Shown here: positions 1-64,000 of the stretch, piece by piece | Layout of the letters: each line of letters starts with the position of its first letter | Numbering within the stretch: position 1 is the first letter of the stretch | Assembly (NCBI GenBank): GCA_011033025.1 | Contig: WFMF01000020.1 | Location: forward strand, 744,001-808,000 | Length of the DNA: 64,000 bases | DNA from: Beroe forskalii | Taxonomy: Eukaryota; Ctenophora; Nuda; Beroida; Beroidae | Direction: 5' to 3' | The notes under the pieces: generated by a model | What the model saw: only the letters and a program-made list of their open reading frames with translations | Told to the model about the DNA's origin: nothing | Databases searched by the model: none | Made by a program: the position numbers and the translations under genes

Positions 1-383
1 GGGGTTCACCATGGGGTCAGTGGGGGTTCACCAGAGGGTCAGTAGGGGGTCGATATTGGTTCATTTCAGGATAGTTTTTGAAGTTCAAATCGACGAAAAT
101 TGGGTTCAAGAGGTTTAAGTACGATCAAATTTTGATGTGATCGATGTATACAATAACGTGGAAAACATCATATTGTGATTTATGTACAGCGTGAATGTTG
201 TATTGAAGTACCGAAACAGATATTTCAAAGTTTTTAGTTCTTTCTGAGTAGACTCAATTAGAAGCAGTTTTCAAATTACTCGAGCTTCATTAAACTGCTT
301 ATAATTGAGTCAACTCAGAAAGAACTAAAAATTTCGAAATACCAGTTGTCATGAGACTCAGAAACAGCGCACTGCTACTAAGC

Positions 384-572
384 TACTACGGGTGGGCGAC
401 ATCTCATCTCAGGACATTTCATCTCAGGACACTTCATCTCCCTGTCCTGACCCTAACCATAACCCTTACCCAAACCCAGACCCTAACCTTTGCGTAGAGC
501 TGACATATCGCGAGATAAAGTGTCCTGAGATGAAGTGTCGTGAGATGAAATGTCCGTTCCCCGCTACTACAT
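384..572. mobile_element. Hairpin MITE with degenerate telomere-like loop (copy in A)
   Basis: Same structure as 43918-44104: CATCTCAGGACATTTCATCT against AGATGAAGTGTCGTGAGATG, loop of decayed CCCTAA-type repeats at 440-490. Confidence 0.
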
Positions 573-1340
573 GCACCGAAACATGTACTGTAAAATAATG
601 TCCTGTACCAATTCCATTCTTTCATTACATCACCATCCATTTATGACGTACACTGACACACTACACATCACTGCTTCAAATGTATCACCTGATAATATCA
701 TGCGACCGGCAATGTATAGCGTGTATATAATTGTACATGCAGACATTCTGCCATTGCCTACCAGTTTACCCATCTGGAATTGGTCCATATATTTACATAG
801 TATATAATGTGATCTATATTATATACCTACGATATGCGGGACATAATCATGTGATCAGCATGCTTGTATATAGGTATACATTCTCTCACCTTATACAGAG
901 TGTAGTGTATAACCTGCTCTGTAAGTTATCCTGTTCATGTGAAATGCCTTGAATGTACCTTCATCACCGCGTTACTGTTGAAGTCCCATTGGCTCATCGG
1001 TACCCCTGCCTGGAAATGTTACTTTTCATAATTACATCGCATAATCAGTTGTGTACAATCACGAGATTTACACCCTGCTATTGAGTTTTGTGAAATACAT
1101 GAATGTTGTACTGAAGTACCGCCACACTGTTTAATGTACTAAAGGGTGTACACTGTACATTACATTATAAGTTCACTGCATCACCATCCAGTGATGACGT
1201 GTGCTGTATATGTACATATTATATGATAACTTGTTAGTACTCATTTATAACATAACTTTAAAATGAAATTGACAAAAAGCATCTACTCTGATTTTATACT
1301 GATTGTCAATGTCACCAGTACTACTGTTGAAACAAGAATA

Positions 1341-1933
1341 CCTTAGTGGTAGAAATTAAGAAGTGTACTATTTAAGGCAGTAAGCGATTTTACTACCTTA
1401 AATAGTACACTCCTTAAATTCTACAAATCTTAATTTCTACCTACCGTAATTTTTACAATACCAAAATTTTAGAAGTAAAGATTTATAAATTTATACCTAT
1501 CTTTTCTTTCACTACAATATTAAGCATTCTATTTTCTCTCAATACAGGTTCAGAATTTTTCAGCGAAAGCATCAGTGCAGACAAAATCAAATTTGATATG
1601 ATAAACAATTATCACTCGATAAAAATTATAGGCATTTCTCCAGCTTCTTCGTCTTCCTTGACCCGTTTGCTAATCTGTTTCTCTAGAACGCATAGTTTTA
1701 CTTTTGTCTATTTCATAGATTCCAAATAATCAAATAGATTGAATTGAATGAAAAAAAAATCTGCCCTCTTCTTGTTTTCATATCGGTATTTTTGGCTGAA
1801 AATTGGTGAAACGACGTGAAATTTAGTCCTTATAGATTTGCCTGATTTTTGGAGAAATTTTACTGCCTTAATTAGTACACTTCTTAATTAGTACGTCCTT
1901 AATAAATACACTTCTTAATTTCTACCACTAAGG
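1341..1933. mobile_element. TA-flanked MITE inserted in copy A
   Basis: Perfect ~27-bp inverted ends beginning CCTTAGTGGTAGAAATTAAG, with subterminal TTAAGGCAGTAA motifs. TA lies on both sides (1339-1340, 1934-1935). Copies B and C show the empty site AAGAATAAGTT with a single TA. 593 bp, non-coding; Tc1/mariner-type target preference. Confidence 0.
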
Positions 1934-2541
1934 TAAGTTTGTTGGTCCTTATCAAATCACTGCCGGTTGCCACAGTTGCAGGAAATCTGAAATTGTATCA
2001 CTGTTAATGACGGTGGGGTGGACAAGGGTCTCTCGCTATTTTGGCAAACAAGAGTCTGGCGTTTTAAATCGCGCGCGCGCGTTGTCCACCCCACGCTTGT
2101 CCACCCCACGAAATAGCACAACTGTGTGCTTTTTTCCAACAATTGACTGGCAACCCCTAAGGCTCCTACATTTTTTGAGTTATCGACATGGGGTTTTTGC
2201 AATGCCTAGATAAATCTATTCTACACTGAAAGTGCATCTCCTTTTTTTGAATTAGGCCTCACAAGCTCGTCAATCAATCAATGTTCACGCGCAATTGGAA
2301 AACGACGTTTTTCAACATTTGTACATCATGGGACATTGCGAAGGTTGTGATTGGAGTTCCCAGATGATCTTTATATCTCTGGATAGCTGAGACTTTCCTC
2401 TATTGATTCCATGCAAGTTTTAAGAGAAATTTTGACTCTTTTGTCGTTTTTCGAAGAGAAACGTTGTTCTAATTGGCGACTCGTCGCTACCTGCGCACAG
2501 ACTACTAGCAAAGGTGTCCACCCCACGTGCGCAGGGTGATT

Positions 2542-3060
2542 ATGTAATTTTTATACTGTAAGTATATCAATATCATAACGTGGGTTAGTAAGTACGTATT
2601 TATTTTAGTAAGTTAGTAAGTTTCGCCATTTAATTTTATAACCTATTACAACCAACAAGGTTATTGTGATTTACTGACGATGTTTTTCAATTTCCTGAGC
2701 CCTGAAGTTTTCAAGTATACGGTAAAATTCCGTATGCGCTGATCACGTCGTATCTCTGATCTCATAGCTTGATGCTGAAGCAATGTGATCGTGATGATAT
2801 TATCTGGTGTTACACACAATGTGGATATGTTACATAATACATTGACCACACACAAACACGGATACGATCCGTTAGTCCAAGAAGGACAATCGGCTTAATA
2901 TCGTATACATCAACATGCCATTTTCAACCATGATAATGATGTCATAGACAACCGCCTATTATTATAAAGCGATTATCTCCCTTTCCGATAATTGTTATTG
3001 TTAGCAAACGCTGCGCTCACAGTTAGACAGCCGATAACTCAATCATGAGACATGGCGCGT
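2542..3060. other. Intergenic
   Basis: AT-rich; nothing recognised. Confidence 0.
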
Positions 3061-3200
3061 TCCTCTTCCCAATTGACTTCCACGCTCAGCGTCTGATTGG
3101 GTGTTGTGGTGATGGTTGCCAAAATGGCGAGTAACGCAATTATCCAATATATATTGATACCCTTAATTCAATATTAAGCCAGGGAGTTGCCTATCACGTG
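3040..3200 (+). promoter_or_regulatory. Possible promoter region
   Basis: CTGATTGGG (inverted CCAAT) and GCCAAAATGGCGAG (resembles the YY1-like CAAAATGGCG element near animal start sites) precede a CpG-richer stretch. Suggestive only. Confidence 0.
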
Positions 3201-3273
3201 ACCATTTTAAGCAAACTTTAAGTGCGATTTGAAAGGCTTAAACATCGGATTTGGAACTCGGGAAAAAAGCATA

Positions 3274-3544
3274 ATGATCAGCACAAAATTCTGCGCAGAT
3301 CCTGACTGGCTTCATAACGTTCTCAAACCCGTCACGGACCCTAACGCCCGCACGGTTAGGGGAACCCTACCTTCAAGCGGGGCAATAACGTTCCATTTTG
3401 GACGTCACTTTCGCGCCATCCAGTCAGAAGAAATAGACGGGCAACGTCCGTCGAGCAACCAACGGCCTCCTTTTCTGAGATGGAACGAATGCGTGTTGCG
3501 TGCTTTAAGTCCCAATTGTTGCACTTTAGTCACTGCTGCAGAAG
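3274..3544 (+). CDS. Possible first exon of an unknown plus-strand gene
   Basis: Open from ATG at 3274 (MISTKFCADPDWLHNVLKP) to a good donor (GCAGAAG then GTAAGA). CpG content is higher than the surroundings. It does not join in frame to the candidate exon at 4784, so it may be 5' UTR or need an unseen exon between. No family recognised. Confidence 0.
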
Positions 3545-4783
3545 GTAAGACACCAGGCTCTAGCATAGATACTAGGCAGCAGCATTGATCCAGAATTCAA
3601 ATGTTGTCAATTTGTCAGTGCTTGATTTTCAATCAATCTCATGTCACCTAACCTGGTGCTAACGCCGAAAGAGGGCTCTGGTTAGAGTAGCAATCTCATG
3701 ACTATTACTGTGTTTCAGTGTTTTTATCAATTTTGATTTTTGATATTTTATCACTGTGGAAGTTAAAATTAATTTCATCACATTAAATAACTTATTATTG
3801 TTTATTGTAAAATTGCTTTTTATTAACGTTACTATGGAATGGGCACCAAAGTGAAATGGTGCTAGATAAATTGTTAATATTTGATATTGATCAATTGGGT
3901 ATGAGATTAGAGATGGTTAAATACCATAATGCTTATCTTATCTTATCTTATCTTATGATGTATTTGACTGGGCATAGTTTCACTGTAATTAATAACCAAA
4001 GTTATATTTCAATCTTGATCAGACGGCCCAATGAAAAATAGGTGATGCTATCAGGTACATGACCAACCTTGAATGATTTTCCTTTTTAATTGAATCTGTG
4101 AGCAAATGCTGATTTGCTGTGGTATGCATGAAGCCTTTGGACCTTCAACCTTGACGATTGGCTTAATGACGACATATTTGAATTGTGAGCAGTTAGCCAA
4201 CTGAAAGTTCAGTGGCTCATTGTTTCCTGTTGAGGAGATATCTATTATCTTGGTGTTTCCAGCTTGGCTGCTCAGGTGTTCACAATATTCATAATTTTTG
4301 TCCTGTGTTAAGGGCAGTCGTTAGGACCACCATTTACTGGTTTAAATTTAAGAAACTTCTGCCTTTTGCTAAGACTAAGATCACTGGTGGTTTCATATGA
4401 CTGCTCATGACCCCCCTCTAGTGTTGAAGAAAGTGGCTGTGATCATGTGAGGTACTATTGCAGTCACAAAGATCAACATAATAAATACTGTAGATAAAAT
4501 TTTCAGTCATAATTAAACTTAACAACACTACTATTTACAATCAAATTTGAGTAGGTTGTGTAACACTATGTGGGATTCGAAGAAGAATATTTTTATCTTG
4601 AAACTGTCAGTTGAATAGTGGTTCATAGTGTGTGGGTTGATTTCATTATTGAGATTTCTGTGTTTCACTGCAATGATCAATCCAAATCAAACAAGTCATA
4701 ATTTATAATATAATAATTATTTGCTTATACCAACTACCAACTAACTAATACAGTAACAAATGAATAATAAATCCTCCCCTCAG
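3545..4783. other. Candidate intron
   Basis: AT-rich, with a TTATC microsatellite at 3935-3957. No exon recognised. Confidence 0.
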
Positions 4784-4884
4784 AGACATGATACTAATGT
4801 ATGGATGATTCAAATGGGTCAAATGTTTTTGAGCTCGAATCAACAGATGATGGAGAGTTTTACCAAGCTGTTCGTCATTCAATT
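4784..4884 (+). CDS. Candidate exon of an unknown plus-strand gene
   Basis: Acceptor CCTCCCCTCAG, donor GTGAGT, open in one frame: RHDTNVWMIQMGQMFLSSNQ then QMMESFTKLFVIQ, Met- and Gln-rich and helix-like. Ends in phase 2 and joins in frame to 5355-5428. Confidence 0.
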
Positions 4885-5222
4885 GTGAGTCCTTATTTAC
4901 ATAAATTCATTTCTATTTTCTGGGTAGACTATCTGTTTGGTCAATATATTAAACTGTTGGTTTCATTCTAAAAAATTTTTACCACGATCTTCAAACATCT
5001 GATTTTGTTTTATTTTGTTGCAGAGACTTTAATCATAATTAATCAGTATCAGTATGCGACTAATAAACAGTTAAGAATCTTTTCTGGGGATATTTTGATT
5101 TCTTATCTTGTCTAGCAAAGGCATGACTATAGAACATTCTATTATTATAAGAGGGCAAATGAATTAAATCTATTTTTCCTAATCTTGTAATGTCTATTTT
5201 AAGCAGAAGGATGTAGGACTGA

Positions 5223-5335
5223 ATCACCATTCTGTGGAGGGGGGAGTAACCCCATCAACCCCAAGAATTAAACCCCATTTGCCATTTTTCGATATCCACT
5301 GGGGTTTATGGGGGTTCCCCTCATTCCTCCACACT
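5223..5335. repeat. Interspersed CCCCATAAACC / GGGGTTTATG repeat, copy 1
   Basis: GGGGGGAGTAACCCC ... CATTTGCCATTTTTCGATAT ... GGGGTTTATGGGGGTTCCCC. Shared with 55438-55525 and 60716-60835; an imperfect inverted repeat. Confidence 0.
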
Positions 5336-5354
5336 TCCAGGGACTCACCTGCAG

Positions 5355-5428
5355 TCGAATGAGTGTCCAGCAGATCAGCTATGAGAAACGATATCTTCTT
5401 CTTCGATTCCACCTCCAAGAGACTCATG
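5355..5428 (+). CDS. Candidate exon of an unknown plus-strand gene
   Basis: Acceptor CACCTGCAG, donor GTAAAC. T completes Phe from the previous exon, then RMSVQQISYEKRYLLLRFHL and QETH. Charged, helix-like. The gene would continue into or beyond the degraded stretch; function unknown. Confidence 0.
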
Positions 5429-5429
5429 G

Positions 5430-6639
5430 TAAACACACTGCAGGGGAGATGATCCGGTCAAATAGGGGAAATAATATTACGAGAAAAAATTTTTGGGAAA
5501 ATTTGGGGGTGGGGATATTCTTGGAATAATTCACTGTTAACGTATATTTGACATCATATTGAGAGTTTGTGAGGAACGAAAATATCGGGGTTTAAAAAAA
5601 TCCAAATTTCATACCTTATAAATATGTCTTGATAGGTGTTAAATTTCATAGAAGAAGGGTATTTGGATGTTCAGGTAAGCTCGTAATCAAAATCATCTTA
5701 ACCTTTTTCTGACAAAAAAATGTATAAGAATTTTTGTCTTAAATTGTTTATCAAAATCTTCGTAATTATTTTTCGCACAATCTATCAGGAAATTCGTTCA
5801 TCAAAATGTTCGTAATTAAGAACCCCACATCTTTGCTTGTTTGGACTTTTGAAGTGCTTTTGTCACTGTTAATTGCATTTGCAAAAAGGTAGGAGATCTT
5901 AAAACTCTAAACATGGTATAATATTAGCACTTTTAAATTATATACATCTTAATTTTGCATAAAAATTTTCGGCCATTGATCTAATGAAACGAACATCAAC
6001 TAGTTGAACTCGTCACCAAATCAATAAAAAAAATACTGAATTTTCAGAGTACAGCTGGGGAGACACATACTCCAAAACAACTGCTCAAGTCAAAAGCAGT
6101 TTTTAGTTTGAAACACACGGTTGGGTACCCAAAAAGGTGTTGAAATTAAATGAAATGAGTAACCTATAGTTATAATCAAAAATAAGGTCATAGCGATAAT
6201 CAAAAATAAGGCCACAGTAATATTAATCTAAAACAAGACCACAACAACAGTAAACACAATCCAAAACAAAATTAAACAACAACACAACCGCCCCCTATAT
6301 ACTCCTGTCTGTGGTTTTAGTTTGCCAACAAACACTTGACACTTTGGTTTTTCTCACCACAGCACGCAATAAACTCCAGCAAGCAACCTTTTCTGATGGT
6401 GGGAAACAATATCGAAAGTGTGTTTGCCCTAAAAACGCTGGTCGAGCGCAACAAATAGGCGCGGAAGGACTCATCAGCGAACCATGCTGAATTGTGATAA
6501 TGACGTCACTAGGCCGACTGTTAATTAGTTACAGTGGTGCATGAAGCATCGTAAGATGCATTCCAATTGCAGTACAGTCACGTGACTGCGATGTTTTGTA
6601 ATTATTTGTAGTGTTGCTCGTTATGGGCAGTTTTTTCGG
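5430..6639. other. No gene seen
   Basis: AT-rich. Repeats of CAAAATAAGGCCACA-type near 6180-6240 and a decayed CRE-MITE-like piece (AAATAGGCGCGG, ATGACGTCACTAGG) at 6455-6515. Confidence 0.
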
Positions 6640-8680
6640 TGGGAAAACTATAGAGTCCAGGGGATAACAGCGAGTTTTCATAATTTCCCTTTTTGAAATA
6701 AAAATTTTTCCCTTTTTTAAAATATTCTAAAAATCCTTTTAAATTCCCCCACTTTCTTTGGGATATTTGGAAAATGAGTTTGAAATAAGATGTTCAATTT
6801 AAGCACAAAACCCGTGTAAATTGATCACTAAAACTTGACATTTTTAGACCCGGACAATGACCCGGGACATTTTTTGGATTTTGACAGTTGAAAAGGTAAA
6901 AAATTAATAATTTGTTTTGGACCCCCTTTTTTTTGGGAAAAAATTTTTAACAACAGTCATTTCGGATAAAATTTTTTAAAATCTAAAAAGGGTATCTTTT
7001 TTAATTTTTGGATAAACCCGGGTTGAAATAAACTAACCCAAAAAGGGGGAAAAAATCTAAAAAATTTTGGACAGTTTTGGGAAACATAACAACCCAAATA
7101 TATTTTGGGAAATTGAAATAAAATTGCTAAAGGGTCTTTATTAATTTTAAAAACCTTCCCATCTCTCCCCGCAAAAGTTTGGGGTTCCCACGGCCCGCCC
7201 ACCCCGGGCAAAAAACCACGTTTACCGGGTCCCGGCCCCAAAATACCGGGGCCCCCTGGCATGGGCACAACTGCGAGTTTCCCCAGGCGGCGGGGCTGTC
7301 CTCTCTCTTGGCCCGGGGATTGATCATGATCTAGCCCCGGGCTTTTTTCCACTTCCTGCAAAAGAAAGGGGGGAAGTCCCCTTTTTGAAGGGTTACGTTT
7401 TGGGATTATAATGGGGGGAGTTGAGGGCCGCCACCCGCCTGCTATTAAAACCCCTTAAAACATAAATGTTGGGTCCCTATCCTTTCTCACACTGAAGACA
7501 AACCAAAACGGGGCAAGTTTATCCCCACTTGTAAAAATATAAAACACTCCCAAAACCCAAAAAAAAGCGGCAATGGCTTTTTACCCCCAAATTAAAATTT
7601 CTTTTTCTTTTATTAAAACAAATGAAGGTTTTGAGTCCCGTATTTTTTAAAGGGCTTTTTTAAATGCCCCGCCCCTGAATGGTAAAAAAACAAAGTAAAT
7701 AAAAATTTTGGTGATAAACAAAAAAATTTTGTTTTTTTTTTAACCTAAATTTTTAAAGGGAACAGTGAAAGGGGGGGAAAGGGGAAGGGAAAGGTTGAAA
7801 AAAAACCTTTTTTTCCTAATTATATCGTTACAATAAACCCCCTAAAATAAACGAGATACCCTTGGCCAATCTTAAACTTCCCCAATAATTCTTTAATTTA
7901 AGATCCCTTAGTCCCTTTTTTATAAAATAATATCATCCACTTTGGGAGCTGTTTTGATAATGCCTACCGTTTTTTGGGGTTTAATTATTAGACCCAAAAA
8001 ACAAATTTTATTACTGGGGGTTTAAAAAATTTTCCCTTTACGAAAATTTTTAAAAGGGGTTTTGGGGGAAAAAACCCCATATTTTCAATTTTTAAAAATT
8101 TTTGTTTTGGTTTTGTCTCATTTTTTTTTTTGTTTTTAAAAGGTAATAAAAGGGGTTTAAAAAAGGGTGGAAAAACGGGGAAATTGGCCCCTTTTTGAAA
8201 AGGGAAAGGGGAATTTTGGACCCAAAAGGATGAGTCTTTTCCCATTACATGCCCAAAAAAAAAGTTTATCGGCATGATTTTGAAACGTTTGGGAAAATCT
8301 TGCAGTAATAAAAGAATTTGAAATACCCCTAAAAAGTGTCAAAAAATTGGGACGGGCGATGGGTTAAAAAACATTTTAAGCTCTTCCCGGGGAACCCACC
8401 CCAATGACGTCTCCCACCCCAAGGCAATTGCGTCGTTTAATGGCAATTTTAAACCCTTTTTAAATTAATGCCAACTTTTAAAATTAGGGGAATTTTTAAA
8501 AGCAGGGGGTTTCTTTTCTTGACCAAATCTTCAAATTGTGGGTCTTTAACGAGGGGAATTATATATTATCAATAATAAAATGACCTTTATCTTCTTTAAA
8601 TTTAAAAAGGAAACCTTTTGAATTTAAAGATTTTTTTAAAAAACCCGGGAAATTTTCCCGTGATAATGACGTCACAGGAA
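6640..8680. other. Low-quality consensus (homopolymer-stretched)
   Basis: Abundant AAAAA/GGGG/CCCC/TTTT runs and doubled bases; text resumes normally at TGATAATGACGTCACAGG near 8662. Open frames inside are unreliable. Confidence 0.
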
Positions 8681-10560
8681 CGAGCCTATGATTTGAACAC
8701 AGCCTGTATAAGTGCAATTGCTTCGATCGTAGCGACACAAGCTTTGACATTATCCGTCATAACAATGCGTTTAAATCAACGACTAATTGCAGGGTTTAAT
8801 TGGGTTAATTGATCATCAAATATTGGGTGCACATCGTTTCAACAGATTTGATCTGCAGTTTTTTTGGTTATTACAGACGGAGGCCACAGATATATACTAA
8901 TTTCTTTAAAATTGCAGACTTTAAGTTCAGAGAGTAAACTTTAAAATTTACAAGTTTATCAATTCTCTGGAAGTGGGTAAGTACTAAGTACGAAAAATAA
9001 AAGTTCGTTCATGCGAGTTTATGTAGAATTCAAGAAAATTAGACTAAATAAGTGAATTTAAGTTGCTGTAATTCTGCAGGCATTCCACAAATCTGAGTTT
9101 GTGTTGAGAAACACAATTTGTATAAACATTAACCCAACATTTGACACAATAGCAGCACGGACCGCAATCCAAAACCATAGATGCATTTTTTCAACCTATT
9201 TTTCAACTTAGAAATTGCATATTCCTCAACTGACTCAGGACAAGGATCTTCAAAGCTAACACGGTCCCCGATTGAATATTTGAAAATTACCTGCCGCGCA
9301 CAATTAATAGTCTCCTGACTGTGACGTCATGATGACAGGTTAGAATGGTGAATTGAAGACAATTTACCACCAACGACCTAAGCATTACATGAGTGTGTGA
9401 AACAGACATTATTTCATGATCACAATCCCGCGATAAAACGTGCGACGGAAAGTCGCGACGTTAGCTCCGGTTCTTTGACGTTATTGGGAGTATAAAGGGC
9501 TGATTATGGTGGGGAGGAATAGGGAGTGCGATAAATACATGAACTATAGCAAACTGAAATATTTCAGCTTATCTCACAGAAGTTACTATAATTGACCGAC
9601 GCGAATAAATCTAATATGCTATCCAGTTATATTATGACAGTAGAAATATAATTGCAATCAATTGAGATAAACCCTGGAGGAATTTGAAGAGCACATGATT
9701 CGGCCCCATGACCAATTCCTGCTGAAATGATGACCCTATGATAGTAGGCCGCGTTAATTTTGAGTTCGTGACGTCTCACGTAAGGTTTTTCTTTTGAAGA
9801 TGGCACAGACCCAATCTTAGATGCTTGATTTTTACCCTTTTTATAACTCAATCAAAAATTGAAAAGTATCCAGTTTTTGTCTTTTCAGACAAAGTGAAAA
9901 TCATGAAAGGATGCCAAGGATGCCAGGTTCTGCAGCGCACCCAAAACAAAAACCTTGCAACATTAACATTCGACATCCAATGAGTTGATGACACAGTACG
10001 AACTAGGTTTCGTGTGCTTTCAATTATCTATTGCTACACATGGTGGATTTGCGGCAAATTCCTTTACCTCTTTCAAATGCCTTTGATTGTTTGCCACATC
10101 AAAATGTGACCCCCGCAAATTAAACGTTTAGATGTAAAATGATGTTCGCAGAATGATATAATATATGTTTCTATTTCTATCGTTCAAAGGAATCCCTTAA
10201 TTGCCAATTCGCTTTAATTGCCACTTAAAATTTCAATGACATAGTAAAAATATGTCCCAGACTGCGATAGTTTACAGTACGGAAAAAGGTGCAAAATAAA
10301 CATGTTGGTTCATGGACCAACAAAAATTATCCCATATGATGACGAATACATAGGATAGGATTTTTTCACCCTCTCCTCTTATGCAACCTAATTTCAAAGG
10401 AAATGCCCATGTCCAGTGACTCGTCGAAATCACGAAAATATCAACATAAACAGTACTGTATCACAAGGAAAGTTACGAGTGAAAAGCCCTTTCCTTTGGC
10501 AGTAAAAATGATTCTAGGTCATTTAGCCTGAATTTTATTTTCCTTCTCATTCTAATATGT
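8681..10560. other. No gene seen
   Basis: AT-rich intergenic sequence; nothing recognised. Confidence 0.
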
Positions 10561-11260
10561 TGCACCACCAAAACCGTAGAAGGTTGGACAAGGGGGTCAC
10601 AGCCGGGCCAGAACGGGATTCGATATAGAACTGTGCCTAGCCTTGGTGATTACATGGGACTTGATTCACTGTCATGCGAGCCGGATGAGTTGAGCCATGT
10701 GAACCAGCGAGGGAGGGTCTACTACTAGAAGAGAGATGGACCAGAGAGGGCCCAGATGGCCCCAAAGGGTGGGAGCTGCAGGCCCGAGACGAGCGCTTCT
10801 ATGCTCTTGATGAGAGAGGGTCACCGTAAAAAGGACCATTCAGTGGACCAGGAGAAGGATTGCAACTAAGACTGTTGCCGCAGTAGGCTCTGAGCTTGGA
10901 TGTCAGATCAGTGGACTCTCCCGGATGGCCAGATGACCTGGAGAACCTCCCAATCCAAATAACTAAACCATGCAGCCCTCCGTCAGAACAATACATCACG
11001 GACCTTCAAATCAGCATTCGTCTAGTCACCATGACTGCTACCACCACAAAAGGTGTCTTCAAGCACCTCAAGCAAGCGGACCTGGTTCAGCTCCAGAGGT
11101 TCTTTCTACCTGGCAGCTCCTCAAACCCCTCCTCCCTCCTATTACGAGTTACACCTCAACCACCCCGGCACCCCTCTTATGTCCAGCCACTACATCTGCA
11201 ACCAACATGCTGACCTGCTTAAATCCCACACAATACCCAAGTAATGCTTAACAGGGGTAT
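10561..11260 (+). pseudogene. GC-richer block, possible coding remnant
   Basis: Base composition shifts towards GC. A plus frame (10896-11213) reads MDVRSVDSPGWPDDLENLP and later GVFKHLKQADLVQLQRFFLP. No family recognised; could be retroelement debris. Low confidence. Confidence 0.
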
Positions 11261-12650
11261 TTTTGAGGAGCCCAAAAGTAGGGCAACGTACGAAGAACTG
11301 TTTGGCAGCTATGTCACTTGTCCTTGAAGATATATTTGGTGGAAGATGACTTACCCATAACCGATGGCACTCATACTGTTGTTTTTCTATTCCCGAGAAC
11401 TGTTTCAATCCGTTAAGGACGTCTGAAACATTTCGGCCAATTTAAGATCCCTCCCCACCCCCTTTTTGCAATCCGAAGGCCCCTCCCTTTTCTGCAGAAA
11501 CCAGGCAGTCTTAATACGTGTATCGGGGCGGGAATTCCAAAATTTAATGTTGAGGGGGTGTCATTCCTTTCATCGGGCAAACGAAAACATTATATAAAAG
11601 CCCGCCTCTCATGCTTTTAAAAACACTACTACTAGCATACTCCATCAGCTGTCAAGATCCGGCGTATAAAATATGAAATGCGGAGGGGGTAACTTAGGAG
11701 CTGCCGCGAAGGCATGACTTATGGAAGGCGCCAAGAAATAACTAAACGCGCGCAATTCCGATGCTGACTTTAAAGTGTCTCAACACGGAAAATTGCAAAT
11801 TTTTCGAGTAAAATGGCCGCATCGATTCAGTTTGGTACATGCGTGTTGCCACAGTAATATCGTGTTTTGTTTAATTCAATCAACTACAGTTGAAGAATAA
11901 GAGCATCATACGCAAGCAATATGTCAATGGATAAAAAGTGAGACGTGTCTATTGTTTGACAGGATTCTTGGCGTGAACCTAGTTTCAAAATATGATGTGA
12001 GGATTAGAGAAACTCTTTCTCAAACTTCTGGTCCAAAGTTGACGTTGCCAGGCGAAATGGTTCCTGAAATGCGGCTGAATTTGAGCTGCCTCCCGATCCC
12101 CAACGCTGGATTACCAATTGATAACTCGAATTGCAACCACTCGACCGAATTATCCCAAAATTCGGGATAGTACGTGAATCTGAAAAGATCAAGGCTTGTA
12201 GGGTATTTTAGGGACCATTCGCCTGACCACACAAACTTTCAACGACATTTGTTTATCACCTTACCTTTTTGTGGATCATGTCTTGCTTCAGCGAGTTGTC
12301 CATCTGAAAGAGCATCAACTCCAAATCAGAATCAGAGGGCTTTTATGTCATTCTCAAGGGGAAGAAGTGGTGAAGGTTTGTGCTGTTCCATATCAGTAGC
12401 ACTCCGCCTGGATTCAGCCTGGATCCAGGATCCAGTAGCCCTATCGTTGTCATTACATCTGTAACTTGGACATACCTAAAACATGGCACAAATTTCCAAC
12501 GTGATTCGATTTTTTGAAGCAAAAGTTTTGCACTTTTGTAATATTTCTGAGTTTCAAAACTTTCGGCGACGAAATAAGAGATTTCAGGGCCAATTTCCTT
12601 AAAACCAAGTGATCATAATTAAGTTTCAATCATCGGCTTTATCGCTGATA
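11261..12650. other. No gene seen
   Basis: Mixed sequence with short open frames on both strands; nothing supportable. Confidence 0.
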
Positions 12651-13060
12651 CTAAAAGCAGGAACCACCCGAAACCACCGAACCCTCCGGATTTGAACCGA
12701 ATCCACCCGAAACCACCAGAAAATATTGTTTTGACGAGAAAAATTTGAAAATAGTGTGTAATTGCACTAAAATGTGGAACCACCCGAAATCATTAAACCC
12801 TTACCCACCACGAAATCACCCAAAAACTATCCTTTGGGTGGGTTCGGATGGTTGCGCTTGTTTTGGGTGGGTTTGGTCCTTAAAGTACTCGAATCTATCA
12901 TGATGGAAAAATTACGAAAGCCCGAACCCGCTCGGAACGGGTATTAAAATTCAACCGAACCCACCGAAAACAATCGAAACCACCCAAACCCACCAGAAGT
13001 ATAAATTTAGGGTGCTTTTCAAGGAAAAATCCAGTAGGTTCTGGTGGTTCCTGCTTTTAG
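12651..13060. mobile_element. TA-flanked MITE with CCACCCGAAACCACC interior
   Basis: Inverted ends CTAAAAGCAGGAACCACC and GGTGGTTCCTGCTTTTAG, TA at 12649-12650 and 13061-13062. Interior dominated by ACCACCCGAAACCACC-like repeats and their complement. Confidence 0.
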
Positions 13061-13088
13061 TACCTACGCGTTTTTATTGGATTCAATA

Positions 13089-13903
13089 CACTCAGTTTTT
13101 TTTATAAGAAACTGTCTATAAGAAACTTAGCCTAGGATTTCCGAAAATTTAAGAAACTTAGCCTAGAATTTCGGAAAAATTAAGAAACTTCACTGATTTA
13201 CAATTAAGAAATTAAGAAACTTCTAGCCTAGGATTTTGAAATTTGTGTATAAAAATCCTATTGCAACTGAAATTCTTTAACATGATACGAGCTTCTGGGG
13301 CTGCCCCAGACCCCATTTTGATTGTGAACATTCCGAAACTAATCTAGTACTTCTATTGAACTTCTATTACAGTATTACACTGGATATGTGATAATTGATC
13401 ATAATATAGAATAGAAATTTAGAAAATGAATCTTTCATGATTTTTCGGTTTAAAGTAACATGCCAGATACTAAAAGCACAAAACAGAAATTTAGAAATTG
13501 TTGTTGCGACAGGACACTATTACAGTTCCATATCTATTTCCAAAAGTTCCAAGCATTATAGGATTTAGAAATTATCTAAATTTCAAAATTTCAAACTTTT
13601 TTGGAAGAACATTTGATGAAGATCCCTGAACATTATTGTATACAGCTGCACAAATCTTTTAAGATAGGTACATGCTTAAAAGTGTATGATTTAACTGAAA
13701 ATATCAGAAGGTTCGATTCTAATCCTCAACTACAGTCTACACAGTAGGTTCCTATGTTGGAAATTTCGTAGACATTTTTCGTACGGTATGTCGGTATGTA
13801 GAATTAAGAAACCGATTAAGAAACTTTTAGGCTCAAAATTGTGAAAAAATAAGAAACTTTTAGCCTAGGATTTCAATAAGTTTCTTATAAAAAAAACTGA
13901 GTG
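13089..13903. mobile_element. TA-flanked MITE, CACTCAGT ends
   Basis: Inverted ends CACTCAGTTTTTTTTATAAG and CTTATAAAAAAAACTGAGTG, TA at 13087-13088 and 13904-13905. Subterminal AAGAAACTTAGCCTAGGATT repeats. 815 bp, no transposase. Lies 28 bp from the previous element. Confidence 0.
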
Positions 13904-14263
13904 TAGACAGAAAGACAGAGTTTCAATAAAGATAACTGTATAGAGATAATATTATTTGACAGTATGCATATTTGATATATCGGGTCATGATACATTCATA
14001 TTTCTTGGATTATATATCGAATGCGAAAAAGCGACTATATTCTTGTCTAATTCAAACAACTCAAATAGAACCAAAACTTCCGTCTATTTGGTGATCAAAC
14101 AACACTTAAGTTTTGAACACAAATAATATAAATGATTTAAGGGTATGATATATAAATAGTCTTAAATAGCATAGAATTAAGTTGTAGATCGGGTGCACAG
14201 GCGGGTACAGGACAAAAAGAGGCGGTCTCGCGTCACTAATGCGGTATATTGATCTCTGATAAT

Positions 14264-14441
14264 GGAGTTACAGAGGTGTTGCCACATCTGAGATAGGTGT
14301 TTGAAATTTAAACAAAAATTCCATTTGCACGTGCGTGATACCGATTTAACAGTACATAGACGTACGTACATGACGCCGCGCGATCGGAAATTTCAGAATG
14401 ATTCTCATTTGTCGAAGTGGCGACACCTCTGTAACTCTCAA
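14264..14441. repeat. Inverted repeat, possible MITE
   Basis: GGAGTTACAGAGGTGTTGCC and GGCGACACCTCTGTAACTCT are inverted around about 130 bp. No clear target duplication. Confidence 0.
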
Positions 14442-14444
14442 CTG

Positions 14445-15400
14445 CATGTTGCTCTCAGCACTAGAATACAAGATCGACATCATTAAATAGCAACATTTGA
14501 GGAAGTGCTGAAGTGCTCTCTGCAAATTCGTTTAAATCGTGGGATTCATAAAGAGGTATTTAGGACCATAAATTTTCTCAAAATCTGAAATAATCAAAGT
14601 TCTAAGATCAAAAGCAGTGAAATATATTATAGAGATCACTCACAATATCACGTTATGTTCCAGCATTTCACCCCTCCCCGGAATCGTGTTTGCAGTAGTT
14701 GTTTTGTAACATTTTAAACAAGTATCGTTATTATTTGTAAGCCCCTTCTCCCCATGGTTTGACTACGTTAGTACGTAATATCATGTGAATGATCCCATAC
14801 GTATGAAAATAAATTTTGTACTTTCGAAATTATAGAATTCGTGTTCCATAATATAAGTTTACGTTCTTTTTCAAGTTTTTATAGATAATTACTTCATATT
14901 TCTGAACACATAATTACGGTAGAGCTGTTACCTAATATCAGTAATCTATATAAGCCGCGTACTAAGACGGTTTGTACGCGCGACATTGCATAGTACAGTA
15001 GCATTATAGCTGAATATAGTCTGTAAGAATTAATCAATAATAATTTTCGCCGCTACTGCTGATTATTCCTTTGATCTAGAATTCTGGTAACTTTAAAGTA
15101 ACACATTGCAGTACACAATGAGTACTCGACCTTTGGATATACTATACACTAGATAGGTCTAATCGTTCACGCTGATGCAGTTTATATCAAAGGCAAACAC
15201 CACTTTAAAAGCACCAGAATGTCGAAAAAGGGTGTGTCTCGGTGTTATTGTACAGGCTCTTGGCACACCACAGTTCCAGTGTATTTGCTGAGTGATTGTC
15301 AAATCAGCGTAGGAAGCAAGTTTTCTACGTCAAGGCGAAGATTTGGGGAGTCCAGAGTCTATTCATTGAAAGTCTCTTCTATATTGTATAATATAGAACT
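14445..15400. other. No gene seen
   Basis: AT-rich; nothing recognised. Confidence 0.
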
Positions 15401-15403
15401 ATA

Positions 15404-15566
15404 GGTCGAAGGAGTAACCTAATACCACATATATGTAGTGAGCGCGAAGCGCGAACTATATATAGACGCATTATTGGCCGAAGCGAAGCTGAGGTCAATA
15501 ATGGTTTGTTTTGGACGAGGCGAAGCCGAGTTCAAAACAATGTGGTATTAGGTACTCCTGAGACCT
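15404..15566. mobile_element. Multi-hairpin (cloverleaf-like) element, copy 1
   Basis: Outer arms ATAGGTCGAAGGAGTAACCT and AGGTACTCCTGAGACCTAT, with inner AATACCACAT / TGTGGTATT. They enclose three hairpins with GAGCGCGAAGCGCGAAC, GGCCGAAGCGAAGCTGAGGTC-like (interrupted) and GGACGAGGCGAAGCCGAG cores. Confidence 0.
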
Positions 15567-16289
15567 ATGGTGATATTACATGGCGAAACCACAAAACTTA
15601 ACGCGCTAGAAATACGTAATAACGTGAAAAATAGACTTTGACAAGTAGCATACAGCCGTCAGACAGGTTGATGTGTAAATTTACATCCGGCCCGGATCAG
15701 AACAAATTAGTGCTAAATCGTTGGTGGTGTGTCTTGCAGGAAGAATTACAGATTTTGCCATCAACCCACTGCTGTAAATCTTGATAAAGACGTCACCTTG
15801 AACATTTTGTTCATCGTGGAATGTATAAATTCTATTACCACAGAATGCAGATCTATGTTTGTCCCATCCAAATTATGCAAATTCGATTGACACTTTACTG
15901 AGTTGCTATCATATAAGGGTTATAGGTTCGTTCATGACCCTATAACCCCGGAAAATCAAGTTATAGGGTCGGAAACGACCACATAACATGGGGTTATAGG
16001 ATCTGACCGACCCTATAATATAGAAATACCCCGATGTATATGGTAGCAAATAAGGGCTTATGAGCCATGTAATATTGCTTACATTAGATCGCCAACAAAC
16101 CATGATCCACTTCTTTATGATGATACACATTCTCTTGCAGCCTCCTATATTCCATTATTGCCCTTCCAATTCCTTCTCTTCCTACTCGTTTTCTTCTTAT
16201 CCTCCTACGTATAATCCTACCCATAGTTGCTTCAATTCCCCTTCTTATAATCCCCCTCCTCACATTCGCTTCCTATAATTTCATCCCTT
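15567..16289. other. Intergenic / 3' flank of the zinc-finger gene
   Basis: 15915-16020 has repeated GGTTATAGG / CCTATAACC inverted motifs that could fold. 16140-16289 is pyrimidine-rich flank of the minus-strand gene. Confidence 0.
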
Positions 16290-16295
16290 TTTATT
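16290..16295 (-). terminator. Candidate polyadenylation signal AATAAA
   Basis: AATAAA on the minus strand about 108 bases after the zinc-finger stop codon, past the pyrimidine-rich (plus-strand view) 3' repeat. Position fits a short 3' UTR; no transcript evidence. Confidence 0.
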
Positions 16296-16349
16296 CTTCT
16301 CCACCTATTTTATCCCCTCTAATCCTCCTCCTCCTTTACCCTCCTCCTC

Positions 16350-16417
16350 CTCTAATCCGTCTCCTCCTCTAATCCTTCTCCTCCTCTAATCCGTCTCCTC
16401 CTCTAATCCGTCTCCTC
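16350..16417 (-). repeat. 17-bp minisatellite containing the zinc-finger stop codon
   Basis: Four copies of CTCTAATCCGTCTCCTC (plus strand). On the minus strand each unit reads GAGGAGACGGATTAGAG-like, so the last codons Glu-Glu-Thr-Asp and the TAG are repeated in the 3' UTR. One copy has a G to T change. Confidence 0.
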
Positions 16418-17551
16418 CTTGACCCTGGACATGACAGTCCTGCCCTCCTCATCCACCTCCTCATCATCTGTCAGCACTTCCTCAGTCACCTCCTCCCCTT
16501 CCTTATCACCTTCCTTACCACTCCCTCCTTCCTTACCACTCCCAGTCTCCTCCTCTTCTTCCTCCTCCTCCTCCTCAACTTCCTCCTCTGCCTTCTTCTT
16601 CCCTTTCTTGTTATCTCCATGTGAGAACATGATGTGCATGTTCAGCAGCCCTTTTCCGTCGAACTTCGTGTTACAGAGTTTACAGATATGCGGTCCGGCG
16701 TCCAGGTGAGCTTTCCGCATGTGACGGTCGAGGGAGATAGCAGCTGAGAAGGCTTTCTTGCACTTCGTACACTGGAAATCCTTGCATTTCTCGTGAACAG
16801 CACGAACGTGACGCTTCAACTTGCTCTTGTCATCGAATATCTTCTCGCACTCCGTGCACACATTCGGCCCGGGGTCCGCGTGGACTTTGTATCGGTGACG
16901 GTCCAGGTGCATCTTTTGGTGGAAGATATCGTCGCACGACGGACACCGGAACTCCCGCGGTTTCTCGTGCACGGCTCGGATGTGTCGTTTGAGCCGCGCA
17001 GGATCGTCGAATAGCTTGCTACACAGCTGACACATGTTAGGACCCCCTCCCGCATGGGCCTTATACCGATGCTTATCCAACTGGATCTTAAACTTAAACA
17101 CCTCATTACACACATTGCACGTGTACTGCTCATCGTCACTATGGTTACTCGCGCTATGCACGGTGCGCCGATGCCGCGTCAACTTCCCAATATCCTCGAA
17201 TGTCTTGTGACACTGATTACAACTCAGATCCTGGAAGGTATCCATGTTCAGCCCACTCCCCGAAGGGTTAACATCCGCTCCCTTATGGTACACCGAATTA
17301 TGGTTTTTCTGCTGTGACGCGGACAGGAAGATCTGATCACACACCTTACACATGAAATCCGGCTCTATGGTGTGATGTTCGAGTTTGTGGCGGTCTTTGG
17401 CGATCCTGTCAGTAAACATGTCATCACACATGGTGCAGGCGTACTGCATCTGCATGGGGTGCATTAGCTTCATGTGTTTCTTAGCGTTTACTGTGTCCAT
17501 GAAGAACTTATCACATTGCTCGCAGTGCGTGTCTATTCGCCTCCCGTGGAC
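16403..17551 (-). CDS. Zinc-finger gene terminal exon e25
   Basis: Acceptor CTCCCACAG; 382 codons then TAG. Begins VHGRRIDTHCEQCDKFF and carries ten fingers, including YACTMCDDMFTDRIAKDRH, NVCTECEKIFDDKSKLKRH and FQCTKCKKAFSAAISLDRH. The tail is a run of about a dozen Glu, then glycine-serine-lysine and acidic residues. This large unsplit exon contrasts with the small upstream exons and may be a retained or retro-inserted block. The final codons and stop sit inside a 17-bp tandem repeat. Confidence 0.
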   Translation of the reverse strand, partial: VHGRRIDTHCEQCDKFFMDTVNAKKHMKLMHPMQMQYACTMCDDMFTDRIAKDRHKLEHHTIEPDFMCKVCDQIFLSASQQKNHNSVYHKGADVNPSGSGLNMDTFQDLSCNQCHKTFEDIGKLTRHRRTVHSASNHSDDEQYTCNVCNEVFKFKIQLDKHRYKAHAGGGPNMCQLCSKLFDDPARLKRHIRAVHEKPREFRCPSCDDIFHQKMHLDRHRYKVHADPGPNVCTECEKIFDDKSKLKRHVRAVHEKCKDFQCTKCKKAFSAAISLDRHMRKAHLDAGPHICKLCNTKFDGKGLLNMHIMFSHGDNKKGKKKAEEEVEEEEEEEEEETGSGKEGGSGKEGDKEGEEVTEEVLTDDEEVDEEGRTVMSRVKEETD

Positions 17552-20500
17552 CTGTGGGAGAGGGGTAGTGTTGTTACTTTGTTACATAAATCTCTCATTC
17601 TTAGCTCAGTGGCGCAGGCCGGGATTCGATCTCAGGATCTTTCGATCCTGTGCCAAATTCGATACCACTACACCACTGACCCATGAATACTTTATTAAGC
17701 GAATGGAAATATAGTGCCCGGTAAACGAGGCTCTCTGCGCAATTCTTTTCGTTCGATAAACTCGGTTTGTCTTATTGTATGACAATTGACGATTTTAAAA
17801 GGACAAATCTCGGTTCTTTTAAAGTTCTAATACCGTATTGCATATTACCATTGCATATTGCATATTACCATGAAGTCAATGATATCAATCATAATTCTTG
17901 GTCCTCACCTCGTATTTGTGTCGATCTAGGGGCACCTTGCCGGGGAAGGACTGGTTACAATCCCGACACATGTGTCCACTCTTGTCCACAGAGTCATGGA
18001 CACTGCGCAGGTGGTTCCTTAGATACCTGCACAGAGGGGACAATTAGTGGGGACAACTGGACAATGAGTGGGGACAGTAAGTGGGGACAATTAGTGGGAA
18101 AATAAGTGGGGAAAAGTTGGGGACAATTAGTGGGGACAATTAGTGGGGACAATTAGTGGGGAAAAGTTGGGGACAATTAGTGGGGACAATTAGTGGGGAC
18201 AATTGGTACTTTAGTATTATCACAGTGGGGACATTAAGGAACCTGCATTATCACATTACTGCACAGTGGTGACAAGTAACTAAGTGACGAGAAAGCGAGA
18301 AATGTAACAAGAATTTGAATTCATATTGTTGCACATTGTACAACAACAAAAGTTTCAAATTCTCGTTTAAATATTATCGTAAAATTTCAGTAATATCGGG
18401 AATTTAAACATTTAGCAATTCTCACAACTTTCAAATTCTCGTAACACTTAGCGGGCATCCTCGAAGAACTTATCACACTCTAGGCACATCGTGACTACCT
18501 CCTCGTCATGCACGTAGTAGAGATGTCTGTCGTACTCGCTACGCGAGGGGAACACCTGAGTGACGTCATTATCAGGGGTTAGAGTGGGGCGTTAGTGACG
18601 TCATCATTATACGCGAGGGGAACACCTGGGACGAGTGATGTCATAACTTGGGAACTCCAGAATATATTTTTCTACTCACAATTATTGATGGTATTTAATA
18701 CTTAAATATGTTGAAAGGACAAGTCCGTATCTTCTACCATTTTTGCTTGAGAGGGGGTGCAGATTGGAGGAGAGTTAGTCTCTCTCAGGCTGAGATGCCC
18801 CCTGAGGCAGTGTTCAGTACGTCCATACATATTACGCACCTCTATTTTATATACATGTACTTCCCATGCTAGCCCCTTACCTCTTCGCAGGTGCTACATC
18901 TGAACTCCGTATGTTTATCATGAACACTTCTCATATGTCTCTTCAGTGACCTCGGATCCTGCAAATATTGAATATCAGATTCAAAGCTTATTGAAAGTAT
19001 AGTAGAAGGGCAGAAAACTTTTCTATTAATAATAAAAGAAAAGAGCTTTAAGAAAAGAGCTTTATCTTTGGCTGTGTAGTTTCTTCATGAGATGATTACC
19101 TCGAAGTACTTGTCGCACTCGACACACATACTCTCAATAGTTTCCCCGTGTTCCTCATGTCTGTGCCGGTTTAGGATGGTGCGGCGTGGGAAGGTTTCCT
19201 CGCAGGTTTCACACACCCAACCCTCAGTGTTACCGTGAACCTGGGGGAGTAAAAAAGGTTAAACAAAGTTAGGGGAGTGGTGGGAAGTTAGGGGGAGTGG
19301 TGGGAACTGGGGGGGAGTGGTGGGAAGTTAGGGGGAGTGGTGGGAACTGGGGGGAACTGGTAGGAACTGGAAACCTCACAGGTTTCACACACCCAACCCT
19401 CAGTGTTACCATGAACCTGGGGTAGTAGTGGGAAGTTAGGGGGGGGGGAGGGAGTGATGGGAAGTTAGGGGGGAGTAGTGGGAAGTTAGGGGGGAGTGGT
19501 GGGAACTTGGGAGAGTGGTTCCACACACCCAGCCCTCAGTGTTACCATGAACCTGGGGGAGTTGTGGGAAGTTAGGGGGGAGTGGAGGGGACTTGGGGGT
19601 GGTGGGGACCTTGGAGAGTGGTGGGAACTTGGGGGAGTAGTGGGAACTTGGGGGAGTGGTTTCACACACCCAACCCTCAATGTTACCATGAACCTGGGGT
19701 AGTAGTGGGAAGTTAGGGGTGGGGGGTGGGAAGTTAGGGGAGGGGTGGAAACTTAGGGGAGTGGGCTTCAGTGTTACCATGAACCTGGGGTAGTGGGAAG
19801 TTAGGGGGGTGGGGGGGGGTGGGAAGTTAGGGGGGAGGGGTGGAAACTTAGGGGGAGTGGCTTCACACACCCAACTCTCAGTGTTACCATGAACCTGGGG
19901 GAGTGGTGTTTGAAAAAATGATATTTAAAACTTCACGCTATACGCAATTGAAAAATTGCAGTAAACATGATCATTGATCTTACGAAACGCTGAAAACTGC
20001 CTTTCAAGGCTAGGCAGTTTTCAGCACAGCTTTGAAACTTTTGAACTGAGAGAGCAGGAATCTATTGAAAAATATCCCAATAGACAGCCAAAATGCTGAA
20101 TGGAAAGAATTATAAATTTCATAAGGATTTGATTTTAAAAAGTTGTAGGCAATAGGTTTTACAGCAAAAGTATGCCCACTTTACCCCGCCTAAGTATTCA
20201 CCTGTTTGAAGTGGCGTTTGAAGGCGTTCTTATCATCAAAGAACTTCTGGCACTTATCACAGTGCGAGTCTGTCGTTATCTCGTGGATCACGAACAGGTG
20301 CTCGTTTAACTTGTGTTTCTTATCGAACCGTTCATCGCAGTGCTCGCAGATTATTCGACCTAAGATTGGAAAACATGGAGGCTGGGATCGCAGATTATTC
20401 GACCTGAGATTGGATTATTGGAAAACATGGAGGGCTGGGATCGCAGATTATTCGACCTGAGATTGGAAAACATGGAGGGCTGGGATCGCAGATTATTCGA

Positions 20501-23500
20501 CCTGAGATTGGAAAAGGCTGCAATATCAAGAGTGACTGTAAAACCACGAGGTGCACCACGAAGTCACTTAGTTTTTAGAGCTAACAATTAGAGCTTATTA
20601 GAGCTAATAAGAGATTAGAGCTAATGGGTTTCTCTGACCTTGTTAGATCTTAGAGATTCGAGCTCGTATCCCCTTTAGATTAGAGCTAATAAATTCCTCT
20701 GAGTCCCCTTTTGATTAGAGCTTATTAGAGCTAATAAGAGATTAGAGCTAATGGGCTCCTCTCATTTCAAAGAGCTAATGGATTTCTCTGAGATTAGAGC
20801 TAGTATCCCCCTTAAATTAAAGCTAATGGATTAGAGCTAATGGGGTCCTCTGACCTTGTTCGGCCGCGTGGAAGGAATCCATGTGTTTCACCGCCATCCG
20901 ACCATCGTCAAAATACTTGTCACACAGCTCACAGTAATCCACCTGCAAGGGTCAAATTTTTGCATGACTTATATTGCACGAAAATTATCTGATAACCTGG
21001 CTATTGGCTAATATGTCTAATCTGATAACCTGGAATCTGGCTGATATCAAAATTTAGTATGTAACCGTATACAGTATAGCTGACGGGAATAAATCTCAAA
21101 ATTATAATTTACATTAATTTGAAAATACAATTTTAAATCTCGATTTACAACAAAATAAAATTATATGGATCAATATAAAACACTAACAGATGGGTCGCCG
21201 TGTTTCTCGTGTAGATGTCTGTTGTACTGGGACCGCCTGTTGAACTCAATGTTACAGTCCTCACAAGTCAGGTGTGCTTCTGTACCTCCATGAACCTGCA
21301 GCCGAATGTATAAACTAGATAGTTTGTAACATATTCTCCATGAACCTGCAGCCGAATATATTAACTAGATAGTTGTAACATATTCTCCATGAACCTGCAG
21401 CCGAATATATAAACTAGATAGTTGTAGTTCATATTTTCCATGAACCTGCAGCCGAATATATAAACTAGATAGTTGTAACATATTTTCCATGAACCTGCAG
21501 CCGAATATATAAACTAGATAGCTGTAACATAAAATACAGCTGCCACCATGAACCTGCAGCCGAATACAAACTAAATAGTTGTAACATATTTTCCATGAAC
21601 CTGCAGCCGAATGTATAAACTAGATAGTTGTAACATATATTCAAAAATACAGCTCCCCCCATGAACCTGCAGCCGAATGTATAAACTATATAGTTGTAAC
21701 ATATATTCAAAAATACAGCTGACACCATGAACCTGCAGCCGAATACACACTTATATAGGTAGTTAGATAGTAACAAACTTATAGCTAGAAAGTTTGTAAC
21801 ATATTCATTTAGTCATTCAATATACAGCTTTAAACTTTACAGCTTTATGTTGCAGTCCTCGCATCAAACATTATTCCGCTTCCCACCTAATTTTGCTTAT
21901 TCTGCAGATGGCCCATTTCGTTATTCGTTATGGGGAAGTATTTCGAGGGATTGAAGTTTGAGTATCTCAAGGTGACAGGTGAAGTTATCTAAAAGTATTG
22001 ATAGCGGAGTAGCTTATTGACGTTGAACTTGAAGCTGACGTTGAAGCCACTAACTACAGCACTAATTCCCCAGTGACGTAGGCAACGGGGGCGTCAAGGC
22101 GTCTAGCACCAGAGACACTCCAAAACTCACTGATGACCCACGAAGTGAGAATTCATTTAATAACAAACCCAGAGAGAATTTAGAGTTATTTATAGGTTCA
22201 CTAAGATTTCTGTGAATTTGGGCATTTCCTCAGATCTTTATACGGTCAAAACTCAAGGTAAAATAGATCTTAAGAAGTCAAATTCAATTCTATAAGCGAC
22301 CCTCACCATGAAATCGAAACTATTTAAGCACTAAATTATAAATATAATTTATAAGATTATAGAGCTTTTTCTCCAGAATAGCAAATTTGGAGGTAAATTT
22401 CTAAACTGATACGCAACAATTGTTTATAAGTTTATCAGGATCATTGGAAAATCATAATCAAATTAAATTCTAAACGCCTAAAAACCCTTAGAATATCCCT
22501 CTTACCTGCCACTTGTGCCTCCTCAACTTGGGGTTATCATCAAAGTACTTGTCGCAGGTCTCACAGTAAAACTCAGGCTCCATAGCATGTTTCTCGTGGT
22601 TATGTCGGTTGTAGAGGGACACCCGACTAAAGTACAGCTCACAGTCAGCACAGTGTAGGCTCCTCCGCCACCATGCCGTGTACCTGGGAGGGAGGGGGTG
22701 TGAGGGAGTGACACCAGGTGTCATGGAGTCTGACACCAGGTGGCATGGAGTCTGACACCAGGTGTCATGGAGTCTGACACCAGGTGTCATGGAGTCTGAC
22801 ACCAGGTGTCATGGAGTCTGACACCAGGTGTCATGGAGTCTGACACCAGGTGTCATGGAGTCTGACACCAGGTGTCATGGAGTCTGACACCAGGTGTCAT
22901 GGAGTCTGACACCAGGTGTCATGGAGTCTGACACCAGGTGTCATGGAGTCTGACACCAGGTGTCATGGAGTCTGACACCAGGTGTCATGGAGTCTGACAC
23001 CAGGTGTCATGGAGTCTGACACCAGGTGTCATGGAGTCTGACACCAGGTGTCATGGAGTCTGACACCAGGTGTCATGGAGTCTGACACCAGGTGCTGAGA
23101 CTGACACCAGGTGTCATGGAGTCTGACACCAGGTGTCATGGAGTCTGACACCAGGTGTCATGGAGTCTGACACCAGGTGTCATGGAGTCTGACACCGTGT
23201 ACCTGGGAGGGAGCGAGTTTGACACCATATCTACAATCTGCTGCCTGACACCACATTCGACTTTACACCATATTCAACCTGACACCACATAGCTTCTCAT
23301 AGCTTTCACAGCACATCTGACACCACATTAAACTTGACACCACATTCAAGCCTGACACCACATAGCTTTCACAGCACTTCTGACACCACATTCAACCTGA
23401 CACCACTTACCCGTTTGTCGTGCCGATGAAGAGCCGTAGTGTCGTTGAAGAACTTATCACACAGCGCGCACCGGTTATCCACATCCTGTCCGTGTGTCTC

Positions 23501-26500
23501 GTACATGTGCCGACTGTAGAGGAAGAATTATTATTTGAAGAGCTTGTAAATATTGTAATCTAAAAAACACAGTACAAAGTTGCAGCGATTAGACCAACTC
23601 ATGTCTCTGTGAATAGCAATCCTTATTCGTAAGTTGTAATGAACTCGTTCGCAGCTATATAAATACAGACAAGATCCTCCTAATATTTAGTCCCCATTTG
23701 TATTTTTTGTGTGAAAATGTGAATTGTCAACATTGTGGAAATAATAAAATGATTTTTTCCTAATTACTTTGTTCACCTAAGTTATTTTGCAGTTATTGAG
23801 ATAAATAACTTTATTTGTACCTGTACGCTGTTTTGCGGATAAAGACGGACGGACACAATCTACACGTGATATGCTCCTCCTCTGACTCTTCTTCAGCAGG
23901 GTTCGTGTGAGCCCGGAAGTGCTTCATTAACCTGGAACGGAGGGGAATGTTAGGAATGTTAATCTTTAAATTTCACCCCCTTCCCACCTCCTTACAACAT
24001 CTTCAATTGACTATTTCACCCATAACAATGATTTGACACCTTCCCACCTAGTGAAATTTACCCAATTTGCCCAACCTGCCCTTTTTCAAATTCTCAGTAC
24101 TACACATCTTAAGTCACCCCCCCACTCAGCAAACGTTATTCTAAATGCCATTTTCGTAACTGATTTGCCAGAATGGGAAGAAGCTGGGTCCAGAATTTAG
24201 CTGTTTTGCCATCACGTGACAGCTGTTTTGCCATCACGTGACAGGGGTGCAGCCATACCACGTGATGATCATTATCGGGAAGCTGGTTCCAGATTATAGC
24301 TGTTTTGCCAACTCTGTCCCCTCCCTTCTAGGTCACGTGACATCCTTTATAAGAAGCTGGGTCCAGATTATAGCTGTTTTGCCAACTCTGTCTCCCTCCC
24401 TTCTAGGTCACGTGACATCCTTTATAAGAAGCTGGTTCCAGATTATAGCTGTTTTGCCAACTCTGTCTCCCTCGTTTCTAGGTCACGTGACAGCCTTAAT
24501 AAGAAGCTGGTTCCAGATTATAGCTGTTTTGCCAATGTTTGCGTGTAATTTGTGTACACTACACTACCTACACAGTACACATTTGAGAAAACAGAAAGAT
24601 TCAGCCTTGGGACTTTGGGAGAAGTAAGTACATCCCAATACAATATCCAACAAGTGACAATATCCAACAAGTGACAATAACGATATTAGTATTAATAAAG
24701 TAATAATATTATACTGAATGATGAAATATAGGTAATAAAGCATATTGAATAAAGAGTTTATAATATGAAGAAGGGGTGTATCAGTAATTCAGTAAAGGTA
24801 CTTATATCATATCAAAACCCAATAAAATTGGAATTGTTTGGACTTTCATACTAGTGTGTACCTACATTAAATCCATGACTATGTATTTGTCGTTTGATTT
24901 TGTAGCTTAAAAATGAAAATAGAAGAACTAAAACTTCAAAAATTTGAATGATAAAACAGATCCTAAGAGGTAGAGCCTCCTGTATTCATTCCAAGCTCAA
25001 TTCAGGATATTTTTGATGACTTCTACAGCTTATTTTGCAACCAACTTGACCAATATTTAGTGAATGTATCCTGAAAAAGGTTTCTAAAGTTTCGTTATAT
25101 GTGACACTTTTGCAATTTTAAAGTTTTAATCATTTGAACGCCATGATAACTTTTTATCAGATCAATTGTTGCTGCTGAAAAATAAATTGGTCTTCCACCA
25201 GGGACCTGCGAGGATTTTGAAAATGTTATTGCCAAGCTTATCGAAATACTGGCCAATTTTAGAAAAATACTCAAAAATATCCTCTGATTCCTGTCATTGC
25301 CTTATGGCTGTTGAAATTGAAGTAAAACCTTCAAAAAATGACTACCTATTTCTTTTGGAAATAACCAAATTTATGATTGCTGTGCTGTGCTAGATGAACT
25401 TTCAGAAACAACTCTTCTGAACGATTAAGTCTCTCAACTTTAGAATCAATTTTGAATCTGGAACGCTCAAAAGGCAATTTAGATACAGAGTGAATGCTCA
25501 AATCAAAATCTAGGATGTCACTGACATCCTAAATTTTGATTTGAATTGAAGAGAATTTCTTGTTTGTGAATAAAATCTTCCAATATGCTTTTCGGGCATC
25601 GTACCTTTGGGTTTGACACAATACCTGTTCTGATTTTCAAGCAATTTGCAACGAGATCCGTAAAAATTGTGCTGAGAGAGACACGATGATGTTTTCTGTA
25701 ATGAAAAATAGTACTTTAGTAGATATCAATTACGATTTTATCTAGACATTTATAAAAACACTAGTAGTTTCCTCACATTTTCTTTCTCTTGAATCCTAGA
25801 AGAAGAAAGTATTGTCACTGTCATTGCCTAAAATACTTACCTTATTGGCCCTTATTTAGCCGGCCCTTAAGAACAAAACCGACTTTGAGAGTTTTTTTTC
25901 CAAAGGGCCAGTTAAAAAATGGCCGGTTAAAATGGGGCCGATAAGATTAAAGGCCATTTGATTTAGGCCAGAGGAAACTTTTATTACTTACATCTTACTG
26001 TATGAAGGTACTGTTGAATTCATTTGACAAACATTATATTATAACAAAGAAATGACCTAAATCATAATATTAGACCAGGATTTGGGTTTTTTGATGCAAT
26101 TTACTTAGTATAAGTTGGTTTTGTGGCTATTTTTGAGCGAAAATTTCTTGGTTTGGCAACTGCTTGCAAAAAATGTTGTCCAAGGGGCCAGTTAAAATGG
26201 TTCAAAAATGACTCAATTTTTTTCCATAGGGCCGATTAAAAAAGGGCCGGTTAAAAAAAGGCCGGCTAAATAAAGGCCAATAAGGTAATAATATTTCAAT
26301 TACTGTCCACTTAAAATTCTTTTTAAATCTCTTTAATTAATGGTCAATGAAATATCTGAATTATATCTAACCTGGTATCTTATTTGTTTACTTTGAAATT
26401 TCAGATTACTGTATAAAGTAATGGGTTAGATATGGGCCAAATGGCGATAAAACTCCAATTCAATTGTTGTATACAATTGTATTCATACTAAATTTATGAA

Positions 26501-29500
26501 CTCAAGCTCTCAAGGCTGAGTATTTCTGCATAAGCAGAAAAAAGTAGTGTGCAAGTGTGTACTGTGTAGTATAAAAAAGAACAACGTTGATTTACATACA
26601 AACATTGGCAAAACAGCTATAATCTGGACCCAGCTTCTTATTAAGGCTGTCATGTGACCTAGAAACGAGGGAGACAGAGTTGGCAAAACAGCTCTGTTAT
26701 CATTCAGTATAATCTTATTACTTAATTAATACTTTAATACCAATATCGTTATTAATAATTGTCACTTGTTGGATATTGTATTGGGATGTACTCACTTCTA
26801 CCAAGGCTGAATCTTTCAGTTTTTTTCAAATGTGTACTTGTGTAGGTAGTGTGTAGTGTACACAAATTACATGCAAACATTGGCAAAACAGCTATAATCT
26901 GGAACCAGCTTCTTATTAAGTCTGCCACGTGACCTTAAAGGGAGGGATACAGAGTTGGCAAAACAGCTATAATCTGGACCCAGCTTCTTATAAAGGATGT
27001 CACGTGACCTAGAAAGGAGGGAGACAGAGTTGGCAAAACAGCTATAATCTGGAACCAGCTTCTTATAAAGGATGTCACGTGACCTAGAAGGGAGGGAGAC
27101 AGAGTTGGCAAAACAGCTATAATCTGTACCCAGCTTCTTATAAAAGCTGTCACGTGATCTAGAAGGGAAGGGACTAAAGTTGGCAAAACAGCTATATTCT
27201 GGAACCAACTTCTCTGCAAAATTAATCACGTGATTCACGTGATATTTCATGTGCATGGGTGCAGTTGTACGCAAATCTGGCAAATCAGCTATAAACTTGA
27301 TTTACGTTTGCTGAGTGGGGGGGTGACTATCTTACTAGTTGCATTACTCTCCAAATTAATTGTGGTCTGGATATAACGTAGGATTATTGGCGATGATCAA
27401 GGGGATCTTCTCAATCCGGGTCCGATCGAAATTGTGCTTATTTTCTGAACGGAACTTGTACGAAATAATACTATTCTAATTCTGGTTGGTATTGTCTTCA
27501 AATTCTGCGAGAATGCTCAGCGACCTCAGCACAGGTATACACTAGACAGCGTGAATTTTATATTCAAAGGCAGCACATGAAAAAGAGCTCATAACTTAAA
27601 TCTCGGAAGTTCAATTCGCCCTCCAAAAGTTTGAAGTTTGGAATTGGAACCAAGAGTTTTTTTCAACACATTGAACTCAAACTTGAATCTGAGGTTTCGA
27701 AGAGGGGACTGAAGGTCACAGAACTAATCATCTTATTTCCATCTTGGGTAATTACGGCGCGACGAAGACATTTTTAAGCATTTACAAAAATCAGAATTTT
27801 AATTATCAGCTTTGTTACTTTAGTAATTCGAACTTTCCCAATCCAAATGCTTGGGAATTAGTGCTCCCAGCTGCATTTGAAGGTGGAATCCCAAGGCACT
27901 TAATCCCTACTCAGTCGAGGATATACTAAAAACAGAAGATCCTAATTCCTGCGCAGGGGTGTTAGGATGTCTTACAGATCCATCCCCCGTAGTGAAACTA
28001 AACCTTCTTTTCTTGGTCCAGACACCCTAGTCCCGGACACCCTATTGGAAGTAAAACTGAGCCTTCCTATCTTGTGACTGGGTCCCAGACACTTGTAAAA
28101 CTAAGCATTCTTGTCTTGTGACTGAGTCCCAGACACCTTATTGGTAAAAATAAGCCTTTTGTCTTGAAACTGCGTCCCGGACACTAGTTATACTAAGCCT
28201 TTTTGTCTTGTGACTGAGTCCCGGACACTAAGCCTTTTTGTCTTGTGACTGAGTCCCGGACACCCTATTTGTGGCATCACTGCCCCTCCCCTGATGGAAA
28301 GTGCTGAGCGGAATGCCCCTGAAGAACCTCTGCACATTGTCCCTGCTGTGCGTGGTGCGGGAAGATAAGGAGGGTCTTCTGATGTGGAACACCTTAGCAA
28401 TAGTCTCCCGGGTCCGAGGGGTCAGGATGACGAATATCAGGGGGTTGTAGCAGGAAATAAACACCGGGAGAATGACGAATATGGCGTAGGAGACGTACAG
28501 ACTGGACATTGGAAGGAGTTGTTGACTGTCAACCTGAACTGTCATTGAGAGCATGAGCATGATGGCCACGGTTTGAAGGAGGGATCCCATGTTCGTAACG
28601 AGGATCTTAAAAGTCCGCTTCCTGTTCTCGCGCTCGAGGTTCAGAAGAGCTGGCTGGTCCGTTAGCGGGTGTATAAGCGAGTCTTTGTGGAGGTGTATTA
28701 TGGTCCCTATAGAGGCCCCTATGGAGAGCAACTGACAGACCATGAGGGGCCAGCACTGTAACATAAACATTACCATCCTCGAGTCAAGTTGGTATTTGGA
28801 GCCGGTGAATATGGACATTGGGATGACTGCGTTCATCCCATCGTTGTAGATGGAGGCGGAGTCGAAGACTGTGAAGTAGAGCAGACAGACGGTGTAAGCG
28901 AGGTAGAGGGTGAAGAAGATGATCGTGACTTTGATAGGAATGACCCTGTCGAAGTGGTACGGTCGTTCAAGGAAATGTAGAGTAATTTAGAGTAATAAGT
29001 ATGTTGAATATCTACAAGTATGAAATTGTTGTATAAATAGGTACATTATTAATTCCATAAGTTTACAGAGGGCTCAACAAACTTAATTTAAGGTGACAAC
29101 GTTAAACGTGGGATCAAACAAAATTTCTTGATTAAACTTCATAATTATTGATTGATACCACGCAGCCATTTAAAGATTTAAATGCACTCCTGACAACTAA
29201 GTTTGAGGTCCATTCCAAAACGTGACTTACGCCAAAAAGCCGACTTAATAAGCAAAAAACTAATTGCAAATTTGCAAAAACTTTTGCCAATATTCTGTTT
29301 TTGACCTAAGTCCGTTTGGAAAAGTCACCCCTGACAAACTACCAACCTGAAGGGGTGCTGTAGCTGCCTCAACCTACAAATAGTAAGCAGAGCCGTCACA
29401 CAACTCGGGCTCTGATACAACACACTCCTCACCATGGTGCTAATCCTCTCTCCTAGAGAAGGAGGTCCAGCAAACCAACCCTGACACAACGCCCCAAACT

Positions 29501-32500
29501 CCTGATGGAGAAAACACCTCGGAAACTCCTCCACTTTAGCAACATGGTAGATAGCACTGAGCGGGTAGGCGATACATGTTAACAAGTCCAGGGTGTTGAG
29601 AAGCAGGAACAGGACTTTGGGGATGGATCTGGGTTTGTGGTAGTTGTGGATGAAGACGAAGGGGTTGCTGAAGAAGGAGAAGAAGGCAAGGGTGGCGAAG
29701 ATTAGGGCGATCAGGATGTCGGGGAAGGATGTGCCGCCAGTGCTGAACAGAGACATGACGGCGCCGTCTGAGATCAACCGGGGTTAGATTAGTAGGTAGA
29801 TTGGAGGAAACCAGGGTTAGGTAGGACGAACCAGGGTCCTTGAGGAACCAGGGTTAGATTTTAAAGAAACCAAGTTTAGATTGTAGAGGAACTGGGGTGA
29901 ATAGAAACGGAAAAACAGAGGTTATGCTTTCTATCACTCTATCAATCAGAATCGGAAGGGGAGGAAGTCGTAGAGATAGAGTAAGCTGTAAGCCACACGG
30001 CTTGCTAAAGTAAACACAGTAGTAAATTATAAGATACTAAACATTGAAAATGAAAAGACTGTCTGGCGTCTGCTAACAGTCATTGGGGTACTGAGGAGTC
30101 CAAAAACGTTCGAGTGCCTAAGCAATGAGATCCGTTGCTCCGTTAGTCCGATTTAAAAAGTCACAAAAAGAATAGACGTGGTGACTGGTGACGTAGCATA
30201 TAAGCATAATATATTACTAAGAATTGCAATCTCAAGTTCTGGGAATGGACACGAATGGACAGTAGCGAAGATATGTTATATGACCCAACTCGATCAGAAA
30301 AGTTGCCAATTTATCGTAAGCAATACATTTGATCGTGAAAAAGCAACGATATAAAAATATTTTCAGTTAAAGTGACAGAAAAAGGCTGATCTCGTATGAG
30401 AGAACTGAAACAACACCATGCAGAATCTATAACATTTATTAATAGTGACTCATGTTTCAAAAGCAAATTTACGTAAATCAATAAGATATCAAAACCTACG
30501 TACATTTCAAAAGTTTAAACTTATAGAGATTCGGATAAATTTCGGGAGAAGATATTGTAGATTTCATATCATCTCAAAAATTGCTCGAAAAATGAACATC
30601 AACCGTTCAACCTGGGCTCCTTTTGACAAGTAAAAAACATTTTTTCGAACAGTTTCAGCAGATACTGAGAAGACAGTTAATAACTCAATAATGAAGGGGG
30701 CAATTTAACAAAGTGCCGCGTTATCAACTGGCAATCAAACGGCTGACAAATTCTTATATCGAAAGGGTAAGTTTCCGCGTTAGGTTCAATTAAGTGGTTA
30801 TTTCAATATCTTCCGAAGAAGACGACCATAAATTGTTCCTGGAAAACGCCGTCCCTCTGTAGATATATCAAGCCAACAAAATTTAAACGAATCTATTATA
30901 TTCATTTTCCTATTTCCGAAGGGATTTTATGGCAGTCGAAGTTTCTTACTTCAAGTTCACGGCAAGCTTTGTTATATTATATTTAACTGTATTCGTTGTC
31001 AATGACAGGAAATGAATGGCAATTTATTCCATAGATTGGAGTTGAGAATTCCAGGGTTTTCATACTTTCATAGAAAACTAGTTTCTCTCAAATAAACTTG
31101 CATCTTACTGGATTGACTTTTCACGCAGTAATCAATCAATCACAAAATAAATGGCATATTTCATGAACGATGTACATTATTAACAAAGTTTTATACCTTA
31201 TTTGAAATTATAAATAGGAGGTGTAGTCGTGAATAAATAAAAACTTACTAAAAAATTGAATCTTGATCTTAATTTCAACACGTTTTAAATTCTACGGAAG
31301 AGAATTTTTGGCTAATTTTTTGACAGATTAGTCGAAATCGCCTTTTTATGGTTTTACGCTCACCCTCGGACACTTTGGGGCTTGGGCTCGCGGCCTGTTC
31401 GACCCTTGCACTGTTACTGCTCCCCCCCCCCGATGACGGGGAAGGGGGGGCTTGCCAGACCCCATGATAAGTACTTAGAGGAAGTATGAAGGAGTATGAA
31501 AACCAGATACTCTGTACTCAGCTTAATAGACAACAGAAAAATAACCATCTGAATTGACATGTCAAATGAACCTCGGGGCTACATGCGATATTCGTGGTGT
31601 CTAATTTGCAAGGAGACTGTATAGGTATGCACAATCACACGAATTCAAAGAGCTTCAGCGAAATTACAAATCCAAATAGAGAGGGGTCCTTGAACTTTAG
31701 GCGGGCGACATTACGATTGAGCTACGCTACTGAATTATAAACTTATATAATGAAGTTATGAGCTTATGTACCAGAGTTCAGCTCTCTTGGACTTCAACGG
31801 AGAGAGAGAGAGAGAGAGTGTGTGTGACGTGTGTTTCAATTAAATTTATCAACCGGGCGTAAGTGAAGGGTTTAGTAACGAGTAAAAGTTACTAAACGTA
31901 ATATTACACACGAGGGCCGAAGGCCCGAGTGTGTAAAATGGCATTGAAAAACCGAGGCCAAAGGCCGAGGTTTTTTAATGCTGAGTTTAGTAACTTTTAC
32001 GAGTTATTAAACTGAATTATGCACCGTAATTACTCGAAAAAATGACAATATTTTCAAACAAAAGGAAATGTTTTAAATCAAGATTTGAAGGCACTGTTTG
32101 CTCAACTGTGTGAAATAAATTGTTACGCACTGTTCTACTGCACCATAATAAATTATTATGACCTACAGTGCGTAATAAATTCAGATATCGGCACTACAGT
32201 GCGCAATAATTTATTGCACACGGTACCCTGGTGCCTATAGGGTTTTTGAAGACATAGCATAAACACGCTTGGAAGGTGCATAATGGTTCTTATCGCACGA
32301 GGTCCAGGATAAGCCGAGTGTCATAAGTCTTATAGGTAACGTAACTTCGAGAGCGTGGTAAACTGAAAACTAACAAAGCAAGAACATTACATGTAAACAG
32401 ATAAACATAATATAAGGCATAAGGAAACGTAACTTTGAGAGCGTGGTAAACTAAAAACAAAGAAAGCAAGAACACTATGTAAACAGATAAACATAAGGCA

Positions 32501-35500
32501 TGAGCACTTCAAACAGATGGAAAGCATTTAAATCATGATTAAAATAATTTATTTTTTTGTGCAGAACCAACATCATATTATACCATCAGAGCGTTTCAGT
32601 GAATCAGTAAACAAATCTCATTAAAAGAAGGAAAATCAAAGAAAGCAACGGTCATTTATTTCAAATCAGGAAATAAATGACCAAAACACCCCGACTTATA
32701 ATGAGGGTCTTCAAATATTAACTTTAAAAAGATGCTTGGAACAACTCTGTCAATGAGTTATCTATTAATCTCAATCAAATGGTTTTGTTAGATTTATTAA
32801 TAGAAACTCACGCAATCTCAGCAGCATCTTAATAAATAATACATCCACGGGCTCATGGCGCACAAAAAAATATAATATAAGACCCGTGAAAAAGACAATT
32901 TAAATGATTCAGATTGGTTTCTAAGAGAGTTTTAAAACGTTGAGAAGATTTAATAGTTATAGGTACATATTATAATGGTTCCAATAAAGCAATAAGTTGC
33001 TGTTAATAAACACGTGTGTTTCCAAACGGAAGAAGTTATGAAGTTAATTTGCTATGTTTCGTGGTCAAACGCCTGACTGGTTATTATCACTCAAACCCAC
33101 GCACTGAAAATACCTATAAACCTCTAAGGCGATTAAACGTCATTACCTTACTGCATTATCCTATGATAATTACGTCACCAACTTACTGCATTACGCTATG
33201 ATGATACTGTAACGTAATCTGCACCGCCTATATCTCGTGGGGCATATTATTTGAAACTCTTCTCAGCTGCAGTCTATTTTAAATACGCGACCTTAATAAA
33301 ACCTATCTAATAAGAGTTTTAAGATGGTTGATGAAATCATTTTTTAATCTTGAAATAGCTCGTGTTATATCTTTATTAAATGAATTCCATGCCAGCTTCT
33401 TAAATATCTTTATAATACGACGCGTGAACACGATTGTAACACGGAATACGGTATTTGAGTTTACAATTAGGAACTTCGGAAAGAATGGTTTCAACTTATA
33501 AAAACCGAGCAAAAGTACTCTTGCTCAAAAGGAAAATTGAATAACAGGTTATTCAATTTAAATTACTAAGCTGCTACAATAAGCTATAAAAGCTACAATA
33601 AGGTTACGACCAACCCACAAAAACACAAGTTCGTAACATGGCATAATTAGTTCGGCAATGAACGAAGGTTCACTTTAAGGCAAATTATGTATGATAAAAA
33701 CGTTCGTCATGTGAATTTTATAAGCTCGGAGCATTAAACCCCGCGCACAAGAAATAGGCGGGTAGAATGACGTCATTATCATATCATGATGTATTGAGTT
33801 GATGACGTTGAACCGCCTATTTCTCGCGCGGCGTTATAATATACAACCCTCTCGACTATATTGAACAGATTAGTTAGCTTAGGGCACACAGAATAACCAA
33901 GTTTTCGAGTGAGAAATCCACTTAAAGTTATTAATTTTATGTGCGAAGGTATATAGAGTAAATCAACACATTATATAACGTAGTCATCATTAGAAAGAAA
34001 TTTATCACAAGGCCATAGCCCATATAGGAATATAGAGTAAATCAACACATTATATAACGTAGTCATCATTAGAAAGAAATTCATCATACGGCCATGGTAT
34101 AATAAAACCTTCACCCTTTGAGAGTCCGTAACACCTGAGCTAGGTGAGGGCGTTGCACCATGTACGAGTTAACTTTAACATTTGAATTATGTAATAAAGT
34201 AGAATTTCCTCCTGGATCTCGTAAGTCAAACTATTTTGCGCGCTTGCAGTATATTGATATCACGGTTTATAACGGTTTATAAAACGATTCACTTTCCCCA
34301 TGCAGATTAAAATATATTTAATTGAACAGGGGTGGATTCCCCAGAATTTAATCCAGACGTGATTTTGCAAGAATCTTATTAAAATTTCTTGGAATAGAAT
34401 ATGATGGAAACAAGAGGAAGTCAAGTTGTATTTTGGAGCAATTTTACGTTTTCGTTGGTAGCCACACCTTTTTTGATACAATCGCTAGCTATTTCAAACC
34501 ATACCTATTTAAGTCGACCTTTAGCTCTTTATCCCAAAGCCAACTAGGTATCTAAGTATCTATGCACGATCCATTCCTACTTAAGTTCATAATACAGGAT
34601 TACAGGGCTTCAGAGGAATCTGACGAAAATTCTCCTCCTACTTATTTCAAACGCAAGGGAATATTTTTCATTCTTCAGAAACGCGCCATTGTTCGTGATT
34701 CTTCTACGTGCCAAGGCAGCAATATTGCAATAAAGCAATTAGAACATAATAATAAGAATAGAAGCTTACGGATAGAATCGTTAAGTTATAAGAAAATTTA
34801 TCAATAAATCAATGATCAGCGAAACGAAATTTTGAACTTTATTAAAGACACAAAGTTAATGGATAACCAGAGAAAGAGTTTTTGTCGCGACACACAACGA
34901 ACTAATTTCCTGTAGTAAAAGTAAGTAATATCATCAAAGTATTGTTATCAAAGTATATATTGATACTTAGTAGTTTCCCAGCGAGTAAGTTAGTTTCCCA
35001 GCGAGTTACAAGATCAATAAATCAGTAAATCGCAATAACCATGGGAGGGAAATTGCAGATTATAGAACCCTCTGACGTTTTCATGCGGGTCTATAATATA
35101 TAGACACTTGCCTGATCGGGTCCATATCGGTTTAGACCCTCGCCCTACGGGCTCGGGCCAAAACCGGATACATCCCTCGGGCTTATGCCCTCGAGCAGTA
35201 TCCCAAAATGGACCCGATGGGCGCGTGTCTATGTATTTTATATCACAATTCATATGAAATTATGTTATAAAAGTGAAACAAAAGGCACAATATCAATGGT
35301 GAAGCCAGGAAACGTTTTGAGCACTTTGTGTCCTAAGGACTTAAGGAAGTCGGCACTAGAACTATTGGAGATAATGCCCTGAAATTTGAAATTTCGAGAT
35401 AATATATTATACAGTATCATTCGACTGCTAAATTATTTTACGACTTACGAGAAATATTGATTTTTGTGCAGAGAGCCGAATACTCGAATATCAAATTAAA

Positions 35501-38500
35501 CTGATAAATCTGATAAATAAATCTGATAAATAAAAGTATTATTAATCGAATCAGTTTGACAGTTGTATTCTATCGTTATGCAAAGTATTTTCGAGCATTT
35601 ACGCCCAAATTAATAACCTTTGACGTACCTCAGAATATGAATGAGGAATTGATAGTTGATATTAATACGCTCAATCATTGAATTCATGCATCGAAGTTCG
35701 AACGTAATAACTTAATAAGCGTTAAATGCCAGAAGTCAGAACTCTTCAAGAATAAGAGCTTCCGTTGCTCCAATTGCGCAGTATACAGAAACTTAACAAT
35801 TAAATCGAACTAGATGTAATCAAATTGACCAACATTAATAACGTATTTAGATAAAGATACTATATGTCCGTGCGCAACGGGTGAGTCAGCAAAATGATAC
35901 AAAAATAAACTCTGAGGCCTGAACCCTCACAGGTATAAGTTAGACCAGGGTGGTTTTGGTTTATTTCGGCTTATTTCGACCTGTTCCTGTTTGTACTTTT
36001 GTAGTATCAACGCCAAATTAACCAACAATAACGTAGATATTCTGTGCGCAACGGGTGAGTCAGCAAAATGATAAAAAATAAACCCTGAGGCCTGAACCAC
36101 CTCTCATTAAATTAGTAGATATCAACAGAAAACGGTTTCGGCATAAGGATGGAAGTATCAGTAGTATCCAAGGATCTAAGCAAAAGATACGAGGCCGCTC
36201 CGTAAACTGGATTTCAAACTCGGCGAACGGGCCGTGAGTTAAATAACACCAGATAGCAAGTTAATAACAGTCGACTGACCAGGGGTGACCACAAAGCAGG
36301 TAAAATGCTCGTGCTCACACGAGCAACGGAAGACGGCGACAGATTGTGATTTTAATCAAACACAAGATAATTTATTATTTGGGGAAGTCATCTTTTATAT
36401 TATTATATAGGAGGCCTGCATGAGATATATAATACAACTACCTATCTATCAATATCGTAGATTATCTGTTTAACGGGGGGAGTGTCACTGTCCCAATTGT
36501 CCCAATTGTCCCTGTCCCAATTTACTTTTTTTTGAGTTTGGGACTGGTTTTTGGGACAATTGGGACAACTGAGACATTTGGGACAATTGGGACAAACAAA
36601 AAGTTGAAAAAATCAGTCATTCATCATTTTTTACATTGATTCAAGATTCTCCATCATTGAAATGAAAATTATATTCCAACTACTATACTAACTACGTATT
36701 TTGGTTTTGTTTGTTTGCAAAACAAAATCATTTGAGCCCCAGTTGTCTCTGTCACTTTTGTCCCAATTGTCCCAAATGTCCCATTTGTCCCAAATGTCCC
36801 ATTTGTCCCAGTCCGCATTCACGTTTTTGAGTACCATTTGGTCCATTTTCTCTGTCCCATTTGTCCCAATTGTCCCATTTGTCCCAAATGTCCCAATTGT
36901 CCCAGTCTGTATTCACTGTTTTGAGTCCCATTTATTCCATTTTCACTGTCCCATTTGTCCCAAATGTCCCATTTGTCCCAATTGTCCCATTTGTCCCAAT
37001 TGTCCCTGTCCCAATCTACTTTTTCTTGAGTTTGGGACAATTGGGACAGTGACACCCCCCCCCCCCTTTAACATGTAAGAGGATGTTATTGACAGCCATG
37101 ATATAAACCATCTGGGATATGTTAGATTGTTAGAGCTTGAGTTTTAATGCTTAAATATATTTGGAACTTTGGTCACGATCAATAAATATCATATGTTGAT
37201 AAATGGTCGCAAAAATGGCACCGATTAACGTTCACATCATTTCTACGAACTACATATAAAAATATGGTCGTACGAGTGAATTTCGACGACACACCCACGT
37301 TACACCTACGACACACCTGCGACACAACTCAAACCTTAGTTCAATTTATACCATAAAATAGATTAATTAAGTGTATGGCAAAATCCATTGATGCAAATCG
37401 CCGATTCGGCGACGATAAGCGCCCAATCGGCACCTATAGGTTTTTAGGCGCCAATTTTTGCCACCACTTATGAACGCCTATAGGCGCCTAATATTTTTCA
37501 ATTAATGAGCGATAATCGGCGCGTATAGGTGTCCATAAGCACCTATGAACCGCTTATCGGCGCTTTAGCCGCTTTTCTTTTCGACCGCTTATCGGCGCCT
37601 ACGTTTTCTACCGCCTATAGGCGCCGATGCTGATTTGGGTAATTTTTTGTCCCCAGCGACGTCCTAAGTAACGGTGCCTATAGGCGCCGTTATTGATTTC
37701 CAGCAATCTGTGTTTTTCATCCTCGGCACCTATAGGCAGTAGAAATTCAAGAGGAAAAATTGGATTTAATTTTCACGGACCTGAAAATCACGGGCATAAT
37801 TTTCACGGACATGAGTATTCACGCTGATGTGACTGTAATGTCCGTAATAATTAACTTATTATGTCTGATAAGGCACAGTGACAACAACTGATTTAACTGC
37901 TATCTTAGAGCATAACATTTCACGGGAAGCAACACTCTTGAGAATAAACCGACAGAATGTCATATATTATTTCACAAACATAATATAACCATAATCGACA
38001 ACCAACTATAATCCGATGCTGCCTACTAAACGATTAATTCTAACATTTTCCAGCAACTTAGTCTGGGAGCAGAAAATGACACTAATTTCAGCACTTCCAA
38101 ATTAATAATTTACTGTTTGAAGGTGTTAGAAGTTGTGAAATGTAGTTAAACAGTAAGGAGTTCAGTGAAGCTTATAATTTGCCAATCCAGGATATCGAAA
38201 TACCGTTAATTAGGCAATTACTGTATGCAGGTGCCCCAAAGTTGGTTTGGCCCATATCAAATCGCATTTCGTGTTTGTTTTTGTATGTCACGCCCCATGG
38301 CTACGCGCGCAGGAGGAAAAATTGCACGTGCAGATGAATTGCGCTCGCGCTTATTTTCTTTCAATGCAGATCTGATTTCGTTGCTCATAACTGTTGATCT
38401 GATTGCATTTTGTTGCATGCGATAAAAAGTATTTATTTTTAGTTGATTTGAATTGAAGAGTTCAAAATTTGCGAACGGGTGCTGCGTAGCAGGGCCGAGT

Positions 38501-41500
38501 GAGCTGTGTATTTTCAGGACCAACGGGCCTGCTATGATACATAAAACTGCAACTGGTCATTACTTCATTAATAAGATTATACGACGTCCCTCCATATCAC
38601 CCTGCGCACGTGGGGTGGACACCTTTGCTAGTAGTCTGTGCGCAGGTAGCGACGAGTCGCCAATTAGAACAACGTTTCTCTTCGAAAAACGACAAAGAGT
38701 CAAAATTTCTCTTAAAACTTGCATGGAATCAATAGAGGAAAGTCTCAGCTATCCAGAGATATAAAGATCATCTGGAACTCCAATCCAACCTTCGCAATGT
38801 CCCATGATGTACAAATGTTGAAAAAACGTCGTTTCCAAATGCGCATGAACATTGATTGATTGACGAGCTTGTGAGGCCTAATTCAAAAAGGAGATGCACT
38901 TTCAGTGAAGAATAGATTTATCTAGGCATTACAAAAACCCCATGTCGATAACTCAAAAATGTAGGAGCCTTAGGGTTGCCAGTCAATTGTTGGAAAAAAA
39001 AGCACACAGTTGTGCTATTTCGTGGGTGGACAAGCGTGGGGTGGACAACGCGCGCGCGCGATTTGAAACACCAGACTCTTGTTTGCCAAAATAGCGAGAG
39101 ACCCTTGTCCACCCCACCGTCGTTAACAGTGATACCATTTCAGATTTCCTGCAACTGTGGCAACCGGCAGTGATTTGATAAGTACCAACTAACTTATTCT
39201 TGTTTCAACAGAAGTACTGGTGACATTGACAATCAGTATAAAATCAGAGTAGATGCTTTTTGTCAATTTCATTTTAAAGTTATGTTATAAATGAGTACTA
39301 ACAAGTTATCATATAATATGTACAATATATACAGCACACGTCATCACTGGATGGTGATGCAGTGAACTTATAATGTAATGTACAGTGTACACCCTTTAGT
39401 ATACATTAAACAGTGTGGCGGTACTTCAGTACAACACTCATGTTTTTCACAAAACTCAATAGCAGGGTGTAAATCTCGTGATTGTACACAACTGATTATG
39501 CGATGTTATTATGAAAAGTAACATTTCCAGGCAGGGGTACCGATGAGCCAATGGGACTTCAACAGCAACGCAGTGATGAAGGTACATTCAAGGCATTTCA
39601 CATGAACAAGATTAGGTACAGAGCAGGCTGTACAATACACTCTGTATAAGGTGAGCAAATGTATTATATCTATATAATACAAGCAAGCTGATCACATGGT
39701 TTTGTCCCGAATATCATAGGTATATACATCCATTTTCCCAAAACCAAAATTTGGTTGTGTTCGGTTTTAAGTAAAACCCATGAAACCCATGATATGAGAA
39801 AAGAACGCGACGGTTGAAACCGCTGCAACGTCACAAACATACAGCATTCACGTAACTTTAATGCATCGAAAAGTGCCGTTGCGGCAGTTTTAACCGTCGC
39901 GTTCTTTTCTCATCATGGGTTTTACAGTAAAGAACGCCTTAAAACCGCCGCGGACCATCACAACCAAATCCTTTTGGTTTTGGGAAAAAATATCACCCGT
40001 TTTCTGTGCCCAGATATTGAAATTTGGCGTCATATCGCGCGTAAAAATTCGCGTTACCTAGCATTACTGATGACGTCACAATTACGTCATAAAATTAGTT
40101 GCTTATCTGAGACCCATTCATTAACACAATTGGGACTATGACCGACAACATATCCAAAGATGAAGTTCTGGGGTTGTCCTGTTCTCTCCACTAGCTTCAC
40201 AAGTTTTGCCATTTTTGGGATTTTTTCGTGTCAAAGTGTTTCAAACAATCGCAAATATCTCAATGATGCTGGGGAGCTCAGAACTTTTAAACCACATTTT
40301 TGAAAAGTACATTAAATTTCCTTTCTACGCTAGGAGGAGCATTTTTCCCTATCTCGAAAGCTTCATACCGAAAAATGGCGTTAAAAAACTCCTATTTTTG
40401 GGAAAATCGACATTTGAAATTCTTAGTTTTGTGACGTCATTATGACGTCATTATCGTGACGTAAAAAAGTTTTTAAGGGCATTATTCGCAAGTTCTATCC
40501 TTCTACTTTCCAACGCTGGGTCGATGAGCTCTGTATCTTTTACCGTTCCCGAGATATGGCCGTTTAAATAGGTATACTTTTCACTAAAAAGTCTCGATAT
40601 GTATATACCTATGTCTATATGTATATATATGGGTCATAACCCAATTTAACAAGAACACCCTCGATTTTGGCAATATTCAAGTTGTAATAACTCGGCCCTT
40701 TTTCATCTGATTGACCTGAAATTTTGACAGTTGCACCTTTGACCTCTAAACATGCGATGTTCAAATTTTGGTGCTATTTCGGCAACGGGAACTTACTCAA
40801 ATTTCAACGAAATATAGCGAATCCATGAAAACATATAGTTGGGGGCTGGCAAGCAGAAGTTAACAAAACTCACTTCCGATGTCCGGAAGCCTGTTTACTG
40901 TAAGGATCGTTGTTCACCCTCGACCCTTCTGTCCCTTGGTTGCAGGCCTTCGGCCCGAGCACTGTTAGGACCGCCGTCCAATGCTCGCCCTCGGGCTCGC
41001 AAACCGCCGCGGGGGGCTTGCCAGCCCCCTGATAGCAACCACACGAGTTCCCATAGCAACCGACCTAAAAATTGAAGATTTTTGGTATTTTTGACATTTA
41101 GATCTAGGCCACAATTTCTCTTTTGATTACTCGTCATACAGGATAGATACCTCGATTTTGTGAAAAGTTTCAGTAATTATGACCAGTCAACGCTGAATTT
41201 CGAGATTTTCAGGCCGCCATTCACTCTCTCAGCAACCACACGAGTTTCCATAGCAACCGTATTAAAATGCAAGGATTTTCACTTAAATCAGCCCCAAATT
41301 CCACCCAAGGAGACTACATCCAACATGCATTGAACCCCTATTGAGCTAGATTAACTGTATTGGAACATTTTGTGTTGTTTAGTACTCTTTCTATCAACAA
41401 TAGCATTGAAATGAATGGCAATTAGCGAGTTTTATTTCTTAAAAGACCTAGATTTTTCCATTTTTAGTTCGGTTGCTATGGAAACTCGTGTGGTTGCTAT

Positions 41501-44500
41501 GAAGGTCATCTCGAAATTCAGCGTTGACTGGTCATGAATCATGATTACTGAAACTTTACACAAAATGGAAATATCTATCCTGTATGATGAGTAATCAAAA
41601 CAGAAAATGTGGCCTGGATCTAAATGTCAAAAAATCTTCAATTTTTAGGTCGGTTGCTGTGGGAGCCCCTGTGGTTGCTGTGGATGTCATAGCAACCTAA
41701 AAATCTCAGAATCCGCCATTCTTTGGTTATATTTAGAGAATATTTTTACAGAATCGAAATATTTGCCGTATTTTTCGAATGATCAAAAAAGTAAAAGGGG
41801 TCAAGACTTTTGGCGTACCCTGTGATATAGGTATATCACATAATACATGATGTAAATATATGGACCAATTCTATATTGGTAAACTGGTAGGCGATGGCAG
41901 AATGTCTGCATGTACAATTATACACACAGTGCTTGTCACATGGTACAATCGAGGTACTGACTTCCAAAGTATGTAGTGTGTACGTCATCAATGGATGGCG
42001 ATGCAATGAACATGATGTACCTACATTTTACAGTGACAATTTATGAAAGTGTGTCAGTACTTCAGAACAACATTCATGCTGTACACAAACCACAATATGA
42101 TATTGCATTTTGATCACACATTGATTTCAACATTGTTGATTTAACTACAAGAACAGGACAGATCAAGTGCTGTTTAATAATTGACCGAGTTCCGGAAATA
42201 GTTAGGGTTTAAAAAACGGACAACAACGATGAATTGCCATTTTCGAATTTAAAATTTTGAATCTTTTCATATTTTTGGTTAGATCTAGTCATGCAATTTC
42301 TCATTTTGATTAAATATATCATTAGATAAATCGATTTTGTGAAAAGTTTCAGTAATTATGACCAGTCAACGCTGAATTTCGTGAGATTTTCAGGTTGCTA
42401 TTCACTTTTTATAGCAACCACACGAAAACTTTCCATAGCAACCGTATTAAAATGCAAGGATTTTCACTTGAATCAGCCCAAATTCCACCCAAGGAGACTA
42501 CATCCAACATGCATTGAACCCCTATTGAGCTAGATTAACTGTATTGGAACATTTTGTGTTGTTTAGTGATTTTCTATCAACAATAGCATTGAAATGAATG
42601 GCAATTAGCGAGTTTTATTTCTTAAAAGACCTAGATTTTTCCATTTTTAGTTCGGTTGCTATGGAAACTCGTGTGGTTGCTATGAAGGTCATCTCGAAAT
42701 TCAGCGTTGACTGGTCATGAATCATGATTACTGAAACTTTACACAAAATGGAAATATCTATCCTGTATGATGAGTAATCAAAACAGAAAATGTGGCCTGG
42801 ATCTAAATGTCAAAAAATCTTCAATTTTTAGGTCGGTTGCTGTGGGAACCCCTGTGGTTGCTATGGATGTCATAGCAACCTAAAAATCTCAGAATCCGCC
42901 ATTCTTTGGTTATATTTAGAGAATATTTTTACAGAATCGAAATATTTGCCGTATTTTTCGAATGATCAAAAAAGTAAAAGGGGTCAAGACTTTTGGCGTA
43001 CCCTGTGATATAGGTATATCACATAATACATGATGTAAATATATGGACCAATTCTATATTGGTAAACTGGTAGGCGATGGCAGAATGTCTGCATGTACAA
43101 TTATACACACAGTGCTTGTCACATGGTACAATCGAGGTACTGACTTCCAAAGTATGTAGTGTGTACGTCATCAATGGATGGCGATGCAATGAACATGATG
43201 TACCTACATTTTACAGTGACAATTTATGAAAGTGTGTCAGTACTTCAGAACAACATTCATGCTGTACACAAACCACAATATGATATTGCATTTTGATCAC
43301 ACATTGATCACACATTGATTTAACTACAAACTACAGGACAGATCAAGTGCTGTTTAATAATACCGAGTTGACGGAGTAAAAGGGTAAAATTTAACAACCA
43401 CGATGAACCCCGAAGAATTTAACTCAATTTTGAATATTTTCATATCTGCGAGTGCAGCTTATCAAAAATGTGCCAAATTTCATTGATAAAATTGGTAGCA
43501 TTTTGGTTAGAAATGGCACAAATGGGGGTCAGTAAAGGGGTTCACCATGGGGTCAGTGGGGGTTCACCAGGGGGTCAGTAGGGGGTCGATATTGGTTCAT
43601 TTCAAGATAGATTTTGAAGTTCAAATCGACGAAAATTGGGTTCAAGAGGTTAGTACGGTCAAATTTTGATGTGATCCATGTATACAATTACGTGGAAAAC
43701 ATCATATTGTGATTTATGTACAGCGTGAATGTTGTATTGAAGTACCGAAACAGATATTTCAAAACCCTTAGTTCCCTCTGAGTAGACTCAATTAGAAGCA
43801 GTTTTCAAATTACACGAGCTTCATTAAACTGCTTATAATTGAGTCAACTCAGAAAGAACTAAAAATTTCGAAATACCAGTTGTCATGAGATTCAGAAACA
43901 GCGCACTGCTACTAAGCTACTACGGGTGGGCGACATCTCATCTCAGGACATTTCATCTCAGGACACTTCATCTCCCTGTCCTGACCCTAACCATAACCCT
44001 TACCCAAACCCAGACCCTAACCTTTGCGTAGAGCTGACATATCGCGAGATAAAGTGTCCTGAGATGAAGTGTCGTGAGATGAAATGTCCGTTCCCCGCTA
44101 CTACATGCACCGAAACATGTACTGTAAAATGTCCTGTACCAATTCCATTCTTTCATTACATCACCATCCATTTATGACGTACACTGACACACTACACGCC
44201 ACAGCTTCAAATGTATAACCTGATAATATCATGCGACCGGCAATGTGTAGCGTGTATATAATTGTACATGCAGACATTCTGCCCATATGGAATTGGTCCA
44301 TATATTTACATAGTATATAATGTGATCTATATTATATACCTACGATATGCGGGACATAATCATGTGATCAGCATGCTTGTATATAGGTATACATTCTCTC
44401 ACCTTATACAGAGTGAAGTGTATAACTGTATAAACTGCTCTGTAAGTAATCTTGTTCATGTGAAATGCCTTGAATGTACCTTCATCACCGCGTTACTGTT

Positions 44501-47500
44501 GAAGTCCCATTGGCTCATCGGTACCCCTGCCTGGAAATGTTACTTTTCATAATTACATCGCATAATCAGTTGTGTACAATCACGAGATTTACACCCTGCT
44601 ATTGAGTTTTGTGAAAAACATGAGTGTTGTACTGAAGTACCGCCACACTGTTTAATGTACTAAAGGGTGTACACTGTACATTACATTATAAGTTCACTGC
44701 ATCACCATCCAGTGATGACGTGTGCTGTATATGTACATATTATATGATAACTTGTTAGTACTCATTTATAACATAACTTTAAAAATGAAATTGACAAAAA
44801 GCATCTACTCTGATTTTATACTGATTGTCAATGTCACCAGTACTACTGTTGAAACAAGAATAAGTTAGTTGGTCCTTATCAAATCACTGCCGGTTGCCAC
44901 AGTTGCAGGAAATCTGAAATGGTATCACTGTTAACGACGGTGGGGTGGACAAGGGTCTCTCGCTATTTTGGCAAACAAGAGTCTGGTGTTTCAAATCGCG
45001 CGCGCGTTGTCCACCCCACGCTTGTCCACCCCACGAAATAGCACAACTGTGTGCTTTTTTCCAACAATTGACTGGCAACCCCTAAGGCTCCTACATTTTT
45101 TGAGTTATCGACATGGGGTTTTTTGTAATGCCTAGATAAATCTATTCTACACTGAAAGTGCATCTCCTTTTTTTGAATTAGGCCTCACAAGCTCGTCAAT
45201 CAATCAATGTTCATGCGCAATTGGAAAACGACGTTTTCAACATTTGTACATCATGGGACATTGCGAAGGTTGTGATTGGAGTTCCCAGATGATCTTTATA
45301 TCTCTGGATAGCTGAGACTTTCCTCTATTGATTCCATGCAAGTTTTAAGAGAAATTTTGACTCTTTTGTCGTTTTTCGAAGAGAAATGTTGTTCTAATTG
45401 GCGACTCGTCGCTACCTGCGCACAGACTACTAGCAAAGGTGTCCACCCCACGTGCGCAGGGTGCATATCAAAAGTTACAATTTCTGTGAACACATATACG
45501 ACACAAATTACCAGAAATAGCATCTCGGACGACGCTAAACTGCGTACAAGCTAGGTAGACGCACACTGATCCGATACTGATATTACTGATTCACCTAGTC
45601 ACCCGGCCAGATCCTAAATAGTAAATATATAATGTTCATATTTACAAGAATAAAGTCATCGATAGCAGCCAGAATGCAAGTTGGCCATTTTTGACACTTA
45701 AAGGCTTCTGTGCAGTGAAATAGGCATCCCAGATGGTTGGAAACAGTCTTATATGAAAGAACTCATTGATATCTATCATTTGCAACAAAAATTATCAAAA
45801 TCCGACCTTGCGTTGAGATTTTATGAGGTTAAAACCACCTAAAAAGTCGCTTTCGATTTGTGACATGCGACTCGATTTTCCCTCACAAAAGAGCTCATAA
45901 CTCAAAAACTAAAAGAGATACAGCCTTGGGACCTATCTCAAAAATTCGAGAAGACCCTCTTACATAAGAAGAGTCTTCACTGGAAAGGTCAAGTCCTTCG
46001 TGGCCCGGTTGAGGTTATCGAAGGCGGTGTACGCTGCCTTGCGTAGACCGGCCTTCTTAACCTCAATATCCAACACAGAAGAGAAACCAATCCTACACCA
46101 AACTGTAGTACCCATGGCTGCTACAAGTTGACATGGATAGATCCTGGCTACCTGCTTTACTTTTTCCGTGGTCTGGTCAAAGAGGCGGTGTACGCGCGCG
46201 CGCGCGTAGAGGACCTATTATTCCCAGAGGGAGAGGGCCTGACCTGAAGTTGTCTTACCAACTTGTAGTACCCATGGTGGCTACAAGTTGGTGGCATTAA
46301 ACTGGTCCTACCTCTTTATGTTGTCCCTCAGGGGTTAATCTTAGGCCCGTTTTCCGAAAACCGGGTTTTCGGATGTCGCGACACAAATTTAGCCTCAAGA
46401 CCACAACAGAAGCCAATGAAAACATATTTTTGTTACCAAGATGAAGCTGAAACTGTCAAGGATCACCTCAAACCAAAATTTTGCACAATGGGATGAATTT
46501 GTGGCTCTCAGGTGAGGTTAAGCGATGTCCTCCCGGGAATTTCATCTTAAAATTTGGCCTTGTTTTTGCCTCAAATGAACAACGCAAGGTCAAAAACTCC
46601 CAACTTTGAACCAAGGAAGTATATTCTGACCTCTTGATTAATATTACATTTCTTTAAGAGGACTGAAGCACCTCCATGAGGTTAAAAATGGCTAAAAACT
46701 GTAAAATCCAGGTTTTCAGATGTCGCTGACACAGTTTTAGCCTCAAGACAGCAACAAAAGCCAATGAAAACAGATTCTTGATGGCAAAATGAAGCTGAAA
46801 CTGTCTAGGATCACCTCAAACCCAAATTTTTCACAATGGGATGGATTGGTGGCTCTCAGGAGAGGTTAAGTGACTTCCTCCCGGGGATTTTATCAAAAAT
46901 TCAGGCCATTTTTTAGCCTCAAATGGACAACGCAAGGTCAAAAACTCCCAAATTTGACCAAGGAAGTATATTTTGACCTTTTGATTGAGACTGATAACTT
47001 TGGGAGGACTCAAACACTTCTTTGATGTTTGAAGTGGCTAAAAACAGTAAAATCCAGGTTTTGGAGATGTCGCGACAAAATTTAGCCTCAAAACAGCAAC
47101 AAAAGCAAGTAAAGACGTCATATTCTTGATACCAAAATGAAGCTGAAACTGTCTAAGATCACCTCAAATCAAAATTTTACCCGATTAGGATTTGTTGGCA
47201 GATCTCAGGTGAGGATAAGTGTCTTCCTTCCCATGTTTTTATCAAAAAGTTGGATTTTGTGTTAGCCTCAAATCGACAACGCAAGGTCACAAATTCCTAA
47301 ATTTTGACCTAAAAGGTGGATTTTGACCTCCAGATCAAGAAAAAAATACTTTTGGAGGACTAAAACACTCCTTTGATGCATTAAATGGCCAAAAGCTGTG
47401 AAATAAGGCATTTTTGCTCAAATCAGCCTCATATTTAACCTCACAGTTGCCACAAATAAGGTAATATCATGTTCAAAAAAGTTTTTTGGTCACCACAGAT

Positions 47501-50500
47501 GTCCAAACTAACTTTTTATGTGAAAAGATTGGCATTATAACCTTTTGAAAAAATGATGTATAAATAAGCCAATGTCACAAAATTTGAAATCATCAGTCCA
47601 GCAAAAAGCTTTGACTTCAAATGAAAGCTAAGACTTTCCTCTAAATGATGCAAAAAACCGCATCAAAAAATATTGAAAGACCTCGACGATTTGCGCGATT
47701 GAGTAGGGCTACTTTTGGACAATGTTCAGCCCTCAATTAATGGCATTTTTGAATTATCATAAAGAATGCTTATATTTGTAATCAAGGGAATAATTTTTGC
47801 TCCATAGTGGACTTTTGATCTAGTTTGATTCATATTTTAATATGAATAATCGCTTTCTCTAACTATTTTGAAGTGACGTTCAAACTCTTTGGGGACAATT
47901 GATGTGTGCGTTACGTAACAAAATGATGCAAAAGTTTTGTAAAAGCCTTAATTCATTTCCATTTATGCCGAAAACTCATTTTCAGCTGTTTTGGATACTT
48001 TTGGTCGTCATGGCACATGTGTGAAAGCTTAGACTGATCAAATTTAGACAATATGGCCTTGTGCGTTACGTAACGTTACGTAATGCACAAAACTTTTTCC
48101 AATTAATTTTCAATGAAAGAAACTGCAAGAAATATCCATTTCTAATCAGAAAATTCTGTAATAACTTACAGATAAGGAATGTAAAGTAAATTTCAACTTA
48201 GAAAAGAATTACAAAGAAAAATTTAGTATTTAGTCATTCAATCCCACATACATTAGAAAATCAAAGCATAAATCGATAAATTTTCTTTTTCTAGAACCTA
48301 AATGCTATCAAAAATGTATTCAGGGGTATAAGATATCAATGCCCTTGAGGAATTGTGCTTTAATGGCCTCAAAAGTGATTTTCTCAAAAATTTGTCACTT
48401 TGTGACACATGAAAAAAACATCTTTTCTACTAGCAAATTCGAAAATCGTTGAATTTGGCCCTCTCACGATAGGAATCGGCCATTATTCATCTTATAAAGT
48501 TTCTGGGTGATACCAAGAGTGATCTTAACCCTGTCAGAAATGAAATATTCTGAGTATGACAGTAAAATCATAGAAAATTGATCCAATTTTTTGCTGCTAC
48601 ACTTTTGATGGCCTAATATGGGACTGAAATTGATAGAACCACCAAGATTTTTTTAGATTGAGGACCTTGATTGCTCCTGCATCTAATTGAGGCCTTACTA
48701 TGTCAATAGAACAGTATAAAATAGGTCTATTCACAGTGAGGAAAATTTGTGCATTACGTAACAGGCATTTTGTGCATTACGTAACAAATTATGTGAGCCT
48801 GGTAAAAGAAAATGGGGTGCATCAACCAATAAAAGCATTGTTAAACTTAAAGTTTATATATTCTTCTATCATTAGAAACTAGTGTGAACTCCCCATTCGC
48901 TCACATGGAACTGACTTTTGTGATCAAATTCTGTCAATTGATTTTATTTGATCCAGTCCTGTGCGTTACGTAACATTTTTTGATGGCTTGTGTAAAATTT
49001 TCTGTGCAACCAATTCTCATTCAAAACATCAAATAGGCTCAATGAATGTTTGAAGTTTGTCTCTAAAGCAAGGAATAGTGCTGTGATGACTTCAATTTGG
49101 CTGCCTTGACCTTTGAATCCTCAAAATTGAGTAAAAAGTGTGCGTTACGTAACGTGGATTTGGACGCCCCCTAGGTCAACATATACTCACTGTCCGACAT
49201 TATTTCGAGTAAAAATATGTTTTTTGAACCTCCCTAACTCACACGACACACACACACATATTCTAGGTGCAAAAGGAACTGAAGTGGATTAAAACGCTGG
49301 TTATTCATATTTAGCTCTTGCGGTTGTTGTTTTCAAGCTCGCTATGAAACGCGAAAATCACTTAACTATAAAACTAATTCAGGATATGCAACCAGTCTTG
49401 GTAGGTAAGCCGATTAAAGAGTTGATACAGTATATCCCTCAGGTAAATCCCCTAATTTTACACCATAGCACCATAAAATTAATTAATAAAAATCTCTCGT
49501 GATTTATATAATAGTTGGTTAGCAAATGGCATGACGTACATTTTAACTTTAAAGCAAAATCTTTAATAAATGATAAATATCCCTCGTAAGGTAAACGTCA
49601 ACGATTAATTCCTCAACCTAAACCATGATGCATGAGTGCTAATCACTAGGTAGACGGGGGGCTCGATAAAACGCGTAAAATCACTGTGCGCACGTAAACA
49701 TTCGATATAAATTCTATCAAAAATACCTCAAAACTGCGTGTAAAGGGAGCACTTTGCACACAATATGCGTAACAATGTCCTCTCCAGCTCCTATACAAGT
49801 ATACATATTGCTCGTACACAACAATGCAAAGCAGGGGTTGTGAACTGTGAAGATTGGCACGGAGCATAATCAACTATTATATACTTATATACTCTTCATA
49901 CAATCAAATGTGAGATTATGAACTAGGTATGACAAGTTATATAAAAGTGCTGATGATTAAAGAAATTAATTCATTATAAAAGTGCTGATGATTAATGAAA
50001 TTAAGAGCTGTTTTATCCGTCAATTTGATTATACTGGAAATTGGCGTATTACTCGGTCAATCCACGTTGGGGCAATAGTGTGCGAGGAATGAGGATTATG
50101 CCAATTTCCAATACGCGGAATTTTATAGAACTGACGCCGCATTAGCTTTATACCCATAGCGCATTAGGATCCCATCATGGTGTTTACATTGACCAATCAG
50201 TGCGCGAGTTTACATTCAACCTGCGCACTCATTGGTCAATGTTGAAGGGACCATATACGTTGCCGATGATAGTACAAGTTGAAACATTATTCAAAATCAA
50301 CTAAAATTCAAATGTCGTTCACAAGAATGAAATCAAATTAATTTTGAAAACAATGATTATGACGTCATGATCAACTACCAATTATTTACATACGCACGGG
50401 TCAGATAGAGGGATAAGAGATTTATGACAACAAAGTCACTGACAATGAACTGCCGTCAAATCATCATATCGGTACTTTCGAACAATCAACAAATAACCGA

Positions 50501-53500
50501 AAGAGCGAGAAATAAAAACCTTTTTTCCGTTAAAGCTAACCGTTCTTTTATAAAGGTGAAACGCGGCTGGCTATTTTGAACAGACGTAATATTTATAAAG
50601 CCCGGAAATGTCTACAGCTCATGAATGTACAGGCCACAGGGGGGTACAATTCCACTGCACACAGTACGGTAGAAATTATATCATTTTATGCAGCTTACCA
50701 GTTTAAATCAATATTCAACTGATCTCTTAGATCTGAATTCTCGCAGATTCCATTGAAATTAAAACTGATTATTATTGAAATTAAAGTTATCTAGTGATAG
50801 TAACAACCTACAACCGGCAAATATTTCTAAATGAAACCTCGAACAACATCTACCGAATATCAGAGTATTAGGTTGATAATATTTTGAAACTTGTCCGTGT
50901 GTGACTCGTATCTTGGTAAGGTGTCTGTCACATCAGATAATCAGACATTTTAGATGAAAGTAGGTACTGTCTCTACAGCTACTCTCAAAGTGTCGGACAC
51001 ATCAGATAATATTTTAGATGAAAGTAGTGTCTCAACTCTCCATCTACCGACACAGGTCATGTGGAGAGGTGGAGATGTGCAAGCGAAAAAAAACGAGGAA
51101 CGACTCTTAGCAAAACAGAACGAGAAACTACTCTTAGTGAAACAGAACGGGGAACGACTCTTAGCAAAACAGAACGAGAAACTACTCTTAGTGAAACAGA
51201 ACGGGGAACGACTCTTAGCAAAACAGAACGAGAAACTACTCTTAGTGAAACAGAACGAGGAACGACTCTTAGCGAAACAGGCAAAAAACGAATTTTAGTG
51301 CCTCTAGAGAAATGAATCGTTGTGCCTGACGAAACAAAAACAGAGAAGACACTTATGAAAGATCTCTTCACTTCTTTGCATGCTGCTGAAACACGTTGAT
51401 GATTAATTCTAATCCTTCATAATATTGCAGATTTTTCAAATTATCAGAGATTTTATATTAAAATCAGTCCCTCCAGAAATATCGAGGATGAGAGGTGGGA
51501 GAAGTTCTGAAAACACGTTTTTCTCAAAGATTTATACCTTGACTGGGTAGCCGGGTGGGGTCAGCTTATTATTATTAAAGTAACGATAATCATTGGCACG
51601 TGTACGATAATAATGATAATAAGAATGAACTTATATTCAAGTTCTAATTACTGAGTGGGATACCGCCAGCTAGGGAAATTAGGCAGTTTTGGAGTCATTT
51701 ATTAATTATTTACAAGCCCAGTGCATGCGACGTGATAAACTGACAAAGACGCAGGCAGAATATAGCTGGTAGTCAATACTATGTATAAGCTTATAAGCAT
51801 TGACTGTGCTCCATCAATTATGATTTATCAACGCAACCGACCTTTATATGTCAAGCAATACCACGCGTTTTGGCTGCACACGCGAATGAAATTTATTATA
51901 TATCGAATACTATTTCATGTCTTAGATCACTGTTACTTTGTCTGACCTTTTCCCTCAGTTCAACGAATGTGAATATAGTAGGTGATAGAGATCGATTGAT
52001 TGATTTGACACAGAAATTCGATGCAATATAATCACATTATTTCCCAAATTTCCAATGATATATTACATCATATGAAAAAAATAAATCGATGAGAGACTTA
52101 GAAAGCAATCGCTGCTGGAACCACATAAGCACATACTACCTTTTACTAACGTATGTCCCTAAAAATGCAATGAAATGGTGCTCGATAACGAAAAGGCAAT
52201 TAAATACTTAAGTAAAAAGTCACTCCCAAAGTGTCCCAAGGTGGATCGAAGACGTAGGAAATCCGAACAGTATTATATACTCTGCGCACGAGAGAAATGC
52301 GGTTTAACGTCATCAACTCACAACATCATGATATGATAATGACGTCATCCTACCCGCCTATTTCTCGTGCGCGGCGTATATAAAATATACTCTGAAAATA
52401 CCTACAGTGACGTCTTGAATTAATAACTTTATAATATCGAGATGCCTCCACCCTAGAATAAATGTACAGCAGATTGGCTCGAGTAATGGGACTATCAAAT
52501 TGATTCTATATCAGAACGTGTTTTATGATGAATATAATGGGTTGGTTTACAGCCCCCCTCCCCCTTAAGATTACACAAGATCAAGTTCGAATATTTTTTT
52601 GGAAATGAAAAAAAAAGAATTTTGACGGATGAAGTCATACCAACTAGAACTCTTGAGCGGAACGAAATCTGCAAGAGCCGAATAAAATATAAATTGACTG
52701 AAAATGTGGCACAAGGTGGATGTACAGATCATATCGAAATTACTAAAAATAAAGATGTGAACCATAAAACCACAGACCATTCTGCATTTAATATTTTAAT
52801 AATTTCTAGATATTGAACTTGTTCAACAATATTACTGCTTCTTGATTTGTAATACCACACTACTGTAACCTAGGTATACTTAACTTCAGCTATCAACAGT
52901 ACTTAGAAATTTAGTCAAATTTCAAAGTTTTAAGTAAAACTAAAGTAGTTAGTAGGCGTTTTATTCTTAGTTTACCTACATTAATCTATTACTTCATTAA
53001 TAATCTATTATAACTCAACAAGTACTACAGTATTTAATAGTGCAACTACAAGCAAGGATGGACATATTTCGATAATTTTGTGACGAGACCTCGACTCTAA
53101 AGACGATTGCTTTTCGGAACATATCATATCAAAATATTATAATACTGTAGTAGGAAACTACCAAAGTACCAAGAATGAATGCCTACGTGCGCAAACAGGT
53201 GTTAAATTTATTCCCACGCACACAATCAAATTATCGTGCCGATTGCCTATGCACGGTTAACTATCACGTAAATAGGCTTCATAAATCGGAATTAGGTAAG
53301 TCAGAGAAAACGAGCTCCATTCTTGTTTTGTGGTATACAATGGTGCACGAACCAAATATTAAAGATACGAAGATTCAACCGGATTCGAAGAGCAGAATTT
53401 CAAACCAAATAATTAATAAGAGATCAAAGGCTTTCGAAAAGATCACGTAGTGACAGAGCACAGAACTCACTTAAATTCACTCAATCTTGCACTTAAATAA

Positions 53501-56500
53501 ATCCAAATTTAGATTTTATTTCCGATACTCGATCAAGTTCAAGCCCACCCAGAATAGTCAAATCGTTATTGATATTAAAACTTGGCGATATAGGCCATTC
53601 ATATATTATCTGGCACGATACAAAGGTCTTGTGTGACTTTAATAATAGACGACCCATAGCTATTGCACGAGGTCCCAGACCCTTTGACCATGATACTGAT
53701 ATTAAGTTACCAATAATGTCAGAACTGGCATTGAGAATCAGTGAAAGGCGTATTGTTTGAGTCAGAGAATGCCAGACTACCGGCACTTGCAGGGTTTAGA
53801 CAATTTGTTAAGACAAGGGCACAACAATCCCCTTTTACTTGATACATTGGGCCTTCTAGGTAACAGGAAACCTGGCCACAAACGTACTAACAAAGACCTT
53901 TACTTGTCCCGCCTATCCAACAGACCCAACTTTTTACCACAACAAGATTTCTTCAGGGGCGTAGCTAGATTTTTGAAAATAAGGTGCGCGTTACATTCAA
54001 AACGCGTTTAATTTTTATTTTGCTTGGCCCTCATTTCACGTTGTATGTCGAAAAAAGGGGAGGCAGCCGCCTGTGTCGCCTTCCCCTGGCTGCCATGGCG
54101 CTGTTCCGCAAGACAATTTGTCGAATTATGTTGCTTTGATACCGGACAACCCACTGGTCGCTGGCTACAGCTGAAATTGGTTAAGCTCTCTGGTAGACTA
54201 CTCACCAGCGCGGTGGTCGGACCTTTTCGACTCTCTACCAAGTTGCCAAGTAAGTTACAAACTATAATGTACCTATACCTTATTACGTACTTGACCAAAT
54301 TACTTAAAATTAAATTTTTACTCCTCACTCATCAGCTCGTGGCAAAAGTGCCACTTCTGTCGTTTAGTTGTCCTACCTCTTAGGGTCGGAGATGAAGAGG
54401 CCACATATCTCACATATAGTATCCACCACTTCGTTATGGACGTTCCTACGGTGGTACTCCAGTGCCGAGAGTAACTCGAATACCTGAAATCATGGTTTGA
54501 TAGTTTGATGATGGGGGTCTTTGTTTTTTCAAAAATTCGCAACAGACTGTACCCGCAGTAGTCAAAAAACAAGAAAGTGTCATCAAGGAATGACTAAATT
54601 CTGACCGAGTCCTCGGTACTTGGGTAGAACGTTTTATCAAATCCTCGGTAAATACCGACCGATTAAATACCGAGCGAATAACTGCGGGAGACTCCCGGGA
54701 GTACCACGGGAGTCCCCCGGCAGTAACCCGGCCCCCGGGAGTCCTACGGGAGAACCCCGGGAGACTTGGTCGATCATTGCCCATACCTCCCCACAGGGCT
54801 CGCAGCTGTACATCTGATCCGAGCTATTGTGCATGGTCTTGTGGTGTCGCTCCTTGCCCCTCAACTCCTCAAAGTACTTATCGCACGGTTCACAGTACGT
54901 GTCTACCCGTCTCAGGTCCTTCTCTCGGAGATGCTTGTCGAGGGCGGACCGTTTGTCGAACACAAGCTCACAGCGAGCACAGAAGAAGGGGATCTTGTGG
55001 ACTTCCCGCATGTGTTTCAGCAGACGTTTCGGGGTCTGGGGAGGACGGAGTTGTGATATTTGATTGAGATATATCGGGCGGAAATAGCGAAAATTAGAAG
55101 AACGAATTGGAATGAATGAGAGTATTATGTAACCAGTAGGAACCGGTAGGAATCGTCATAATCTTAACCAATCAGCGCGCATGTTAACGGTCAACTCGCG
55201 TGCTGATTGGTCAATGCAATTGTCCATTGACCAATCAGAGTGCGTGTGTCACCTGTTGGTGGGTGGTACACTTGAAGCAGTAGGTGTCCCATTCCCTATC
55301 GTGAGTAAGTCTGATGTGGTTCATGTAAACTGTCTTACTGGGAAACTCCCCGATATTACACTCCAGACACCTGGATAACATTCCGTAATAAATCCAAAAC
55401 TCGTGAATGAAAACAATGATATAACATCAAAATAAACCTTTTTCAGAACAAAATTTAAACCCCACTGCATTTGCCATTTTTCGATATCCACCGGGCCCGG
55501 GGGTTTATTATGGAGGTGGTTGGCCCCCTGTATAGTGTAAAAGACTAAAAGGATTTCACTGGCATAAGTGGCTGGCCCAAAGGCGCCAAGGGGCAACCCT
55601 TTTGTTTTACCTGTAGATGATAAAGTCGTCCTCATCATCAGGTCTGTCGTCCAACTCATCCATATCTTCTTCTTTATCTGGGTATGGTTAAACCGATCAC
55701 ATCACCGGATATTAGTTACAATCCGTCGAGCATTACAATTAATGGAGATGTACAAAAAGAACCCCAAACGTCAGAAATTCCCAGTTAATTTTGTTTTCCC
55801 ACCCTATCCCCAGCGTTTCCAAATTAACCTTTTTACAGCGGCTTCGGCGTTACCAGACTTACCTGCTGCATGTATGGCCACTCTGTGCCTGTACAAAGCT
55901 TTCCTGTTCCCGAAGTACAAGTCACACTTGTCACAATACTGACGACGCGCCTCGTCGTGTGCATCGTGCAGATGTCGGAGTAGGTCAGCTGAGGGAAAAA
56001 ATAAAATTAAGTTATTTTTATAAGCCGTTACGGAGCAGTAAAAAGCGCGTTTTAAAATATTAAGGCAGAGAATTAATTTCTTTATAACCATCAGCACTTT
56101 CAATATATGTAATCGTCTCAAAAGTAACGCTGTAGAATTTGAAAATACGGAAAGACGTTATAGCTCGTTGTGGTTGTTCAGTTATTCGTGTTTTTGAACT
56201 GGAAAATTACAGAGTTTAAAGTAAAACTTACAGACGCATTGTACGATATTTTCCGAGGAACCTACCAGCGTTTTTGAAGGTGCTTGTGCACTTGTCGCAG
56301 TTTATCAGTTTCTCTGGCTTTACGGAGTGGTTTTCACGGTTATGTTTACTGAAGTCTTTCTGATTTGAGAGGGAAGGAGTTGGCAAAACTAATACGGAAT
56401 GAAGGTATTAACATATTTTATAGTGCATAATTTCATAACACTTCCAGATTGCCAAAGCTATTTAAGTATTTAGAGTGGCCAATTGGGGGCCGAGTTCGCT

Positions 56501-59500
56501 AATTTTGATACTTATAGATGTAAGAAGGTCTCAATTCTAAATTTCAGATTCAGTAAAGCAAGCCCTTTGCCCAAGCATCTTCAAAAGGGAAGTATCTGGC
56601 GAGTATTTAGCATAAAACGAATTAAAAAAGACACACCCGGTTCAGGGCAAACTATCTGACCCGTTACTCACTGGTAAAGAAGAGGTCACATTCGACACAC
56701 ATTGGATTACTCACTTGTGAAGAAGAGGTCACACTCGACACACATGGGATTGACCGGCACGCCGTGACCATGGTACAGGTGCTTGGAGAGGGACAGCTTG
56801 TTCATGAACGTCTCATCACAGTCGTCGTAGGAGCAGGTGTGCTTCGTTTGGGACTCGTGGACCCGACGTATGTGCCGCTGCACCAACGCTGGACCTGAAC
56901 CAAGGAGCATGTCATTAGCAGGGGAGGGGGGAAGGGGGCAGCCTCCAACAAAAGTTTTACTTCTTTTAACTTTATAATATTTGCAACTAAAGTTGATCCG
57001 AGTGGGATTGATCCGAGTGGGATTGATCCGAGTGGAATTGTGGCAATCCCCTAATTTGGCTCTAATCAACATGAGTCATCATTTATCATTTATTATAATT
57101 TTTGGTTGTTTATCTATTTTGCAGGCACTGATCGCAACCGCCGCGGGTGGCTTGCTAGCCTCCGGATTCCCATAATTTGTACTGCACCTTCGAAGACTTT
57201 GTCACAGTACTGGCAGATGGTGTTTATCTTTTCGTAATGAATGTCTCTTCTGTGTTTGTCCAGCTCCACTTTCTTGTCAAACTGAGGGGAAAGTTTTGAT
57301 AAACTTAACTTATTCAATCAAATTTGAGAACTGATGAAGATATTGTATGCTTGTAACATCGAAAAGTTTTAAGACTTTCTTATTAAAACGCGGTTCAATT
57401 TTGTCGCAAAAAGTACATTCGAATAAAAAATTTCTATGAACTACGGTTCAAAAATACATCAATGCGACTCATATCAAACAGCCCGATCCAAAAACTGAAC
57501 GAGGAAAATTTTCAAGACAAATATTTAAAAGCGAAATATCAAACAACTACGTAATTGTTTGATATTTGATATTTTGATGTAAAATTTCTAACTTCATACT
57601 TCAATTTTATTAATAAATCAAACAGTAAGTAGGTTTTTCAATATATTTTTGCGATGCGTGATAAATTGCTGGCAACCACTTGCTGACAGCTTAACTATTT
57701 AACCTAAATGATCATTAAAAACCATATTATAAATTTATCAGCTTATCATAAACGTGCCCGTTTTCTTGAAAATATAAAACTTGGTACTCGGGTTATTAAC
57801 ACTTTTAAATCTTTCAATGAGTACTTTATTTATTCTCTTTTGACTCAATGGTACAAGTACTAATATAAACGATATGGTTCTTTAATGACAATCAATTTCG
57901 TCGTTCTACGACATCTTCAGGTCTAAAATTTGATTGTATAAAGTAGTGTTGTAAAGTTTAATTTTTTAAATAACATTGCACGAACCATCAGTCCATCACA
58001 AGAAAAATTAAATGCTCGCTCCTAAACTTGTGTAACCCACGTAACCTAAATTTGAGGTGTTACTGTGTTAAATGGGTTGGAAGGTTATTAAAACTTGAAG
58101 TCGTGAAATGGCTAGCTTGATGGATTATTGAGTTTACGAAGAAAATTGATTTCTAGGGAATTGGATATAATGCAATATAAGATTAAATAAGAATGCAAGA
58201 GCGGTGCAGTTTCACAAGAGGATCGTGCAATGTGCTTTATGAATTTGCTGCTCAGTTTCCGGGAACGTAAAAATCTTGCCAAGTCACGCATTAAACGCCG
58301 CGCACGAGAAATAGGCGGGAAGGGATGACGTCATTATCATAGCGTAACGTGGTGAGTTAATGACGTGCGCGGCAGTTGATACCAAAATTATTCATTTTCA
58401 TTTAAAAAGCCAACGCCCAAGCCGTAGGATGTAAGGGGGTTGTACAGCTCTCAAGGTTTTTAAAGCCTTGTAAACCTTGTTAACATTGTTAACCTTGTAA
58501 ACCTTAGTCTTAGTCTTAGTAAAACGGCCGGGGTCGGTTTAATCGAACAGGCCTGTGGCAGCCATGCTGAGCATGGAGACTATCCCTAGTACACAAGACG
58601 AAGGGTGTGAACTCCTGGGTGTAAACCTTGTATATCTTGTAAACCTTGTAAACATTGCACGGCTCTCTAACGAACCTGCTCGTCACATTTAGGACACGTC
58701 CAGTTGATGTCCACCCCGTGCTTTACGAACATGTGCTGCTTGAACTCAGTAGTTGCTGAGGAAAATGATGTCAACAAGTACGGTGTCAACAAGTATGGTG
58801 TCAACAAGTACGGTGTTAACGAGTATGGTGTCAACAAGTATGGTACTATGGTGTCAACAAGTGGTATGAAAATTATGGTGTCAACAAATGTGGTGACTGC
58901 TTTCAATAGTTTTGTGTCAACAACAGTGCCAGCTGATGACAATGGTGTCAACATAAGGTACAAAATATGGTGTGAAAGATTGTGGTGTCAACAATAAATT
59001 CGGTGACCGGTGTCGAAAGACGTAGTGTCAGCTGAGAAAAATTGTGTCAAGATGGGGAGCATAATACATATGAATTTTGTGCCAAAAGAAGTATATAATG
59101 TCAAAAGAAGTACATGTTGTCAAAAGAAGTATATTCCAAAAGAAGTACATGTTGTGAGCACTCACACTCGAAGTAGAGCGCACAGTGCTCGCAATGTTCC
59201 ACCAGCTCATTATGGATCTTGTGTTGGTGTGCGTGTAGCCGGGATCGCTGGTTGAAGAGCAGATTACACGGCTCACACGACCAGATCTTGTGCGCGGCTT
59301 GCGTGTCGAGCGTCTCACCGCCCTCACCGTGTGCGCGCATCAAGTGCCGTTCCAACATCACTTTGTCCTGGAGCATTGTAATTGTATTGTAAAATTCCCT
59401 TTCCCGGAGAAAGGGGGACGGACATTTCCCTGGTGGGAAACACCGGCACAGGGGTCACAGTACACCATTTATAGCAAGGTGCCTCTGCTACACTCGGGTG

Positions 59501-61208
59501 CCCGGAGTTTGATGAGAACATTGTTTCAGTGCAAAAAACAAGTAATTTGAAGAAAATAAACTTAATTTACATCTCATGCCATTTTAAAGGCATTAATTAG
59601 GGATGTTTATAACAACTCATGGTGGCAATTAGGAACGCATTACCTCAAAGAACTTATCGCAGGAGATGCACATAGTGTCAATGACAACACATGTTGTCAA
59701 CTGACAACGCATGGTTTCAAATGACAACGCATTACCTCAAAGAACTTATCACAGGAGATGCACATGGTGTCAATGCTTTCTTCGTGTTCCTCGTGTCTGT
59801 GTCTGTCAACTAGAACTGGGTAAGAAAACCCGGCCCCACACTCGTTACACGTAAATATCGGTTTCTTGGAGGTGTGACTGATCTGCAAGGGTAGAGAATG
59901 ATAATCAAATCATTAATTTATAGGCAGTTATTGTCATAATTGGCATTATAATTAAACCCCCCAGAGGTGATTTTTTATCCACCAAAAGTAAGGGGGTTTC
60001 CCCCTGGAATAGCCCCAATTAATCAATTATGTCCATGGTTTTGTCCCAAAGTCCCAACTATGAATCGACATTGGACTGAATTCCCGAACACTGAGCATCA
60101 TGTCACTGTTTGAATTTGCTTACTTTGACATGGCGTTGCAGGGCACGTTGGTCTTCAAAGAACCTCTCACATTCCATGCACATGGTGTCAACTTCATCCT
60201 CGTGAACATGGTACCTGAGGGGAACAAGTTTAAAACGTTTAAATGAAACGATAAAGTTTAAAATAAGAAGTTTTCGAAAATCATGTGATTATCGTCGTTA
60301 GCTGAAGATGGTATAATCTGAACGTTATCCGTTTCAAGACCACTCATATATAGACTCATAATACCGGGAGGCCCAAAAAACGTAACATGAAAAAGTATCA
60401 AGAAGTTAATAGGGATGGGAAAAATAGATGAAAAAAATTCAAAAAATGGATAATTAGAAACTAATAAGCTAATATAACCGTTGATTTTCCTAACCATTGA
60501 AAATTCAACTAATCAACAATTCAACTATGTCCGGACACAATATCCACACAAAGACACAACATCCAGACAATGTCCGGACACAATCTCCCCCACAAACCTG
60601 TGAGAGTCTCTGGCAGCTTTGGATTTGAAAGTCTGATCACAGGCTCGACACATGAGCTCTTCCTCCCTGCCGTGCGTGTCTTTGTTGTGTTTGCGCAGCA
60701 GGTAGATCGCTGGCGGAGGTTTATTTCACTGTAACTCCTTTGGGGGCCAACCCCCATAAACCTCCAAAAATTGAACCCTCTTTGCCATTTTTCGATATTC
60801 ATCGGGGGTTTATGAGGGGTGTCCTCCCTTTCGTTTTTACAAACAAGATGTATAACTCTTTTTCACAAACATCACAGTAGACATAACGGGCATAGGTCAG
60901 AACAGCAACGCCACGAGGGCGCCATGGCAGTGCCACGTTAGTGCCACTTACTAATACTTTTATGCCATTTTTTTATAACCAAAGTATTTGTCACACTGTA
61001 AATTAGACATAACTCTAAATTAGACATCACTTACTATCGAAGTATTTGTCACACTCCGTACAATACACATCACTCTCATCCAAATGGACTTTGCTCCTAT
61101 GGTGATCGTATTCTGATCTGTTTGTGTAAGTGTAGTTACAGTCCCTACACGACCATTCACTGTACTTGCTGTGCATTTGTTCCTTGTGTCGACGGAGGGA
61201 CCGGGGCG
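16403..61208 (-). CDS. Poly-C2H2 zinc-finger protein, ~43 fingers, 25 in-window exons, 5'-partial
   Basis: Joining 25 minus-strand exons gives about 1,392 codons of near-continuous C2H2 fingers (C-x2-C-x12-H-x3/4/5-H). An acidic linker lies near the middle. The C-terminus has a run of Glu, Gly-Ser-Lys stretches and acidic residues. Proteins of this kind are normally nuclear and bind DNA or RNA, but no target can be inferred. No KRAB, BTB, SCAN or ZAD domain is visible; an N-terminal domain could lie beyond 64 kb. Fingers often alternate between a form like WxCxxCxxxFxxRxxLDRHRHxxH and a form like TMCxECDKFFEDxxxLxRHxRxVH, which suggests growth by duplication of a two-finger unit. Exon lengths sum in frame except for one surplus base in e17. 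Two splice sites are non-canonical (e23 donor, e9 acceptor). The e14-e15 intron is about 30.4 kb and holds a GPCR gene. Two separate genes are possible, but e14 and e15 each need exactly the missing half of the other's finger. Confidence 0.
17606..17679 (-). ncRNA. tRNA-like sequence (pseudo-tRNA or tRNA-derived SINE head)
   Basis: In the e24-e25 intron a 74-nt minus-strand segment has a perfect 7-bp acceptor stem (TCAGTGG / CCACTGA), an A-box-like TGGTGTAGTGG, a strong central stem (CAGGAT / ATCCTG) and a B-box-like GATCGAATCCC. The T stem does not pair and the central loop is not a standard 7-nt anticodon loop, so no amino acid can be assigned. More likely a tRNA-derived repeat than a working tRNA. 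Confidence 0.
17909..18026 (-). CDS. Zinc-finger gene exon e24
   Basis: Acceptor CTGTGCAG, donor GTGAGG, phase 2 in and phase 0 out. YLRNHLRSVH closes the e23 finger; HMCRDCNQSFPGKVPLDRH has its second His in e25 (KYE, then VH). A G-rich minisatellite fills the intron just upstream. Confidence 0.
18036..18205. repeat. G-rich intronic minisatellite (GTGGGGACAATTA)
   Basis: About ten degenerate units of GGGGACAATTAGT (plus strand) directly upstream of the e24 acceptor. The units supply its pyrimidine-rich 3' intron end on the minus strand. Confidence 0.
18452..18555 (-). CDS. Zinc-finger gene exon e23 (non-canonical donor)
   Basis: Acceptor CACTCAG, phase 0. VFPSRSEYDRHLYYVH then TMCLECDKFFEDA plus a split Arg codon. 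Joining to e24 in phase needs the exon to end in CG, so the intron would start CTAAGTG instead of GTAAGTG. Reading to the next GT puts a TAA in frame. One base change (G to C) would explain it. The acceptor and first 16 bases are repeated about 70 bp upstream. Confidence 0.
18541..18632. repeat. Tandem copy of the e23 acceptor and exon start
   Basis: ACGCGAGGGGAACACCTG occurs at 18541 (the real e23 start and acceptor) and again at 18611, each followed by a copy of TGACGTCAT-type sequence. Confidence 0.
18881..18958 (-). CDS. Zinc-finger gene exon e22
   Basis: Acceptor ATTTGCAG, donor GTAAGG, 26 codons, phase 0. DPRSLKRHMRSVH closes the e21 finger; FRCSTCEE opens one finished by e23 (VFPSRSEYDRHLYYVH). 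Confidence 0.
19100..19240 (-). CDS. Zinc-finger gene exon e21
   Basis: Acceptor CTCCCCCAG, donor GTAATC, 47 codons, phase 0. VHGNTEG, finger WVCETCEETFPRRTILNRH with RHEEH, then SMCVECDKYFE opens another. Its first 20-43 bases with the acceptor recur five times in the upstream intron array. Confidence 0.
19241..19905. repeat. Intronic array carrying five extra copies of the e21 acceptor
   Basis: Units made of GGGAGTGGTGGGAAGTTAGG stretches alternate with copies of the e21 start (plus strand: CACACACCCAACCCTCAGTG then TTACCATGAACCTGGGG). Copies lie near 19381-19422, 19521-19560, 19660-19700, 19768-19795 and 19862-19902. All carry the CAG acceptor. Confidence 0.
20202..20359 (-). CDS. Zinc-finger gene exon e20
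   Basis: Acceptor CAATCTTAG, donor GTGAAT. GT completes Gly; fingers RIICEHCDERFDKKHKLNEH (closed by LFVIH) and SHCDKCQKFFDDKNAFKRH. The intron falls before the second His of the latter (FKQ, then VH). The first 16 bases plus acceptor recur three more times upstream. Confidence 0.
20346..20515. repeat. ~45-50-bp array with three extra copies of the e20 acceptor
   Basis: The unit holds CAGATTATTCGACCT followed by GAGATTGGAAAACATGGAGG. The minus-strand reading gives CAATCTCAG then the first 16 bases of e20. The functional copy ends at 20359. Confidence 0.
20570..20850. repeat. Degenerate intronic array around the e19 donor
   Basis: Repeats of GATTAGAGCTAATGGG with interspersed CTCTGACCTTGTT at 20632 and again at the true donor (20848-20860). 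The donor and final exon bases of e19 are therefore duplicated within the intron. Confidence 0.
20855..20942 (-). CDS. Zinc-finger gene exon e19
   Basis: Acceptor CCCTTGCAG, donor GTCAGA, phase 0 in and phase 1 out. VDYCELCDKYFDDGRMAVKH then MDSFHAAEQ. The donor context (AACAAG then GTCAGAG) recurs about 215 bp downstream inside a degenerate intron array. Confidence 0.
21188..21295 (-). CDS. Zinc-finger gene exon e18
   Basis: Acceptor GGCTGCAG, donor GTTAGT, 36 codons, phase 0. VHGGTEAH then finger LTCEDCNIEFNRRSQYNRH, LHEKHGDPS. Homologous in layout to e17 and e21, which also start VHG. Its acceptor and first 10 bases recur about eight times in the adjacent upstream array. Confidence 0.
21284..21775. 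repeat. ~50-65-bp array with about eight extra copies of the e18 acceptor
   Basis: Unit CCATGAACCTGCAGCCGAAT plus ATATAAACTAGATAGTTGTA and variable filler. On the minus strand every unit reads CGGCTGCAG then GTTCATGGAG-like sequence, the acceptor and first bases of e18. Confidence 0.
22506..22683 (-). CDS. Zinc-finger gene exon e17 (1-base excess, frameshift)
   Basis: Acceptor CCTCCCAG and donor GTAAGA both require phase 0, but the exon is 178 bp. It opens in the expected frame (VHGMVAEE) and reaches TGA after 12 codons. From LHCADCELYFSRVSLYNRH on, the fingers read one base off, through FYCETCDKYFDDNPKLRRHKWQ. A single surplus base near the GGAGGAG stretch explains it. It could be a consensus error or a genuine disabling insertion. 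Confidence 0.
22676..23213. repeat. 22-bp minisatellite (about 22 copies) flanked by duplicated e17 acceptors
   Basis: ACACCAGGTGTCATGGAGTC plus TG is repeated from about 22707 to 23196 with high identity. It is bracketed by two identical 19-bp segments CCGTGTACCTGGGAGGGAG at 22676 and 23195. The first is the e17 acceptor and exon start. The unit core ACACCAGGTGT is palindromic. Confidence 0.
23214..23405. repeat. Degenerate array abutting the e16 donor
   Basis: Diverged units of TGACACCACATTCAACC run up to the e16 donor, whose own intron start (minus strand GTAAGTGGTGTCAGG) is part of the repeat. Confidence 0.
23411..23513 (-). CDS. Zinc-finger gene exon e16
   Basis: Acceptor CCTCTACAG, donor GTAAGT. 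The T completes Ser; RHMYETH closes the e15 finger; NRCALCDKFFNDTTALHRH follows, with the intron before its second His (DKR, then VH in e17). The following intron is almost entirely minisatellite. Confidence 0.
23514..24105. other. Intron e15-e16 and start of the giant intron
   Basis: 23514-23820 is plain AT-rich intron. After e15, 23932-24105 is pyrimidine-rich sequence leading to the Polinton-like insertion. No further exon seen. Confidence 0.
23821..23931 (-). CDS. Zinc-finger gene exon e15
   Basis: Acceptor CGTTCCAG, donor GTACAA. One base completes Arg, then LMKHFRAH closes the e14 finger. An acidic spacer (NPAEEESEEEH) precedes ITCRLCPSVFIRKTAY. Phase 2 out. Confidence 0.
24112..27328. 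mobile_element. Polinton-like / foldback element with tandem-repeat inverted termini
   Basis: The two ends are inverted copies starting AGTCACCCCCCCACTCAGC (identical for about 25 bp). They are flanked by a perfect 6-bp direct repeat ATCTTA (24106-24111 and 27329-27334). Inside the ends are ~80-bp tandem units with GAAGCTGGTTCCAGATTATA, TTTTGCCAACTCTG and the palindrome GGTCACGTGAC: about four at the left (24180-24535) and five or more at the right (26600-27220). A 6-bp duplication and 5'-AG ends are Polinton hallmarks; repeat-built inverted ends are typical of foldback elements. No integrase, polymerase or capsid frame is visible in the 1.9 kb interior, so it is non-autonomous if Polinton-related. 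It sits in the giant intron of the zinc-finger gene. Confidence 0.
25840..26285. mobile_element. TA-flanked MITE nested in the Polinton-like element
   Basis: Inverted ends CCTTATTGGCCCTTATTTAG and its complement, with TA on both sides. The interior is rich in GGGCCGGTTAAAA motifs. 446 bp, no coding frame. Termini resemble those of the MITE at 1341 (CCTTAGTGG). Confidence 0.
27335..28004. other. Intronic spacer downstream of the GPCR
   Basis: Mixed AT-rich sequence with small open frames lacking codon or motif support. Nothing recognised. Confidence 0.
28005..28262 (-). repeat. ~50-bp minisatellite containing the GPCR C-terminus and stop codon
   Basis: Degenerate copies of ACTAAGCCTTTTTGTCTTGT followed by GACTGAGTCCCGGACACC. 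The GPCR's last codons (GTQSQDKKA and TAG) lie in the copy nearest the gene; four to five further copies follow downstream. Confidence 0.
28228..29767 (-). CDS. Class-A-like G-protein-coupled receptor, nested in the zinc-finger intron
   Basis: Two exons give about 381 residues. Exon 1 (29347-29767): acceptor GATCTCAG, first Met at 29756, TM1 (FPDILIALIFATLAFFSFF), TM2 (IPKVLFLLLNTLDLLTCIAY) and TM3 ending CRLRQLQHPF in place of DRY. Donor is AG then GTTGGT. Exon 2 (28228 to about 28963): PYHFDRVIP, TM4 (VTIIFFTLYLAYTVCLLYF), TM5, TM6 (ILVTNMGSLLQTVAIMLML) and TM7 with CYNPLIF, an NPxxY variant, then a basic tail. An integral plasma-membrane receptor; ligand unknown. The N-terminus is short with no N-glycosylation site. 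The best in-phase start of exon 2 is preceded by GAACG, not AG; a canonical acceptor at 29012-29014 (TTGTAG) stays open but adds 16 residues. Upstream exons could exist but would only be 5' UTR or a few codons. Confidence 0.
29768..29900. repeat. Minisatellite derived from the GPCR exon 1 acceptor region
   Basis: Degenerate units of GAACCAGGGTTAGATT (plus strand). The minus-strand copy next to the exon, CTAATCTAACCCCGGTTGAT then CTCAG, is the branch-point-like and polypyrimidine segment of the acceptor. Confidence 0.
29901..31850. other. Intronic spacer
   Basis: AT-rich, no exon recognised. 31370-31465 holds a GC-rich block (CACCCTCGGACACTTTGGGG, then CTTGGGCTCGCGG and GGGGGGCTTGCCAGACCCC) related to 40910-41030. 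A (GA)n microsatellite is at 31800-31820. Confidence 0.
31858..32015. mobile_element. Multi-hairpin (cloverleaf-like) element, copy 2
   Basis: Outer arms GTTTAGTAACGAGTAAAAGT and AGTTTAGTAACTTTTACGAG enclose two perfect-looking hairpins: TTACACACGAGGGCC ... GGCCCGAGTGTGTAA and GCATTGAAAAACCGAGGCC ... GGCCGAGGTTTTTTAATGC. Same architecture as 15404-15566 and 35097-35222. Confidence 0.
32325..32500. repeat. ~88-bp tandem duplication
   Basis: AACGTAACTTCGAGAGCGTG and the following 70 bases recur at about 32427 (AACGTAACTTTGAGAGCGTG) with small changes. Confidence 0.
32501..33729. other. Intronic spacer
   Basis: AT-rich; 33135-33240 contains a decayed relative of the CRE-containing MITE (ATTACGTCACC, CCGCCTATATCTCGTG). 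No exon recognised. Confidence 0.
33732..33840. mobile_element. CRE-palindrome MITE, copy 1
   Basis: Inverted ends CCCGCGCACAAGAAATAGGC and GCCTATTTCTCGCGCGGCG. The core carries TGACGTCATTATCATATCAT and GATGACGTTGAA. Non-coding, about 100 bp, matching 52275-52382 and 58291-58373. Confidence 0.
33950..34097. repeat. ~77-bp tandem duplication
   Basis: AATATAGAGTAAATCAACAC and the next ~50 bases (ATTATATAACGTAGTCATCA) occur twice nearly identically. Confidence 0.
34098..35090. other. Intronic spacer
   Basis: AT-rich, no supported gene; small open frames only. A short duplication TAGTTTCCCAGCGAGT lies near 34970-35005. Confidence 0.
35097..35222. mobile_element. Multi-hairpin (cloverleaf-like) element, copy 3
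   Basis: Outer arms GACACTTGCCTGATCGGGTC and GACCCGATGGGCGCGTGTC enclose GC-rich hairpins with CCTCGCCCTACGGGCTCGGG and CCCTCGGGCTTATGCCCTCG. An inner pair is ATCGGTTTAG / AAAACCGGAT. Confidence 0.
35223..36470. other. Intronic spacer with a short direct repeat
   Basis: TGTGCGCAACGGGTGAGTCA with the following ~40 bases (AAATAAACCCTGAGGCCTGAACC region) occurs at about 35873 and 36040. Otherwise unrecognised. Confidence 0.
36475..37066. mobile_element. Inverted-end element built of GTCCCAATT/TTTGTCCCA repeats, 6-bp target duplication
   Basis: Ends GGGGGGAGTGTCACTGTCCC and the inverted ACAGTGACACCCCCC, flanked by TTTAAC on both sides (36469-36474 and 37067-37072). The interior is dense TGTCCCAATTGTCCCATTTG repeats. 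Open frames here are repeat artefacts. Confidence 0.
37380..37745. repeat. Cluster of CTATAGGCGCC palindromes
   Basis: At least ten occurrences of CGCCTATAGG, CACCTATAGG, CTTATCGGCG or close variants, in both orientations, within about 360 bp. Many are self-complementary. Confidence 0.
37746..38594. other. Intronic spacer
   Basis: No gene recognised. Includes TTTTCACGGACNTGAAAATCA-like small repeats. Confidence 0.
38595..39722 (-). repeat. Large dispersed repeat, copy C (inverted, no MITE insertion)
   Basis: Reverse complement of the right ~60% of copies A and B: ends CACCCTGCGCACGTGG at 38600, shares CTTGTCCACCCCACC, GTACTTCAGTACAACACTCA and TGAGCCAATGGGACTTCAAC. At the MITE position it is intact (ACTAACTTATTCTTG). 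Confidence 0.
39730..39990. mobile_element. Foldback MITE ~260 bp
   Basis: Arms TTTTCCCAAAACCAAAATTT ... CATGATATGAGAAAAGAACG ... and the inverted CGTTCTTTTCTCATCATGGG ... CCTTTTGGTTTTGGGAAAA. Directly abuts copy C. Target duplication not clear. Confidence 0.
39991..41034. other. Intronic spacer with GC-rich block
   Basis: 40430-40460 has TGACGTCATTATGACGTCAT. 40910-41030 is a GC-rich block (GGCCTTCGGCCCGAGCACTG, GGGGGGCTTGCCAGCCCCC) related to 31370 and 57125. No gene. Confidence 0.
41035..43330. repeat. Large palindrome plus ~1.18-kb tandem duplication
   Basis: 41035-41255 is inverted at 41465-41685 (AGCAACCACACGAGTT versus CGTGTGGTTGCT; TTTCAGTAATTATGACCAGT versus GACTGGTCATGAATC). The palindrome and its right flank then recur at +1184 bp (41310 matches 42494). 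The right ends of both copies (41820-42110, 43005-43280) carry an inverted, diverged piece of the large dispersed repeat (ATATATGGACCAATTCTATA, GGCAGAATGTCTGCATGTAC). Confidence 0.
43533..45462 (+). repeat. Large dispersed repeat, copy B (no MITE insertion)
   Basis: Direct copy of 1-2541, from GGGGTTCACCATGGGGTCAG to CCACGTGCGCAGGGTG. At 44861 the sequence AAGAATAAGTTAGTTGG is the uninterrupted version of the MITE insertion site in copy A. No conserved long coding frame. Confidence 0.
43918..44104. mobile_element. Hairpin MITE with degenerate telomere-like loop (copy in B)
   Basis: Arms GGACATTTCATCTCAGGACA and TGTCCTGAGATGAAGTGTCG pair. The loop is CCTGACCCTAACCATAACCC then TTACCCAAACCCAGACCCTA, a decayed CCCTAA array. 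Matches 384-572. Confidence 0.
45463..46390. other. Spacer with a small minus-strand open frame
   Basis: A 52-codon minus frame (about 45962-46120, starting MGTTVWCRIGFSS and containing VKKAGLRKAAYTAFDNLNRA) looks more protein-like than its surroundings but has no family I recognise. Its region is partly duplicated at 46180-46290, where a (CG)n tract interrupts it. Probably a decayed mobile-element fragment. Confidence 0.
46391..47420. repeat. ~345-bp tandem repeat, three copies
   Basis: AGCCTCAAGACCACAACAGA at 46391 recurs at about 46739 and 47082 with the following GATGAAGCTGAAACTGTC, GGATCACCTCAAACC and AACGCAAGGTCAAAAACTCC blocks. Satellite-like, no coding. Confidence 0.
47421..49200. 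repeat. Block with recurrent GTTACGTAAC palindromes
   Basis: GTGCGTTACGTAAC or GTGCATTACGTAAC occurs at about 47906, 48061 (double), 48750, 48775, 48961 and 49140 in otherwise plain AT-rich sequence. Role unknown. Confidence 0.
49201..50940. other. Intronic spacer
   Basis: No gene recognised. Contains a (CA)n tract near 49245, an inverted pair at 50034-50120 and a CCAAT palindrome at 50180-50242 (ATTGACCAATCAGTGCGCG / CTGCGCACTCATTGGTCAAT). Confidence 0.
50954..51298. repeat. 54-bp (2 x 27) repeat open in several frames
   Basis: CGACTCTTAGCAAAACAGAA / CTACTCTTAGTGAAACAGAA alternate from about 51088. The unit is a multiple of three, so two plus frames and one minus frame stay open and give repeats such as RLLAKQNEKLLLVKQNGE. 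No promoter or splice context supports a gene. A short upstream duplication (ACATCAGATAATATTTTAGA) sits at 50930-51025. Confidence 0.
51320..52274. other. Intronic spacer
   Basis: AT-rich, nothing recognised. Confidence 0.
52275..52382. mobile_element. CRE-palindrome MITE, copy 2 (inverted)
   Basis: Ends CTGCGCACGAGAGAAATGCG and CCGCCTATTTCTCGTGCGCG; core CATGATATGATAATGACGTC. Inverted relative to 33732-33840. Confidence 0.
52383..53500. other. Intronic spacer
   Basis: AT-rich, no gene recognised. Confidence 0.
53501..54376 (+). pseudogene. Possible decayed mobile-element coding fragment
   Basis: Two plus frames offset by a shift (53569-53760 and 53757-54011) contain protein-like text such as IWHDTKVLCDFNNRRPIAIA and HKRTNKDLYLSRLSNRPNF. 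A third frame covers 54024-54383. I recognise no domain; retroelement debris is the likeliest explanation. Low confidence. Confidence 0.
54377..54483 (-). CDS. Zinc-finger gene exon e14
   Basis: Acceptor GATTTCAG, donor GTAGGA, phase 0 in and phase 2 out. VFELLSALEYHRRNVH closes the e13 finger; TICEICGLFISDPK with a split Arg codon begins another. The missing half (LMKHFRAH) is the start of e15, about 30.4 kb away, giving exact C-x2-C-x12-H-x3-H spacing. Confidence 0.
54640..54770. repeat. GC-rich CGGGAGTCCC minisatellite after the e13 donor
   Basis: Degenerate ~10-20-bp units CCCGGGAGTCC / ACGGGAGTCCCCCGG in the intron starting about 17 bp past the e13 donor. Confidence 0.
54787..55035 (-). 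CDS. Zinc-finger gene exon e13
   Basis: Acceptor CTCCCCAG, donor GTATGG, 83 codons, phase 0 both ends. TPKRLLKHMREVH closes the e12 finger. The next, FFCARCELVFDKRSALDKH, lacks its final His (LREKD follows), so it is a degenerate finger. TYCEPCDKYFEELRGKERH is intact, and YSCEPCGE opens the next. Confidence 0.
55155..55246. repeat. CCAAT-containing nested palindromes
   Basis: ACCAATCAGCGCGCATG / CGCGTGCTGATTGGTC and CATTGACCAATCAGAGTGCG form overlapping inverted repeats beside the e12 donor; related to 50180-50242. Confidence 0.
55253..55370 (-). CDS. Zinc-finger gene exon e12
   Basis: Acceptor GTTATCCAG, donor GTGACA. The G completes Arg, then finger CLECNIGEFPSKTVYMNH with IRLTH, and YCFKCTTHQQ opens the next finger. 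Phase 0 out. The adjacent intron holds ACCAATCAG-type palindromes. Confidence 0.
55611..55677 (-). CDS. Zinc-finger gene exon e11, acidic linker
   Basis: Acceptor ATACCCAG, donor GTAAAA, phase 1 in and phase 2 out. It encodes an Asp/Glu-rich stretch (DKEEDMDELDDRPDDEDD, then FIIY) with no finger. It separates the N-terminal and central finger arrays. Found from its splice signals and phase; it is too short to stand out as an open frame. Confidence 0.
55863..55988 (-). CDS. Zinc-finger gene exon e10
   Basis: Acceptor TCCCTCAG, donor GTAAGT, phase 1 at both ends. ADLLRHLHDAH closes the e9 finger; the finger starting QYCDKCDLYFGNRKALYRH follows, ending in IHAA before the acidic linker exon. Confidence 0.
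56266..56364 (-). CDS. Zinc-finger gene exon e9 (non-canonical acceptor)
   Basis: Phase and finger spacing both require the exon to start with AT before CAGAAAGAC, giving FFTNQKDFSKHNRENH with exact x12 spacing. The bases before it are CTCTCAA, not AG. The next AG (AATCAG) is out of phase with e8. An upstream TTAG is in phase but would insert 8 residues into the finger. The exon then encodes LINCDKCTSTFKNA; donor GTAGGT, phase 1. Confidence 0.
56660..56750. repeat. 43-bp tandem copy of the e8 3' end and donor
   Basis: TTACTCACTGGTAAAGAAGA at 56664 versus TTACTCACTTGTGAAGAAGA at 56707, each followed by GGTCACANTCGACACACAT. Both carry a GTGAGT donor on the minus strand. Confidence 0.
56715..56894 (-). 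CDS. Zinc-finger gene exon e8
   Basis: I chose acceptor GGTTCAG over the downstream GTCCAG because only the former restores 12 residues between the second Cys and first His (DKVFEGPALVQR). It encodes an unusual C-x4-C finger (CSYDDCDETF) and the start PMCVECDLFFT. Donor is GTGAGT, phase 1. The last ~32 exon bases plus the donor recur 43 bp downstream, but that second donor is out of reach in frame because a TAA follows the first donor. Confidence 0.
57188..57281 (-). CDS. Zinc-finger gene exon e7
   Basis: Acceptor TCCCCTCAG, donor GTGCAG, phase 0 in and phase 1 out. FDKKVELDKHRRDIH closes the e6 finger and TICQYCDKVFE opens the next. The intron follows the conserved FE position used by several introns of this gene. 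Confidence 0.
57290..58660. other. Intron e6-e7
   Basis: AT-rich. 58435-58660 has repeated TTGTAAACCTTGTTAACATT motifs. No exon recognised. Confidence 0.
58291..58373. mobile_element. CRE-palindrome MITE, copy 3
   Basis: Starts ACGCCGCGCACGAGAAATAG with GATGACGTCATTATCATAGC; right end shortened to TGACGTGCGCGGC. Confidence 0.
58676..58755 (-). CDS. Zinc-finger gene exon e6
   Basis: Acceptor TTTCCTCAG, donor GTTCGT. Completes Ser from phase 1, then TTEFKQHMFVKH finishes the previous finger, and WTCPKCDEQ opens the next. A 15-bp minisatellite (GGTGTCAACAAGTAY) occupies the intron directly upstream of the acceptor. Confidence 0.
58756..59000. repeat. 15-bp minisatellite upstream of the e6 acceptor
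   Basis: GGTGTCAACAAGTAY repeated at least five times in regular order (58780-58850) then degenerate copies to about 59000. Confidence 0.
59166..59367 (-). CDS. Zinc-finger gene exon e5
   Basis: Acceptor GCTCCAG, donor GTGAGT, phase 0 in and phase 1 out. It completes the e4 finger (DKVMLERHLMRAH), then a linker GEGGETLDTQAAHKI, finger WSCEPCNLLFNQRSRLHAH and half of EHCEHCALYFE. The linker is longer than in most of the array. Confidence 0.
59638..59785. repeat. Duplicated e4 3' end and donor
   Basis: ATTACCTCAAAGAACTTATC plus GCAGGAGATGCACAT at 59639 recurs at 59731 (the true e4 end). The downstream copy encodes the same MCISCDKFFE and carries a GTAATG donor. Confidence 0.
59736..59882 (-). 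CDS. Zinc-finger gene exon e4
   Basis: Acceptor CCCTTGCAG, donor GTAATG. Phase 0 at both ends, 49 codons: ISHTSKKPI, finger FTCNECGAGFSYPVLVDRH, then the start of a second finger, MCISCDKFFE. The last exon bases and the donor are duplicated about 92 bp downstream in the intron. Confidence 0.
60124..60214 (-). CDS. Zinc-finger gene exon e3
   Basis: Acceptor CCCCTCAG, donor GTAAGC. Begins with G completing Arg, then YHVHEDEVD and the finger TMCMECERFFEDQRALQRH. The intron falls between the two zinc-binding histidines (RHVK, then ISH in e4), phase 0. Confidence 0.
60598..60709 (-). CDS. Zinc-finger gene exon e2
   Basis: Acceptor CCGCCAG and donor GTTTGT. Starts with CG, completing the Thr codon begun in e1, and ends in phase 2. 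It finishes the e1 finger (TIYLLRKHNKDTH) and encodes LMCRACDQTFKSKAARDSH. The final His-x4-His completes in e3. A GGGGTTTATGGGGG-type interspersed repeat lies immediately upstream of the acceptor. Confidence 0.
60716..60835. repeat. Interspersed CCCCATAAACC / GGGGTTTATG repeat, copy 3
   Basis: Shares TTTGCCATTTTTCGATATYC and the flanking inverted CCCCCATAAACC / GGGGGTTTATG with 5223-5335 and 55438-55525. Confidence 0.
60975..61060. repeat. Diverged duplicate of the e1 3' end
   Basis: AAAGTATTTGTCACACTGTA at 60981 resembles AAGTATTTGTCACACTCCGT of e1 (61040), each followed by sequence with ACATCACT or ACATAACT. A decayed copy of the exon end. Confidence 0.
61035..61208 (-). CDS. Zinc-finger gene exon e1 (first visible)
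   Basis: Acceptor CTTCCAG is followed by 2 bases completing a codon; donor is GTAAGT (phase 1). It encodes the C-terminal half of a finger (PRSLRRHKEQMH), the full finger beginning WSCRDCNYTYTNRSEYDHH, and the first half of the next (VYCTECDKYFD). It starts mid-finger, so at least one more upstream exon must exist beyond the window. Its first 15 bases are copied about 30 times in the adjacent upstream minisatellite. Confidence 0.
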
Positions 61209-62850
61209 CTGGAAGGAGGAAATAATTGGAAATATTCTAACAAGAGGAGGGACCGGGCGCTAAAGAGGAATAATTGCTGGAAATTCTAACAAGAGGAGGA
61301 ACCGGGGCTGGAAGGAGGAAATAATTAAAAATATTCTAACTAGAGGAGGACCAAGTGCTGAAGGAGGAAATAATTGGAAATATTCTAACAAGAGGAGGAG
61401 CAAGGAGGGAATAATTGGAAATTTAACAAGAGGAGAGGACCGGGGAAGATTGAGGGGAGGAAAAATAATTGAAAATATTCTTAACAAGAGGAGGGACCGG
61501 GAGGAGCTGGAAGGAGGAGAATAATTGGAATATTCTAACAAGAGGAGGGAAGTGGGGTGCTGGAAGGAGGAAATAATGGAAATATTCTAACAAGAGGAGG
61601 ACCAAGGAGGAAATAATTGAAATATTCTAACAAGAGGAGGACCAAGTTGGAGAGGAGGAAATAATTAAATATTCTAACAAGAGAGGGAGCGGGGCGCTGG
61701 AAGGAGAAAGGATTGGAAATATTCTAACAAGAGGAGGACCAAGCGGAAGGGAGGGAATAATTGGAAATATTCTAACAAGAGGAGGGACCAAGCTGGAAGG
61801 AGGAAATAATTGGAAACAAGAGGAACAAAGGAGGAAATATTCCAAGAGGGCTGGAAGGAGGACCCAAGAGGAGGGACCAAGGGAAGGAGGAAATACTGGA
61901 AATATTCTAACAAGAGGAGGGAGGGGCGCTGGAGGAGGAAATAAATTGGAAATTCTAACAAGAGGAGGGACCAAGGAAGGAGGAGGAAATAATTAAATAT
62001 TCCCAAGAGGAGGGAAGGGTGCTGGAAGGAGGAAATACTAGAAATTAACAAGAGGAGGACCAAGGGAGGAATGCCTAACAAGAGGAGGACCAAGGAAGAG
62101 GAAATAATTGGAAATATTCTAACAAGGAGGAGCAAGTGAAGGGAGCGGGGGCGCTGGGGAGGAGGAAATAATTGAAATTCTAACAAGAGGAGGACCGGGG
62201 GCGCTGAAGGAGGAGAAATAATTGGAAATATTCTAACAAGAGGAGGGACCAGGTGCTGGAAGCGAGGAAATACTTAGAAATTTAACAAGAGAGGGACCAA
62301 GCGGAAGGAGAAATAATTGGAAATATTCTAACAAGAGGACCAACTGCTGGAAGGAGGAAAATAATTGGAAATATTCTAACAAGAGGAGCGGGCGCAAAGA
62401 AAGATGAAATAATTGGAAATATTCTAACAAGGGGAGGGAGCGGAAGGAGGAAATAATTGAAATGGGAGGGGAAGGAAAATAATTAGAAATATTCTAACAA
62501 GAGGAGGGACTGGGGCGCTAGAAGGAGGAGGAAATAATTGGAAATATTCTAACAAGAGGGAGGAGCAAGTGCTGAAGGAGAAATAATTGGAAATTTAACA
62601 AGAGGAGGGACCAAAGGCTGGAAGGAGGAAATAATTGGGAATATTCTAACAAGAGGGAGGGACGCTGGAAGGAGGAGGAAATAATTGGAAATTCTAACAA
62701 GAGGAGGGAGGGGGGAAGGAGGAAATAGTTGGAAATATTCTAACAAGAGGAGGGACCGGGGCGCTGGAAGGAGGAAATAATTGGAAATTCTAACAAGAGG
62801 AGGGACCGGGGCGCTGGAAGGAGGAAATAATTGGAAATTCTTAACAAGAG
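61200..62850. repeat. ~52-bp minisatellite, about 30 copies, carrying the e1 acceptor
   Basis: Unit GGACCGGGGCGCTGGAAGGA followed by GGAAATAATTGGAAATATTC and TAACAAGAGGAG. Read on the minus strand each complete unit has a branch/pyrimidine tract, CCTTCCAG and the first bases of e1 (CGCCCCGGTCC). The copy at 61208 is the functional acceptor. Leucine-, proline- and serine-rich open frames here are artefacts. Confidence 0.
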
Positions 62851-62949
62851 CAAATCCTTTGCTAATAGCTATAATTGTGCGTACGAAAAATATGGAAATT
62901 TTAACATTATTAGAACTTCCAATCGTCGTACCGCATGTTAATAATATAT

Positions 62950-64000
62950 AAAAAGGATTTAAAAACCCCAATGTTTTGTAAAAACGGGCCAGCATGAAAT
63001 GGCCTGGGTACAAAAGGGGGGAAATTGGGAAAAAATTGTACCGGGGGGAAAAAAAAAAATTAAAAAAATTTCAATGGGGACCAAAATTAAATTTTTCCAA
63101 AAGAATAAAAATTAAGAGAAAAGGGAAAAGAGCAAAAAAAAAATTTTGGGGGGCCCCCAAGTAGGGCCAAAGGCTGGGTCAATGGGGATTTTGGGGTTCG
63201 TGTGGGCATTTGGTTAAACGTTACGTCGGGAAGCTTGGGGGCGGTTCCCCCACCGGGGGCCCAAAGGCCCCCCCAAAATTTGCGGGGAATTTAAAAAATT
63301 TTTTCCCCGGAGAAAGGGGAGGACTTTTTGGGGAATCCAAGGGTCAAAAATTTTTTGAAGGCCCCCCTTGGCCCGGTTAAAGGGGGGATTGTTTAGGCAA
63401 AAAATTTAAGAAAAAACTTTTTCCCCTTTAAAAAGGTTTTAAGGGTTTTTTAAAATCATGGTTTTTTAAAAAATTATAAAATTTTGGGAAATACTTTTGT
63501 AAACAAAAAACCCTTTTTCCCCGCACCCCGAACTTTCAAAAAGGGAAAAAATTTAATTTTTTTGCCTTTGGCTTAAATTTAGAATAAAACCCCCCCCAAA
63601 CCTTATAAATTTCGGAGGGTGAGTTTAAATGGGAAATGAAAATAAAATTTAATTTAAGGGGAAAAAATTTGGCATTTTTAAACCCCCGGGGTTTTTCCCC
63701 CCAAAAAAAGGGGGGGTTTTTTGAAAACCCCAATAAAAATTTTGGGTTTTGCCCCAAATTTTTTAAAAACGGTGAATTAAAACCCCAAAAAAATTTTTTA
63801 AATTTCTTATTTTCAGGGGTTTTAAAGTTTTTTCAAAAACCCCCCCCAATTCCAAACAGGGGGTCCCCTGTTTTGGTCCAAAAGGGGAACGGGTTTTTTA
63901 AAAATTTTAAAAACGTAAAAAAAAAGGGGTTTTGAAAAATTAATTTTGGAAAAAGTTAAATTTGGTTTCCGTTTCCCCCCTTAATGAATAATTAGGGGAC
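62950..64000. other. Low-quality consensus (homopolymer-stretched)
   Basis: Runs such as GGGGGGAAAAAAAAAATT and CCCCCGGGGTTTTT throughout, unlike adjacent sequence. Any exon of the zinc-finger gene here would be unreadable. Confidence 0.

Follow-up and report, generated by a model that had tools for sequence, protein, structure and literature searches.

Mirage-like tandem repeats across exon boundaries of a predicted zinc-finger gene in a comb jelly

The window analysed here is a stretch of 64,000 bases (contig 248, positions 744001–808000) in the 216-Mb, 1134-contig assembly of the comb jelly Beroe forskalii. It holds a predicted C2H2 zinc-finger gene and, nested in one of its introns, a predicted GPCR-like gene (Table 1). 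The exons of the zinc-finger gene were modelled from open reading frames (ORFs), C2H2 motifs and GT/AG borders, and the exon names of a preliminary description of this DNA were assigned to the present models by position. The last exon matches Pfam PF00096 (4.9e-27), and the gene as modelled from 61208 to 16406 could represent two genes. Neither ORF of the GPCR-like gene had a Pfam match and the larger one had no PDB match, so that its name derives from the preliminary description and from the look of the sequence. Tandem Repeats Finder (TRF) returned 103 rows within the window.

Table 1 Predicted genes and repeats at gene-structure boundaries in the window. Fractions of 20 are gapless matches of the 20 bases centred on the edge; paired scores are gapped alignments against the maximum in shuffled sequence.
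Feature	Positions	Strand	Evidence and remarks
C2H2 zinc-finger gene (predicted)	16406..61208	minus	24 exons found here; intron of ~30 kb
GPCR-like gene (predicted)	28228..29783	minus	ORFs; inside the ~30-kb zinc-finger intron, same strand
Array, e1 acceptor 61208	61194..62850	minus	TRF; 33 units of ~50 bases; copy 19/20
e4 donor end 59736, duplicate at lag 92	59640..59790	minus	20/20
e8 donor end 56715, 43-base unit	56664..56751	minus	TRF 91%; 16/20; 22 vs shuffle maximum 13
e17 acceptor 22683 and identical 19-base copy at 23213	22683..23213	minus	TRF, sequence; 18/20
Array, e18 acceptor 21295	21286..21744	minus	TRF; 9 cores GGCTGCAG/GTTCATGG; copy 20/20
e19 donor 20855, copy near 20644	20640..20862	minus	27 vs shuffle maximum 13; 15/20
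Array, e20 acceptor 20359	20344..20513	minus	TRF; copy 19/20
Array, e21 acceptor 19240	19205..19906	minus	Copy 19/20
e23 acceptor 18555, single gapped duplication	18540..18660	minus	22 vs shuffle maximum 14; 15/20
17-base array over zinc-finger stop codon	16316..16419	minus	TRF; 20/20 at lag 17
35/44-base array, GPCR stop	28029..28263	minus	TRF; 14/20

The preliminary description had named 13 boundaries in the two genes at which tandem repeats straddle and copy a splice site or stop codon. We tested each by taking the 20 bases centred on the edge and searching for the best gapless copy at most 1500 bases away, and doubtful edges were scored by gapped alignment against the maximum obtained with shuffled sequence. 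By this procedure, 10 of the 13 boundaries have a clear tandem copy running across them, namely all six acceptors, three of the four donors and the stop codon of the zinc-finger gene, so that 9 of the 10 named splice sites of that gene are spanned by a repeat unit. The lags of the edge copies (17, 43, 44, 50 and 92) differ from locus to locus, as does the length of the unit. The repeats themselves cannot be put down to chance, as 8.3% of positions in 20 real loci reach 17/20 versus 0.02% in 3 block-shuffled loci.

In the e1 array the acceptor core with its AG is kept in 21 of 33 units, the true site counted, and by the same fuzzy match the other 12 have no acceptor core with AG. All nine e18 cores, again with the true one counted, are identical and stand in a row. 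The e20 array holds the acceptor with 16 exon bases four times, and the e21 array holds the acceptor with the start of the exon six times, the true copy being included in both counts. At e17 a 22-base array (22709–23196) that itself contains no acceptor sits between the two identical acceptors. Arrays also lie near the acceptors at 58753 and 18026 without copying them (13/20 each).

Among the other named boundaries, the e1 donor at 61035 showed no clear copy (gapless 11/20; gapped 17 against a shuffle maximum of 17). The stop codon of the GPCR-like gene lies inside a repeat unit and is counted beyond the ten spanned boundaries; its TAG ends the first 35-base unit (TRF identity 100%), and for this reason it falls below the spanning threshold. 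At the acceptor tract of the GPCR-like gene, repeats are confined to the pyrimidine tract upstream of the exon, and no copy of the exon was found there (13 versus shuffle 13).

Scoring of the array units bore out a further claim, that dozens of spare splice acceptors result: in five acceptor arrays, 26 spare AG sites match or exceed the true site or come within 1 bit of it, by a matrix trained on 24 sites. This is clearest at e20, where the presumed true acceptor (cttag) scores 5.4 and three upstream copies at 20403–20501 (ctcag) score up to 10.0. If used, all eight spare e18 acceptors and all three spare e20 acceptors (insert lengths 142, 97 and 44) would lead to a frameshift or an in-frame stop. 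Because these 11 of 11 checked sites would break the frame, splicing would be expected to use the exon-proximal copy. The coordinates of the preliminary description are right, its account of repeats that copy boundaries fails at the GPCR acceptor tract, and TRF agrees with it that units differ in sequence and length between edges. Its view that each array was born locally from the exon edge is supported for e18, the one edge array searched genome-wide: the 49-base e18 unit gave five matches, all within its own array, in a search that skips very common words, so that the lack of a match elsewhere is not proof of rarity.

We then asked whether edges are copied more often than introns at large, using 110 edges from the zinc-finger gene and from 32 independent introns (19 myosin, 7 dynein and 6 kinase). 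For myosin, eight regions were taken from 78 matches, and 37 neighbouring splice pairs gave 22 introns, with 10 giving none and 5 skipped at a profile gap; three of the 22 (L053:998, L056:2267 and L056:2884) were excluded from the count at the outset, as they disagreed with the profile in the number of residues. For dynein, two regions were taken from 80 matches, and for kinase, 10-kb regions around 20 of 135 matches were taken along with 20 domain sequences; together these gave the 13 dynein and kinase introns kept, while 12 pairs gave none. The donor of e23 at 18451 is uncertain, and it is absent from the 110-edge count (22 donors) and present in the spanning and gene-alone tests (23 donors). 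An initial BLAST self-comparison had placed 2–4 of 24 acceptors and 1–2 of 23 donors in repeats, below the shifted mean in all settings (P 0.70–0.997), and was replaced by the gapless lag test because it missed short-period arrays that are visible by eye.

Local tandem copies cover 24–35% of intron positions in the zinc-finger gene and 12–18% in the independent introns, and 2–7% of the exon interiors of the zinc-finger gene. Since an array of many copies inflates this raw coverage and only one of its copies is the founder, we weighted each intron position by the inverse of its copy number, which is our own choice of null. The weighted background is 8–10% in the zinc-finger gene and 4–6% in the independent introns. 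Against it, 6–11 of 110 edges were copied where 6–8 are expected (19–28 from raw coverage). The Poisson P for all edges was 0.15–0.56 across six settings, and by our estimate 110 edges are too few to exclude a two-fold preference. Coverage profiles gave no peak at the acceptors of the zinc-finger gene (~18–26% in the last 300 intron bases); past the acceptor, exon coverage is 12% in the first 20 bases and then 1–3%, a drop completed within 20–40 bases. At its donors, a result that pulls the other way, coverage is slightly raised in the first 70 intron bases (13–16%) relative to bases 100–300 (7–11%), though it stays below the 31–38% of the deep intron. In the independent introns coverage near the edges is lower than in the whole intron, with 9–12% at 10–60 bases upstream of acceptors versus 12–18% overall. 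The preference for exon boundaries that the preliminary description had proposed is not supported, either by the number of copied edges when each array counts as one or by the coverage at acceptors.

Copied edges do occur in the independent genes, at the background rate. One of 32 acceptors was copied in five of the six settings and two of 32 in the sixth, and 0–2 of 32 donors were copied. A myosin acceptor (L054) has a 19/20 copy at lag 34 upstream, which shows that the edge-copy structure is not confined to the zinc-finger gene, and a kinase donor (L016) has a 17/20 copy. In the zinc-finger gene taken alone, 5 of 24 acceptors are copied where 1.4–2.0 are expected without the e1 array in the background (P 0.01–0.04), and the expectation rises to ~1.8–2.5 (by our own multiplication) once that array is counted; the gene was chosen for showing the pattern, and a raised acceptor rate is seen in this gene alone.

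Repeats of other kinds are also present in the window. A 75-base minisatellite forms two inverted arms (24279–24535 and 26880–27213) that are 96% complementary and ~2.3 kb apart, and similar matches occur on many other contigs, many of them as plus/minus pairs; the stretch 24279–27213 is probably a mobile element whose ends carry inverted minisatellites. A dispersed sequence occurs in three copies (1–2540, 38594–39726 and 43537–45468) that are 93–98% identical, one of them inverted. There is a 1.2-kb tandem direct repeat at 41080–43445 (93% identical), a 348-base tandem unit present about three times at 46357–47404, and, at 36551–37006, neighbouring arrays of TTGGGACAA on one strand and of its complement on the other. 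An ORF at 50954–51298 contains a 54-base repeat (KQNEKLLLVKQNGERLLA-like) and has no Pfam match.

A glutamate-receptor ligand segment of 119 residues from the same assembly was also compared with known receptors. It scored 122–123 bits with Mnemiopsis ML032222a, 96 with 4zdm ('glutamate receptor kainate-like protein') and at most 59 with mammalian GluA2; 4zdm is presumably from Pleurobrachia. The ML032222a fragment matched 8 of 11 glutamate-receptor loci, with a best identity of 48%. From this one gene family the host would be a ctenophore, probably other than M. leidyi. A GFP search, meant to test an amphioxus origin, gave no match, but its controls gave none either. When the receptor was searched against PDB with its membrane helices included, mammalian GluA chains ranked first, and with a longer protein kainate receptor chains did so, in lists whose ctenophore chains are ligand domains only (256–261 residues).

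The preliminary description knew of no process that would make such repeats. Comparable structures have, however, already been described. In amphioxus, two reports describe 'mirages', minisatellite-like duplications of exon-intron boundaries (PMC3087553, PMC3902484), in Adh3 and the globins BflGb6 and BflGb9 (PMC3087553), to which troponin C and PGBD5 were later added (PMC3902484). Their units are 10–72 long in Adh3 and 150–160 in the globins, and they were discussed as a source of introns (PMC3087553). As in the present locus, the unit of these repeats crosses the exon-intron boundary, 5' and 3' boundaries are both affected, units vary between loci, and AG or GT is kept in many but not all units; here the splice signal is kept in 21 of 33 e1 units and in 9 of 9 e18 cores. 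Unlike the amphioxus cases, the present one lies in a different phylum, involves about nine boundaries in one gene and also includes two stop codons. In the potato RdRp gene, a tandem duplication that likewise crosses an intron-exon boundary is reported to have produced a new intron (PMC4974935), whereas here many copies have accumulated and no new intron is shown. Among ctenophores, the Hormiphora californensis genome report gives 13% of the genome as tandem repeats by TRF and many genes nested in introns (PMC8527503), and both high tandem-repeat content and genes nested in introns recur here. No boundary-copy structure in a ctenophore appeared in the titles and opening abstracts among the literature matches listed, which is weak evidence of absence. 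What is new here is the taxon and the number of boundary copies per gene, and the type of structure was already known.

We consider it likely that the edge arrays are mirage-type minisatellites that arose by neutral local tandem duplication within introns, combined with selection against copies in exons. Under this reading, local tandem duplication is frequent and strikes segments regardless of gene structure, as shown in our sample by an edge rate equal to the array-level intron rate. Duplicates within coding exons, where depletion is observed, would be removed by selection. A duplicate spanning an edge may be tolerated because an intact splice site would still adjoin the rest of the exon, and the extra copies would turn into intron. 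Some duplicates may then expand by slippage or unequal exchange, and the splicing machinery would have to take the copy next to the exon.

A process directed at splice sites is not supported by the present small sample. Minisatellites might be born preferentially at acceptors, for instance if the pyrimidine tract and CAG/GT favoured slippage or transcription-linked breaks, and this would fit the 5 of 24 copied acceptors of the zinc-finger gene (1.4–2.0 expected) as well as five kinase matches (L013, L016, L018, L021 and L025) with repeats located at their 5' ends or a short way upstream. Yet the gene was picked for its pattern, only one or two of 32 independent acceptors are copied and coverage just upstream of them is below that of the introns overall, and we regard such an origin as unlikely. 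Quite unlikely, too, is the reading in which short tandem duplications in this lineage start preferentially at acceptors, at CAG/GT and the pyrimidine tract, and steadily yield spare splice sites. Statistical support for this reading comes solely from the surplus of copied acceptors in the zinc-finger gene, a surplus not seen in the independent introns. If this were true, there would be a standing supply of spare splice sites for new exons and introns.

The spare acceptors could also be functional, serving alternative exons or helping in the choice of the right site. The uniformity of the nine e18 cores and the 26 well-scoring spare AG sites would suit such a role, but the frameshifts or stops expected from every spare e18 and e20 acceptor checked, the 12 of 33 e1 units without acceptor core and AG by fuzzy match, and the normal splicing reported despite mirage copies in amphioxus (PMC3087553, PMC3902484) make it very improbable. 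A derivation of the edge arrays from dispersed or transposed satellites would fit one minisatellite of the window, the 75-base unit found in inverted pairs on many contigs; that unit, however, is not at an exon edge, and the e18 array, the sole edge array searched genome-wide, matches only its own place. An error of assembly or a merging of haplotypes has to be weighed since a single assembly is the source, but units differ inside the larger edge arrays (TRF 71–97%; 100% for the 35-base GPCR unit) and between arrays, and similar structures occur on other contigs. For both of these explanations we see hardly any likelihood.

Neutral duplication with selection against exon copies supplies a null model in which, with every array taken as a single case, boundary copies are about as frequent as the background. 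The extension of mirages from amphioxus to a comb jelly suggests that they arise generally as a by-product when introns undergo tandem duplication, and that they are no peculiarity of lancelets.
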